64,000 nucleotides of DNA from Thuidium tamariscinum (taxonomy: Eukaryota > Streptophyta > Bryopsida > Hypnales > Thuidiaceae): contig OX344754.2 in NCBI GenBank assembly GCA_947034885.2, positions 1,116,001 through 1,180,000 on the forward strand, in the 5' to 3' direction. Positions 1 to 64,000 of this stretch are shown here, piece by piece. Position 1 is the stretch's first letter. Each line of letters opens with the position of its first letter. The notes under the pieces are model-generated. The model was not told the origin of the DNA and searched no databases. It worked only from the letters and a program-made list of their open reading frames with translations. Position numbers and translations under genes: made by a program.

Positions 1-1530
1 ATATCAAGTCTTGAAAAATACTTGAAAGGTATGGAAGGATCTTCCAAGACAAAAGTCTTGAACAAAAATCAATGTATACATCTTTACCGCAAACTCTTAC
101 ATGTCATGAAAGGGATCAACCAAATGTTGTCAAGTGCTACTAAGGATCTCAAATTCCAATCTATTTTTGAAGAATTATGTCATCTTCAAATGAAAGTAGA
201 GATAGTAGGAAAAAATTGCCTTGTACAAGATCGATGGCGTCATTCAGTTGTATTTCAACTCCAACACAAAGAAACTTTTCGTGAACTACTTTTAGATTTG
301 AAGTGTTGTTACAATGCAGCTCAAGATATGTATTTACTTGGCCATCCAATTCAATCAAATGATATCCTACCAATTAAATTTGATGAAACTACCTACGAAG
401 AAGTCTTTGAAGATGGACAAGTACTAGAGAAGAATTTGGAACTTGTACTTCAAGAAGAAGTTTAAGAGGATTATGAAATAGCAAAACATCTATTGTTGAG
501 ACTTAGAAATTTGGATTGAGTTGATGGTGGAGACTTGGATGCTCTAGAGGTTCCTAGTAATTTTAAAGCACCAAAATTAATCAAAAAAATTGGTACAGGA
601 AGTTACGAAGATGTATACATGTCAAATTGATGTGGTCTTACATGTGCTTCAAAAGTATTGGACGGTAGTTTTGAATATCTTATGAACCCTCGAAAAGAAG
701 CAGGCATCTTGGCAGGCTTGAGCCATCCTAATCTTGTCCAATTTTATGGTTGTGGAACTTCTAAAAAGAATGATGAAAAAGCTAGAATGGGTGAGATGCA
801 TTTGGTGATGGAACTCATGGAAACAAATTTGTCATCTATATTAAAGACATTGAAAAGACCCTGATCCTATCATCTTGCAATTGATATGATGCACCAAATT
901 TCAAAGGGTGTGTATTACCTTCATGACATGCAAGTTGCTCATCTTGATTTGAAACCTGATAATGTATTGTCAAATTCAATACCTATGGAGGAGTTGGATC
1001 CTCGCTACATATTTAAAGTCACCGATTATGGAACTTCTCAATTAGAAGTTTGTAGCAATCCAAAGGATCCTAAACCTTCAATGGACACAATTGGAACTCG
1101 TGGATATATGTCCCCTGAAGTGATAAAGGGAAGTAAAACTTCATTGTATCCATTTCAAGCTGATGTGTGGTCATTTGCCATGATATGTTCATAGATTCTA
1201 TCTGGAAAGGTTCCATACTCTAATTTGAAACGAAAAGATTATTATGATCAAATTTCATATATACATGGTAGTAGCAATAAAAACTTGCGACCAGATCTAC
1301 CCAACAATTGTGAAGAATTGACAAATTTAATTCAAGAATGTTGGTCTCAAGACCCTCTTCAACGGCCAACATTTTCCAACATTTGTGAAAGGCTCACAAA
1401 TTTAAAGAAGTCTTTCTTGGAGGGAAAATATTCATATGACATGGTTCCACAATTTGGTTCATCTTACACCTCTAGATGTTTGAGGTTCATCTTGGACTTT
1501 ATAAAATATAGAGTCCATCATGTCCCAAAG
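1..1530 (+). pseudogene. Kinase exon of a kinase-NB-ARC-LRR (PNL-type) immune receptor, decayed
   Basis: One reading frame runs from the window edge to a splice donor at 1531. The N-terminal ~150 residues are helical and could be a HeLo/RPW8-like bundle, as in plant MLKL-like kinases (inference). A protein kinase domain follows: glycine loop GTGSYEDVY near 592-618, lysine in ASKVL, catalytic loop HLDLKPDNVL near 937-966 (non-RD), DYG in place of DFG, and GTRGYMSPEV before the P+1 loop. The frame is broken by five in-frame stops at 463, 517, 628, 862 and 1192, while the sequence between them stays conserved. The third loop glycine is also lost (E). The exon ends in phase 0 and joins the NB-ARC exon. 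The true start may lie before the window; an in-frame ATG is at 31. Kinase fused to NBS-LRR is known from mosses. As it stands it cannot make a full protein. Confidence 0.85.
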
Positions 1531-1685
1531 GTATGAAATTATTGACCTACAAAACTTCTTTAGTGATCTTTGGTTTTTGCAATTCTCTTTGATGATTGAC
1601 ATTCTTGGTTGTAAGTGAAATCTTTTTTATTTATATAAAAAAATATAGTAAATATGAATTTTGTATTTATACTTGGATTGTACAG

Positions 1686-2726
1686 GTGGGTGAACCAATC
1701 ACACTCCCAAAGGAAATTCTGGTTGATTTAGATAAACAATTGTCTAGAGCCAAAAAGTTTTTGAAAATGGATTATGTAGGCATTGTTGGCATGGGTGGAA
1801 TTGGCAAGACTACACTAGCAAAGGCAATACTTGATGATGCAACAATGAATTTCTCATACCAAGCATCATGCTTTATTGAGCCTGAAAAAGGTCAAAGCTC
1901 GTATGACATATTGTGCAAGATATTACCAAAACTTGGAAATGATAGGAAACCAACAAATTTCAAAGATGCCAAGGAGATGATGAAGATACTCTTGGTTAAA
2001 AAAAAGGTTCTTTTAATATTGGATAATGTCAAAGAAGAAACCTTAGTACAAGATATTGTACCCCCGGACATTGTACAAGCTAGCAAGGGTACTACAATAA
2101 TGACCACTACACGTGAATGGAATACCATAAAATCAGTAGTGCACATTGATGGAAGATTGGACATTGAATTGTTGGATGAAACGGTAGCAATGATGCTATT
2201 TACTTCTCACCTTTCTTGGGGTGTAGCTTCTTTATCATCAGACTTTGAAGACTTACATAAGCATATAGTTAAAGCTTGCAATGGTTTGCCTTTGAGCTTG
2301 AAAGTGATGGGTGCATTTCTCCGCAATAAAAAGAGATTGCGAAATTGGGAACGGGCATTACAAAGGATGGCAAGAGGAAGGAATTTGGATGGTGATGAAG
2401 AAGTTTGGAACACCTTGAAAATAAGCTATGATGGATTGAACAATGAAGTTGAAAAGATGATGTTTTTGGACATGGCTTGTTTCTTTTGCAGAGATGTCTA
2501 TCCGTCTGGCATGTCAAAAAAGACAATGTTATACATGTGGTCCAAAGATGGTATTCTTCCAGTGGGCAAATTGCAAAGATTAATTGATATGTCATTACTA
2601 AAGTTCAACAAAAATAGTGGCATTCTAGAAATGCATGACCACCTCCGTGACATGGGACGGAAGATTGCTAAGGATACAAGAATTTGGAAAGCATCTATGA
2701 TACCAGAATGTGGATTTGCAAGCAAG
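1686..2726 (+). pseudogene. NB-ARC exon of the same kinase-NB-ARC-LRR gene
   Basis: This exon lies between a 155-bp intron (1531-1685, GTATGA...ACAG) and a 200-bp intron (2727-2926, GTAATA...GTAG), both in phase 0. It encodes a complete-looking nucleotide-binding switch domain: P-loop GMGGIGKTTLA (near 1790-1822), kinase-2 KVLLILDNV, RNBS-B GTTIMTTTRE, GLPL as CNGLPLSLKVMGAFL and MHD as MHDHLRDMGRKIA (near 2632-2670). No stop or frameshift occurs inside it, unlike its neighbours. It would act as the ATP/ADP switch of an intracellular immune receptor. It could be transcribed alone, but the flanking exons are broken, so it is scored as part of a pseudogene. Confidence 0.88.
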
Positions 2727-2926
2727 GTAATAATCTATTAGCACAATTGACATTATATAAATTGCATGTTTTGTTCTTTACATTTGAAAATAGTTAGTAA
2801 ATATACAAACCAATCCTATGTTTCTTCAAGAATTATGAGTTTTGAAATATGATAAAAATTTGATTTAGATTTAAAGCTTCTATATGAAGATGTATTCCAT
2901 TCTAACTTAAGCTTCTTTGAATGTAG

Positions 2927-5900
2927 GTTGATAAGGTTCTTCAAGGCATTTCTTTGCAAAGTACTATAAACTATCATCAAGCTTTAGTCAAGCAAGACCT
3001 TAGTTTTGATTTTAAAGAACTTCGGGTATTGATTTTGGTGAATATTTTGGACAATCCTAAAGCATATTTTGACAACTTGGATTTATTACTTCAACTAGCT
3101 TCACAATGTTCTAAATTGGAGGCAATCATAGTACAAAATTCTCAAAATTTGATTGAAATGTCACAAGCACTTCCAACAAATACTGCCATCATTCTAACTT
3201 CAAGGATATCAAATCTTTGTAGTTCATGTGAATCATTGAAGGTTCTTGATTTAATAGGGCTTGGATTCCTTGAACAATTATCACACACACTTGCATTTAA
3301 GAATACCCTATTGAGACTAGATCTAAGTTTTTGCAATGCATTGGTGGTTTTGCCAAAAGAAATAGGGAACTTGACTTCTTTGATAACTTTAAATTTGAAA
3401 GCGTGTTCAAGTTTGGTAGCATTGCCAACAGAAGTGGAAAATTTGGCTTCCATAACAAATCTCAATTTGGAAGCATGTTCAAGCTTGACAATATTGCCCA
3501 AGGAAGTATGGAACTTGACTTCTTTGAAACGACTCAATTTGGGTGGATGTTCAAGCTTGGCATCAATGCCAAATGAGATAGGAAACTTGACTTACTTGAC
3601 AAATTTCACTTTTGGTGGGTCTTCAAGTTTAGTGGCATTGCCAAAGGAACTAGAGAATTTGACTTTTTTGCAAAAACTTTATTTAAAACCATGTTCAAGC
3701 TTGGTGGCATTGCCCAAGGAAATAGGGAACTTGATTCTTTTGAAAACTCTCAATTTGGCTGAGTGTTCAAGTTTAGCAATATTGCCTAAGGAAATTGGAA
3801 ACTTGATTTCCTTAACAACTCTTGATTTGGAAGCTTGTTCAAGCTTAGTGGCATTGCCTAAAGAAGTGGAGAACTTTACTTCTTTAAAAACTCTTAATTT
3901 AGATGAGTGTACAAATTTGGCAATATTACCAAAGGAAGTGGGCAACCTAACTATCTTGAAAACAATTTATTTAAAAAGATGTTCAAGCTTGAGAACATTG
4001 CCAAAGGAAATAGGTAACTTGACTTCATTGATGACTTTTGATTTGGAAGCATGTTCAAGCTTGGTGGCATTGCCCAAGGAAGTAGGGAACTTGAGTTCTT
4101 TGATTTGGCTCAACCTAAATGGATGTTCAAGCTTGGTGACATTGCCCAAAGAAATAGGGGACTTGACTTCCTTGACATCCTTCATTTTGGATGGGTGTTT
4201 AAGCTTGGCAATAGTACCAAATGAAATAGGGAACAATTTGGTTTCTTTGACATGGCTTAGTTTGGATGGGTGTTCAAGCTTGGTGGCATTGCCAAAGGAA
4301 GTAGGGAATTTGACTTCTTTGCCAACTTTCAGTTTAAAAGCATGTTCAAGCTTGGCAACATTGCCTCAAGAAGTGGAAAACTTGATTTCCTTGACATGGC
4401 TTAGTTTGAATGGATGTTCAAGCTTGGTGGCATTGCCAAAGGAAATAGGAAGCTTGACTTCATTGATGACTTTTAGTTTGCGAGGTTGGTGGCATTGCCC
4501 AAGGAAGTGGGGAACTTGACTTCTTTGAGATGGCTTAGTTTGAATGGATGTTCAAGCTTGGCAACATTGCCCAAGGAAATAGGGGACTTGACTTCCTTGA
4601 CATCCTTCATGTTGGATGGGTGTTTAAGCTTGGCAGCAGTACCAAATGAAATAGGGAACTTGGTTTCTTTAACATGGCTTAGTTTAGATGGGTGTTCAAG
4701 CTTAGTGGCATTGCCGAAGGAAGTAGGGAATTTGACTTCTTTGCCAACTTTCAGTTTAAAAGCATGTTCAAGCTTGGCAACATTGCCTCAAGAAGTGGGG
4801 AACTTGACTTCTTTGAGATGGCTTAATTTGAATGGATGTTCAAGCTTGGCAACATTGCCCAAGGAAATAGGGGACTTGACTTCCTTGACATGGCTTAGTT
4901 TAGATGGGTGTTCAAGCTTAGTGGCATTGCCGAAGAAAGTAGGGAATTTGACTTCTCTGCCAACTTTCAGTTTAAAAGCATGTTCAAGCTTGGCAACATT
5001 GCTTCAAGAAGTGGGGAACTTGATTTCCTTGACATGGCTTAGTTTGAATGGATGTTCAAGCTTGGTGGCATTGCCTAAAGAAATTGGGAACTTGATTTCT
5101 TTGAAATGGCTCAATTTAGATGGGTGTTCATGTTTAAAAGCAATGCCGAAGGAAGTGGGAAATTTGACTTCCTTAACAACTCTCAATTTTGATGGATGTT
5201 CAAGATTAGTAGCATTGCCAAAAGAAGTGGGGAACTTGACTTCTTTAAGATGGCTTAGTTTGAATGGATGTTCAAGCTTAGTGGCATTGCCTAAGGAAGT
5301 AGGAAACTTGACTTCATTGACAACTCTTGATCTAAAAGCATGTTCAAGCTTAGTAGCATTGCCCAAGGAAGTAGGGAATTTGACTTCCTTGACATCTTTC
5401 ATTTTGGATGGGTGTTCAATTTTGGTGACATTGCCAAAAGAAATTGAGAGCTTGACTTCCTTGACAACATTGCATTTAGGTGGATGTTCATCTTTGGAAG
5501 CAATGCCAAAGGAAGTAGGAACTTTGGCTCCCTTGACGTGACTTAGTTTAGATGGGTGTTCAAGCTTGGTGGCATTGCCAAAGGAAGTAGGGAAGTTGAT
5601 TTCTTTGACATGACTCAATTCAATGAATGGATGTTCAAACTTGGTAGCATTGCCCATTGAAGTGGGGAACTTGACTTCTTTGATAAATCTTTATTTAAAA
5701 TGGTGTTCAAACTTGGTGGCATTGCCCACGGAAGTAAGAAATTTGAATTTTTGAATAAGTTTCAATATATATGGACATTCAAGCTTAGAAGCATTGACTG
5801 AGGACGCAGAGAATTTATCTTCCTTGACTACCTTGAATTTGTAGCGGTGTTTGAATGTGGTTGCATTGCATGGAGAAGTGAGGAATTTGTATTTTTTGAC

Positions 5901-6140
5901 AATTCTTAACTATAAAGGATATTCAAGCTTGAAAGTAGTGCCAAAAGAAGTGGGGAATTCAACTTCCTTCTTAACTCAATTCCTTCATAACTCAATTTGG
6001 AAGTGCATTCTAGATTGGCACCATTGCCTATAAAAGTACAACACTTGATTTCCTTGATAAGTCTCTATTTTGGTGGGTGTTCAAGGTGAGAGGCATTGGT
6101 AGAAGAAGTGGGAAACTTTACTTTCTTAACAAATGCCAAT
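2927..6140 (+). pseudogene. LRR exon of the kinase-NB-ARC-LRR gene, frameshifted and with stops
   Basis: The exon starts after the acceptor at 2926, in frame with the NB-ARC exon. After about 130 residues of linker and irregular LRRs it becomes a regular array of 24-residue repeats with consensus LPKEVGNLTSL followed by LxLxGCSSLVA. About 34 units can be counted to 5740, then increasingly eroded ones to about 6140. Near 4484 part of one unit is missing and the frame shifts by one base. The array continues in the new frame to TGA at 5539 and meets another TGA exactly 72 bases on at 5611. Both stops sit where other units have TGG (Trp in TWLSL). The LRR would be the ligand or effector recognition surface. 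This class of repeat expands by unequal exchange. Confidence 0.85.
3310..5740 (+). repeat. 72-bp coding tandem repeat (LRR array)
   Basis: Successive 72-bp units keep near-identical DNA, for example the recurring words TGTTCAAGCTTGGTGGCATT and GGGAACTTGACTTC. Larger blocks of several units are themselves duplicated, such as the four-unit pattern around 4240-4460 that recurs around 4680-4900 and 4900-5070. This indicates recent higher-order expansion rather than old, diverged LRRs. Confidence 0.85.
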
Positions 6141-6171
6141 TAGGTTAGATGATTCTTAGTTATGAATTAGA

Positions 6172-6178
<7 letters not shown>

Positions 6179-6222
<44 letters not shown>
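6179..6222. repeat. (TA)n microsatellite, ~22 units
   Basis: Uninterrupted TA dinucleotides directly after the eroded end of the LRR array. Confidence 0.95.
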
Positions 6223-6228
<6 letters not shown>

Positions 6229-8083
6229 ATAAATTCTTTAATTTGTGGAATAATTGTTGAACTTTGAAGTCTATGAGTTGTCTAAAATATCTTCATTGAG
6301 TAGCATTGAAGACAATGCGAATTATTTTGTCTTTAAAGTGATTATTATAGTGGACTAGATTGTAATGGATGCAATGCAATTTCTATAATTGAACCCTAGA
6401 TAAAGATAAAGACCCTTTCAAAATTGGATAGAATTTGTATTTAGTATGTTTTACAAAATTGAAGCTATCATTGTAAGGTTCAATTCAATGATTAATTACA
6501 TTCATTATGAGAATTGAGTAATTGAATTATAACAATTCTTTTAATTGTATAACCTTATGGCTAAACAAATACATTGTGCCAAAGATCAAATTGTATCAAC
6601 ATGTGTTAAAGTATAAGTTACAACAACAATGTTGAAATTGTGAGCCGCTCAATGACTAAACATTGTGACGATTACATCTATAAGAGGATTTTTATTTCTT
6701 TCCTAAAAATAAATTCTAGTATAGGATTCAAATTTTGGGACGTAAACTATTCCAATCAGATTGTAAAATTCACCTACAGGAAAATAATGCCAATTGCAAG
6801 ATTATGAATTTAAAGATATTCCCTATTGCATATCAAGAGCCTATTGGTTTAGAACCACTTATCAAAATAGGCATAGCCATAGTCTTCCAACTTTTCACAA
6901 TTGGTCTTTTCCTAATTTGGTTTCTAGCTTTCATTCCCATCATCCAATTGTCATTCTTTTCAACAAGTTCAACAATCTATAGTGTCTTTCCAATTGATTT
7001 GCTTCTCCAATGATTTAGTCTTCTTGGTTTTTACCAATCAACTAGCTTCTCAATCGATCACTCATTATAATTTTATGATATTCAATTTAATTTCCTATTG
7101 ATGTAAATTCAATTATTTTAATTTTCCAAATTATACTTCCAATTGGTCTCTTTGAATTTTTGCACTACAACAAAGATTCGTTTATTTTCTCCAATTGATA
7201 TTCATAGAAAATACTTGGCTTATAGATTACTCATACTATTCAATTCACAACATTACCCAATTGATTTAACACTGATACATTGACAAACACATAGTATCTT
7301 ACAATTGGTTTTGCTTTAACACTCATTCTTCAAATAATTCAATTACAAATATTTTTATTAATTTTCTCTAAATTGTTCAAAATAATCAATTGCTCTAATT
7401 ACACCATTTTTCACTCTTTCAGTTCTCCACACAATCACACAAACTTCTTTTAATTCCCAATTGATATTTCTATTTTTGCTCTTCAATTCAATTTCAATCA
7501 GTCTATTACCACTCACATAGCACATATCACATCACACACAATTTCCAATTGCACATATACATTAATATATAGAACACAATTTTGTAAACATTGCATTCTA
7601 TTAATTCAAATTTGAAAACACAAAAGTAAACAATTGTTTTTACTTCCAATCACTAGGTGGAGTGCTTTTCTCTCTCTCTGAAGTCAACTGAAAAAATAAT
7701 TGACAAAATCCACGTACATAGTAGCCAACCGGATAACCTGCCAAAATCGCCAATCAAGAAAACTACCTCTTTGAATCCCAATTTTGTATCCTTTTGATAA
7801 ATACAATGTATAAATCTTTTGGCTACACTTACAATTGAAAAAACTACAATTTAAACATGAAAACTACCAATTGGCTAAGTCTAAAAATAGAATTTGGACT
7901 ACAACATCTAATTTAAACAAATAAGTGAAGTAAAATTTATCTCCTCTACAAAGCAAAATGCACATAACTCCATGAGATGGTTTATAAGACAATGGATCAC
8001 TACTAGTATCACACAAGGCTTAACAATGGCCCAAATATCAACCTATGCAAAGACCTAATAGCTCTTGATCATCATAAGTCAAT
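6223..8083. other. AT-rich spacer, no gene recognised
   Basis: No protein homology was seen in six frames. The piece around 7630-7760 (ACTTCC...GTGGA, then AACTGAAAAA) resembles sequence near 18190-18250, so at least part is a dispersed repeat. Confidence 0.5.
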
Positions 8084-8815
8084 GGGCGATTACAAGAAAC
8101 ACTTCACGTTTTGGGCTCAAAACGTTGTTTTTGGACATAATATTGGCAGTACTACGCGATCTTGACAATACAATGTGTCTAACGCGTGCCTACAAATCTC
8201 AACCATCGATTTCCTGCACTTGTAGATTTGGGCTGTCAGTATAGTACTATGCACTACTATGCAATACTATAGAGTACTGCAAGTACATCACATGCTACAT
8301 GGAGCAAAAAAAAGCAGAAAAAGGGTCTGTGGACCTTTTTATTTTTAATAATTCAAAAAAAGTCAAAAAGTTATTTTTGAAAGAAGCCATTTTTCTAAAC
8401 AAAATTGTGCTCATATTGCAACAAAAAATTCCTCTAAATTTTTTTTCCCTCTTTGTAGTATTTGTGCAAAGGAAGGTTACTTTGACCCCATGTGGACAAT
8501 AGACATTTTACTATTTTTATAAAAACTCATTTTCAATCCTTGAAATTCTAGGCTTCAAATTCAGATTTTTGAGTCAAAAATAAGACTAAAAACCTCCAAA
8601 ATGGCCAAGGTAGATAGCCAATTGGGGGAAATTTTAAAATAGTAAAATAATTTTTAAGAAATTGAAAAAATTAGATAACATATAAAACTTTTGTGTACAC
8701 CTTCATTCCAAATTTCAAGTTTATAAGGCAGAATATGCAAAAGTTAAGAGCAAAAAACTACCCGTTGGAGGTCAAGGGGACAAGAAATAGGACAAGTGTT
8801 TCTTGCAATCACCCC
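8084..8815 (+). mobile_element. TIR MITE family 1, copy 1 (732 bp)
   Basis: The ends are inverted: GGGCGATTACAAGAAACACT on the left and AGTGTTTCTTGCAATCACCC on the right, flanked by AAT on both sides (3-bp target duplication). The interior aligns along its length with the copy at 10398-11145 and, inverted, with 62400-63136. No transposase is present. A 3-bp duplication and GGG-starting ends would suit a PIF/Harbinger-type element, but the superfamily is not certain. Confidence 0.82.
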
Positions 8816-8819
8816 AATG

Positions 8820-9527
8820 CACCATAAGAAACTTGCATTTCAAGTGATGAGTCCAAATTTTTACAAACAAATTTTAGTAGACATCCAATGTAATAACCCA
8901 ATGTTTTTGTGGATGTTTTTTGAACAGGGATATTATATTGACATAAAGACACAACTTGTTACAATGTGACGAAAAGTGGCTGTCACAGTTTTTTATTAAT
9001 TTTCCTACCCCCTCCCTCATCAAAAAAATCAACAGCCATTGGATTTGAATTAAAAAAAATCCCAGCCCCCTTCCAAGAAAAATCAACAACCGTTGGATAT
9101 CGATATGGTACAGCATATGGTACAACATATAGTACATAATATGGGTACGAATACAATATATGGGTACTGATACTGAATGTCATTTATCCCATATTCTTTG
9201 TCTCCCAACCCACCCTCTCAGAATTATAAGAGGGTGGAGGGAGGGGGGATTCACAAGTTTAAACTATTTTAAAATTTAATACTTATATCAGATTGGGTGG
9301 GGAGGGGGGTTAAAAAAAATTTTAATTTAGTGTTTAAATCAGATTGGGGGGTGCATCAATTTTAAAATTTTAAAATTTTTTTAGTTTTTGAGCTCATTGT
9401 GACACAGTTTGTCACAATGACAATGACAATGACAATGACAATGAGCTCAAAAGAGGCAGTCACTGCCTCATCAATGGATGTCCTCTAAAATTTGATTTAA
9501 AAAATTTAACATGGGTTTCTTATAATG
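8820..9527. mobile_element. CACTA-type non-autonomous element (708 bp)
   Basis: The left end CACCATAAGAAAC and right end GTTTCTTATAATG (its complement CATTATAAGAAAC) match the ends of the cleaner CACTA element at 20427. The 3-bp duplication ATG flanks it on both sides. It inserted right against the end of the MITE at 8084-8815, so the two duplications overlap. Near the right end there is a small inverted repeat around GAGCTCATTG and a short (CAATGA)n-like run. Confidence 0.72.
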
Positions 9528-10397
9528 ATGGGACCACACTGTTGAGTGGCTTGTATATGCTACATGTCACAATCATCAAATACATTTGAAAAAAATGAGA
9601 CAAATGTGAAAAAATATGTATCAATATGAGCATTTGACAATGACAACATCCATATAACACATGATTGATAAAATTAAAAAATATATTGATTTTGGAAATC
9701 AAAGGATATCAAAGTCAAATATTCCTCACTACTTTTATTAACTACTAAGAATTAATTTTTAAAGGTATTTCAATTCTACATGACAAAAAGAAACAAAGAA
9801 ACATGTTAAAGGTAGGATGACAAAAACTTTCAATTAACACAAAGTGTTTAGCTTTATTATTTGATGGTATTTTTGAGGGCATTTCTTGGAATGCAAGAAA
9901 TTCTACAATCTTGTACAAGGGAAGGAGAGGGAAGCCCTAAAGCTATTCAACTCTATATGCATGTACACCTTATATTACCTTATGTTAAATACCACCATTG
10001 ATCCATAAGATATAGTAAAATTTTCTTTGTGTAAATATCCAATGCCATCAATAGCAAGGCCAAAAAGAGATGATGAATGCAAAATAAAGAATGCCAATAG
10101 ACTTGTCTTCCTCATGGAAGAAGGTGAATGCAAAGAAGTAGGAGTTGACAACCAACATGGAAGATAGTTTGTAACTTGTCCTTGAGGTTGGCTTTCTTGG
10201 AGTATTCTATGACAGAGTTGTCATTGTTGGCTAAGAATAGCAATCATTGCAAGGAAATGGAGGTATAAATGACTGGTCTACAATGACTGCACTGACAACA
10301 ATGATTCCAAATTAGTCATTTTGTAGTCATTTTGGACAAGTCATCTATATCTCCATTTTCTTGTAGTTAATATTTCATTCTTCTTTTGTTCCTCTTT
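9528..10397. other. Spacer, nothing recognised
   Basis: AT-rich sequence without a credible coding region, hairpin or tandem repeat. Confidence 0.5.
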
Positions 10398-11145
10398 GGG
10401 TGATTGCAAGAAACACTTCATGTTTTGGGCTCAAAATGTTGTTTTTTGGCATAGTACTAGCAGTACTTCGCGATCTTGATAGTGCAACGCGTCTGACGTG
10501 CGCCTACAGATCTCAACCATTGATTTTGGGCACTTGCAAATTTGGGCCGTCAGTGCAGGACTATGCAGTACTATGGACTACTACAAGTACTTCACAAGCC
10601 ACAGGGAGTAGAAAATAGTAGAAAAAGGATCAGTGGACCTTTTTATTTTTAATAATTCAAAAAAAAATCAAAAAATTATTTTAAGAAAATTGATTTTTCT
10701 AAACAAAATTGAACACACATTGCAAGCAAAAATTCCTCTAAAAAAGTTTTTCCCTCTTTGTAGAGTTTGTGCAAAGGAAGGTCACTTTGATCCCATGTGG
10801 ACAATAGACATTTTACTATTTTATAAAAACTCATTGTCAATCCTTAAAATGTTAGTAGAACTCCAACTTCTTCAATTTGTGGCTTCAAATTCAGATTTTT
10901 GAGTCAAAAATAGGACTAAAAATCCCCCAAATGGCCAAGGTAGACAACCAATCGAGGGCAATTTAAAAAATACTAAACTAATTTTTAAAAATTGAAAAAA
11001 TTACACAATATATAAAACTTTTGTATTCACCTTCATTCCAAATTTCAAGTTAATAGGAAAAACGATGCAAAAGTTATGAGCAAAAAACTATCTGTTGGAG
11101 GTCAAGGGGACAAAAAATAGGACAAGTGTTTCTTGCAATCATCCC
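10398..11145 (+). mobile_element. TIR MITE family 1, copy 2 (748 bp)
   Basis: Starts GGGTGATTGCAAGAAACACT, ends AGTGTTTCTTGCAATCATCC(C), flanked by TTT on both sides. It is the best-preserved copy. The short open frames inside are shared with copy 1 but interrupted and match nothing known. Confidence 0.85.
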
Positions 11146-12087
11146 TTTGTAAATGTCAAAAGTCCCTTCAAGCAATGATGATCTTAGACGTGGTGCATTT
11201 CATAGGGATTCCAATAGGGCCATCCAAAGAAGGAACAAGAGCTTTTGTGGCGACAAAAGAGATCCTCAAAATGAAGAACTCTAGAATCTTCCATTGAGCT
11301 AAATATATACATTACAAAGTCAAGGAACAGAGATTCATTGCTAGAAACAAGAGATACATATTGCTAAGGTTGCTTAGTGTGACATTATTTTGGATTTGGG
11401 TGTTGTGAGACTTTGAGTTGTCATTTTAGTCTCTTGATTTTTTTTTGCTTTGATTTTATTTATGATTAATACAACTTTTAGTCAAAAAATCATAAAAAGT
11501 GTTCAAAGTGTAATTAGTAAAAGTCCATATCAATATGGTGTTTTATCCCTTGAAGCTTGGAGTGCCTAAAACACTCCAATTTTGTGCTTTTAAGATATTT
11601 TAGTGTTTAGAAAAAAGATTAGGCATTTGAGACATTGTGCAACATAAAGATTGTGAGATTCTTATCAAAAATTGAAACAAACCTACAAGCGCATGTGATA
11701 GAGCCTAGCTAATATAGTAAAGATTGTAGTCTAAAATACAAAGTTCATTTTAATAGCCTTAGATATATTTATAGTCATTTAGTTTAGAAACTACCACCTA
11801 TTCTAGGGAAATTGTATTAAGTAAAATGTTTGTCTTGTAAGTAAAAATTCAAAAAGTATAAAAGATGGCAAAAAGATTGAAGATTGAAGGAGGGTGTTAT
11901 TGATATAAAAACAAGACATGTGGGCCCTAGACTTGAAGTGTAAATCTGATAGATAATCCATGTTGCACTGGTTCTATTGGTCTTGAACAAGAGATTTCGT
12001 TAGCTATTGTTGTCATCCTTAGAACCATTCTTCAAACACCTGGGGCATGTTCTTAGTGTTTTAATGAAGTCAAGGATTAATTGACAG
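11146..12087. other. Spacer upstream of the DCN1-like fragment
   Basis: The missing N-terminal exons of the DCN1-like gene were looked for here and not found. A short phrase near 11926 (ACATGTGGGCCCTAGA) recurs near 30690 and 32916, pointing to a dispersed repeat. Confidence 0.5.
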
Positions 12088-13277
12088 GGTGGACTCACTC
12101 GACAAACTCAAGTCTCTCATTCCGTCTATGCGAGCCAAGCTAAAAAATGAACGTAAGAAAATTTGTCTTGAATCCATATCCAGTCTTGCGAAACGAGCTT
12201 GCTGAAACACACCTCAGTCAGCACACCCGAATTTTTGATGCAATTGGTGAAAGGCAATAGCACATTTTTGAAGGAGGTGTCGATCGTATGTTACTGCTGT
12301 GTCTTGAATTGGTGGTAGGGAATATACCCTCCGCTACTTGCTGTCGTAAAATTCTGGTCTGGATGGACAATATCTATGACCTCGCAATTTTGTATTGAAC
12401 TTACTATATTTTCGTTTCTGCAGATAAATTCCGAGAGATTTACAACTTCGCCTTTAGTTGGGCCAAAGAAAAGGTCAGCATTTATTCCTTGTCGCTGCAC
12501 ATTTTGAAAAACTTGCTTAGTACTTTTTGTCTAATCTTGTTTGTTCAGTCTTTTCTTGCTTTCAATGCATGAGTACAGCACTTGTTCGGATTGTCTTTAG
12601 AACCCAAGTCATGACCTTGTTTTATCAAACACGGGCAAAAATCACTGGCGCTGGATACCGCCTTAGGCATGTGGCGACTAGTGTTTGCTGAGCGTTCGTG
12701 GCCTCTCGTTGAGCCGTGGTGTCAGTTCCTGCAAGTAAGACTTTTACATAATTGTACGTGCAAATCTTTTGGTCATCTTTCTCATCTCTGTTTTTCGTTA
12801 GGTATGTTTTTCGTTCCTCTCTCCTTCTAAGTGTAGGGTTAGGTGGACAGGCTAAGCACAACAAAGCTATCTCAAAGGATACTTGGGCCCAACTCCTCGA
12901 GTTTTCCAGGGTAAGTTGATGTTATTGTTCTTACACATGAGCAGCATCAGTTGCAGTAGGATCATCTGGTCAGCTTGATGTTGACGAATCAAGCGAAATT
13001 GATTATCTTTGATTCCTCTGCATGATGACTGTAATGAAGCGTTGGTGCGCATGTTAAGAGAGAGCAGCTAAACGTTTCGTGCCTGGTGATCTTCAATAGT
13101 TGTATGATTGACAAAAAGTAACATTGCAAACTAACAGCTTGTTGGTTCGGTACGCAGACAATCGACCCTACGCTTTCAAACTATGATGTTGAAGGGGCCT
13201 GGCCTTATTTGATCGACGAGTTTGTAGAGTATTTACGGGAAACTGGGGTAGTACATGAGTACATCCTCGTTGATTAA
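12088..13277 (+). pseudogene. 5'-truncated DCN1-like (DCUN1 / PONY domain) gene fragment
   Basis: Exons read by conservation: 12088-12152 (LKSLIPSMRAKLKNE), 12424-12473 (KFREIYNFAFSWAKEK), 12633-12734 (GQKSLALDTALGMWRLVF...), 12851-12910 (AKHNKAISKDTWAQLLEFSR) and 13158-13277 ([20 protein letters not shown]..., stop TAA). Phases match across junctions. This is the C-terminal two thirds of the PONY domain of DCN1-like proteins, scaffold E3s that promote NEDD8 attachment to cullins. The N-terminal part of the protein is absent. The third exon is preceded by AC where an AG acceptor is expected (12631-12632). Truncation and a doubtful splice site argue for a fragment. A 5' end far upstream, past the MITEs, is possible but unlikely. 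Confidence 0.8.
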
Positions 13278-13671
13278 ATAGGCTTGTTTGACTGTTATTG
13301 GTTTTCATTGTGATGAGAATTTCTGCTTTGGGATCATGTATCCAAGTTTTTTTTAGTCATTGGACGGTCGACCAACTGCAAGACGTGTGCTGCAGGCGGA
13401 TTTGTAGTGTTCATACTTTACAAGACTCTACCGTCCACAATGGAAAGTTACATGATAGCATGGAATGGAACCGGGTCTATTGGAAGCTATTATTAAGCAT
13501 GCCAATTTTGAGAAGCGTCAAGTTGCACTTCTGATCATTGGCGTTCATAGGCTATCAAAGTTATTTCTCTTAGTTTCAACATTATTGTTCTGTTTATGGT
13601 CTAATTGTCTTTCTTGTCAAAATGTAGAGGAGTTTATATCAATTAAAACATAAACAGAATCGCATTCTATG
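13278..13671 (+). other. Gene-like remnant, unrecognised
   Basis: Less AT-rich sequence follows the DCN1-like fragment. After a possible acceptor (CTGCAG ending near 13396), one frame reads GFVVFILYKTLPSTMESYMI and then IAWNGTGSIGSYY before a stop near 13495. This looks like the hydrophobic C-terminus of some protein, but I cannot name it. It may be the 3' exon of another captured gene. Confidence 0.3.
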
Positions 13672-13680
13672 ACTCTACAA

Positions 13681-14863
13681 TAGGATTGCTAAAGTATGAG
13701 CAATGAGCGTTGAGCATTGAGCATTGAGCGGGAAGATTTGAGCGTTAAGAATTTTAAGAAAAAAATTTAAGAATGAACATTTAAAAATTAATTTTATAAA
13801 AAATAAATCTTTAGATGTAAATGCCTTATTTCATTCATTACTTTAGATGGATGAAAATAATACCAGATGAATGTAGATGAAAAAATTAAGAACTATGGAT
13901 GTAGATTATTCTTTGGGCTATAAAAGAGCCTTCATTGAAAGAACTTTTTGGCATCAACAAAAGGCCCCTTGAATCTGAAGACTCTTCCTTGGGTTTAAAA
14001 GAGCCTTCGTTGCAAGAAGTTTTGGGTATCAAAAAAGGCTCCTCGAATCCGAGGAGCCTTTCTTGGGTTCCGAGGAGGCTCTTAGGAATTCCGAGGAGGC
14101 TTGTAGGGAGACAATATTAAAAAGCAATGATGATTTTAAGGCCTCTTCGATTCAAGGATGCTCTAAATGAGTTTTTTGGCACAAATGAAGGGCTCATTGA
14201 TTTGAAGTACCCTTATTTTAGTTTCAAAGTAGTTTCAATGAGAGACTTTTTTGGCACCAAAAAATGCTCCTTAGATTCAAAGAGCCTTTTATGAATTCAA
14301 AAAGCCTTATTAAAAAATGCTTTTTGGCACTAGGGAAAAGCTCTTCGAATCTGAGGAGCATTCTTTAGGTTCTAAAAAAGCCTATACTAAGAGAGCCCTT
14401 TGGCTCCAAAGAAGGGCTTTTTGAATTGAGAAACTTTTTTTGGATTCCAAAAAGGTTTTTAGGAAGACGATATTAAAGCACAGATGGTTCAAAGCCTCTT
14501 TGGTTTCAAAGAAGCTTATAATGAGTTGCAAAATTTTTAACAATTTGGAAATTGAATGATGAATGATGGATGATGGATGGATGACATGGATGAAGTTCAT
14601 TCACACATGAATGAATGGGTGTTCATTCATGCAACCTTTCATTATAATATCAACTATTTTTAATAATTTTTCTGTAGATTTAAAAAAAAAATTAAAATTA
14701 AAATTTTTTTGACATTATTATTTTTGGGTTTGATAATACTATTTATTTCTCTAACATGTCTATTTTTAGAAAACATTCTTGCAATGAGCATTCAAGTTTC
14801 ATTGCTCATTGCTCAACGCTCATTGCTCCCTGCTCATACTCTGCTCATACTCTAGCATCGTTA
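13681..14863. mobile_element. Mutator/foldback-like element (1,183 bp) with 9-bp target duplication
   Basis: ACTCTACAA occurs at 13672-13680 and 14864-14872, immediately outside inverted ends. The left end TAGGATTGCTAAAGTATGAG aligns with the complement of the right end, TAACGATGCTAGAGTATGAG. Both ends continue into arrays of GAGCAATGAGC-type words. The interior holds degenerate tandem units around GGCTCCT...AGGAGCC (13935-14480), largely self-complementary, and ATGGATGA runs. A 9-bp duplication is typical of Mutator superfamily elements. No transposase is present. It splits the gene-fragment block. Confidence 0.8.
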
Positions 14864-14872
14864 ACTCTACAA

Positions 14873-15565
14873 GGGAACTAGAACTTCAAGGAAAGAATAA
14901 TTGTGTTGAGCCTAATTTGGTTACCAACTTGCAAATTGCAGAGAAGGAATTGCAAGGTTTGACACACGCCGTCTCACCTGCAAAACATTGCCGTTGTGAT
15001 TCTCTTACAGACAACCATTTCTCACCATGAACGGATCCCACCTCCAGGAATGTCTCAAAATTCCTCAGTTTAAGCTTGCGCAATGTAGTGTCATGGTTAG
15101 TAATCCTACAACTCAAAAATCATTCATTGCTACAACTGTTTATGACAAAACCAGTAACTACATTGAATTGTAAGCTAACCACACCTAATTGCAACACCTA
15201 ATTTCTAATGTGACACTCCAAAATCTGACACAATGAGTTCACGTTGATTTTGAGAATGTAAACCATCTCAAAATTTGAACTCATGTTTGATTTTGGATCA
15301 TCTTTGAGTGCAACTTTGAACCTTTGTAATTTTCACGTGGTATCCAAATAATGCATTCTTTAGTGTGCATTGAAATTCGCTTTGCTTTGCCAACAAGGAA
15401 ATTTAGAAATCAGACCGTTTCAACAATAGTGAACATGCTCAGCACTTATAGTGTCGCAATTAGGCCTGGCTACCTCAGTGCTTCCAAAGAACAAGAGAAG
15501 CGCCATCATGCTCTTGAAAAACAAGGAAAAAATGAATATTAACAGTGTGAAAGTTACAGGCTTAC
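14873..15565. other. Continuation of the gene-fragment block, unrecognised
   Basis: Mixed-composition sequence continues the block interrupted by the Mutator-like insertion. Short open stretches, for example on the plus strand around 15380-15540, look exon-like in composition but match nothing I recognise. Confidence 0.3.
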
Positions 15566-16018
15566 TGTTTCAATAGGAGATTCTCTCTTAACAAGGCCCA
15601 AGAGGTTATCATTCGAAGTGCTGGCGGTCATGATGGACCTGTCTTTGGGCTCCCACAGAATCCGAACGACCTTCAATTGCACCATCGATTTGGTAACGAT
15701 CTCGTTTCCACTCGATTCACCCCACTTCTTGAACTCCATTAATGGAACGGAACGGGACTCAAATTCATCCATCTGCTTGCGGAGGACAAAGATCCGTGTT
15801 GGTCCACAGAGTGCCAGAAACAATTGGCAGGAGCATAAAATTTCACAACGCAATAATAAAGCAAAATTTGCAGAGAGTGAGAGGTTCATGCGATGCAAAA
15901 GATTGAGTTCCAGACCCGATCGGAGAAGGAAGGGATGGAGCAGTACCGGAATATGATGGAGTGGCACATGGGCCTTGAAATAAACGTAGTTGCCCGAACC
16001 ACTCATCCCTTCCGTCAT
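15566..16018 (-). CDS. First coding exon of an unrecognised conserved-looking gene
   Basis: On the minus strand an ATG at 16018 (second in-frame ATG at 16006) opens 151 codons beginning MTEGMSGSGNYVYFKAHVPL. They run to a good donor, ACA|GTAAGC, at 15566/15565; reading on into the intron gives a stop at once. The sequence is mixed: hydrophobic around residues 45-75 (FALLLRCEILCSCQLFLAL, likely one membrane segment), then a charged stretch with KQMDEFESR. The 200 bases upstream look like a real 5' leader. No downstream exon was found, so this is probably a 5' gene piece, the mirror image of the truncated DCN1-like piece at the other side. Function unknown. Confidence 0.5.
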
Positions 16019-16226
16019 AACTTCTTGCTCTAGTCCTCTCTCATCTGCGCAACCAACCTATGTAAAATTGCTGTCCAAAAACACCAAGGCGACGAGCAAG
16101 TATTCATTAGCGCTCAAAAGGAAATCGAACACAGAACACACGCCAAAGATCCACACGGAAAACCCCTAACGAATCCACTCTGAAGCTCACGCCCACACCC
16201 GAGGACAACTGTTCTTAACGTTCAAA

Positions 16227-16290
16227 AAGTTCCCCGTTCCCCTTGGTAGACGCAGCTCCAGTGAATGGACTACCAAGGGGCCCATAAAAA
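16227..16290. repeat. Hairpin-type junction repeat, copy A
   Basis: An 11-bp perfect inverted repeat, CCCCTTGGTAG (16239) and CTACCAAGGGG (16270), is preceded by AAGTTCCCCGTT and followed by CCCATAAAAA. The same arrangement, with the same flanking words, closes the second gene-fragment block at 36012-36087. The sequences on either side of the two copies differ. Confidence 0.8.
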
Positions 16291-17771
16291 TTCTAGGAAT
16301 TCAACAATACAATCAATTTGTAAAAACTCCCCTATTGATCTACAAAATTAAAAGAAGGTAATTAATTTAGACCTTGTGAAAAGTGAAAAGTAAAAATATA
16401 GGCTTGCATTTAGTGCTTGAAAAATTTAAGGTAATCTAAACATGATCTTATATAGTGCAAGGCAAATCAAATATATTAGAGGTATAAGGATAGAAATTTT
16501 TAGAGATTATCCACAAATTTTCATATTTTTTTGGATTGCATAAGATGTCTATGAAAAATCAATCTACTGAATCACTTCAACTAATGATGAAAATTTTCTA
16601 AAAATGATCTAAGTTGTGATAATTTTCAGTGAAAATTAGGATAGAATATTTAGTAATAATAACACACACCAACAAATTTTTAAGTATTAAAACACCAAAA
16701 AGTATCTAAAGAAGTAATTTCATCAAATTTAGGCAAAATTTAAATAAATTCAATGCATTGACTGGCATACTAGGAGCTTGTGACAATGTGACATCCAAAC
16801 AAGCCAAAGAGGAGTATTTTCCTTACTTTGACAATCCTTCTTTACACCCCAAGGAAGCCAAAATATTTAAAAATCAAGAATTTAACCATGTGAGATTTTT
16901 ATATTTCTTTCTCTAGACAATTCATTGGCTTCTTTGAGCCCAAATGACCTAAGAGTTGGTGTTGATGGTAGACCAAACTAACTTGGGCCTTCTAAAACTA
17001 ATGGCATGATCCATTTTTCATTAGGGATTTTTCCAAAAATTAGATAGGGGCCAACAATAGATTTGACTATTTTTTAAGTAATTAGCAATAATTAGTAGTG
17101 AATTCTAAAGAAATATTGAGGTTAGAACAAAAAGAAAGAAGTCTTGGAAAAAGTATAAAAGGATGCCATTTCTTCTCTCAAACCACCTTCTAGTTTCCAT
17201 TGTTAGATCATTAATGCTTTGTATTGAAGTGTTTAGGCCAATTTGTCCATTTGGTGTCCATTTGGTGTTTTGAAAGTACTTTGTTGATTCTTTTTAGTGC
17301 ACTACTAGAAGGATGCAAGGGAGTCTATAAAGCTATAGCACCCTAGTACTTGTTCTCATGGAAAAACGCTGAAATTTTTTATTTTTCGCATTTTTTATTT
17401 TTTTTCAAATTTTGAATTCATATTCAGAATCAGATATCCCAAATTAGCTAGTAGCTCCCCAACATGCCAAAAAAACCCAACGCAAATATAATCCCTAAAC
17501 CCTTGTCAACCCTTAGTAAAATGAGATTTACCCCACTGGCCCACCATCGATGGTACGATTTAACGTTCTGCCTCACTCGGCAGCTCCAATTGCTCTCAGT
17601 CTTCTCAATCTCAACACACTTTCTACAATTATTAATTCTCACAATTACTTGTTTCTTCACAGTTCCTTCACTCCATTCGGTGTTCATAACATAATTTTCC
17701 TCATCCAGTTCTGCAATTGGTAATCTCATTCACATTCCATCAATCAATCCAGTAATTCCACACCCTTAATG
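16291..17771. other. AT-rich spacer, no gene recognised
   Basis: No coding signal. 17400-17760 is slightly less AT-rich but contains no recognisable protein. Confidence 0.5.
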
Positions 17772-17773
17772 TA

Positions 17774-18094
17774 AGAGGTCCTATATGGACCATCTAAGGG
17801 CTGAAACAGAATTTCAGGGAGGTAAAACTTTTAGAAATATTTTTCAGTAAATTTTCCTTGAAAGACAAGTAGAATTGACATCTAATCCAAGTTGTTTCAT
17901 ATTTTTTTGAGCTTTTTTGAATTAGTTATCAAATTTTGAAGTTAAAAGGGCATAGGGCTCTCAAATGGTGCCCTAGCTAAAATGTACATTGTCAGTACAT
18001 TGCTAAAGGCTATGAAAAAGCAACATGTACTAGTACTGTACATTTAAGGTAGGGCACCATTTTAGAACCTACTCCATTTAAGAGCCTTCTACCT
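17774..18094 (+). mobile_element. TA-flanked MITE family 2, copy A (321 bp)
   Basis: Aligns end to end with the copy at 46640-46964. The right end AAGAGCCTTCTACCT is intact, the left end (AGAGGTCC) is eroded, and both are flanked by TA. TA duplication suggests a Tc1/mariner-type mover. Confidence 0.75.
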
Positions 18095-18259
18095 TACAAT
18101 TTTCCAATTGAGCACATACACAAACATACACTACAAAACTCACAATGGCAAACACAATTTCATATTTGTCAAAACCAACAACACATAATTGTTTTACTTC
18201 CTTAAGTGGAAGGAGCACCTTTCACTACCGAGGACAACTGAAAAACCAATTGGCTCACC

Positions 18260-18652
18260 ACTACCTAAGGGGGAAACACCCGATACCACACCCATGTGTA
18301 TCGTACCTTGCATTGGACCCTAGACTCATCCAAAACCATCCCTAGACTACAATTAATGTGTTTGCCAAATACCTGGTTCTAATTTGTTGACGCACATTAA
18401 GGACATATACCAAAATCTGATTGGTTCACTCCTAATTTTAGCAATGTTCAAATTAGGAGGCATCTTTTGGACAGTTTTAGTGCTCTAGGGAGCCAACACT
18501 TTGGAAAATCATAGAAATTACATACGGCATCGAATTTTTTTTTTTTAATATTCATGATTTTCACTTACTAATACTAAAAAAATATTATTTATATAAAAAA
18601 GTGCCTCCAACTATGCTGAATTCCTTATTTGGATGTTTTTGGATGTTTCCAC
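18260..18652 (+). repeat. Dispersed repeat, inverted partner at 49885-50305
   Basis: Runs of matching sequence, for example CTAGACTACAATTAA and ATTGGACCCTA, appear reverse-complemented in the partner, covering about 390 bases with moderate divergence. No ends or coding region were identified; it is likely an old non-autonomous transposon. Confidence 0.65.
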
Positions 18653-18764
18653 TGTAAATAATCACCCACCACTGGAAGACTAGAATGGTACACCCCAACA
18701 CTGACCAATCAGCTTCTACAACGCAACTCCTAGTGAGCCACTCCTGATTGGAAAATTCCCACTA

Positions 18765-19036
18765 AGGTAGGTACACCCAAAAGTGCCAGTTTCTCTACTG
18801 TGCCTACTTCTTGTTATTATGTTGTTCAAATTTTTTTACAGTCTTGTTGGTGAGTGAAAGCATGTTTCAACGCACTAAAGAACAGTGGATTTGGATACCG
18901 TATGCAAAAGTTATTAACAGTCAAAGTGTGTTTCTGAAAGCGCCATCTACAGTCTGGGTACATGACTGATTTTGAAAATCTATGCACGTTGTACAGAGCG
19001 CTTTAAGGTCAGGTGCCATTTTGGGTGTACCTACCT
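18765..19036. mobile_element. TA-flanked MITE family 3 (272 bp)
   Basis: Inverted ends AGGTAGGTACACCCAAAA and complement AGGTAGGTACACCCAAAA (right end at 19036) are identical over 18 bp and flanked by TA on both sides. They share the AGGTAG start with family 2. Non-coding. Confidence 0.82.
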
Positions 19037-20423
19037 TAATCATAAGAGGATTTTTGGGCCCCCAAAAGACCGTTTCAGGGGTGTTCCCTGAAATTGTTCC
19101 CACTACTACAGACCGGCCCCCTGCTGGTCTGAATTTTTTAATTTTGAAAATTAAAAATTAAAAAAAAATTCCAAAAAACTTCAGAATGTATTAAAGAGAA
19201 AAAAAAATGATTTAAAAAATAATTCAAATTTAAAAAATAAAAAATAATAATAATAATAAATAATAAAATTTATTATTTTCTGATGTGGCAGTCGCTCGAC
19301 CACATCAACATTGCGTTCCCAATGTTTCCAACGTTTCCAATGTGTTCCCAACGTTTGGGAACTCGCAGTCTTGTAAACCAACTAGAAATTCTCTTATGAA
19401 TAGCCTAGATGGAATTTCCTATTGATAAAAACTACACATTAACCAAAAATTACCAATTGGTCCCAATTCAAAAATTAAAACTTATCTTACAATAACATTG
19501 GTTGCTTGTATATTGAAACCTTCTTTCATCTACATTTATTTGTTTCATATTTAAAAAGAAAAAAAGGAAGTTCAACAATAAAGTCTTATTTTATTCACGT
19601 AATTAAGAATAAAACTGTTGTGGCTCTGAAACCATCCACTGAAGAAGGAAAAAACAAACTCTTATTATGCTCCAATGTAATTGGAAGTTCATTGACTCAC
19701 AATCAAGTTCCATTTCACAACCTCCTACTGGTGAGTTGTAAAAGACTAGGCGATTTCAAAGCCCTCTCCTATAGTTATACAAAAGTTTTCATTGTTGCAA
19801 TTTGAAGCCAGCTTCGTGATGTATACTAATCTGCAAATTCCCAGAGAATCCACTCTGCGAATTTTGGGATTATAAGCTTTGATGAACTTCGTATTTTGTA
19901 GATTCGGATCTTATAACATAATGTTCAAAGTTTCAGCCAACACATAGGGTAGACCATGAATCACATTTGTACAAGCTTCGAGCATGATCTAGGAATTGCA
20001 ACTAACAATTGAGTGGGAAAAAAATTTCAAAATTTGTCAAAGCTTGACTTTGACAACATCCCAAAAGAGCAAGATTTGAGGCAAGGATTGTCTACATCCT
20101 CAATACGGCCTATAGACACTACATATAGCAAAGTGAAATTCTGCAAAGATGGAGGACATCTAAGGGGCAAATTGGGGATCTTGGCATCCCTAAACTATCA
20201 ATTTAGACTCAATTACAAAGTGCAATTGAAATCCACTTGTAAACTTTTCAAAAAATAATTCAATTTTGAACGTCTAAAAAACATCAGTTGTGATGCATAG
20301 GGATTAATACACAGTATTTTGTTTTCAATCTTGTTGTCTCTCTACATATGCAAAAATGAATGATGCTACTTCATAACTAGAACATGATATCAAAAGTTCT
20401 TCATGCTACACTTCCACTACAAT
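19037..20423. other. Spacer with dispersed-repeat pieces
   Basis: 19120-19280 is A/T low-complexity. 19616-19800 resembles 42080-42235 (AAACCATCCA.TGAAGAAG ... CCCTCTCCTA), so it is a dispersed repeat and not a gene. Confidence 0.5.
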
Positions 20424-20426
20424 ATT

Positions 20427-20696
20427 CACTATAAGAAACCCGTGTTTTTGGTGATGGGCCCTAATTTATTATGAAGGATTTTAGGTGATGTCAATACTGA
20501 CAACCCAAAATTTTTGTGTCAACAAAAATGTCCAATGTAACATCAATGTTAACATAAAAACATTGGACTGTCAACATTGATGTTACCTTGTACATTTTTA
20601 TTGACGTAAATTTTTTGGGTTGTCAACATTGACATCACCTAAAATTCTTCATAAAAAATTAGGACTCATCACCTAAAACATGGGTTTCTTATAGTG
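20427..20696. mobile_element. CACTA-type foldback MITE (270 bp)
   Basis: Left end CACTATAAGAAACCCGTGTT and right-end complement CACTATAAGAAACCCATGTT, with ATT duplicated on both sides. The two halves are complementary almost throughout (GGTGATG, CAACCCAAAA..TTT, CATTGGACT motifs), so a transcript would fold into one hairpin. CACTA ends plus a 3-bp duplication identify En/Spm-type mobility. Confidence 0.88.
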
Positions 20697-20699
20697 ATT

Positions 20700-23005
20700 G
20701 CAAAATGACAATGATTACAAACCTTGATACTTCAATAGCAATTACTTTAGAAACAACATGAGGTCTACATTTAGAGTACAATTTAAATGTTGGAGCTAGC
20801 TAACTATTTAAAAAATATTCAAGTTATTATAGCATGACTTTTGTAAAATATATCGTATTACAACTACTATAGAATATTGTCATAAGCCTCAATACAACCT
20901 TTGATGAAAGCATGCATTGATAGATGAAGGAAATAGTGATTGCATTGGAAAGTACCTCCCATTCCTTTAGTATAGTTGCAATACTATTTCAATGTTTATA
21001 TGGTATAGTATTTAAAATATACTATTGCACAACAAAAGCAATATTGCAACAAATATGTTTCAATAGAAATACAATGTTTTTTCAAAAATAATATTGTTCC
21101 AATACTACTTTTGTATTGCAACAATTTACTTCTAATATTATAGTGCATAAATACCAAAACAATATTGTTTCAATGGAAGGTTACTTTCGTAATGTGTGTC
21201 ATGACTTTCGTTATGATGTTTGATCAATGAATGCATTGACATATTATCATGAATCAATTTATGATGAATGTGCACTAGTAGAGAAGTAGAGATTGCTAGG
21301 AGGTAGAGTGTCTCTAGATGGTGGATTTGTGCATTAAAGATAGAGAATTCTAGTTGGATGACAAGGGCATTGGAGTGACTGGAGATAGATATTTGCAAAC
21401 AATGGATTTATATAGTGGAATTAATTAACTCCGGCTGCATGACTAGAGCACTAGATAAACACAAATATGTTGGAACTTAGAGTAAATTAACCTGAAATAC
21501 AAGATCAAGAGTTGGATAAAAGATGATTTGAATAAGATATAATTGGAGAAGTATGATTAGGACTTTAATTTTAGTAGATGGTTTTAAATAGAATCAAGGA
21601 TAAAAAGCTATAGATAGAAAAGAAGTCCTAGGCTATTTTAAGGACTAGTAGTCTTTATTGATAGTCTTCATTATATAAAATGAAGCTTGGAGGTGAGGAA
21701 ATGCTCTTTGGAGATTGATCCTTTTCTTTGGCCCGGTTGTTAGTTTGCATTTTTTGTAAGACTTTCTTGTTAATAAGTATATTTTCTATTTGTATTTGGC
21801 ATTTGGATTGTTTTATCATTGCTGTAAAAAAGTCACTTATACATACTATAAAATCTCACCTTGGAAAGTTTCTTTGATCATCTTAGAATTGAAAGCTCTT
21901 CCAAGCAGTCAATATAAGATGGTCACTATGGCTATATAGAATACAATCATTTATTGTGAGCTTGGTGAAGAAAACAAGTGTAGAAGCCAACAAATTCTAA
22001 GCCTAAACTTAAAGGATTTGCAATCATTCCATCCTAAATCCTTAGTCCAAGGAAGAAAGCCTTAAAGACCTTGCAAATACCAGCAACACTATAGCAACTT
22101 CTATGCACCCTAAACTACAATGAACAATAACCACATATGATATTATTATAGCATTTAGAAAGTTTGTACATGCAATAAAATAAAGACAAAAACTCAAAAT
22201 TTTAGCCTTTGTTACTCTAGTAGTGGGAGATCTTGTTTAGAAAGTGTAATGTGCATTGTAAGCCTTTGTACCATGCTTCACCCTCAACTTTTCCAACAAA
22301 AGCTGTTGTAGATCAACTATTCTACCATTGGCAGCCCAAGTTGCTTTCTAAAATCCTAAAGCAAAGCACATATTCTAGCTTGCAAAGACCATGAGGAAGA
22401 CAATGTAGGTTCAATTCAAACATTAAAAGAAATCTATAATAATATCCTCTAGCAATACACAAGAAAAACATACAGGCTAAACCACAATATTGAATGTTTG
22501 ATTGTATGCTACTAAGGAAATCTAATAGTATTGAGAATATAGCACACTTTTTCCCACACTTCACCCCCCAGAAAGTTACTTTCCATTCGTGCAATGACCA
22601 TTCAAAATTATATAGAAATGTAGTCACATGTCCATGAAATCAAATGAAATGATGATAATGCAATTGAACCCATTAAACAAGTTAAAAAGAATATAATGTT
22701 TGGAATTCTATTTTTTTCAACTATATACTAAAATGGGAGAGTTATATAGAATTCTACTTTATATATAATTATATACAATATAAATTACCAATGCTATGGT
22801 AGATCTCATGAAAGTATAATTTTTCTTCTAACTAATTGAATTGATCCTATTATTTATTGCACCTAGTTTTCTAAAATTTCAATGGTCTCCGCCAAATATT
22901 TTGCTACAATAATTTCATGGATTGAGCTAAATGTATTCTACAATAGTTTTGGAATTAATAATATTAACCAAGATTTCAAGAATTGTGATGCCTTCCTATA
23001 TTGTA
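20700..23005. other. AT-rich spacer, no gene recognised
   Basis: No credible coding region on either strand. 20880-21180 is rich in ATATTGCAACAA-like words without clear periodicity. Confidence 0.5.
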
Positions 23006-23330
23006 GGGTTATTGCACGAAACACTTGTACTATTTTTCGTCACATGTCTCATGTTGATCTGTTTTTTGACCATAACTTTTGCATTTTTGCTCCAAATGAA
23101 TCAAGATTTTTAGAGAAGATACTCATGACTATCATACACCTTATGTAATTTTTTTTCATAATTTTCAAAAATGTTTTAATATTAAAATAGTACTAAAAAT
23201 TGAATGTCACAAATGACAATTTGGAGGTTTTTAGTACTAAGGAGTACCTTTTTTTTAATGATTTTAAGATGAAATTTGGATGAGATGGTCTTGTACAGTA
23301 GACTTCTAGATTTATAAGGAATTATTTTTA
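23006..23330 (-). mobile_element. TIR MITE family 1, diverged partial copy
   Basis: Begins GGGTTATTGCACGAAACACTT, an eroded version of the family end, and follows the order of the inverted copy at 62400 (CCATAACTTTTGCAT; CAATTTGGAGG). The far end cannot be located. Confidence 0.5.
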
Positions 23331-23859
23331 AAAATAGTTAATTTTATGTGGTGTAGAAGTCTACAAAGTGAGCGTCTTTCTACTTATATTTTGAAATATA
23401 TAAAATATTATTTTGGTGGATTTTTTGGTGAATGACCATCTCTATAAAGTTGTTGCAAATGGCCATCTCCATGTTTTTATTTTTTGTATTTACTTATTTT
23501 TACTATTTTTTCCTAATTAAAATATGAAGGTATGTATTTTCTTGAGGTTTGATACTTTTCAAGTTCTCCTAGTTAGAGAAATTTTCTACACAATTCCTTC
23601 TGTAGGTACTTTCATCTTAAAGGTGTATACATAAGTCATATTTTTTTTAATCTAAAATTAATTTTCTAATGTAATAGTACTCTAAATTTGTCAAGAGTAC
23701 AGTGTAGGCGCTTCATTCCCACCCTTGGAATTAAGCGATCACAACTAGGCTCTTTTTTGTAAACTACTCCTATGGGTGCCTAAGCGTCAAATCCACTGTG
23801 CCTTCCAAGCAATGGATCTTTTGCTATTCTAATTTTCCTAATGCATGGGTTGGTTTTAC

Positions 23860-24440
23860 CTAACACGTCCCTCCTACTTGCCCTAGGTGTGGGCTTGTTT
23901 CGTTCTCTTGTCCTACTTCTATGTGTGTTCCTACTCTACTCGTTTCGTTCTCTTGTCCCACTTTTATGTGTTTTCCTACTCTACTTTTATGTGTTGTATT
24001 TGGTTAAGTCTACTCTACGTATGGCGTTCTCTACCCCATCTCTACGTCTTTGTATTGGTTTTAATCTACTCTACATATTTGTCTTGGCTTTAGTCTATTA
24101 TATGTATTTGTTTTGGTTTTGATCTACTCTACGTATTTGTCTTTGTTTTAATCTACTCTACATATTCATCTTGGCTTTAGTCTATTCTCCTTATTTGTTT
24201 TGGTTTTGATCTACTCTATGTATTTGTATTCTTTTATCCTACTCTACGTATTTGTATTCTTTTATCATATTCTATGTATTTGTCTTTGTTTTAATCTACT
24301 CTACGTATTTGTCTTTGTTTTAACCTACTCTATGTATGGTATCTTCTTATTCTACTCTACGCCTTGTATTTGTCTAATCTACCTCTACATATGGTATTTC
24401 CTTATTCTACTTCTATGGTTATGTATTTGTTCCTTCTATT
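23860..24440 (+). repeat. Pyrimidine-rich minisatellite (~28-30 bp unit)
   Basis: Units built on TCTACTCTACGTATTTGTCT followed by TTG.TTTTAA or TTTTGGTTTTGA repeat imperfectly many times. The open frames across it are low-complexity Tyr/Leu/Phe strings and are not genes. Confidence 0.8.
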
Positions 24441-24784
24441 TTACTTCTTCGTATTTTATTCTATGTTCGCATATTCATTCTTTTATTTCTCTTCTAGTTA
24501 TGGTTGTCTCCCTATTTGTGTTTGCTAATTATCGACCCTTAATCTTACTTAGAATGCCAATCCTTCCCTACTAATTAATTCCTAGTTGCATTAATCAGTG
24601 AAATCAAAAGAGGGTTTAGAGGCCTACCTGCGTTCCGTGTGTGCCCCATGCTTGGTCCTCTTCATTCCACACCACATCCATCATAGCCATTTCTTGGTCC
24701 CAGTTGGCTCGCGGCCCCGCCTCTTCAAGTTTAGCCCTTTCTACGTGTCTCCTAACTCTAGACTATCCCTTAAGTAAGTCCCAC

Positions 24785-24905
24785 TTTAGACTATCCTCTA
24801 TATTGTTTTCTACCCCTAAACTATCCTCTATTCTATTTTCCCTTTTAACTATCCCCTATTCTATTTTCCCTTTTAACTATCCTCTATTCTATTTTCCCTT
24901 TTTTG
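24785..24905 (+). repeat. Short tandem repeat (ACTATCC.CTATTCTATTTTC)
   Basis: About four units of roughly 28 bp, the last three nearly identical. Confidence 0.75.
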
Positions 24906-25431
24906 GAATCCAAGCCCCTGAATCCAAAGCCCCGACCCAACTCCTGGACCCAACCCCGACCTAGCCCCTGAGGTGCCCGGCTGTGGTACTGGCGGGGTGC
25001 CCAACTGCGGTACTAGCAGGGTACTCGGTTGGTGCCCGGCTGCGGATTGCGGGGTGCCCGGCTAGTGCTGGCTGGGGGCTCCGATTGGGGCTCTCAACTA
25101 ATGCTGGCTGGATATTAGCTAGGTGCTGGACCCTTGCAAATTGACAATTGTTTTACTAAATCTGCCCCTTAATTGGTCTAATAATTATACAAGGTGTTGT
25201 CTAAGGTATAACCACATTACACTCTACCTAAGGAGCCTCCTAATCGTCACTTTGTTGGATACTAAACGTTGAAATAGTGCCAAACATGTTGGACACTAAA
25301 CGTTGATTCTACCCCAAGAAAATTTGCTTTTGACACCCCGCTAAGACTTGGGGGGGTCAAAGCTTTGCCGTGAGGGTAATGCCTTTGACACTTGACTAAG
25401 ACTTTTGGTTTCTCTAGGAATTTAGGGGGGT

Positions 25432-25605
25432 CAAAGCTCCGCCATCTCTCATGGGACTAGTTTAACCCTGTGAACAAAAGAAGAGGGAAGAAGAGAGTTG
25501 TGCCTCTAATTACTAATACTACACATTATGAGGGAGTCAAAGCTCCGCCAACCCTCATGGGACTAGTTTAACCCTGTGACCAAGAGAGGAGGGAGAAGAG
25601 AGTAG
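25432..25605 (+). repeat. Two-copy direct repeat, ~105-bp spacing
   Basis: Both copies contain TCAAAGCTCCGCCA, CATGGGACTAGTTTAACCCT and AGAGGAGGGA or AGAAGAGGGA in the same order. Confidence 0.75.
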
Positions 25606-27330
25606 ATACAATGTGCAAGCATACTTTCAAAGTCACCTCACAAGTCACCCCTCGGTTCCTCACAAGTCTCTCCCACAACAACCTTCACTTGTTTCACAAC
25701 ACAAAAGGTAGCCTACCATCAATTAGTATAAGTTCCAACACAACTTGAGAAGGTCTCAAGTCCCCAAGTGCAAATCACAAGTACCAAGGGTGCAACAACC
25801 CCAAAACTATCAAAGGCTCATTTGACATAACAAGCCAAAGGAAATCCGGCATAACTTGGGCCCAATAGTCCTCCTCCCTTAAATGGTGAGGAGTGAGAAA
25901 GAGAGAGAATGAGAGGAGAATGCCGCCCCTTTTATACTCAAAAGAGAGCAACCCCCCCTAATCTACTAAGAAAATTTAGATGAGGAAATGTAAGAGGTCT
26001 GTACATGTTTACCAATCCCAAATCTAACTATCCACTTAAGATCTACATAATTTGAATTGAGAAATTCAAATCTTACCTAACCTTACAAGAACTTGCAAAT
26101 CCACCTAATTTACCTTCCCCAAAATCTACAAGTTTCCACATGGGAGTGATTTCCATGTGCTCCCACCTACTTAATTTGAAATTATTTACACTAAGCACTT
26201 GGAACCACCTCCACTAACTTTTTGAGGTGGTACTTGCTCCCACATGTGCTCGGAGTTTCCCATGCGTTTCATAAACGTTTCCCACGGCCATTGGGGCCCA
26301 AACTCTTCAAATTGGCATTAGGGAGCCTTAAACCCCATTTCCTCCTCCATGTGTTGTCTCCAAAAGGCTAACTTTTGGACTTTAGCTCCGAATGGCCAAC
26401 GGATTGCGCCATTGGGTCCGGAAGGCCATAATTAGTTGATTGAAAACCCCCCACCCCTTACCCTATGTCCCAAATCTCAAAGAATCTTAGTGTAAGCTGA
26501 GGTCAAAGTTGGGATAAATTCTCAACTTGTGGAGTTTGGCTTTTTTGGACCCCAAACCTTCACCAAGCTCTTAAGTAGATAGAAGGGTTAGGAATAGACC
26601 CAAAGTAGGCCCCGATACAATGTTGTATGCCCCCGTTGCGCCAGTCAATTGCAACTTCCGTCGTTTAAATTGTCAATTGTAGAGGAATGTCGCCGATTTG
26701 AGGTCTTCTACATATCAATTTGTCTTGAAACTTAGAAAAACGCTCCATTGGTGTGAGACCGCCTTGCCGGATTTTTAGTGGGATTTTATCGCACTTTGGG
26801 ATATTCTTTCGAATTCTCACCCAAAGTTTGCCGCGGTTGACCGTCCGGGAAAATATCCAAACTACTTTGTAAAATTCCCAAACTTTGGAGGGGACCACCC
26901 ATGGGATCCCCCCACATGGATGCAAAACTTCATCCCCACTACGTGCTCCGAGAATTAGGAAATCGCCCAGTACCTACATTTCAAGATTAGTATTCCACCC
27001 GTATTCTCTTCGATGCTATGGGGAGTGGGGGATTCCTCCTATATTCCTCCATGAGGACTTCCTAACCTAGCTAGGGCCTTTTTAGGCTTCTTACCTTAAT
27101 CCTGCACATCACTATCAGTTTGACGTCTATTTAGCCAAGACAAGACCCGTTTTGGATGCAAACTATCCTAAAACCCATTTAATGACCAAATGGCATATTG
27201 GTATGTGTAATGCCAATACCGGTCTAACACTCTTTTGTGGATTTTACGGGCCTAATTATGCCTTAGATTGTATAGGAATCTGAAAAAAAAACCCGTAAGT
27301 CCCCAGTGACGAATCGGGGGCTCACATACA

Positions 27331-29590
27331 CCTGCAAAATACAACAAATAGTACAGGTGTTTCATACAATCACCCTGTATAATAATCTACTTCTAAAATG
27401 TGGTGTGTGTTTACAATTCATTGGTATGAAAGATGAGGCTCCAAAAACATGGGAGCTTTTTCATCTCAATCATCATTATAAAACAAGTATAACCAAGTTG
27501 GTTCTTGAGTTTGCTTTGTAAAACTTTTTATAGTGGGTATCTAAGAGTGGTTCAATGTTTTTTCCAAGCAATGAATCTTTTTTAACTTCCTAAAGGAACC
27601 AACTAAAACTTTACAACATAGCAAATTTGACCATCTCAATGGAATTTAGGCAAACTCTACATTCTTGATATGAGAATTTCAAAGCACAAAATTTAGCTAT
27701 TCTTTGTCATATTTCAAAGTTTTCCATTTTCAAAATCATAAAATTCATTCTATTTAGAGTTTTCTAGTAGAAGTTATAGCTAAATGAAATTTGGCCTTAA
27801 AAATAGTTCAAATTTCATCCATGATTTTCAATTAACATTAGGACTCAAATTGATTTTGAATTTTGGATTTAAATTTAACTTAAGTCTAATTCCTAAGTTT
27901 CAAGTTTGACCTATAATGGATAAAGAATCATTACTTTCATAATTTGATCTTAGTGCTAAAATTCATCTTTGATTATCTATCTTGTTTTAACTTCTTTTTT
28001 TAATTGTAAATTAGATTTTTTTAAATCCTAAAGTTCTTCTAAATGATCCTATGTCCTAATTATTGCCTAATTGTCTTCAAAAAAATTTGAAATTATTGTC
28101 TATTTAATTCTTAAGACTTTGGAATTCCTTTTCCAAACTTCTTATTTTTATAATTAAAGTATCTTTTCTTTATAGGTTCTAAAACTACCTATCCAAAATG
28201 CTAAGATACTTAGAGTTAAGGCTTTCCTAATGAAAGTTAAAGATGGATGAAGTTTGATTGCTCATTGGTATACCTTTTCTTTAGACTTTTGAACTTTGCA
28301 TTTACACTAAATTCTAAATTTCTATTTCTACCTTTCTTTGATGAACTATATTATTTCTCATCCATTTTTACTACCAAACTTCATCCATTGATATTCACTT
28401 TGTTTGATTTTATCTAGTTTCTAAGTTTAATATGTTTTTAGAAAGCTCTAAAATTCTTCTACAAGGATATAAAACTAAAATTGAAAGTAAAATACTTCTA
28501 GAGGTATTAAGAAAGTAAAATTAAGATTGTAAATTCTACTATGTATTTGAATTTTAAACCAAAAGACACTAAAGAAAATTAATGACTTATATACTTACCT
28601 TGAGTTGACTTCATCCAAGAGGTGTTTGAAAATGGCCTCAATGCCTTTATTGTTCTCCATCTTGTCTTCTTTTTGTGATTTGCTTATCACTTAAATTATT
28701 AATTTGTGGTATAAAATATGATAGTAAATCCAATCTAACCACCTATTTTCTCCCTTCTAAATTTCTTTTATTCCTTTGCTTTTAGCTTCACTTCTCTTCT
28801 TGTCTTTTCTTTCTAAGACTCTTTTCCTTTGAATTATTGTTGATGTCAATTAATTATACCGTTCCAAGAGAAAAAAAATCAATAATTCTATATTCTTGTT
28901 TCCTACTTTGCATCAAAGAATGATAATCGTGGTATCACCACCCTAAATATGACTATTTGGTAATTGTATCTAGATTTCTTCCCATTTTTATACTATTTTT
29001 GTCATCAATGTACTTTAATTTCTAATTTTTCCTTTGCTAGGTAATAATTCCTCCTCTATTTCCTTTCTTGTAGTAATTAATAATATTTTTTTGGAATTGT
29101 TAAGCTTCTTATTTTACTTATTTGTAAACTACAATTTGAGAGCTTCTAAATTGTTGTAAAGAAGAGATAGTCAAATCTAAAATAAAAATTAACTTAATTA
29201 AAATATATTTATATAGAAAAAATCTAAATTTATTTCTAAATTTAAATATATTATTAATAATTTTTTAGAAATTACCTATGTTGCGGTTCAATTTCACTAG
29301 AAATTAGGATTGATTCTTTATGCCAATAACATGCTATAACAAGTTTCATGGCATTTTGACATTGTGAAGTATTCAAACTCATGTGAGATTCTTCAATTCC
29401 ACCAAATTTGAAGACTATTAGTGGATGACTAATGTTGTGAGAGTATACAAAATCAAAATGAGGCAGAAGCAAGGATTTTCTTTACTCCCACACACCTTCA
29501 AAAGAACCTAGGCTAATTTTTTTTAAAGACAAACTCCAAAGGTTGAGATTTTATCTTTTTTTAGTTTAAATTGGTGCTAGATTTTGCAAC
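27331..29590. other. AT-rich spacer, no gene recognised
   Basis: Begins with a possible eroded end of MITE family 1 (GTGTTTCATACAATCACCC near 27356-27374). The rest is AT-rich, without coding or repeat structure that I can define. Confidence 0.45.
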
Positions 29591-29591
29591 G

Positions 29592-29990
29592 ATGTTGGTA
29601 TGTGAGCATAGAAGTGTGAGCCTACACTAGTAGAAATCTGCATTTGCCTCAACAAAATCTACTTGACGTGTTTGTTGAGGCAAACGCAAAAATTGTGTTG
29701 AAAAACATTAAAAAAACGCAGTTTTTGCGTTTGCTTCAACAAACACGTCAAGTAGATTTTGTTGAGGCAAACGCACATTTCTACTAGTGCTATGAGCCTT
29801 GAGCCTAAGTATAAGTAAGTATCCTACACTCATTGAAGGTATTTATAACATAAACACCTATAATATAGGTATTTAGAACATAAATACACTATAACCATTG
29901 AGGTGTTTATAATATAGACCCCTATATTATAGGTGTATAGAATTCTAGGTTCATAGGCTCACACTTTCTATACTCACATACTAGCAACCG
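29592..29990. mobile_element. Palindromic MITE family 4, copy 1, carrying a nested CACTA element
   Basis: Inverted ends GTTGGTATGTGAGCATAG and complement of the right end GGTTGCTAGTATGTGAGTATAG. The interior contains internal palindromes (CTATATTATAGGTG, ACCTATAATATAGG). It aligns with 51249-51482 except for 29625-29792, which is a later insertion. Approximate ends. Confidence 0.72.
29625..29789. mobile_element. CACTA foldback MITE (165 bp), nested
   Basis: Ends CACTAGTAGAAAT and complement CACTAGTAGAAAT are perfect, with CTA duplicated at 29622-29624 and 29790-29792. The arms stay nearly perfectly complementary for about 70 bases (CAACAAAATCTACTTGACGT is present in both), leaving a short loop. 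High arm identity implies a young insertion. Confidence 0.93.
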
Positions 29991-30451
29991 TGCTAGATTT
30001 TAATGATTTTTTTGCAATAGAAAAGAGAGACAAAGGTTCATCTAATTGAAAATAGTGTGATCTATTTGGGATCTAGGATCTTTGGAAAAATCTAGAGTTT
30101 TAGACCAATATAGAAAGTGAATTTTTTTAATATTCGAATGAAAATTCTAAGTGATATGATTACCACTAGTTAAAAGAGAGCAAAAGGTGCCCATGCAAAA
30201 TGTATACAAAAGGCATAGCCTTCTCCCTCAAACCCCCATTGTATTTTTGTAACCTTTATTATTTTACTTTTAAATAATGTCATAGTGAGTTGAGGTTTAG
30301 CCGTGAAGTTGAGGTTAGAAGCTCACTTCTTCTTTCATAACATTGTAGAGTACTTTTGGGCACTCTTTGACATCGGTTGCATGTTGTTGTGCTCTGCGCT
30401 AAGCCATAACATTGAATTTAGAGATGAGTCTTAAAATAAGGTTCCTTTGGT
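29991..30451. other. Spacer, nothing recognised
   Basis: Mixed AT-rich sequence without repeats or coding signal that I can define. Confidence 0.4.
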
Positions 30452-30455
30452 TTAA

Positions 30456-32611
30456 CCCCTAAAGGACCAACATGCCTTTTTTCGCAACTAGCGATTTTGG
30501 GCAGGTACGTGTGACTAGAGATTTCCATGTTTTGGGACCAGACTTTAATAGAAGGTGTGGACAAGGAATATCTTTAAAGTCCAACAATTTTCATGACTTT
30601 TGACTTTATGGTTGAAAAGCTATCACACAATATGTTGTTTGCTTCTCAACTCGGGTAGTTTGAGCAGATCATAACAAGACGTGTGGGCCCTTGAGAATCA
30701 CCCTCAAAATCATACATTGAAGAATAATTATTAAGATTAACCCCTCACCGCCCAAGGGGACCAAAAGTGTCCTCACACAATCTAGCAGCCAACTTCAAAG
30801 TGCTGTAACTTTTGCATCTGATGTCCAAATTCAATGAAACTTGTTGGAAAAGTTGAGCATAGAAGTCTAGTTTCTATGGTAAAATTTTCAGATCAATAAA
30901 AGTTGTATTGAATTTTTGGCAGCCAATCAAATCTTGCAGGTGCAATTTGAGTTCACCAAACTGCATTTTAGGGCTACAACTTCAGGGGCTTGTATCTTTT
31001 TCATTCCATATTAGATTTCAATCAAATTTGTTGGGTTTTATTTTCCTTGAAGTCTAGTTATAGTGGTAATATTTTCATGTCAATCCAAGTTGTTTTGAAT
31101 GTTTGGGAGTAATTTGAAGTTTAAAATCCATCCATTTTTGGAGTGTAGTGAACTTTGGCGACTTATAACTTCTTTTTACATGGTCCATTTACAACAATTT
31201 TTGTTGGAAAAGTTGAACATACTAGTCTAGTTTTTGTAGTTCAAATTTCATATCAATCCAAGAACTAATGAGTGATTAAGGAGCATTTTAGTAAAGAGAG
31301 GTTCAGCTATAGATGTGATTTTTTGCTACTTTTTTCACTGTTTTTTGACATTTCAAAACAATTTTGCAAGTACAACGAGTCAATTTAAATTTTTTTTCAC
31401 CAAAGTGTTCTTATTTTATTTTTGAATCATTTTGTAGTTTAAATTTTTTTCATTTGAGTAGGTTTAGAAATCAAATTTCACCTCTAAATGTGTTTTTAAG
31501 AAAATTTCAGCATCTTTTTTCAACACTAAAACATTATAATCTTTCAATCTATACGGTCAAATGACTCCAAATTTGATCTACAGCATTTTTAACATGCACA
31601 CTACAAGATTGTACGGTTCAGATTTTCATACATTAATCACATTTACACTTATAACACTTGAAAAGTAGGGTTGTTTTCTGACATGGTTGGGGCTTGGGCG
31701 GTGAGGGGTTAAAGTTCCTTGACTACGTTTTCACCAAAACCACTCCAAAATTGCCATTTTTAGGACAACTACCAAAAAAAACATTAAACATTTTTTGGAC
31801 ACATCCAACCATAGGATCATGTAGAACTCTAATTTGAAAAGATGTGGAAAATTTTTCAGAAATTTCCACTGTGTAGATTGCAAGATATTTGTGTTTGAAT
31901 CAACAAAAAGCCTTTTTTGTCCCTACAAAAAATTGGGCAGCTACACTTCACAAGGTCATATTTGTATGAAAAAATGTCCAAAATGGTTACAAATCTTTGG
32001 ATACATTCTTCAAGGCAAGTTCGCTACATGCTTGAAAATTTTTAGATCATTTGGAATTGTAGAACATACAGGAAAAAAATAGTAAGTAGAAAGAGGTAGA
32101 GAACAAATCAAAATACTAAATTGTTAATAATTTAGTTTTGAAATTGAAAATTTCCAATTCCAATGGTTGTAATATTGTAATAAACAATCTTCACCTAATA
32201 TAATATATAATATAATATAATATATTTTTAATTTTTTCCAAAAATATTAGAAATTGAGTTCAATAAAGAACTTCAAAATTTATTTTGGAGTAGAGAATCC
32301 ATAACTGCCCACAAACTAAAACACCTCATAACTTTTCACTCGTTGATGAAAATGGAATGATCAAATTTTTATTTTTGAAAAACATGATTTTTTCAGATCT
32401 GCCCGGACTGCCCAAGTTGAGAAACAAACTACGTATTTAGCCATAACTTCTTACTCGTATTTCCAAATGTCCTGAAATTTGTATATATGAAAGATATTCC
32501 TTGTCCACACCTTGTATTAAAATTTGGGACAAAAATATGAAAAACTCTACCCACATGCACCTACCCAAAAAAGTTATATTGCCAAAAAAAGGCACCTTGG
32601 TCCTTTAGGGG
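30456..32611. mobile_element. TTAA-type element family 5, outer copy (piggyBac-like ends)
   Basis: Left boundary TTAA then CCCCTAAAGGACCAA. Right-end complement CCCCTAAAGGACCAA is bounded by TTAG, one change from TTAA. The inverted arms are long: matching phrases such as GGTGTGGACAAGGAATATCT occur in both, so the terminal repeat spans over 200 bp. It is interrupted by the element at 30741-31708. The interior of the right half recurs in the elements at 36088-37951, 39314-39940 and 53238-54180. No coding capacity. Confidence 0.72.
30741..31708. mobile_element. TTAA-flanked element family 6, nested (968 bp)
   Basis: Exact TTAA on both sides (30737-30740; 31709-31712). Ends CCCCTCACCGCCCAAG and complement CCCCTCACCGCCCAAG are inverted. 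The interior is non-coding. TTAA duplication with CCC-starting ends is the hallmark of piggyBac-type transposition. Confidence 0.82.
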
Positions 32612-32615
32612 TTAG

Positions 32616-33200
32616 TCACCAAGATTAATTTTTAATTCTAAATATCATTATCTGTCCAGTGAGATGAAAAGGTTTTATCATTTGAAAAGGACCACTGGAT
32701 TTGTACTATAGGTGCACCCAAATCTGAAACCTACAAAAATCAGCTCTCAACAAATCAGAACTCATAATGTCTCTTTGAGTTGCGTCAGCTAATAAGAATC
32801 AAACATTTGGAGGACACATTTGTGTAAATGGAGAGACACTTTCAGGGCACTCTATGGACATGTCTAAGATAAAAGGATGAGAACGGGTGTTTTCACCTTA
32901 GTTCAAGAAAATGTGTGGGCCCTAGAAAATCACCTACAAAAACATACATTAAAAAAGGTTGGATTTATTATAAAGATTATTAATTTATTTATAAGTTTTT
33001 AATCTTTAAAACATTGAAAATAGATGTAAAGGTAAAACACGTTAGACTACCAATTGGTATATTTTTGTTCCATCTATATGTTGTTTATTGGTTGCATGGT
33101 CTTATGTAATTGGGTATGTCAATTTTTTAGATATTATCTTATGATTTGAACTCTAAAAGAAAGATTATCATATGGATCAATCGTGGTAAGGTAGAGAAGA
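32616..33200. other. Spacer left of the second gene-fragment block
   Basis: AT-rich. Contains GTGTGGGCCCTAGAAAATCACC near 32916, also present near 30690. The left border of the gene-fragment block cannot be placed. Confidence 0.4.
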
Positions 33201-33245
33201 AGCCCAACACTTCTCCTTTTACAAACACAAACTTCAGGTAATTGC

Positions 33246-33476
33246 TTAAGCTGCCCTTCTACTTCCAAAAGATGGGAAGGATTTGAATGTCTCAGCCCCC
33301 TTTTTAAACATGTCGTGGAGTTTAGAATGCAGCCACTGGTTGCAGGCGCTGTCACTATCTACCTCTTCTTTTGATGCAGGTAGTATAAAAGCACTCTCAA
33401 ACACAATCTGAAATTCATCTTCACAGGAGTTCACGTATGCATGAAAGTCCTCATCAGATGCTCCACGTTTCCCCAT
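33246..33476 (-). pseudogene. Exon-like fragment, unrecognised
   Basis: On the minus strand an ATG at 33476 opens 76 codons (MGKRGASDEDFHAYVNSCED..., ending SFPSFGSRRAA, stop). The composition is protein-like, acidic then basic, and clearly less AT-rich than its surroundings. I do not recognise the family. It lies beside two truncated conserved genes on the same strand and is probably another gene piece. Confidence 0.4.
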
Positions 33477-33752
33477 AGCAGCAATAGCAATAAGAAATTC
33501 ACATGAGCACAGAAATCAACGTCACCTGTTCACGATGTTCTCATTCAAGCCACAAGCTCAGAGACTACCAAATAGAATGAAACTTCGAAAACCAATTGCA
33601 AGAGTTGAACCCAAAGGAGGTCTTCTGGCATCATTGTCTCGAAAGAAAAGTTATTCACATGAGAGCTAAACCCATCCAGAACGACTATTCTATAGTCCAT
33701 AATGCCAAACTTGCCAACAGTCAAACATTCAGCGATCGACCATAACTCTGCT

Positions 33753-34420
33753 CTAGCTTACAGACATGGGGGAGGCTATGGGAGCTGCAGGGGGGCCCTG
33801 CTTGTCTTCTACAGTTCTCCTCCACAAAAGCTCCCGGACACCATCCTTGTCCACGATCTTAATGACAAAGTTCGGGGGGGAGACCACAAGTCTGCTCCTC
33901 ACTTCCTCAATACATTTATCAACCAGCTCCAAGGCCTTGTCCAGTGACATGTTCTTCTCGAAGTATCTGTCCATCAGTGAAAGCAGAAAGTACGCCCCTG
34001 CATCATATTCGATAGGCTCATATCAGCACAAAACAATGAGATTCATCCACAACAACCTCGGAGCTGTCATCTGCCACGTATATGGGAGGTCAAAGTCTCC
34101 CACATGGAATAATCGCATAAGAAATTCACACTTATTGATAAAAAAAAAATTTGATCTCAACAGATTTCTTGTACCCAAAGATCTCTCCACAACTTTTCGT
34201 CGATCTCTCCAAACTCACGCTTTATATGTTGAAATGCTCTAACTGAGGCAAATAGTATCCTCCAATGTAGAGGACCATGTACTAGGATTGTGGATAACTC
34301 ACCATAGCCCATTCCACCTTTTTCAAGCTTATGCAGGGTAGAGATATAGTCCAAGTAGTACAGTGATGGACCCTGGTCCTTATCCCACCCAGCCAGCATC
34401 ATATTGACTTGGTAGGGGTT
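33753..34420 (-). pseudogene. 5'-truncated proteasome subunit beta type-2 (PBD, beta-4) fragment
   Basis: Two minus-strand exons: 34420-34303 (NPYQVNMMLAGWDKDQGPSL, then YYLDYISTLHKLEKGGMGYG) and 33997-33753 (AYFLLSLMDRYFEKNMSLDK..., RSRLVVSPPNFVIKIVDKDG, stop). The donor GTGAGT and acceptor GCAG are good and the phases agree. Together they give about 120 residues, the C-terminal 60% of the ~200-residue plant PBD subunit of the 20S core. The N-terminal half is absent: the 300 bases upstream look like intron and no exon is recognisable. The preceding acceptor (TTTTCAG before 34420) is intact, consistent with a copied or captured genomic piece. It should not be functional. Confidence 0.85.
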
Positions 34421-35335
34421 CTGAAAATACATGGACAGCACGAATCTCATCATGCACTTGGCTCTGAACGACACTCGAGAACATTTCTTAGGGTTGTGTG
34501 ATGACAATGCACACGCCTCTGAACAGAGCAACGAATCTCTTTTACTGGTCAAGATTGACGAGTTCCTACATGAGAGTGTCTGAAAGACAGGAAGAGAGAC
34601 AAGAATAACAGTTGACGCGATATCTCAGTGACAGTTCAGAGAGTTGGCCGAGCATCAAGAAAAAAAGTTGTTGTCAAGAAGAATCCCGAAGAGCTTCGAC
34701 AGCTCGGAAGACTCAAAGGCGAAATCGCAGACCTCTGAAGAAACGGGGATTTGCTCACCAAGTTGTGATTTTGGTTAGTCACCACTAGATAATTGGGAAT
34801 ACCCCAAAACTCTTGCTCAACCTAATTTGTCCCATAAAGTTTGGGCACCTAAAATCATGGATGACCCAAAATTGCCACCCTAAATTCTTAGACAGTAATC
34901 ATTTGCTAACTAGCTCCCACAAGACAAAAAGCTATAATCCCTTGTTCAGAAACTCTAAACCGCTGGGAAGCTTCTCCTAAGCGCAAACTACTGGAATCGC
35001 CTCTCATAAATTTGTTTTTCTGCGTAAATTCAGCTGAAAAAGCAGTTATAAGGAACTATGTTTAGCTCTAAGCGAAGCGAGTATCGTGTGCCCATCTTAG
35101 TGACGAGTACAAATTGTTGGTGTCCTAAAAACACCAACAGGTAACTGATAAAAAAATACTGACCCTAACACTGAGAGCACGCAATAAGTTAGCAGCTCCA
35201 GGAGCACCTCCAACGAAAAAAAGTAGAAACTACATATTCTGAGAGGAAATAACTTGCAACCAGGAATGAGAATTGCTCTCCAAGCGGCACAAAGTCGTAG
35301 AGATTCAGACTAATTTGGTGGACTTGGCACTAATA
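34421..35335. other. Intron/flank-like sequence in the gene-fragment block
   Basis: Less AT-rich than the transposons around it but without recognisable exons. Probably intron and flank carried with the PBD and Sec61-beta pieces. Confidence 0.35.
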
Positions 35336-35339
35336 CTCT

Positions 35340-35600
35340 TTAATGCACAGGAGCAAAGACCTGCAAGCACCAGGAAGCTATGCATATTGATCTTTCCTAC
35401 AAAAAATTACAATGCCAAAATCACCTCCCAACTAAAACTACGTATGTGCCCTAATAAGAAGCTAATCTCAGAGAGATTGACGAATGCGTATACCTCCCTT
35501 GACCCGTGCCTCCAGCTCAGGCTCTGGCGCCGTGAAACTTCTCCGGCACGTGAAGAACATCAAAACGAGGACATCGAATGATGTACAACAAAACGAGCAA
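35340..35600 (-). pseudogene. Second partial copy of the Sec61-beta 3' end
   Basis: This duplicates 35655-35885: both contain AGCAAAGACCTGCAAGCACC, ACTACGTATG/ACTACATATG and CTGGCGCCGTGAAACTTC-like sequence in the same order. On the minus strand it ends LHVPEKFHGARA then stop (35519), against [14 protein letters not shown] in the better copy. Only the last few codons and the 3' flank are present. Confidence 0.65.
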
Positions 35601-35825
35601 ATCAAATCAGACTTCGAGCTTCCTAGTCTGGTCTACTTTGGTTTACTTGCTACCAATACTTTTTCTGCACAGTAGCAAAGACCTGCAAGCACCAGGGCAC
35701 TATGCATGTTGATCTATATCCTGCAAAGTTTACAAGGCCACATCCACCTCCATCTAAAACTACATATGCGCACTAACAATAAGCTAACTTGAGAGGGCTC
35801 ATGTAAATCTCACTTGAGCTGTGCC

Positions 35826-36047
35826 CTAAGCTTTGGCTCGGGCGCCGTAAAACTTCCCCACCACGTGAAGCAAGGTCACGAATCCGATAAACATGACGCT
35901 CATGATGAGCACAACCGTCGGAGTGATCTTCAATCCAGGCGCGTCGTCGGTGTAGAAGCGCAACATGTTGCTGTTGACCCCCCGAGATGCACTGCTTCCT
36001 CTTTGCTCCTGAAGTTCCCCGTTCCCCTTGGTAGGCGCCGCTCCCAA
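35826..36047 (-). pseudogene. Sec61-beta fragment lacking its start
   Basis: The minus-strand frame ends with [48 protein letters not shown] and stop: the conserved cytosolic motif and single tail-anchor membrane helix of the Sec61-beta subunit of the ER translocon. Upstream in frame there is no ATG before TAG near 36063, and the Ser/Ala/Arg-rich N-terminus is cut short exactly where the hairpin repeat begins. An internal ATG (NM in NMLRFYT) could start only a stub. This is a gene fragment joined to the hairpin. Confidence 0.85.
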
Positions 36048-36087
36048 TGTTGGGAGCGTAAGCGTCTACCAAGGGGGCCCATAAAAA
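36012..36087. repeat. Hairpin-type junction repeat, copy B
   Basis: CCCCTTGGTAG (36024) and CTACCAAGGGG (36066) surround a second hairpin, CGCTCCCAA.GTTGGGAGCG. It is preceded by AAGTTCCCCGTT and followed by CCCATAAAAA, exactly as in copy A at 16227. It forms the junction between the Sec61-beta fragment and transposon sequence. Confidence 0.8.
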
Positions 36088-37951
36088 ATCATTTTTTTTG
36101 GAATCAAAAATTTGAAATTGTTTTTATAGATTTATATATACATAGAAAGTTTTGAATCATTACATTTGGATTAATCAATCAAAAGTTATGAAGGGTTTTA
36201 GTTTGCAGGTAGTTATAGATTCTCTACTCTAAAATAAACTTTGAAGTCCTTTATTTTACTCAATTTTCAATATTTTTGAAAAAAACAAACCCCGTTGGAT
36301 GTAGATTGTTTATTACAACATTTGAACCATTGGGATTGGCATTTTGCAATTCAATAAATAAATTGTTACCATTTTTGTATTTTGAATCATTCTCTACTTC
36401 TTTCTATTTATTATTTTTTTGTACAGTGGGGTACTAATCAAAATGTCGTTTTTGAATTCGTAGTGCAAAAAAATTTAGTACTACCAACTTTGAAAGCCTC
36501 TCGAGAGCTCAAAAATTGGCATTTTACCATAAAATTTTTACCACACCAAAAAAAAGTTATTCAAAATCTACCAACATGGGTAGTGGTGAGAAACATTTCA
36601 CTACTTTCAACTTTGACACCTTCCTAAGGATTGATTTTTTTTTTTGCCACGAAATTTTTGTCACAAAACAATATCTATGTTTTAAATATGTATAAAAAAT
36701 TTCAAGGTAAAAAGTTTTTTTTTAAGAAGATATTTGAAATCTCCCAACAAGTGTAGTTTTGAGAAAATTTTCACTATTGCCGACTTTGACACCCTCCCAA
36801 GGGCTGAAAATTTGTCTATTGAACATGAAATTTTTTGAATAAGATCAACTTTATGTTGATAATATATGTTCCAAATTTCAAATTCAAAATGCTTACCCAA
36901 AAAAAGATATTCAAAATCTCTCAACATGTGTAGTTGTGAGGTTGAGTTTTTACATTTGTGTCAAACTTTGCTCCACAAAATAACACTATACTAAGGGCTC
37001 AAAAACCCCTCCTCACAACTACACATGTTGGAAGATTTTGTATATCTTTTTTTTGGTAATTCATTTGAATTTGAAATTTGGAGAACATATTATCAACATA
37101 GAGATGACTTCACAAAAAAAATTCATGGTAAGAAACCAATTTTTCAGCCCTTGAGAGGGTGTCAAAGTTGGCAATTGTGAAAATTTTCTCAAAACTACAC
37201 TTGTTGGGAGATTTCAAATATCTTCTTAAAAAAAAAACATTTACCTTGAAATTTTTTATACATATTTAAAACATAGATATTGTTTTGTGACAAAAATTTC
37301 ATGGCAAAAGAAAAAAAAATCAATCCTTAGGAAGGTGTCAAAGTTGAAAGTAGTGAAATGTTTCTCACTACTATCCATGTTGGTAGATTTTGAATAACTT
37401 TTTTTTGGTGAGTCTTTTGGATTTGAAATTTGTCATGCATATAACTAACTTAAAGATGATTATGTGGAAAAAATTTCGTGGTAAAATACCAATTTTTGAG
37501 CTCTCGGGAGGCTTTCAAAGTTGACAGTATTAAAAATTTTCTCACTACGAATTCAAAAACGACATTTTGATTGGTACCCCATTGTACATATTGCACAATT
37601 CCAAATGATTTGAAAATTTTCAAACATGTAGCCAACTTGAATTGAAGAATGAATTGAAAGAGTTGCAACCATTTTGGACATTTTTTCATACAAATATGGC
37701 CTTTTGAAGTGCAGCTGCCCAGATTTTTGCAGTGGTAAAAAAAAGATTTTTGTAACTTCAAACACTAATTTCTTGCAATCTACATGGCGGAAATTTTTGA
37801 ATTTTTTTCCACATCTTTACAAAATAGTGCACTAAAAGATCCTGTGGTTATATATGTCAAAAAATGTTTTTTTTCCTAAAATTTGGTAGTTGTCCTAGAA
37901 ATGACATTTTAGAGTAGTTTTGGTGGAAATATAGTTGCGGTCCTTTAAGGG
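36088..37951 (-). mobile_element. TTAA-type family 5 element, left end missing, interrupted by a foldback element
   Basis: 36180-36420 and 37585-37951 together match the right half of the 30456-32611 element in reverse (GATTGTTTATTACAA; TTTTAGTTTG.; right end GGTCCTTTAAGGGTTAG). The left part is replaced by the hairpin junction and gene fragments. 36424-37584 is a separate insertion. Confidence 0.65.
36424..37584. mobile_element. Tc1/mariner-like foldback element with ~560-bp arms (1,161 bp)
   Basis: Flanked by TA (36422-36423; 37585-37586). Ends CAGTGGGGTACTAATCAAAA and complement CAATGGGGTACCAATCAAAA. The two arms are complementary almost to the centre near 36970, for example TCTACCAACATGG against CCATGTTGGTAGA and CTCCCAACAAGTGTAG against CTACACTTGTTGGGAG. 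CAGT-starting ends inserted at TA are typical of Tc1/mariner. There is no transposase. A read-through transcript would form a very long hairpin. Confidence 0.85.
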
Positions 37952-38079
37952 TTAGAAGGAAGTTGGATGCCGTTTGAAGGTGGTTAGCACTAGTGGTGAC
38001 TGGTGTTACCATTGAGTGCTTGAATATCAAATGAATGGAAGTTTGCCTTATGTCATGAAATGACATACCCAATGTTTAA

Positions 38080-39161
38080 CCCTAGACCGCCCAGCTTCAG
38101 ACCGCTTTACCTACACGCTATGAAACCTGTGAGTGAAGAATGACATCGCATAGTGCTGTCTGGGTGAAATTGCCAAAATTTGGAGTTGGGGTCGGTAATG
38201 AAGTCACAGACAATAGAAAATCCATAAGAAATGTAGACATTCAAGTTCTGAATGAGTGGAAGTAAGAATTAGAAGTAGCTGAAACTGCTCACTGATGCCA
38301 ATGTTTTTAGGGAATTGTGGAACGATTTAGGCCGATTGTAGACAGTAGGCACCAAGATCTCCCGAATGTAGAAGTGGGTTACATTGATACAACAAAAGGA
38401 AGTCGTTGTACAAGAAATTGGCACAAGATTATGCAAAATGGCGCAACGAGGAGAATTTAGAGACGAATTTTTAGCAATGGTTGACCATGACTATCGAAAT
38501 TGTGCTCGAGCCTAAAATTGGGTATTGTCGGTTTACAGAGACTGCTACGGCAATGCACACGAAACACACACTGCGAACAAAAACAAGCACCTCGGACACT
38601 ATAAACATGTCGATGTTACATTCCGGGGGCATTATACGACAATTCTCTCGATTGCAATGTTCACAATTGCGAATTCATCTCAACAAAACTTGAAAAAGCC
38701 AACCAGAGTTTGAAATTTCCAAAACATGGACGCACAAACCTTAGCAGGAGTGCATGGCTGCTCTACTATAGACTAAGAAAAACATGTCCTCTAAAAGTAT
38801 AATAGAACCGCTCTACATATAATTGAAAACCAAACTGGGATTTCTAAACCCTGGGAAACAAGTATTTTTGTCCTTCGCCAAAAATTGGATCCGAAGGCAA
38901 CGGCCTCCTACTGGCTCGTCCCAGTCACAATTTGGACATTTGGCCCAAACTACCAAGTCCCGCCTTTGACTATTGTTGATTCAGCCCTCCATTCACAATA
39001 CTGCGACGCTTGAATGGCAACAAGAATTCAGCGATGAGCTTCAAAATTTTGTCGTCTCCCTCAGCAACACTTGTTTCCTCTGATTTCGAGACTCTCAATG
39101 CACACCTCAGCCTTTTTTTAATTTCCAGTGGATACATTTCGTCCCCCTAGGCGGTCTAGGG
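38080..39161. mobile_element. TTAA-flanked element family 7 (1,082 bp), piggyBac-like ends
   Basis: Perfect TTAA at 38076-38079 and 39162-39165. Ends CCCTAGACCGCC and complement CCCTAGACCGCC are perfect inverted repeats; the CCCTAGA start is the same as in the original piggyBac element. The interior is noticeably less AT-rich than its surroundings but has only short open frames. I could not identify a transposase or captured gene in it. Confidence 0.85.
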
Positions 39162-39313
39162 TTAAGATACGAGGTAGGTATGAAAGTCATTAAGAATAAA
39201 GAATCCACAACTAATGTTGGTAGATGCTTGACATATGCAATGTTAGAAGAATATGACTTTTGATATTACTAGAAGTGAAATGCCACATAGATGCATTGGA
39301 GAGCTTCAATTAA

Positions 39314-39940
39314 CCCCTAAAGCCTTGAACAACGTTTTTTGAGATTATAAATTTTTTGGGCAACTCACTACAGATGGAGTTTTTTTGTTTTTTTTCATGG
39401 AAATTTTGATACAATGTGTGCCCAAAGAGTAGCTTTAAGGCCCAACAATTTTCATAACATTGTTTATTACAACATTTTAACCATTGGGATTGAAAATTTT
39501 CAATTCTATGAATAAAATGTTCACAATTTAGTATTTTGGCTCATTTTTTACTTCTTTCTACTTACTTATTTTTCCCTATATGTTGTACAATTCCAAATGG
39601 TTTGAAATTTTTTTGAGAATGTAGCCAACTTGCATTGAAGTATGAATTCAAAGAGTAACCACCATTTTGAATTTTCTTTTCACACAAATGTGATCTTGTG
39701 AAGGCAGCTGCCCGGATTTTCGCAAGGATAAAAAAACAATTTTTGTCAATTCAAATGATTATATCTTGCAATCTACACGGTGAAAATTTGTGAAATTTTT
39801 TCCACATGTTTACAAACCACCTTACTACAAGATCCTACGGTTACATGAGTCAAAAATGTGTTTAAAAAAAATTGCACTTGTATTAAAAATGACAGTTTCG
39901 GAGCATTTTTGATGAAAACATAGTCAAAAACCTTTAGGGG
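39314..39940 (-). mobile_element. TTAA-flanked family 5 element (627 bp)
   Basis: Exact TTAA on both sides (39310-39313; 39941-39944). The left end is CCCCTAAAGCC and the right-end complement is CCCCTAAAGG. The interior (ACCATTGGGATTG, CTTCTTTCTACTTA, TGCAATCTACACGG) matches the right half of 30456-32611 in reverse. Confidence 0.85.
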
Positions 39941-39944
39941 TTAA

Positions 39945-40894
39945 AAAGTGTCAATGACGGACATAGCACTTAATATCTAAACAAGATTGCTTTTGCTAAG
40001 ATCCAATATGTTTCACTTCTATTTGATCAAGGAAATACTACATTTTAGGGGTTACTTTGTTTTATTGTCAAACTGATTGAAAACAAAAAGTTCAAATACA
40101 ATATTAAAAATAAAATTTTATAGAAGTAAAAAGTTTGCTTCTTCAACTTTGCATAAGCCTCCTCTAAAGATTTTGTGATCCAACAATTTAAATTTTTCTT
40201 TTGCAATTGTTGCACACTTTCATTTTCTTTGGTCTTCTAAATAAAGTTTTGTCAATTTTCAATGCATCAAAATTTGCCCTCATGACAGTGTAAAAATATC
40301 CATATCTAAAATTAGGATGTTTGTTTTATTTTGGTTGTTACAATGACAATGAAATCTCTTGGATTGTGCATACCTAAGTTGCATTTTTAGTACTTTTAGA
40401 AAGCCCTTTGTGAGAAGGGGTGCACATGCTTTCTTTTGTGACATTTGGACCCATAGTGTGAAAGTTGTTGAATTCAAAAAAATTATGAATTCAAAAATTA
40501 AAGAATTATTATTTTTTCTATATTTTATTGGCTTTGTCTTTTTGGATAGAGTCCATGGCATCAACTATATACATGGGTTTTCAATCTCTTTTTCCAAATC
40601 TTATCTATAACTTTATTCATACTCCAATACAATGACATAGACAAACAATTGTTTGGGGGTGGGGCCGCCTCAGTGGACCCCTGTTTGGTCGAGGGGGGAG
40701 GCTACTTAAGACCTAGGTAGACCCCTAGTTGATCAAAGAGGGTTTCGAAGGCAAACTTCATTGAGTTCAATATTTGTTTATTTTAATAATTTTGTTAAAT
40801 TTCCCCTCCATTTAATATTATAGTATTTTCTAGCAACAAAATTAATATCATTGTTCACTTAAGATAGAGCTTCATGATGACTCCGTTCTTGTTA
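39945..40894. other. Spacer with an eroded repeat at 40350-40500
   Basis: 40350-40500 follows the Helitron units at 55440-55740 word by word with many changes (AAAGCCCT..GTGAG.AGGGGTGCAC, then GTGAAAGTTGTTGAATTC), so it is an old relative. 40645-40740 is a small GC-rich patch of unknown nature. Confidence 0.5.
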
Positions 40895-41590
40895 GAGCAT
40901 CCTCACAATTGCCCAACCAAATGTGTAAACTGGGTATTTGGCCAAGCCAAGTAATAGTCTATACCCCACTGCACACAAAATAGGACTCAAAATTTGCCTG
41001 ACCATTGCCAAATTTACTGAGGAAACAACAAAATGGAGAGTTGCCAACCTCGCCTGATAAGGGGGTTTAACTATACTTTGGACCTCGAAATCGAGGTTGA
41101 CACTCAAGCTATCCATCCAATTTGAATTTTTTTTTTAAATGAAATACTTACACTTATAGGAAATGAGACTTTTATTGTCTCAAGAAAGATGAAAAATGAA
41201 ATCCATCTTGGTTTGAATTTTCCATGAGAAGTGGAGCTCACTACATCATCTTGGGGTGAAGGGAGGTGTTCAATCCATGTGGGACAAAGGAGAGTGTGAA
41301 CTTGAAGGAATTGGGGATACAAGAAGCCTTGTTCTATTGCAAACTCAAATTATTTTGAGATCTCCTCGAGCAAGGAGAGTGAGACTTCAAACAATAAAAA
41401 AACTAATTTTTTGATGTTCAAATTTATGACAAAATAAACTGGAAACTTTAGCAAAAAAATTTGTCCCTTTTAAAAAGTTGCCTTCACCGTTTTATTATGG
41501 GACAAATCATTGTCACATGGCCCGACCACAATTCAAAAGCCCTGCAAAAGGTCTGATTTTGAGTCCATTGAGGAAGCCGTGGAGATGCTC
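40895..41590. mobile_element. PIF/Harbinger-like MITE (696 bp)
   Basis: TTA is duplicated at 40892-40894 and 41591-41593. Ends GAGCATCCTCAC and complement GAGCATCTCCAC. TTA duplication with GAGCATC ends suits PIF/Harbinger-type MITEs of plants. Non-coding. Confidence 0.72.
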
Positions 41591-41593
41591 TTA

Positions 41594-42227
41594 TAAGTTA
41601 TTGTACCAATGGCACAATATGTTGGTAAGGAAGGAGGCTTAGAAACCACTCATCTAAGGGCTAGTCCACCTTTTTCATGTATCTCTTGAGATGAAAATAT
41701 TTTTAGTTTATTTTTCAGCCAAAGAGAAATAGATGAGGAATCTAACACAAGTCGTTTCATATTTTTTTAAGCATTATTGAATTAGTTATGAATTTTCAAA
41801 CACAATCTGATGTAGGTTCCTATTTATGATCATAGGCCCTTGGAAACCCATCTATGCATATTTTGAAAAAAATTCAGGGCTACTTCAAAAACTAACATTG
41901 CTACATGTGTAAAGTAATTGAAATGGTTTCTAAAGGTGTCCTTTTCAAAATCTGAAATGAATACTTGGTTTAATCATTATTTCAGATTTTTCAATACTTG
42001 TAAGAAGGTAGTTGAACAACAAATTCAAATTTTGAATTAAATTAGTAGACACCTACCTACTTGGTTAGGAATGAACCAAGTATGATTCTTAAACCATCCA
42101 TTGAAGAAGTAAAAACAAATCTCATCAAGCTCCATTGGAATCCAAAGTTCATTTTTCCAAAGTTCACATGTCCATTTCAAAGCCCCTACTGCATGGTTAC
42201 AAAAGCCTACTCGGTTTTAGAACCCTC
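41594..42227. other. Spacer made of dispersed-repeat pieces
   Basis: 41700-41790 resembles part of MITE family 2 (CAAGTCGTTTCATATTTTTT.A, GAATTAGTTAT). 42080-42227 resembles 19620-19790. No gene. Confidence 0.5.
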
Positions 42228-42451
42228 TCCTACCCCCCTATGAAGATATGTTGTTTGTTTGTTTGGATGTTTGTTACGTTGAGATCTCCTGGACCGTGAG
42301 GCGTGTTTGGTACCGTCGGAAAGCCCTCGGCAAGGAGGGATGCACAGGCTTTGATTCATGGTCTTCCAACCTACAGCATGAAAGTTATTGAATTTTGAAG
42401 TTTCTATACATTAAAAAAATTAGACCATGGCAACGGCACGGGCCACCCTAG
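42228..42451 (+). mobile_element. Helitron-type non-autonomous element, single-unit copy
   Basis: The 3' end carries a short hairpin (CCATG..CACGG, eroded; CCGTG..CACGG in the other copy), then GCCACC and terminal CTAG followed by T at 42452, as Helitrons require. The interior matches 55440-55797 (AGATCTCCTGGAC, AAAGCCCTCGGC, GAAAGTTATTGAATTTTGAA). The 5' end is placed at a TC and is approximate. It lies about 150-250 bases upstream of the likely CPP1 leader exon. Confidence 0.75.
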
Positions 42452-42599
42452 TAGTAATCAAACAGGAAACGCATCTCAATCCTGGGAAGTGAAGAATGTG
42501 AACCTCGTCTGTAGTGTCAGTATCCTCCACGTAGGATTTCCAACGGGTCTCCGCCAATCGACCTAGTTGGCAATCCCGACCCGTCTTGCATCGTCGATG

Positions 42600-44070
42600 T
42601 GAAGCTTGCCTTCCGTTCCTTGCATCCGTCCATTGCCAGAGAAAAGCTCGGTGCTACGCCATAGCCATACCCACCTTCACGAAAGCACCTTCCACTCCAA
42701 ACCCTCGCATCACCGATATATTCCTTGGAGACGACGAGCCTCAGTGCTCTGTCTGTGCCGTGCTCCGCTCCGCATTCGGAGCATCACTCAGTTCGCTTCA
42801 ATTCAGCCTCCGATTTCATGGATTGAGCTTCTCGTGGGGAGAATCGACGCGGCGTGCTCGCTTGTGCCCTTTATTCGAACTTCTCGTGAGTATTCGTGCT
42901 GGATTATTTATGTAATTTGAATTTACCCGTGATTTGCCGTTTTGTTGGTCGCGGTCTGCATTTTCTTCAGCTATTTGAGCACTACGTTGGAAATTTTAGT
43001 TCGAGACCTCTGCGAGATTTTTGCATTTTAGGTCGATCTTGGAGATTTTGTGTCGATGGACTCCTTGTGCATTGAATCGTGCTCTTCCTGGCTTACGGAA
43101 ATTTGAAAGAGTGATTTGCCGTTGTTTTAGTGGTGGTTCGCATTTTGGAGCTCTTGGAGCACCGCGTGGTAATGCTTTGGCCGTGTTATTTCTATGCCTT
43201 TGCGAGATGTGTGTATGTGTAGGGGTTTGAGTTGGTGAAGCATTTTAGGTCATGTTTTGATTTTGTTGTGATTATAATTGGATGAAATGGAGGTTTCTGA
43301 GATTTGTGGAGTTTTGTCCTGCGTTGGTTCTATTTAAGCTCAGGAAACTGGTCGATGCGGTTACATTGTAATAAAGACATCGTTTTTGAGGGACATTGAC
43401 CAGATTTTTTTCGTTCTAACCATAATCCCTGGTTATCATACTACCTGCCGGTTATCACCGGTTTTGTGTTTGTTGGGAGAGGGTATTTTGAAAACAATTC
43501 GGCGTCTGAAGGAAGAATATTGGAATGCATTGCAGTTTGATCGAACTTATAAATTCTTATTTTGGGTTATCCTGTGATGATCACATTTAATTGTAGATGA
43601 GGCATTTTATGTACTCTTGATCACAACAGTCTAATAATTATAAAAGCTTGTCATAGGACTTTGTTTGGAGAAGAATGTCTGTTTAGGTCTGAATAAGCAC
43701 CGTCTTGTACCAGAAGTCATGGTTATCACTTGAATTGTGACCATTATGATTGTTTGAATGGTCATATGTAATCATGGTCCAGACTGCTGTTGATAGTGCA
43801 TTCTTAGAATTCAGGAGTGCAGAAGGATACCATGGCACCAGTAACGTGTTTTCACTCTCAAGCTTTGTCATCGTGCCTTAAACAACAGGTTGGTAACTTC
43901 TAGAATATGACTTTGCTTCTTTGGTTTGCATTGTAGTTTTGGTGATAAACAAATGCTGGTTGCTTTGTTCTGCTATTGTATGGAGGAATATCAATTTTCG
44001 ACATTTTTGAAAGTTGTTTGGATATATCTCTTGTTGATGAAATTTCTCATCGGATACAATAAGGGTTCAG
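42600..44070 (+). other. Candidate 5' leader exon (to 42885) and leader intron of the CPP1-type gene
   Basis: 42480-42885 has gene-like composition. A strong donor, TCTC|GTGAGT, lies at 42886, and an acceptor, GGTTCAG, ends at 44070, two bases before the ATG used for CPP1, implying a 1.2-kb leader intron. After such splicing the leader is open in the CPP1 frame back to an ATG at 42606, so a longer N-terminus cannot be excluded. The ATG at 44073 fits better because it begins a plastid-transit-like sequence. Confidence 0.5.
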
Positions 44071-44072
44071 CA

Positions 44073-45395
44073 ATGTTTGCTTTGCAGGCGATCTTATGCA
44101 GAGAGTCCCCATCGTGTTCTCTCCGTCCATTTCTAGTTCCGTCCATCAGTTCCTCTCTCTCTTCCTATTTGGCTGCTCCAAATCAGACCTCATCATCACT
44201 ATTTCTCAAACGTCTTTCATATGGAACTTATTTGTGCGCACGGCAGTCAAGCATTACTAGTCATGCCAAGAGTGGGTCCTCTTTCCGCAAATTGCTGCAA
44301 AGACTCTCGGTGAGATCAGCTCACTCGGAAAATGGTGTCTGGAAGTCAGCAGGCGAAAATGGTCAACAGAAACGGCGTGTAATAGCAAAAGCTAATGACT
44401 CAACAGCAGATGAACCTCAGTCTTCAGAGATGTCTCTGGAGAATGCATTGAAGCTGCTTGGAGTTGGAGAAGGTGCATCCTTTGAAGAGATACTGAAAGC
44501 GAAGAAGGTGATGATGGATAGGAGTGGTGGTGATCAAGAACAAGTCATGCAGGTCAGCATTTGTGGGTTCTGTTGCGCGACCTTTATTGTAATCGTATTT
44601 TTATTGCTATTTCAACAATTTACAGATGCTGTGGCTATGATTTGCTTGCAGGTCGAGGCAGCATATGATATGCTATTGATGCAAAGTCTGTCACAGCGGC
44701 GATCTGGAAAAGTTCTCAACAGTGCTGTTCGTTATGCCGACGTTCGAAAGCCTAAGTCTTCTTCTTCCGGTGTTGGACCAGAATGGATGCAGAAGGCCTT
44801 GAAGAGTGCACCTGTCTCTCTTCAGACTCCTTCAACTTCGGAACTTGGCACTCAATCAGCACTATTTGCAGCTTTGATTATTTGGACTTTCGCAACTGGA
44901 GCCATGTCTTCCTCGAATCAGGGAGCAGCTACTGGTCAGGATACACCAGGGTTTATATTGGCTATTGGATTCGGTCTTGCTATTTTCTTCTTAAGGAAGC
45001 AAAATATCAAATTAGGTGAGGCTCTTCGAGTAACAATCTGACTGGAGTGTTACCCTGCTTTCACATTATTACTCAGGGATTCTTTTGACCGTACTTAATG
45101 GTTGGAGTCTTGTTTCTCAGAATAACTGAAATCGTAAAAATGTCAATGCTCACTCTGCTATTATTTGATCTGCATACACCAACAGAGAATCACATTTTGA
45201 TTTCTTGTCATGTGTTCAGGAAAAGCATCTCTTATCACGATTGGAGGGTTAGTGTCAGGAGCCTTGCTCGGTGGACTAGTGGAGTCTTGGCTCCGTGTAG
45301 ACATTGTTCCAGTATTGGGAATTGGATCGCCTGCGATTGTTGTCAGTGAGTTTGTGCTGTTCTCCCTGTGGTTCAGCTCTTTGTATTTGAGGTGA
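44073..45395 (+). CDS. CPP1: CPP1-type chloroplast J-like membrane protein (DUF3353)
   Basis: Three exons in agreement of phase: 44073-44552, 44652-45015 and 45220-45395, giving 339 residues. The start MFALQAILCRESPSCSLRPF opens a Ser-rich, acid-poor stretch typical of a plastid transit peptide. Residues ~110-200 (MSLENALKLLGVGEGASFEE ... VEAAYDMLLMQSLSQRRSGK) are the J-domain-like region, lacking a clear HPD motif. Then come three or four membrane helices: SALFAALIIWTFATGAM, GFILAIGFGLAIFF, SLITIGGLVSGALLGGL and AIVVSEFVLFSLWFSSL. In Arabidopsis CPP1 this family acts as a holdase that stabilises the chlorophyll enzyme POR in plastid membranes. It is longer than the Arabidopsis protein, mainly at the N-terminus. 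The gene looks intact and probably expressed. Confidence 0.88.
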
Positions 45396-46523
45396 TAAAT
45401 GCCATCTCTCACTGCATTGTGCTCCGGCAGCAGTTCAGCGCATGTTTGAGATTAGACAGTACTACTCAGTTGAGCATGTCTGATGTAAACAGTGACTGTG
45501 ACATGCGACCATTGTAAAGCCTTGAGAAACAGAGGAAAAAATATATATATTGTGTAGATTCAATGAAGTACAGAAATTTGGGTGTGAAGATCACTTTTTT
45601 GTACATATCCCCACTTTTGTGTGTATCGATGTTCTCTATTATCATGTATTCTATGCTTGAAATCTAACCTTGAGAATCATGGTGCAAACAGATTTTGACA
45701 TTCTCGTTATTTGAGAGATGCACACTATGTTTTCTTCATGCAGGTATCCTGTCTAGCACTGGAATGGCAATAATGTGTGGTAGTGTACTGAGATATACAC
45801 AGCAGTTTTTAAACTTTATTTCGTTGAACAGAGATCGACGTGACAACACGGACATGAAACATCTCATTTCAATTGAAGAGTAAACTCGGGTAACTTAACC
45901 TAAGCAATCCGGATTTGTCTCACACGATACCTAAGAAAGTCTCGTGCCACGTGTCCTGAAAATAGTTGTTGTTTTATACCCCTGTGAAAGGCTGTAAAGG
46001 CAAGGACCTTGTGATAAGCCGTGTGCTCGCATAACAACAGTTGTCAGCGGTGGTGGTTAGCACGTCGGCGGCTCAGTCAGGAGAATATCCGAGTGACTGC
46101 ATGAGTGGAAACACAAAAGCCAATACAGGAGTTTTTGGCACATTCTGAAAACATTGAGTACTATAGAATTACATGTAACATAGAAGTATCTAAAAAATCC
46201 AACTCTCTCCAGTACCTTAGGGGCCTTTTGGAGTGCTACCAAGAAGACCTTTTAACTGTGGTTGTGATTGTGGAGTGTTGGTAACTTAGAATGTGGTGCA
46301 ATATGGCTGTAAGGATGGTTCTACTTTACACGTACAAGGGGAACAGAAGTTTGAGGTCGCCTCCCTCCTTATCAATATCACTTACAAAATTGGGACATTC
46401 ATGATCAATCAGCTACGATTGGTGATACATTTTTAGCAGTTGATAGGTCAGATACATTTAAATCATCGTATTGAACATCTTTTTAACTGGAAAAAACTTT
46501 TTTTTAAAGTTGTAAATTTTCAT
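45396..46523. other. 3' flank of the CPP1-type gene; otherwise unassigned
   Basis: The sequence stays less AT-rich for about 600 bases after the stop, as expected of a 3' UTR and flank. AAATATATATAT near 45539 may serve in polyadenylation. 45900-46320 has unique-looking, balanced composition but no protein or tRNA that I recognise. Confidence 0.45.
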
Positions 46524-46527
46524 TTAA

Positions 46528-47085
46528 TCCTTCAAGGGCCTGAAAGCCTTTTGCAACCATATAATATATTATGAATTTGGTGGTATTTGATAAAGAAAAA
46601 AAAAGCATTGATCAAATACTTTTGGCACAAAATAAACTAAGGTAGAAGGCTCAACAATCGCCCATCTAAGGGCTGAAACTGAATTTTGAGGAGGTGAAAC
46701 ATCTTGAAATATTTTTTAGAATATTTTCCTTGAAAGACAAGTGGAATTGACATCTAATCCAAGTCATTTCATGTTTTTTGGAGCTTTGTGGAATTAGTTA
46801 TCAAATTTTGAAGTGAAAGGGGATAGGGCTCTAAAATGGTGCTCTAGCTAAATGTTCATTGTTGGTACACTGTTGAAGGTTATGAAAAAGCAACATGTAC
46901 AAATACTGTTCATTTAGGGTAGGGCACCATTTTAGAACCTACTCCATTTAGGAACCTTCTACCTTAATGATCATGATTATAGTGCATGTATAACAATGTA
47001 TCACAATTCATACACTAAACCACAATTAAAGAGTTATGAAGCTAAATACAAATTTTATAGAAGGACCCCAAGGGCCTTTCAAGTA
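46528..47085. mobile_element. TTAA-flanked element family 8, copy 1, carrying a nested MITE
   Basis: TTAA at 46524-46527 and 47086-47089. Ends TCCTTCAAGGGCC and complement TACTTGAAAGGCCC are imperfect inverted repeats. Apart from the nested 46640-46964 insertion it aligns with 50310-50535 (TATTATGAATTTGGTGGTAT against TATTATGGATTCAATGGTAT; AACAATGTAT.ACAATTCATAC). Confidence 0.68.
46640..46964 (+). mobile_element. TA-flanked MITE family 2, copy B (325 bp), nested
   Basis: TA on both sides (46638-46639; 46965-46966). Ends AGGTAGAAGGCTC and complement AGGTAGAAGGTTCC. It aligns along its full length with 17774-18094 (GGGCTGAAACTGAATTT; TTGACATCTAATCCAAGT). The related element at 50310-50535 lacks this segment at the matching position, giving an empty site. 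Confidence 0.87.
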
Positions 47086-47089
47086 TTAA

Positions 47090-49884
47090 ATCCAATGGTA
47101 ATAAGGCCATCATTCTCTTCAATGTTCTTTTGCCATATGGTCAAACTTAGATTATAAGCTCAATTTAGTCTCTTAAATCATATTGGGATTTCAACGTAGT
47201 ATATTTATTTTGTGAGACTATAAATGAGCTACAGTTGTAGAAAATCTTTATCAATTTTGACATAACTTATAAGTAATATAATTTAATAACTAAGAAAATA
47301 AGCCCTACACCAATGCTACAACCAAATTAAGGTAAAAATAACTTTAAATTTTTTAAATTCATAATAAATTCATAAAACTTTCAAAATTCAATAACTTTCA
47401 CATTGTAGGTCCACACGCCACAAAATGAAGTCCATTGCCTCTTCTCAAAGAGAGCTTTTTGATAGTACCAAGAATGTGACCAAGGATTATATGGTTTTGT
47501 AGATCTCAACCTAGCAAATAGAACAAACAAAACAAACAATTGTTTAACTTTATTAAAGAAAATCAATTGATTTGAAATTTCTATTGAATGTAAAAGTAAC
47601 CATGACAAAAAAATTTGAAATTTTTTTAGTAATATTTTTTGTTTTTACATCCCAAACACCCTTCTTGACATAGTCATTCAAATCATGCCTAATAAGCTGT
47701 ATTTTTCCTTATATAAAATTGAAAGATAAAATTTTGATAATTTTTGTGTTTTAATAAACATTTTTTTGATAAATACTGATATTTACAAATTTGGGTGGAA
47801 AAAACATTATTTTGATTTTTTGAAGTGTAATAAGCAAATGATTTTTTTATCGTCTAGAATACATATAGGAATATTTCTATATAGAGACCAAAATTAGAGG
47901 TGACAATGAGAAATAGTTTTTGAAATCAACATGTTGAAATCACTTTCAATTAAAGAAAAACATACAAAATTCAAATGATATTGCAATATTGAATTCTAAA
48001 TCATGGAGCATCTAATTACAATAATTATTTGAAGTTTAGGATTCTTTCAAAATTTTGAAATGTATTGCTTCATGTAATCAACCCTCAATAAGTATTATGG
48101 GTTGTGTATAATGAATATTGTAATACATCTAGAATATTAACATTTAACGTTTACAAAAATTGATCTCAATAATATGTAACATCTATATGAAGAACAATGT
48201 ACAAGACTTTTAAAATAAATATATAATGTTTACAAAAAAAAAGATGAAGCATTCATCTAAACTAGTTGAAAAGAATCTACATTAGTTTTGTGAAGTTCTC
48301 CTACACACCAAGGTTGTATTTGCTACTCGAGTGCGTGGATGCTCTTGATGAAGGATATCATGTCACTAGATCAATGATAAAAAAAACTTCTTTAGAATTT
48401 CAAGTGTACTCTCAGCATCTTTGAATTTTACAATTTTTTCAATTTTTTTCAACTTTGTCACTTGTTGAAGTAAATTCAATGCAATATGGAGCTAAACAAT
48501 TCATATTACTAAACACTTGATAGTGTATATTTCACTATAAGACATAATTATGATATTTTAGTACTTATAGAAATAACACTACTATAAACTATACAAAATT
48601 TATTTCACTTCATTATTTAAATTTAATTCAAAACTAAACATGGATTCAATATTTGAAAGTTAGAATCAAGTTTGGCCAATGAAGAGTAGTAATTCACTTT
48701 TAACATGTAGGGACCTAGATGGATTTACTATTTGATCCTACAAACTCTCAAAAATATAAAAATGACAGAATAACTATTAGGCTTTCTCAATTTGTCATCT
48801 CAACTCTCGTCTCAACTATATGGTAACCCAAACTTCCGAAGATGGATTTGGGGCTATAACTTTTGTATGATATCTTCAAAGAACCAAGATTTACAGTTAA
48901 GCATGTAGAACAATTCTATACCTTGCATAATTTTTATATATACTTTTCTAATTTATAAATGTCCCTCTATTAGATGTTTAGTTTTGCTAGTGTTTTTTTT
49001 CACTACTACTTTTTGACAATTTAATTACAAAATAGAAAAATCTTTGTCTTGCTACAAAGCTTAAATTAACATTCTTATTAGCCTATAGATAAAAGGTTTC
49101 TTCTTCTTGAAATCTAATTAATTGATTGAAAATTCCTTCAAGTTTGTGAAATTGGCCAATTTATTTATTTCTAATCTCATACTATTTTTTTTTTTAAAAA
49201 TAAATTCTTTTTCTTACAAAATTTCACATTTAGAATCACATATTAGCAACACAATTCTCTATAGAAATAAATTTCAACTAATTCATAAAATTGTAGCTAT
49301 GTCTACGTAGTTTTCTTGTGATTGAAACATAGAAGGCATGACAGAACGGACCAACATTAGGCCTCATATAGGTCATTCAAGGATGTTGTGGGCTCACATT
49401 TGGGCTCAGTTTCTATATGAAATGAGCTTCTCCAAACTTTCATAAATGTATTTTTGTCCATCATTTTCAAAGAATTTTTTCATGTATGAATACCAAAAAA
49501 ATATAATTTATTGTTCATATTAAAATCCAAAATTTTCAATGCTTTTTTTTTTCTCTTTTTGGGAGCTTGTTTAAAATTAAACCAAATATCAAAATTTTGA
49601 TAAGTGACATCATTTAAAAAAAATTGTAGCTATACAAATTCAAACTAGATATATCATGGATCATATAGGAAAAGAAAATACAACAATATCATTTATGGAT
49701 TGAAAGAATATAACATTATAAGTGCATAAAAACATTGAAAGTTATTTGATGTCTATAAATCTTCTTCTTACATTTATAATCTAAATTGATGTTGAAAAAC
49801 ATAATATACATAACTACATCAATTTATAGCCTTTTAAAAATTTCTGTAGAATTTGTCTGTAAATGAATTTCTAATGTAATTTTT
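47090..49884. other. AT-rich spacer with one eroded Helitron relative
   Basis: 47365-47520, read in reverse, follows the Helitron unit (GAGAAGAGGCAATGGAC; GTGTGGACCTACAATGTGAA; AGTTATTGAATTTTG). The remainder is very AT-rich with no coding or tandem structure recognised. Confidence 0.45.
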
Positions 49885-50305
49885 TCACAAGATTTATGAT
49901 GGAAACACCCAAAACCGTCCAAATAAGGAATTTAGTATAGTTGGAGGCAATATTTTCTAAAAATAATATATTATTCCAATATTAGCAAGTGAAAACCATG
50001 AATATTTTTTAAAGTAGATTTTTCAGATGTTGTATGTAATTTCTATAATTTTCCAAAGTATTGGCTCCCTAGACCACTGAAATTGTTCAATAGATACCCC
50101 CAAATTTGAATGCTACTAAAATCAACAGTTAGCCAATTAGATTTTGGTATGTGTAGCCTCTAAAATATGTCATCAAATTAGAGTCATGCATTTGGCAAAC
50201 ACGTTAATTGTAGTCTAGGGACGGATTTGGATGAGTTTAGGGTCCAACACAAGGTATAGGTGTGATATTAGAAGATTCTCCCTTAAGTGATTGAGAACTC
50301 AATTC
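49885..50305 (-). repeat. Dispersed repeat, inverted partner of 18260-18652
   Basis: The reverse complement matches 18260-18652 (CTAGACTACAATTAACGTG, TTTGCCAAATGCATG, CCTTATTTGGA) with scattered changes. No ends were defined. Confidence 0.65.
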
Positions 50306-50309
50306 TAAG

Positions 50310-50535
50310 ATTCCTAGAAGGGCTTGAAAGCCCTATTTAGTCGTATCAAGTATATTATGGATTCAATGGTATTGATAAACAAAAATCCATTGACCAAATA
50401 CTTTTCAATAGAAAGTAAATTAATGATCAAGATAGTATATATAACAATGTATTACAATTCATACATTAATCGATAATTGAAGTATTATGAAGCTAAAGAT
50501 GGATTGTACAGAAGGACTCTAAGGTCTTTCAAGGG
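50310..50535. mobile_element. TTAA-type element family 8, copy 2 (uninterrupted)
   Basis: Right boundary CTTTCAAGGG then TTAA (50536-50539). The left end, CCTAGAAGGGCTTGAAAGCC, is less certain. It serves as the empty-site comparison for the nested insertion at 46640. Confidence 0.55.
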
Positions 50536-50539
50536 TTAA

Positions 50540-51248
50540 CACTAAAATATCTAGATTTGCAATGCCCCCCCCCTTCCTTTGCAAAATCTTGAATTAGAAA
50601 ATCAAGACATATTATTTTCAAAATTGGATTCTTGATTTTGGAATAAACTTTGAAGATATTTTCTCCAAAAGAATACTAAAAGTAGTGATTTAATAAGATT
50701 TTATTGAACCTCTAAGTTTTGTTGCCAACAAAATGTGGTGCCTTGGACATTCAAGGGTTTAATTATTAATTTAAATAATTTATATTTCAAAAATTCATAA
50801 TATACTTATATTAGTACTTGATCCATTTGGCAAAAAAATGGTAGGTGTTTCCAACAATAGTCTCTTTTCTATTAAGAATGAAAGATATCCATAAATTGTA
50901 TGCAAACAATTGAAGTATGTTGCATTTTCAAAATCCTTGTCAATTCTTCTAAGTCTAGGAAATGTAATTTAACTCCTAAAGGACCAACAAACTTACTTTG
51001 GCCTTCTTAAGAACTTGGGTAGGCTCTATTGACTTTATAATTTTGAATTTTGACATGAATTTTCTTAAGATGGATGCTCAATACTCATCATAATATGTCA
51101 AATTGGACACCAAAAAATATTTTCTTAGAACATTAATTCTTTTTTAGAGTTGTATAAATTGATACCTATTCCAAAACAATTGAACAATTCAAATCTAAAT
51201 AATGAGGAAAGAGTTTTATGTTGCATGCAACAAAGGTAGAAAAAACAA
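50540..51248. other. Spacer with pieces of TTAA-type elements
   Basis: CTTGGACATTCAAGGGTTTAA at 50732-50762 and TTTAACTCCTAAAGGACCAAC at 50968-50988 look like single ends of TTAA-type elements. Partners were not found. Confidence 0.4.
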
Positions 51249-51482
51249 TCCTACTAATATGTGAGCATAAAAATGGGAGCATGGGAGCCTTGAGAATATA
51301 TATGAAAGTAGATATCCTACAACCATGAAAGATGCTCATAACATAATCACCTACAATATAGGTATGTGCAATATAAGTGCACTATAATTATAGTAGGTTC
51401 TATATTATAAACACTTATACTATAGATGTATAGTCTTCTAGGTTCATAGGCTCATAGACTTAAGCTCACATAATAGCAACCC
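51249..51482. mobile_element. Palindromic MITE family 4, copy 2 (no nested insertion)
   Basis: Left end ACTAATATGTGAGCATAA and complement of the right end GTTGCTATTATGTGAGCTTAA. The interior follows 29592-29990 (GGGAGCCTTGAG; AACATAATCACCTACAATAT; CTAGGTTCATAGGCTCATAG) without the CACTA insertion. Confidence 0.7.
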
Positions 51483-53237
51483 TCTAGAAAAAAACACGTA
51501 AAGTTGTCTTTTGCTCTCAATTTTCAAAATTTTCAAAAGCAAAATGATTGTAAAGGATATTGATTGTTTACTAGAATATTTTTATTTTTTAGATTAACAA
51601 TCCTCCAATTCTTCCACAAGTTATTAGCTTATTAGTTTTATCTTTCATTCAATAACACCTTTCACTTTAAGATTTTCTTAAAAATGAATGTGAAAGTTTT
51701 TTTATTTAAATTATTTATGTGTATTTTCATCCCACTTTCCAACATATTGACCAAAATTCATAAGTTATAGGACATATGTGTTATTTCCTAAAAATGTTGA
51801 AATATGAAATTTGACCTTTTAGAAGGGCTAAAAAAGCCTACATTTTGAAGTTTAAGCACATTGAACTTGTAATTAGTAAAGATACTCATTCTAAAATTTT
51901 AGGATAATGTAATCGAGCAAGCTCACCAAAGCTTCCACTAGTTGAATTTGTTAGAAAATGAATATTGACAACTGAGATTTTGACCTTGCTTTGAAGACAA
52001 GTAGTTCAAAGTAGTTTTGCACTTCTATACACAAAAGTCCTTTAGATGTTAACCATATTGAAATTTATGTAAGGACCATCCATAATTAATTTCTAACTAT
52101 ACAACATAACACAATTACAAAGACTTGCTTTAATAATGCTAACTTGGACAAATTCCAAAACTATGTAAGTTTGTGATATACTAATATGGTAGTTTTTATT
52201 TTAGATAGATAAAATATAGTATGTACTCTACACTATTTTTATACTATTTCAAAGAATGGATTTTTCATCCAAACTTCAATCATTTCTACTAAATCCATTG
52301 AATTCCCATTTGAATTTCATCTAAAAGGTCATACCAATTAAATCATATTCATTCCAAACTCATGAATCAGAGCACAATAGTCTCTTGCACTAATTTAATC
52401 AACTTATATAATAGGTGAAGATTAGAATGAGATATTACTTAGAAAAATACTATTATATTTATATTTTAATTTTGAAAATTTTCCATGTGACTTTGTGTGG
52501 ATCCATATACCTCAAGGCTTTTAAATTGAATAATTCTTTTGCAATTCACCAAAAATTTTGGAAGTTAAATATAACTTCAAAATTAAATTTGATATATTTC
52601 ATTTATAGAATTATTACAAAGATAGTTTATTTTAATTTAGTAAAAATATCTTGATTCATTTATGAGGTGTCAAAAAAACTTATCCCTTATCATATATGAG
52701 TGCTCAATATATATTTGTATTTAATAACCTTCAATATGGAGAGCTATAAACATTAGTAAGAAAAATATGAAAAAATCAGTAAAGAAAACTAAAAGTGTTA
52801 GTAGAATGCACTATAAGCACTCATGTAGTTATGAGGTAAGATTGGTATAAATAATTCAAAAAACAGATGGAAAGGTTTCAAAAAATTCATAGGATGGAAA
52901 AATATTGACAAAATTTTCTATTTATATCATTTTTATAACCTAATTTTTTAGAAAATAATAAATATTTGACACAAAAACTGCCCTCTTTTTCCTACATTTA
53001 TAGTTGTAGAGAAAACAAGTAATATGAATAGTGATGAAAACAATACAATTACACAAACAAATAAAAAGTCATGATATGTGTCTTTCAAATACGGAGAAAT
53101 AGAAAAATAAACCTACCAAATACATTCATAATTTATGTTCTATTATTAGATGACATGATAGACAATATTTCTTATATGAATGTATGTTGTAAAATAGGCA
53201 ATAACAAATAGGATATTATTGAACAACATCCATGATC
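51483..53237. other. AT-rich spacer, no gene recognised
   Basis: Around 75% or more A+T by eye. No coding region, tandem repeat or clear terminal repeats. Confidence 0.45.
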
Positions 53238-54180
53238 AACCCCTAAAGGTTTTTGAATATGTTTTCACAAAATTCAAAACTACCATTTCCAGTACAAGTA
53301 CCAACTCTTAGAATTTTTTTTTCCAGGACACATGTGACTATAGGGGCTTGTAGTAAACTAGTTAGAAAAGATGAAGAAAAAATTCCAGAAATTTCTAATG
53401 TGTAGATTGTAAAATATGAGCATTTAAATTGACAAATATTATTTTTCTAACCTTGTCAAAAACTAGGTAGCTACATTTTAAATGGTCACATTTGTATGCA
53501 AAAATGTCCAAAATGGTGGTCACTCTTTGGATTTGTTCTTCAAAGCAAGTTGGCTATATGCTTGAAAATTTTCAAATCATTTGGAATAGTACAATATGTA
53601 GGAAATAAATAATAAGCAGAAAGAAGTAGAGTATGATCTAAAATACCAAATTATTAAAAAATTATTTATGGAATTGGAAAATGCCAATCTCAATATTTTT
53701 AATGTTGTAATAAACAATCTACACCTAATGTTTTTATTTTTTCCAAAAATATTAAAAATTGAATAAAAAAAGAAGAATTTCAAACTTTTTTGGAGAGGAA
53801 AGATTCTATAACTATTCACAAGCTACAAACTAAAACTCCTCATAACTTTTGACTCATTGATCAAAGTAGAATGATTCCAAGCTTATACTTAGATATAAAT
53901 TTAAAAATAGGAAATTTTAGATTTTTATTTCTTAAATTTTTTTATTTTCAAGAAATCTTTTTTGTTGCTTAAGCTACTTGCCAAGAAATGAAAACTACAT
54001 ATCATACAATAACTTTTTAACCATGTAGTTAAAGTTATGAAAATTTTTGGGCCTTAAAGGTACTCCTTACAAAAATGTTGTGTGAAAATTTCAAAGAAGA
54101 AAAATAAAAATTCCATTTGTAGTGAGTTGCCGAAAATTACTATGTTGCCCAAAAAACATAGTTTTAATAGTGCTTTAGGA
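53238..54180 (+). mobile_element. TTAA-type family 5 element, eroded
   Basis: Begins CCCCTAAAGG after TCAA (an altered TTAA). The body matches the right half of 30456-32611 in the same orientation (CAAAATGGT..CA, TTCTTCAA.GCAAGTT, AAACAATCTACACCTAAT, CTCATAACTTTT). The right end, GTGCTTTAGGATTATAA, is degraded. Confidence 0.62.
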
Positions 54181-55407
54181 TTATAATTCAATAATCTATC
54201 CAATGGTGGTCAACATATACTTGCTGGTAGTGAACATCCACTTACTGGAAATTAGTTGGCTTTGTGTTGCTACCTAATTGGCTAATTCCCATTTGTTGTT
54301 ATTTACCTAAAGCATATACATACCTTTTCCTTTTTCGTATCAATTTCAAAGTGAAAGATGAAATTTCTTAATTTCAAAGATGAAATTATTAATAAAACAT
54401 GACTATCAAGGAGATTGATTTCTATTCAAAAATTTGGACCACCTCTATTTTGAATGACAAAATGACAAAATGATGTTTTGCAAAGAATTAAGGCAAAAAT
54501 CATGTAGTTGATTTTGAAATAAAAGTTTATGAAGCATATTAGTGCATGTAAGTTCATTAATATCTACAATAAAATGAAATAAATTTTGGATTTCTTGACT
54601 TGGCCCAAGTGTAAGCAAAGTTTGTTCATTCAATCTAAAGAAGAAGAATTTCTCGTCACATGAAATATATTTTAAGCTCTTCAAAATCCCACACACTTCA
54701 AATTTATACCCAAATTTATATTCAACTTTTTCTTCAACCATAGGACAAGTTGATGAACCCTAAAAGAACTCAAACATTTTGTCTCACTAACATTCCCAAA
54801 TCTAGACTTTATTAGCTGAAACGGATGAATAAGAAGGTGATTTTCCAAGACCTTAACCCCCCAAAAGCCCATTGTCCCTGTGGGAGACAATTTGGAGTTC
54901 AGGCAAGTTCTGATGACCTCAATTTTTAGTGAAACTTTTTGAAACTTTTTCATAAGATAGAAAAAATTGATTAGCTTCATGGGAATATAATTTTTTTAAA
55001 TTTCAATTGATGCCCGGGAGTTTAAATTATACCACAAAAAGCCAAAATTTCAACTTGGTGGGTAGGAAAATAGATTCACAAAAACTTGAAATTAAATTTT
55101 TTAACATTTTTATCTTATAGATTATATTTTTGTCTATGTGTGAAGCTTTGATTCATTCCATTTGGATTAGTTATGTGAAAGTTATGAACAATCTTGTTTT
55201 TCATGTAGTTTGAACATCTTCTTGAAAAAATAACCTATAGGATTCATTTATGAATGCAATTTTCACAATTTTTTAAGAAAAATTGCTTGGCAAGGTAAAA
55301 TTTGCTTGCTTGAACAATCTCACCATTGGAATCATTGTGTTTAAATTCCATTTTAGAGCTATTAATGATTTAATTTTTCATTCAATTTTGGATGTACCTT
55401 TACTTAA
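54181..55407. other. AT-rich spacer, no gene recognised
   Basis: The longest open frames (minus strand, 54445-54980) have no recognisable domains and base use like the surrounding spacer. Confidence 0.45.
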
Positions 55408-55797
55408 TCCTCCTATGAAGATAGACTGTTTGTTTGGATGTTTGTTTGTTTGTTATGTTGAGATCTCCCGGACTGTGAGTCCCCCGGGTGCGTGTTTGGT
55501 CCCGTTGAAAAGCCCTCGGCGAGGAGGGGTGCACGGGCTTTGATTCATGGTGTTCCAACCTACGACATGAAAGTTATAGAATTTTGAAGTTTCTATACAT
55601 GTTTGTTTGTTACGTTGAGATCTCCTGGACTGTGAGTCCCCCGGGTGCATGTTTGGTACTGTCGGAAAGCCCTCAGTGAGGAGGGGTGCACGGGTTTTGA
55701 TTCATGGTGTTCCAACTTACGGCATGAAAGTTATTGAATTTTGAAGTTTCTATACATTAAAAAAATTAGACCGTGGCAACGGCACGGGCCACCCTAG
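55408..55797 (+). mobile_element. Helitron-type non-autonomous element with tandemly duplicated unit (390 bp)
   Basis: Preceded by A and beginning TCCTCCTATGAAG. Ends with hairpin CCGTG-gcaacgg-CACGG, then GCCACC and CTAG, followed by T at 55798. Two head-to-tail units of about 185 bp (55440-55600 and 55606-55760) each contain GTTGAGATCTCC, GTGAGTCCCCCGGGTG, GAGGAGGGGTGCACGGG and GAAAGTTAT..AATTTTGAAG. The 42228 copy has one unit. No Rep/helicase is encoded. Confidence 0.8.
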
Positions 55798-56173
55798 TCA
55801 TTTTTTAAAGAATGAAAATTCAGCATTTTTTCTTTGAAATTTTTTCCTCAGACTTTCGACTCAATTCTTAAACACAATTTCTTTTAATTCAAAGTCCACA
55901 ATGCAAAAAATTTCAAGAAATGGCAATCAAAGTCATCTAAAATTGCACAACAATGTTTTAAAAAACTCTTTTTTCCAACTTTGAATGCTCATATCTTCGA
56001 ATCTATCTGGTCAAACCTCATGAAATTTTGACCACATGGTCTTAGACAAACAATGTACAAGATCCTATGGTTAGATTCTATAAAAACACTTTTTTTGTTC
56101 TTTTGGATAAACAGAGCAAAAATGGCAGTTTTGAGTGATTTTTGATACAAAAATGGCCTTGGGCCTTTAGGGG
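55798..56173 (-). mobile_element. TTAA-type element, right part only
   Basis: Ends CCTTTAGGGG followed by ATAA (an altered TTAA) at 56174. Interior phrases (TTTTTGATACAAAAATGG; ACAAGATCCTATGGTTA; CTTCGAATCTATCTGGTC) parallel other family-5 copies. The left end is lost at the Helitron. Confidence 0.5.
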
Positions 56174-56775
56174 ATAATATTATGTTGAAGAATTTTTTAC
56201 AGATCATATTGTGGAAAATGCAAATGTCAAATGCAAGAATTTATTTATTTTTATCACTAGATTGCGAAAAGGAGAAATCATTAATTGCTTCCAAAAATAA
56301 TTCAGTCACCAAATAAGAATCCTCTCATAAAACCAAGTATGTCCTTGCCGGGTTAATAAAGTTGTCAGGAAGATCGGGGTAAAACGAAAGTGGTCGCACC
56401 TGGAAGCGGAAGCGCATTTGGACGGGAGACCCAGAAGCTTCCATCGACTTCCAGGAACAAAACAGAAGACCCATTCTTTGGAAAAACCGGCCTTCTAGGG
56501 CATCGCTTCCATTCCTTAGAGTTTTCCTCTCTCTGACCTCGCCCGTCTGCTTGCTGCGTGCCGCTCCGTCATCTCTGCCTATGTTAAGTTATTAGTGTGA
56601 GGCGCCGGCTGTTTTGTTGTTGCTGTTGCAGGCGGAGCGCTGTTTCATTTTTCCCATTCAATTTGTTTTCTTAGGTTTTGGGCTCCGATTGGGGCGAGAC
56701 AGGAGTTGTTTTCATTGAGGCATTCGCGGGGGATTGTCGTGGAGGGCGCGCGAGGGGGGGCGGAAGGCCGGCACC
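56174..56775 (+). promoter_or_regulatory. Promoter and 5' leader region of the HSP110-class gene
   Basis: Composition turns from AT-rich transposon to balanced and then GC-rich from about 56350. GAAGCTTC at 56434-56441 is the core nGAAnnTTCn dyad of a heat-shock element, with further TTCC/GGAA words close by (56450-56460, 56500-56515). The 100 bases before the ATG are G-rich. No TATA box could be fixed with confidence. Heat-shock control is an inference from the motif and the gene product. Confidence 0.4.
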
Positions 56776-59256
56776 ATGAGTGTGGTAGGGCTGGACGTCG
56801 GGAATGAGAACTGCATCGTGGGCGTGGCGAGGCAGCGCGGGATCGACGTGGTGCTGAACGATGAGTCGAAGCGCGAGACGCCGGGCATGGTGTCGTTCGG
56901 GGACAAGCAGCGGTTTGTGGGCGTGGCGGGGGCGGCGTCGGCCATGATGAACCCTAGAAACACGATTTCGCAGATCAAGCGCCTGATAGGGCGTCCGTTC
57001 TCGGATCCTGAACTCCAGAGGGACTTGCGTTTGTTCCCTTACTCCGTGTCTGAGGGTCCGGACGGATTCCCGCTGATCAACGTGCAGTACTTGAACGAGT
57101 CTCGTCAGTTCACGCCCACGCAGGTGCTGGGGATGCTTCTTTCGAATTTGAAGACCATCGCGGAGAAGAACCTGGGCACTTCTGTGGTGGATTGCGTGAT
57201 TGGCGTGCCTGTGTACTTCACGGAGCTCCAGCGTCGCGCGTACTTGGACGCCGCGCAGGTGGCCGGTCTGCATCCGCTGCGTTTGATGCACGAGACGACG
57301 GCGACGGCTCTGGCGTATGGGATCTACAAGACTGATTTGTCCGACTCTGAGCCTCTGAATGTGGCTTTCGTGGACATTGGTCACGCGAGCATGCAGGTGT
57401 GCATTGCCGCGTTCAAGAAGGGTCAGCTGAAGATTTTAGGTCATGCGTTCGAGCGTTGCCTGGGTGGTCGCGACTTCGACGAGGTTCTGTTCGATCACTT
57501 CGCGGCGAAGTTCAAGGAGGAGCTGAAGATGGACGTTCCTTCGAACCCTCGCGCGAGTCTGCGTCTTCGGACGGGTTGCGAGAAGGCGAAGAAGATTTTG
57601 AGTGCGAATCCGATCGCTCCTCTGAACATCGAGTGCTTGATGGACGAGAAGGACGTCCGCGGCGTGATCAAGCGCGACGAATTCGAGGAGTTGGCGAAGG
57701 GCATCTTGGAGAAGGTGAGGGGTCCTTGCGAGCGCGCGCTGGCTTCGTCGAAGCTGAGCGTGGACCAGATATTCGCCGTGGAGGTGGTGGGTTCGGGTTC
57801 TCGCGTGCCTGCGGTGCTTAAGATTCTGAGCTCCGTGTTCGGGAAGGAGCCCAGTCGCACGATGAACGCGAGCGAGTGCATCGCGCGCGGTTGCACTCTG
57901 CAGTGCGCGATGTTGAGCCCTACGTTCCGCGTTCGCGATTTCGAGGTTCAGGATTCTTTCCCTTTCGCAATTGGTCTTTCTTGGAAGGGTGCGGCTCCGG
58001 AGACGGAGGGCGAAGAGGAGGTTTCTTCGAACAACGTGGTGTTCGTGAAAGGCAATCCCGTCCCGAGCACGAAGCTGCTGACTTTTTACCGTTCGAGCAC
58101 GTTCTCGATCGATGCGTTTTACGAGGAGAGTGCGGAGCTTCCCCCGAACATGAGCCCTCGGATCGCGACGTTCACGATCGGTCCGTTCACTCCGACGGTG
58201 TCCGAGAAGGCGAAGATCAAGGTGAAGATCCGTTTGAATCTTCACGGCGTGGTGTCGTTGGAGGCGGCGACGATGATCGAGGAAGAGGAGGTGGAGGTCC
58301 CCGTGACGAAGAAGGAGGCCGCGGCGGCGGCGGCGGCGAAGGACGAGTCCGCGGAGAAGGCTGCGGCTCCCGCGTCGGACGGCCCTGCCGCGGAGTCGGG
58401 TGCGGAGAACGGTTCCGCGGAGGACGCCGTGAAGATGGAGACGGATGCCCCGAAGGTGGAGGTGGTGAAGAAGAAGACGAAGAGGACGGACGTTCCCGTG
58501 CACGAGGTGGTGTACGGCGGTCTGCCGGGTGCCGAATTGACGAAGGCGGTGGAGAAAGAGTACGAGATGGCCCTGCAGGATCGCGTGATGGAGGAGACGA
58601 AGGAGAGCAAGAACGCCGTGGAGGCTTACGTGTACAGCATGAGGAACAAGTTGTACGAGAAGCTTCAGGACTACGTGACGGACTCGGAGCGCGACGAGAT
58701 GTCTTCGAGGCTGCAGGAGACGGAGGACTGGTTGTACGAGGACGGGGAAGACGAGATCAAGAGCGTTTACACCGCGAAGCTGGCGGAGCTGAAGAAGCTC
58801 GGAGATCCGATGGAGTCGAGGCAAAGAGAGGAGGAGCTCCGTGGTCCTGCGACGCGTGAGTTGAGCTACTGCATTTCGAGCTTCCGCGAGGCGGCTCAGA
58901 GCAAGGACCCGAAGTTCGACCACATCGACGCCGCGGACAAGGAGAAGGTGATCAGCGAGTGCAACAAGGCGGAGGAGTGGTTCAAGGACAAGAAGCAGCA
59001 ACAGGACGCCCTTCCCAAATCTGCGAACCCGGTTCTCCTGACAGCGGAGCTGAAGAAGAAGACGGAGGTTTTGGACAGATTCTGCAAGCCGATCATGACG
59101 AAGCCTCGTCCCCCGCCGCCGAAGCCGTCTCCGAGCGCGGAGTCGAAGGCCGCTCCAGCCGGTCCCGCTGCCGACGCTTCTGCTGCGGAGCCCATGGATA
59201 CCGACGCCCCCGTCCCTTCGTCCGCGGCGGAGCCCGAGTCCATGCAGACTGAGTAG
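56776..59256 (+). CDS. HSP110-class chaperone (plant HSP70-14/15 type), intronless
   Basis: 826 residues, close to the ~830 of Arabidopsis HSP70-14/15. The start MSVVGLDVGNENCIVGVARQ is exactly the conserved N-terminus; the frame is open a little further upstream but without homology. The nucleotide-binding domain covers ~1-385 (QIKRLIGRPFSDPELQRD, IGVPVYFTELQRRAYLDAA, FVDIGHASMQVC, RCLGGRDFDEVLF, VVGSGSRVPAVLKIL). A beta domain follows, then an Ala/Glu/Lys-rich insert at ~512-575 and a helical domain. The tail PMDTDAP...MQTE repeats the METDAP motif of the insert. These proteins act in the cytosol and nucleus as nucleotide-exchange factors for HSP70 and as holdases. No intron, stop or frameshift is present. 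GC at third positions is very high, unlike everything else here. It could be a functional retrogene or a GC-biased native gene. Confidence 0.95.
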   Translation: MSVVGLDVGNENCIVGVARQRGIDVVLNDESKRETPGMVSFGDKQRFVGVAGAASAMMNPRNTISQIKRLIGRPFSDPELQRDLRLFPYSVSEGPDGFPLINVQYLNESRQFTPTQVLGMLLSNLKTIAEKNLGTSVVDCVIGVPVYFTELQRRAYLDAAQVAGLHPLRLMHETTATALAYGIYKTDLSDSEPLNVAFVDIGHASMQVCIAAFKKGQLKILGHAFERCLGGRDFDEVLFDHFAAKFKEELKMDVPSNPRASLRLRTGCEKAKKILSANPIAPLNIECLMDEKDVRGVIKRDEFEELAKGILEKVRGPCERALASSKLSVDQIFAVEVVGSGSRVPAVLKILSSVFGKEPSRTMNASECIARGCTLQCAMLSPTFRVRDFEVQDSFPFAIGLSWKGAAPETEGEEEVSSNNVVFVKGNPVPSTKLLTFYRSSTFSIDAFYEESAELPPNMSPRIATFTIGPFTPTVSEKAKIKVKIRLNLHGVVSLEAATMIEEEEVEVPVTKKEAAAAAAAKDESAEKAAAPASDGPAAESGAENGSAEDAVKMETDAPKVEVVKKKTKRTDVPVHEVVYGGLPGAELTKAVEKEYEMALQDRVMEETKESKNAVEAYVYSMRNKLYEKLQDYVTDSERDEMSSRLQETEDWLYEDGEDEIKSVYTAKLAELKKLGDPMESRQREEELRGPATRELSYCISSFREAAQSKDPKFDHIDAADKEKVISECNKAEEWFKDKKQQQDALPKSANPVLLTAELKKKTEVLDRFCKPIMTKPRPPPPKPSPSAESKAAPAGPAADASAAEPMDTDAPVPSSAAEPESMQTE

Positions 59257-61074
59257 TGGTGTCCCCGGTATAGGAACTTACGAGAGTAGAAGAGCGCTTC
59301 TTGATTAGGACTACGTATTATGAGTAGATACCTGTAGTTCAGCCGTCGCACAATCCCCGAGAGTCCTGCATGTTAGAGAAGGGGCGGCCTTGATATGAGT
59401 TCTGTGCAGTGGCTATCTATTTTTTTTGAGGAGCAAAGCGGCGTCGTCAGGACTATAATTTTTGCCGACTGTGCTCCCCATCCCTCCAATTAACGGGCCT
59501 CGCAGCCTGCAGGCATTCTGATCTTGACCAAGTTGTTGTATGACTTCGTGCTTTCCATCCTTTTTGTGTTTGTCATGTGTATTTGAGTTGGTACGCGTGT
59601 GGGTTGTGTGTATCGGTTTCTAGAGGTTAAGCTTTTGAGTTCGTCGCAGGTCGATGGAGGTCGAAGTGGATGCTGTAAGGAGGGAGGGTGGTTAATCCGT
59701 TTCTTATGTTTAACTGCTGTTTGTCTGGGTTATTGGAGTGCTGTTGTGAACCCCTAAAGGACTGGTGATAGTTTCTGCATTTCTCTGGTTTTCTTGACTA
59801 GTTGTAAGAAGCTTAATTCCTCATTGTCACTGGAAATGAAAGAAAGCTTATGGACCCTCCCTATGAAAAAAAGATCATTAAATTCGTGCAATTTTTGAAA
59901 TAATGCCACCATTGACTAGGTTGGTGAAAGATTTTCAGTTACGCAGTACTTCTGCATATGTTGGAATGGGAATGTTGAAATCAAAATGCTCGAAAGTACT
60001 CCAAAATTTTGATTTTTTTTCCACGAAAACATACTCTGTATCATGTATCATTCTGATATTGATGTGTAGTTTTTTTTCGAATCGATTTGAAGTCTAGAAA
60101 AAAAGACATGAGGATGTGAAGTGACACTTGAGAGCATCTTTCCAATTCTCAAAAAATTCACCAAAAATTGCACATTTGGTCATTTCTTGATCAAGATTGC
60201 ACCAATAGATTTATTGTTAAATATCATGTAGGATCTCTTTGTTGTATTGTTCACCTTCCATGAAGATTGCTAGTAAGCTATGAATTCCTTCGAGGTGAAT
60301 TAAGGGAAATTTGTTGGTTGGAGAACTTATAAAGTAGGCTAATTGGGGCCGGGAAAAAATCTGAGTTTTTGTTGATTTGAGATAAGATAAAGCAACCCAT
60401 TGCAGTGAGAATGTAGAGTCTACCTTCATGCCATAGGTGAAATTTTTCAAAATTTCCCCTACATGAAGGCAAGTGTAAGAAATAGTAAGAGCAATTGAAG
60501 TTATATTTTTTAGACCAAGTATGAATTTGTAATGAATTTTTGAAGTGATTTGCCCAAAAGATTCAGTGGGCTACCAACAAAAATTGTATCCAATATGCTC
60601 ATCTTAATCACCTAAAGCAAGCACAATAATTTCTAATATAGAAGGCCATAAATGGTTATTTTCTACAATGATTTATACTAAAGAAGAAGAAGGATGTTCC
60701 TAATGAGGTCACTAATCACAACATTGGCGGTTAGGTTAGACATTGATTGTGACTTGGAAAAACATTATAGGATCATTAGGTGTCCATTATGGATCATTTG
60801 ACTACAATAGACTATTCTACTTCACCCATCTCGTCTACCAAAGTTATTTGATGACATCGAGTGCCTTAGGGCAGAGCCTAACTAAGCTATTCTCATTCTC
60901 ATAGCCAAAGCATTGCTTTAATTTCTTTTGAACGCCCCTCATTTCTAACCAATATGGTTTTATAATCAAAGTAATTTATTGGTACAAAGAGAAGCACTTC
61001 ACCAATTTCAACCACTTGTTTGTAGAACTATCCCATCTACATCCATTCTTACCTAAAGAGTACATCATTGCCTA
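59257..61074. other. 3' flank of the HSP110 gene, then AT-rich spacer
   Basis: 59257-59740 keeps gene-like composition and is probably 3' UTR and flank. GAACCCCTAAAGGAC at 59749-59763 looks like one end of a TTAA-type family 5 element. Beyond it the sequence is AT-rich with no gene recognised. Confidence 0.45.
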
Positions 61075-61490
61075 GTAGGCAGTCCAAAATTAATGCTTTG
61101 TGTTTGCAAAAGAGTTCCATCTAAGTTCATGAATGAATAGCACATTATTGCCAAGTGGATAGTTTGAAAGATTCATATTTGTTAAAAAGTCCTACAAGAG
61201 AACCCCATCAAAGTTTTCAGATGAACAATACATCATTATTGGTGGATAGTTTGAAAGCTTTGTTTTCACAAAAGATGATCTTATCCACGTTCTTACATAA
61301 ACAACATATTGTTGTAAGGTGGATAGTTTGAAAGCTTTGTATATGCGAAAGAGTCACATCCAAATTTTTGTCTAAATAACACATCATTCCTAAATGGATA
61401 GTTTTAAAACGTTGTGTTCACAATAAATTCCCATCAAAATTCTTGCTTAAATACATAGCACATTGTGACCACATGGATAGTCTAAATGAT
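61075..61490 (+). repeat. Degenerate ~80-bp tandem repeat, about six units
   Basis: The anchor word GTGGATAGTTTGAAAGCTTT or a variant recurs near 61075, 61157, 61242, 61319, 61395 and 61473. Each is followed by an AAAGAGTTCCATC.AAGTTC-like phrase and ACATCATT. Non-coding. Confidence 0.75.
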
Positions 61491-61607
61491 AATTATGTAC
61501 AAAAGCATCGTATCTAGAGTTCCATCAAAGTTCTTGCCTAATAGAGCAAAATTGCTGAGTAAATTAGTAGACCACATCAATCAGACCTTGACCACTTGAC
61601 TTGGCAT

Positions 61608-61915
61608 AAGCTATTGATGATAGTCTATCATATCATGGCTTGACCTAGCTAATAGCATAAGCTATTGAAGATAGTCTATCTATGATGGCTCGACTTGACA
61701 ACATAAGCTATTGAAAATAGTCTACTCTTTGATGGCTTAATCTAATAATACAAGCTATTGAAAATAGTCTACTCTTTGATGGCTTAATCTAACAATACAA
61801 GCTATTGAAGATAGTCTATCCTATGAAGGCTTGACTTGACAACAAAAGCTATTGAAGATAGTCTACTATGAGATGGATTCATTTTACAATATAAGCTACT
61901 GAAGATAGTATAACA
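61608..61915 (+). repeat. 47-bp tandem repeat, seven units
   Basis: AAGCTATTGAAGATAGTCTA or a one-change variant starts at 61608, 61659, 61705, 61752, 61799, 61846 and 61893, spacing 46-51 and mostly exactly 47. Each is followed by a GATGGCTTGACTTGACAAC-like arm. Confidence 0.9.
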
Positions 61916-62399
61916 TGTGACACCTAAAATTGCCAAAAGATTGCTATGTAGGGAGACTTAATCATTCCAACCTTGATGGATGGATCTTACATGCTCCATT
62001 AAAGATAGTTTAACAAGAGCCTTGTGAAAGTACTATGGTGGGCACTTCTAAAAGCACCATTGTTTGAAAGTTGTCATCATCACTCTATATGCATTTCCAA
62101 AATCAATATGTATCTATATGGAAGAAACAATTTTAGAAACTCTACCAAAAAAATATTTGACCATTCATAAAAATTGCATACAATATCAAAATGCCACATT
62201 CTATTGTGCATTAGAACCTAACTTCACTTATCAACAACAAAACATGAAAATTTGACTAGTTTAACTAAAGTAGTGAGGCACACTAGCAAAAAGTGACGGT
62301 TTGGGAGAGGGACACTTTACAAAGAAGACATATGGGGAGTGAACATCATTCAATGAGAGTTTGGGTAATCTCAAGATGAGAGCTTAAGATGAGAGCTTA
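61916..62399. other. Spacer, nothing recognised
   Basis: No coding region or repeat structure defined between the 47-bp array and the MITE. Confidence 0.4.
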
Positions 62400-63136
62400 G
62401 GGATTTCTTGCAAGAAACACTTGTCCTATTTTTTGTCCCCTTTACCTCCAATAGGTAGTTTTTTGCCCATAACTTATGCATCTTTTGTCTTTTTGTCTTG
62501 AAACTTGGAATGAAGGTACATAAAAAAACTTTTAAATGTTCAATAATATTTTCAACTTTTTAGAAATTAGTTTACTATTTTTAACCTACCCCTAATTGGA
62601 TGTCTACCTTGGCCATTTGGAGGGGGTAGTCCTATTTTTTACCAGAAAATGAGAATTTGAAGCCACAAATTGGATGCATTTGAGGTCTACTAAAATTACA
62701 AGGACTTACAATGAGTTTTTATGAAAATAGAAGCTTGTGTATTGTGCACATGGAGTAAAAGTGACCTTCCTTTGCGCAAAGGCTACAAAGTGGAAAAAAA
62801 TTTCCTACAAGAATTTTTTGGTGCAATGCAAGCGCAACCTTCTTTAGCAAAATGGTGTTTTTTATTGAATTTTTTTCTAATTACTAAAAATGACACCCCC
62901 CCCCCCCCTTTTTTGCTATTTTCAACTATGAGTGGCTTCTGTAGTACTTTGTAGTAGTCAATAGTACTACATAGTACTAACTAACGGTCTAGATCTATAG
63001 GCACCTTGAATTGACCATTAAGATTTGCAAGTGCACTATTGGCGTGTAGTATTGGTAGTATTGCATAGTACTACCAATCTTGTGGCTAAAAATTGCATTT
63101 TTGAGCCAACAATGTGAAATGTTTCTTGCAATCACC
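62400..63136 (-). mobile_element. TIR MITE family 1, copy 3, inverted (737 bp)
   Basis: Starts GGGATTTCTTGCAAGAAACA and ends TGTTTCTTGCAATCACC. The interior is the reverse of the copies at 8084 and 10398 (CTCCAATAGGTAGTTTTTTG; GTAGTATTGGTAGTATTGCA; GCATTTTTGAGCC). It contains a run of 14 C at about 62896-62909. A clear target duplication is not visible. Confidence 0.82.
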
Positions 63137-64000
63137 ATTGATCTCAAATAACCCATTGAAGACATTCTAACAAGTATCCCTATAAAACTTTAGTATATAA
63201 GGTAACCATGTAGAAAGAAAACATCAACCAAACCTTGATGGCTTGACTTGACATTTAATCCATTAAAGATAATTGACAATGACTTGTGAAAATATTTGAA
63301 GCTATTTGTACTTATTAATTGGAATTTGTTTGTAGAACCATGCCATTTGAATTCTGTCAAAGAATAAACAATATGAAAGCCTAGAGTCTATTTTAATTAT
63401 TCCTATTTGCAACACATTATGAAGTTAGAGTTTAGTCATATGAATTCCAAAAAAATGCATTCTATGAGAATCTAGGATGTCCCTTTGGCCACCAACAAGA
63501 TCCAACAAAATACATAGGATCCATGATGCTCAAAGTCTCATTTGGATGAATTTAGATTTTGTGACTTTATTGCAAAGTCTTTGAACCTCAATGACTTCTG
63601 TACAAGAAATTGGTAGGACCAACAATCAACTAGTGTGAAAAAATAGAAGGTGATATATAGCCACTATTGTTATGAAATTGACAAATTTTAGCTACTTTCC
63701 ATTTATAATCTAAGGCTAATAACTAGGTTGCTAGAGGCAAGTGTGTTCTTCAATAAGTCGGACATTGCTCCTGGGTTAGCCATCAAGGGGCTAGGAGTGC
63801 TTGGATGGAGTAGGGGTGGACATCACTTTAAAATTGGTTGCAGTGACGAATCTTTGCTTCATCATCCATTGCTTCCAATTGAAATGAAATTTGGAGCTTC
63901 ATTTCAAATCAAGCATGTCTTTGAAAGATGATGAGTGTAGCCTTTGCAAATTTGAAGTTGAAGGAAAGTAGGCAATGGCAATTTGATATTACAAAATGAA
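63137..64000. other. Spacer to the window edge, nothing recognised
   Basis: AT-rich. The open frame at 63728-63931 has no recognisable domain and its composition is not distinctive. Confidence 0.4.

Follow-up and report, generated by a model that had tools for sequence, protein, structure and literature searches.

A gene-capturing transposon family with a hairpin terminus, probably of the Helitron superfamily, in the moss Thuidium tamariscinum

Two composite elements in the window

The window, a stretch of 64,000 nucleotides of contig OX344754.2 (positions 1,116,001 to 1,180,000), contains two elements with two ends each, block 1 (11910-16285) and block 2 (30673-36082). As the initial annotation had stated, both end at the same hairpin motif, AAGTTCCCCGTTCCCCTTGGTAG...CTACCAAGGGG(G)CCCATAAAAA, which is present twice in the window (16227-16290 and 36012-36087). 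With at most one mismatch allowed, its 11-mer was found 4 times against 0.39 expected by chance. That annotation had block 1 at 12.1-16.3 kb, a real block with a somewhat different true span, and block 2 at 33.2-36.1 kb, an extent that its empty site corrects. The window also holds, at 1596-5541, an NB-ARC/LRR-like gene. The features of the two blocks are as follows (strand given where assigned).

11910..11962, plus: block 1 left terminus, AACAAGACATGTGGGCCCTAGA... to ...GATAATCCATG, common to L001, L003, L006, L009, L010 and others
11960..13461, plus: captured DCN1-like (cullin-binding) gene piece, 96.7% to C1:6058443-6059941; Pfam PF03556, E 1.5e-14
13468..13619: captured piece matching C10:17845902-17846054, 88.9% over 153 bp
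13618..15891: captured piece related to C1:31778337-31779412, 86.5-88.5%, into which a nested element later inserted
13672..14872: nested non-autonomous TIR element with inverted ends, with both copies of the 9-bp duplication ACTCTACAA
15912..16166: captured piece matching C3:6919491-6919745, 93.3%, 255 bp
16227..16285, plus: block 1 right terminus, AAGTTCCCCGTT, hairpin (10-nt inner deletion) and CCCAT, then an A-run
30673..30736, plus: block 2 true left terminus (AACAAGACGTGTGGGCCCTTGA...), from an exact left-end pattern match and the empty site
30737..31712: high-copy TIR element of ~975 bp, nested 64 bp inside the left end
31693..32909: AT-rich segment common to loci C2:36.90M and C3:30.56M, 91-92%
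32905..33168, plus: additional left terminus, degenerate, with its subterminal region, internal to block 2
33169..33446: captured piece related to C1:11460499-11460777, 87.8%
33449..34434, minus: captured proteasome beta-2 gene piece, 98.5% to C6:21529872-21530855; Pfam PF00227
34430..35995, minus: captured Sec61-beta gene piece, 95.3% to C1:39404497-39406034; Pfam PF03911, E 2e-16
36012..36082, plus: block 2 right terminus, AAGTTCCCCGTT, hairpin and GCCCAT, then an A-run

The cargo of block 1 comprises the DCN1-like piece, already recognized in the initial annotation, and three other pieces, all from unlinked loci; matches to its left end elsewhere in the genome break off at 11959-11962. The relative of C1:31778337-31779412 is in two parts, 13618-13678 and 14864-15891, whose counterparts are contiguous in C1. 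The nested TIR element proper occupies 13681-14863, with its duplication copies at 13672 and 14864, and L056 holds the unoccupied counterpart. A 294-bp module (15598-15891) has copies in five further places, of which two adjoin hairpin ends; in this area a lone first exon had been read on the opposite strand, which gave no Pfam match at E <= 0.01.

The extent of block 2 is shown by its empty site. Since the flanks joined at 30672 and 36087 match repeat copies across the junction, the element starts at 30673; a start at 32905 was rejected, the flanks joined at 32905 and 36085 giving no repeat match across the junction. The left terminus is 97-98% identical to four other left ends with the same nested insertion, the ~975-bp TIR element, whose inverted ends and TTAA flanks are visible in the sequence; most of its listed matches begin at or near 30737 and stop near 31712. 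The degenerate left terminus is 81% identical to 30673-30724 over 52 bp and 76% to an L011 left end over 105 bp. Both gene identifications made earlier in this block hold. The proteasome piece has Pfam matches in two frames (E 7e-6 and 1.6e-4) and, among structure chains, matches 7qve (4.1e-26; next, 1.7e-12), a chain presumably from spinach. The two Sec61-beta pieces are there as described, in a partial duplication that already exists in the matching C1 locus. The Sec61-beta frame is not cut exactly at the motif, as had been claimed: the donor match stops at 35995, 16 bp short of it. A copy of 34429-35442, 98.7% identical, lies near another right end, C2:36898075.

Source loci of the two blocks are still recognizable at 86.5-98.5%. 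The main matches run unbroken for 1.0-1.6 kb through exon and non-exon sequence, which rules out cDNA copies and bears out the earlier view that the pieces are genomic. No end-to-end gradient of divergence was found across the pieces of block 1 (from left to right, 96.7, 88.9, 86.5-88.5 and 93.3%), block 2 (87.8, 98.5 and 95.3%) or L015 (85, 93, 87, 90, 97 and 98%).

Termini, insertion sites and cargo of the family

The hairpin is one terminus of a transposon family that counts 44 or more copies across the 363-Mb genome. Both window hairpins fold better than 200 of 200 shuffles (z -4.0 and -7.7); the right-end hairpin has up to 23 paired bases, and its stem stands 5-6 nt from the right terminus. 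Right ends were called by a 27-base junction with at most 3 mismatches (none in the reversed control). A common left end, which the initial annotation had proposed to look for, exists: a second conserved end, AACAAGACGTGTGGGCCCT, lies upstream of the hairpin end on the same strand, with 231 copies genome-wide at up to 2 mismatches (none in the control). The left end (AACAAG...) opens with AACAAGACG and the right end closes with ...GGGCCCAT.

With 100 listed left ends of the 231, at least 30 of the 44 right ends pair with a same-strand left end no more than 20 kb upstream, against a mean of 0.145 and a maximum of 2 in 200 random displacements; among the listed left ends, 6 are within that distance of a right end on the wrong side or the wrong strand. 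Two further pairings (L015 and L016) were made from their loci, and 12 of the 44 right ends remain without an assigned left end when the listed left ends and the locus pairings are counted together. Left ends outnumber right ends about 5:1 (231 to 44), an excess that the rolling-circle model does not account for. None of four left ends folded better than its shuffles; only that of L015 has a 5-bp stem, equalled by 58 of 200 shuffles. TGGGCCC is inverted at the two ends, at unequal distances from them; because the repeat is short and its core, GGGCCC, is palindromic, the sharing could be due to chance. No inverted repeat between the two ends was found beyond it. The element-side 1 kb is richer in GC than the outside 1 kb in 28 of 30 loci.

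Empty sites are at hand for two elements. That of block 2 is kept in related repeats (seven junction-crossing matches of 66-75%: two each in the window and L012, one each in L053, L044 and L011), and the insertion adjoins an A/T run; that of L003 is found in three repeat copies. Neither site has the target duplication that had been suggested as a check, extra A's within the run being possible; such duplications are recognizable in this genome, since the nested TIR element of block 1 shows one of 9 bp. Joined flanks of block 1, L001, L004, L009, L010 and L015 gave no empty site among the loci compared; those of L016 gave one junction-crossing match (69%, to L010) and those of L006 none. The right end is followed by AAAA on the plus strand in 23 of 30 scored ends, against a background of 1.2%.

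Nearly identical copies occur in different surroundings. The chimera shared by L015 and L016 is 99.9% identical over 3543 bp and has unrelated flanks. Four end pairs are 6054-6060 bp apart (on C1, C1, C2 and C7); the two of these that were compared, L043 and L044, are 98.8% identical inside over 1495 bp and differ directly outside. The initial annotation had noted that the sequences differ beyond the motif, and this holds for all pairs among 30 loci apart from L031/L032, a single duplication. In L002 (L029), a right end of ~73 bp stands bare, without cargo, in an AT-rich repeat; thus, the two-ended, cargo-bearing element is not the sole product of the family.

Host-gene domains were detected by Pfam in 9 of 10 two-ended elements scanned; the scan of L003 gave none. 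The elements are patchworks of pieces from unlinked loci, and some modules recur in different elements; in blocks 1 and 2 and in L015, the pieces match loci on different chromosomes. Cargo across the family includes DCN1-like, proteasome, Sec61-beta, Ras, DPPIV-like, TFIID subunit, EMC4, UPF3 and prefoldin pieces, among others. The suspicion of a gene-capturing element was therefore well founded: the host-gene pieces joined to the hairpin terminus differ from copy to copy, and the terminus does not occur mostly without such pieces, the bare right end of L002 going the other way.

A Rep-helicase member and the identity of the family

An 11.3-kb member, C1:47690768-47702075, has the left end, the right end and an uninterrupted Rep-helicase frame of 1172 aa, with matches to Helitron_like_N (E 1.9e-23) and PIF1 (E 2.2e-19) and to Helraiser in both the Rep and the helicase parts. 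HAH and YLLKY, motifs that count toward a Rep (HUH) and Pif1-type helicase protein, are visible in the sequence. It is the one Helitron_like_N match, of 38, placed between the two ends, and the element holds other captured gene pieces too. Pfam matched no AP-endonuclease domain, either within the frame or in a six-frame scan of the 3.8 kb that follow it. A second candidate for such a member is on C4, where Rep-helicase pieces (C4:6479818-6482335) are found 17 kb upstream of a right end that is unpaired and has the same strand (C4:6462706). Because one member combines both ends with a Rep-helicase frame, we place the family in the Helitron superfamily; judged from sequence, blocks 1 and 2 probably belong, as non-autonomous members, to a single rolling-circle family whose ends are non-canonical and Helitron2-like. 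The subclass, the polarity and the capture mechanism we infer. The statement that the ends are not Helitron is correct for canonical Helitrons and fails for the superfamily, a member with the same two ends encoding a Rep-helicase.

The Rep-helicase reads toward the hairpin, which would be the 3' end in a canonical Helitron, and the position of the stem is near the 10-12 nt quoted for Helitron1 in the extract of PMC5148889. Both points would fit a Helitron1 lineage whose ends have drifted, the hairpin being the ordinary 3' one and TC and CTRR having been replaced. Against this, 5'-TC and CTRR-3' are absent from both ends, the target lies beside an A/T run (the A-run of the two empty sites and of 23 of the 30 scored right ends) and not between A and T, and the frame is only 25-29% identical to the genome's four Rep-helicase loci that fit the Pfam model best; we consider such a lineage unlikely. 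Insertion after TTTT, of the Helitron2 type, is what the AAAA on the plus strand and the empty sites display; the hairpin is strong at the right end only, and not at both ends as in Helitron2.

Pack-MULEs typically pack genomic gene pieces and have long TIRs and a target duplication of 8-10 bp. If the elements were cut-and-paste TIR transposons of the Pack-MULE or Pack-CACTA type, the Rep-helicase at C1:47.69M would be a captured passenger, and the other gene pieces in that element agree with this. However, the ends share no inverted repeat beyond TGGGCCC, and the two empty sites are free of the target duplication that the nested TIR element of block 1 does show, so that this origin is very improbable and Pack-MULEs, which the initial annotation already thought not obvious, are rejected. 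If the blocks were ordinary segmental duplications, or debris of processed genes, with a repeated hairpin at the end by coincidence, the cargo-free hairpin of L002 would be explained, and L004/L005 is indeed a plain inverted duplication (99.99% over 9852 bp, both flanks included). As a general account this is scarcely credible: the source-locus matches are unbroken through exon and non-exon sequence, the left end is common and pairs with right ends far above expectation, the L015/L016 chimera sits in two unrelated flanks, and empty sites exist. Paired ends and empty sites rule it out for all but the L004/L005 pair, in line with the GC contrast.

In the rolling-circle family with Helitron2-like ends, the Rep-helicase would nick the junction between the T-run and the ATGGGCCC terminus and peel off one strand, and the peeled copy would go into another T-run. 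Under the Helitron2 target convention (insertion after TTTT), the hairpin would be the 5' end, so that the element would lie on the minus strand of the window and the Rep-helicase gene would be in reversed orientation, as is known in some Helitron2 members (extract of PMC3627910). Gene pieces may be added stepwise within the element, by template switching or filler-DNA repair that copies unrelated loci, and members may exchange modules; this would explain why the piece with the closest match adjoins the left end in block 1, is internal in block 2 and stands by the hairpin in L015. Only tentatively do we propose, as possible rather than probable, a plant Helitron2-type lineage that captures genes internally and not at its ends, its exon blocks forming a shared, shuffling module library. 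If this were so, the same block would come to stand beside different partners, and new chimeras would be built from old elements and host genes.

Relation to known Helitrons

Gene-capturing Helitrons and Helitron2-type Helitrons are both already known; the point of interest here is a family with non-canonical ends that carries many housekeeping-type gene pieces. Because of these ends, finders tuned to TC...CTRR are expected to miss it. Moreover, one assembly offers the source loci and the empty sites together with near-identical copies and a member with a Rep-helicase, so that each junction can be used to test end bypass, filler DNA and template switching against one another as models of capture. 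Maize gene-capturing Helitrons have canonical ends, unlike the family described here. Helitron gene capture is best documented for canonical-end elements, those of maize foremost (in part from PMC13317346). The maize elements likewise capture several gene fragments stepwise and have multiple termini and segments common to related elements (Dong et al., 2011; extract of PMC3288121).

FoHeli of Fusarium oxysporum (extract of PMC5148889) likewise has non-canonical ends, with a hairpin at one end only in one group, multiple termini in some elements, comparable to block 2, and a variable orientation of the Rep-helicase, and the insertion site of FoHeli1 and 2 is between TNAT and T; its terminal sequences differ and its host is a fungus. 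Helentron/DINE-1 elements (extract of PMC4067079) likewise have a T-rich target, T-runs at the ends and subterminal inverted repeats, whereas their C-terminal endonuclease domain was not found in the parts scanned here. In extracts of the open-access literature on plant and moss Helitrons, no description of these ends was found.

In the name Helitron-5_SMo, SMo presumably stands for Selaginella. That element is listed as a member of the Helitron2 group (Bao and Jurka, 2013; PMC3627910, in extract). In contrast to that group, the family has a putative inverted repeat of only 7 bp (8-15 bp in Helitron2), with the second repeat ~11 bp from its end (20-30 in Helitron2), no consistent second hairpin, and captured host genes in most of the elements scanned. 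The one-ended insertions of Helitron2 recall L002, and the group likewise combines a partner Rep-helicase, insertion beside a T-run that leaves no target duplication, and a strong terminal hairpin at the T-run end; its inverted repeat, at asymmetric distances from the ends, may have a counterpart in TGGGCCC (PMC3627910, in extract).

A shared hairpin and its paired left end

The two gene-piece blocks of the window (block 1, 11910-16285; block 2, 30673-36082) are two-ended elements, and the hairpin junction reported by the initial annotation as closing both is seen at both sites and exceeds chance. Across the window's own genome (G000; 363 Mb, 19 contigs, C1 onwards), in which the window occupies C6:1116001-1180000, a strict hairpin pattern finds 19 sites but misses the block 2 end because its loop is one base too long. 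The 27-base junction AAGTTCCCCGTTCCCCTTGGTAGACGC finds 44 sites at up to three mismatches (reversed control, 0). One conserved block, AAGTTCCCC followed by the hairpin and GGGCCCAT, runs through 26 aligned right ends. The copies are joined to differing outside sequence: among 30 loci (L numbers) extracted from the junction search, only L031 and L032 have it in common, and five pairs have at least 100 bp inside the right end in common.

L015 and L016 agree at 99.9% over the 3543 bp that lead up to the hairpin, and their outside sequences differ. The left limit is AACAAGACGTGTGGGCCCT or a close variant in L015, L016, L001, L003, L006, L009, L010 and block 1; genome-wide it has 231 sites (up to two mismatches; control, 0). 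When 100 listed left ends are used, 30 of the 44 right ends have a same-strand partner upstream of them at no more than 20 kb (range 2.1-15.6 kb), and 6 left ends fall within that distance but on the wrong side or strand; shifting the right ends at random (200 trials) pairs 0.145 on average and 2 at most. With L015 and L016, paired from their own loci, 32 of 44 right ends have a partner and 12 have none assigned. As the search turned up only 44 right ends of the hairpin type, the majority of the 231 left ends must be without one.

The host repeat of L003 has three unoccupied copies in hand; the empty site reads ...CAATTC/AAAAAAAA... and the occupied one ...CAATTC/AACAAGACG...GGGCCCAT/AAAAAAA.... 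When the block 2 flanks are joined at 30672/36087, repeat copies match across the junction at 66-75% identity (two in the window, L053, L044, two in L012, and L011), which places the block 2 start at 30673; the L053 counterpart reads GCAGATCTG/AAAAAATCATG. Of the common left end and target duplication raised by the initial annotation, the former holds for the paired ends, whereas no duplication is seen at the L003 or block 2 empty sites. AAAA directly follows 23 of 30 scored right ends (35 given, 3 dropped as repeats, 32 distinct, 30 scorable) versus 1.2% after AT in the window; therefore, on the opposite strand, elements start directly after a T-run.

A right end of roughly 73 bp (L002:4942-5014; L002 and L029 are one place) stands alone, with no cargo, in an AT-rich repeat, other copies of which match its joined flanks across the junction. 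No left end was found at this locus or by pairing within 20 kb among the 100 listed left ends, and L002 may be a one-ended product or a deletion remnant. L004 and L005 (C2:38.864-38.889 Mb) form an inverted pair 15 kb apart, 99.99% identical over the element and at least 9.85 kb of surroundings, which points to either a recent duplication in inverted orientation or a misassembly.

Captured gene pieces

Pieces of blocks 1 and 2 (percentages are identity to the matched locus, which may be the source itself or a further copy)
11910-16285, block 1: left end, four captured pieces, about 60 bp unassigned, right end
11960-13461, DCN1-like: 96.7% to C1:6058443-6059941
13468-13619: 88.9% to C10:17845902
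13618-15891: 86.5-88.5% to C1:31778337-31779412
15912-16166: 93.3% to C3:6919491
30673-36082, block 2: left end, nested high-copy TIR element, AT-rich segment, second left end, pieces, right end
32905: second, degenerate left end
33169-33446: 87.8% to C1:11460499
33449-34434, proteasome beta-2: 98.5% to C6:21529872
34430-35995, Sec61-beta, ending 16 bp before the right end: 95.3% to C1:39404497

L015 likewise consists of joined pieces, matching C5, C3, C1, C4, C2 and C4. The initial annotation's proposal that each hairpin copy is joined to different host-gene pieces is supported: host-gene Pfam domains (E <= 0.01) occur in nine of ten two-ended elements scanned, namely those of the first 20 loci (duplicates L005 and L016 omitted) and a Rep-helicase element, a partly non-independent set in which L001 and L006 share roughly 0.8 kb beside the hairpin.

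Host domains in the scanned elements
L001: Ras
L003: none at E <= 0.01
L004: GPAT_N
L006: cytochrome b5, zinc finger
L009: DPPIV_N
L010: bromodomain, acyltransferase
L015: TFIID_NTD2, EMC4, UPF3
Block 1, block 2 (scanned over 32900-36090) and the Rep-helicase element: also present

At 28 of 30 loci the kilobase on the element's side of the hairpin has a higher GC content than the kilobase outside (0.443 versus 0.310); L028 and L033 are the exceptions, and the set of 30 counts both window ends and three near-identical pairs.

Other features accompany the blocks. At 13672-14872, block 1 holds a nested TIR element of about 1.2 kb, presumably Mutator-like; its 9-bp duplication is ACTCTACAA, and L056 has a counterpart that it does not occupy. 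The high-copy TIR element of block 2 (30737-31712, about 975 bp) reads CCCCTCACCGCCC...GGGCGGTGAGGGG with TTAA flanks; its search scored 40 of 13,711 first-look candidates with a query that also contained other repeats. The block 2 flank (36083-37500) is dense in inverted repeats (202 nt, 92%, and 100 nt, 98% complementary). At 1596-5800, an NB-ARC-like frame (1596-2741) is followed by a leucine-rich-repeat-like unit of 72 bp, repeated some 34 times over two frames; the whole looks like a decayed plant resistance-type gene. This gene and the proteasome piece point to a probable plant host.

Mode of capture

At the piece junctions of blocks 1 and 2, three joints have overlaps of 2-5 bp, one with a source mismatch, and three others have 2, 6 and 20 unassigned bases. 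Block 1 has its closest-matching piece near the left end, block 2 internally, and L015 beside the hairpin. These overlaps and gaps, and the varying position of the closest piece, disfavour capture solely by running past one terminus. A better fit would be that gene pieces enter inside the element, by template switching or filler-DNA repair, and are then exchanged between elements, as judged from three elements and raw percent identities that mix coding and non-coding sequence.

Modules also recur. The Sec61-beta segment 34429-35442 is found at 98.7% identity near the right end C2:36898075, where a different piece separates it from the hairpin. The 294-bp module 15598-15891 of block 1 also lies near the hairpins of L003 and C6:15303656, and in three further places. 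Parts of L015 recur in the C4:29089949 element and 1.5 kb inside the unpaired right end C8:22490571. Among the matches listed, the same nested TIR element sits at the same position in at least five left ends, including that of block 2.

A Rep-helicase member and relation to Helitrons

Helitron_like_N has 38 matches in the genome, one of which (C1:47693923) sits between a left end (47690768) and a right end (47702004). Within this 11.3-kb element, an uninterrupted frame of 1172 aa encodes Rep (E 1.9e-23) and PIF1 helicase (E 2.2e-19) domains, aligning with Helraiser in both parts; the element also carries a prefoldin piece (E 5.4e-17) adjoining the hairpin, along with pieces of cytochrome-b5 and C2HC zinc-finger type. 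Neither an endonuclease nor an RPA domain turned up in the frame, in nine further fragments or in a six-frame scan of the 3.8 kb behind the frame. The nearest relatives of the Rep-helicase in the genome are stop-broken or partial, and its identity to the Rep-helicases with the best fit to the Pfam model is only 25-29%. One relative (C4:6479818-6482335) shares its strand with an unpaired right end 17 kb downstream of it, and a fragment (C3:32692836) follows a left end by 0.2 kb. A more distant branch of the Rep-helicase family (C10:4638673-4650328 and C3:22476805; 32-58% identity), most of it rich in stops, points to a possible older lineage of non-canonical type.

The Rep-helicase would act on both ends, with insertion beside a T-run. 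Helitron2 is described as inserting after TTTT (PMC3627910); if its conventions hold, the hairpin end would be the 5' end. The initial view that the ends are not Helitron stands insofar as the tests for a canonical Helitron fail, but not against a two-ended member that encodes a Rep and PIF1 helicase frame. Because the target agrees with Helitron2, whereas its two hairpins are not found and the inverted repeat is short, we assign the family to the Helitron superfamily and call its ends Helitron2-like; it is not a proven Helitron2. Maize Helitrons are described as having stepwise capture and multiple termini (PMC3288121), and FoHeli as having non-canonical ends, one-sided hairpins and multiple termini (PMC5148889); the hairpin-end family unites features of both.
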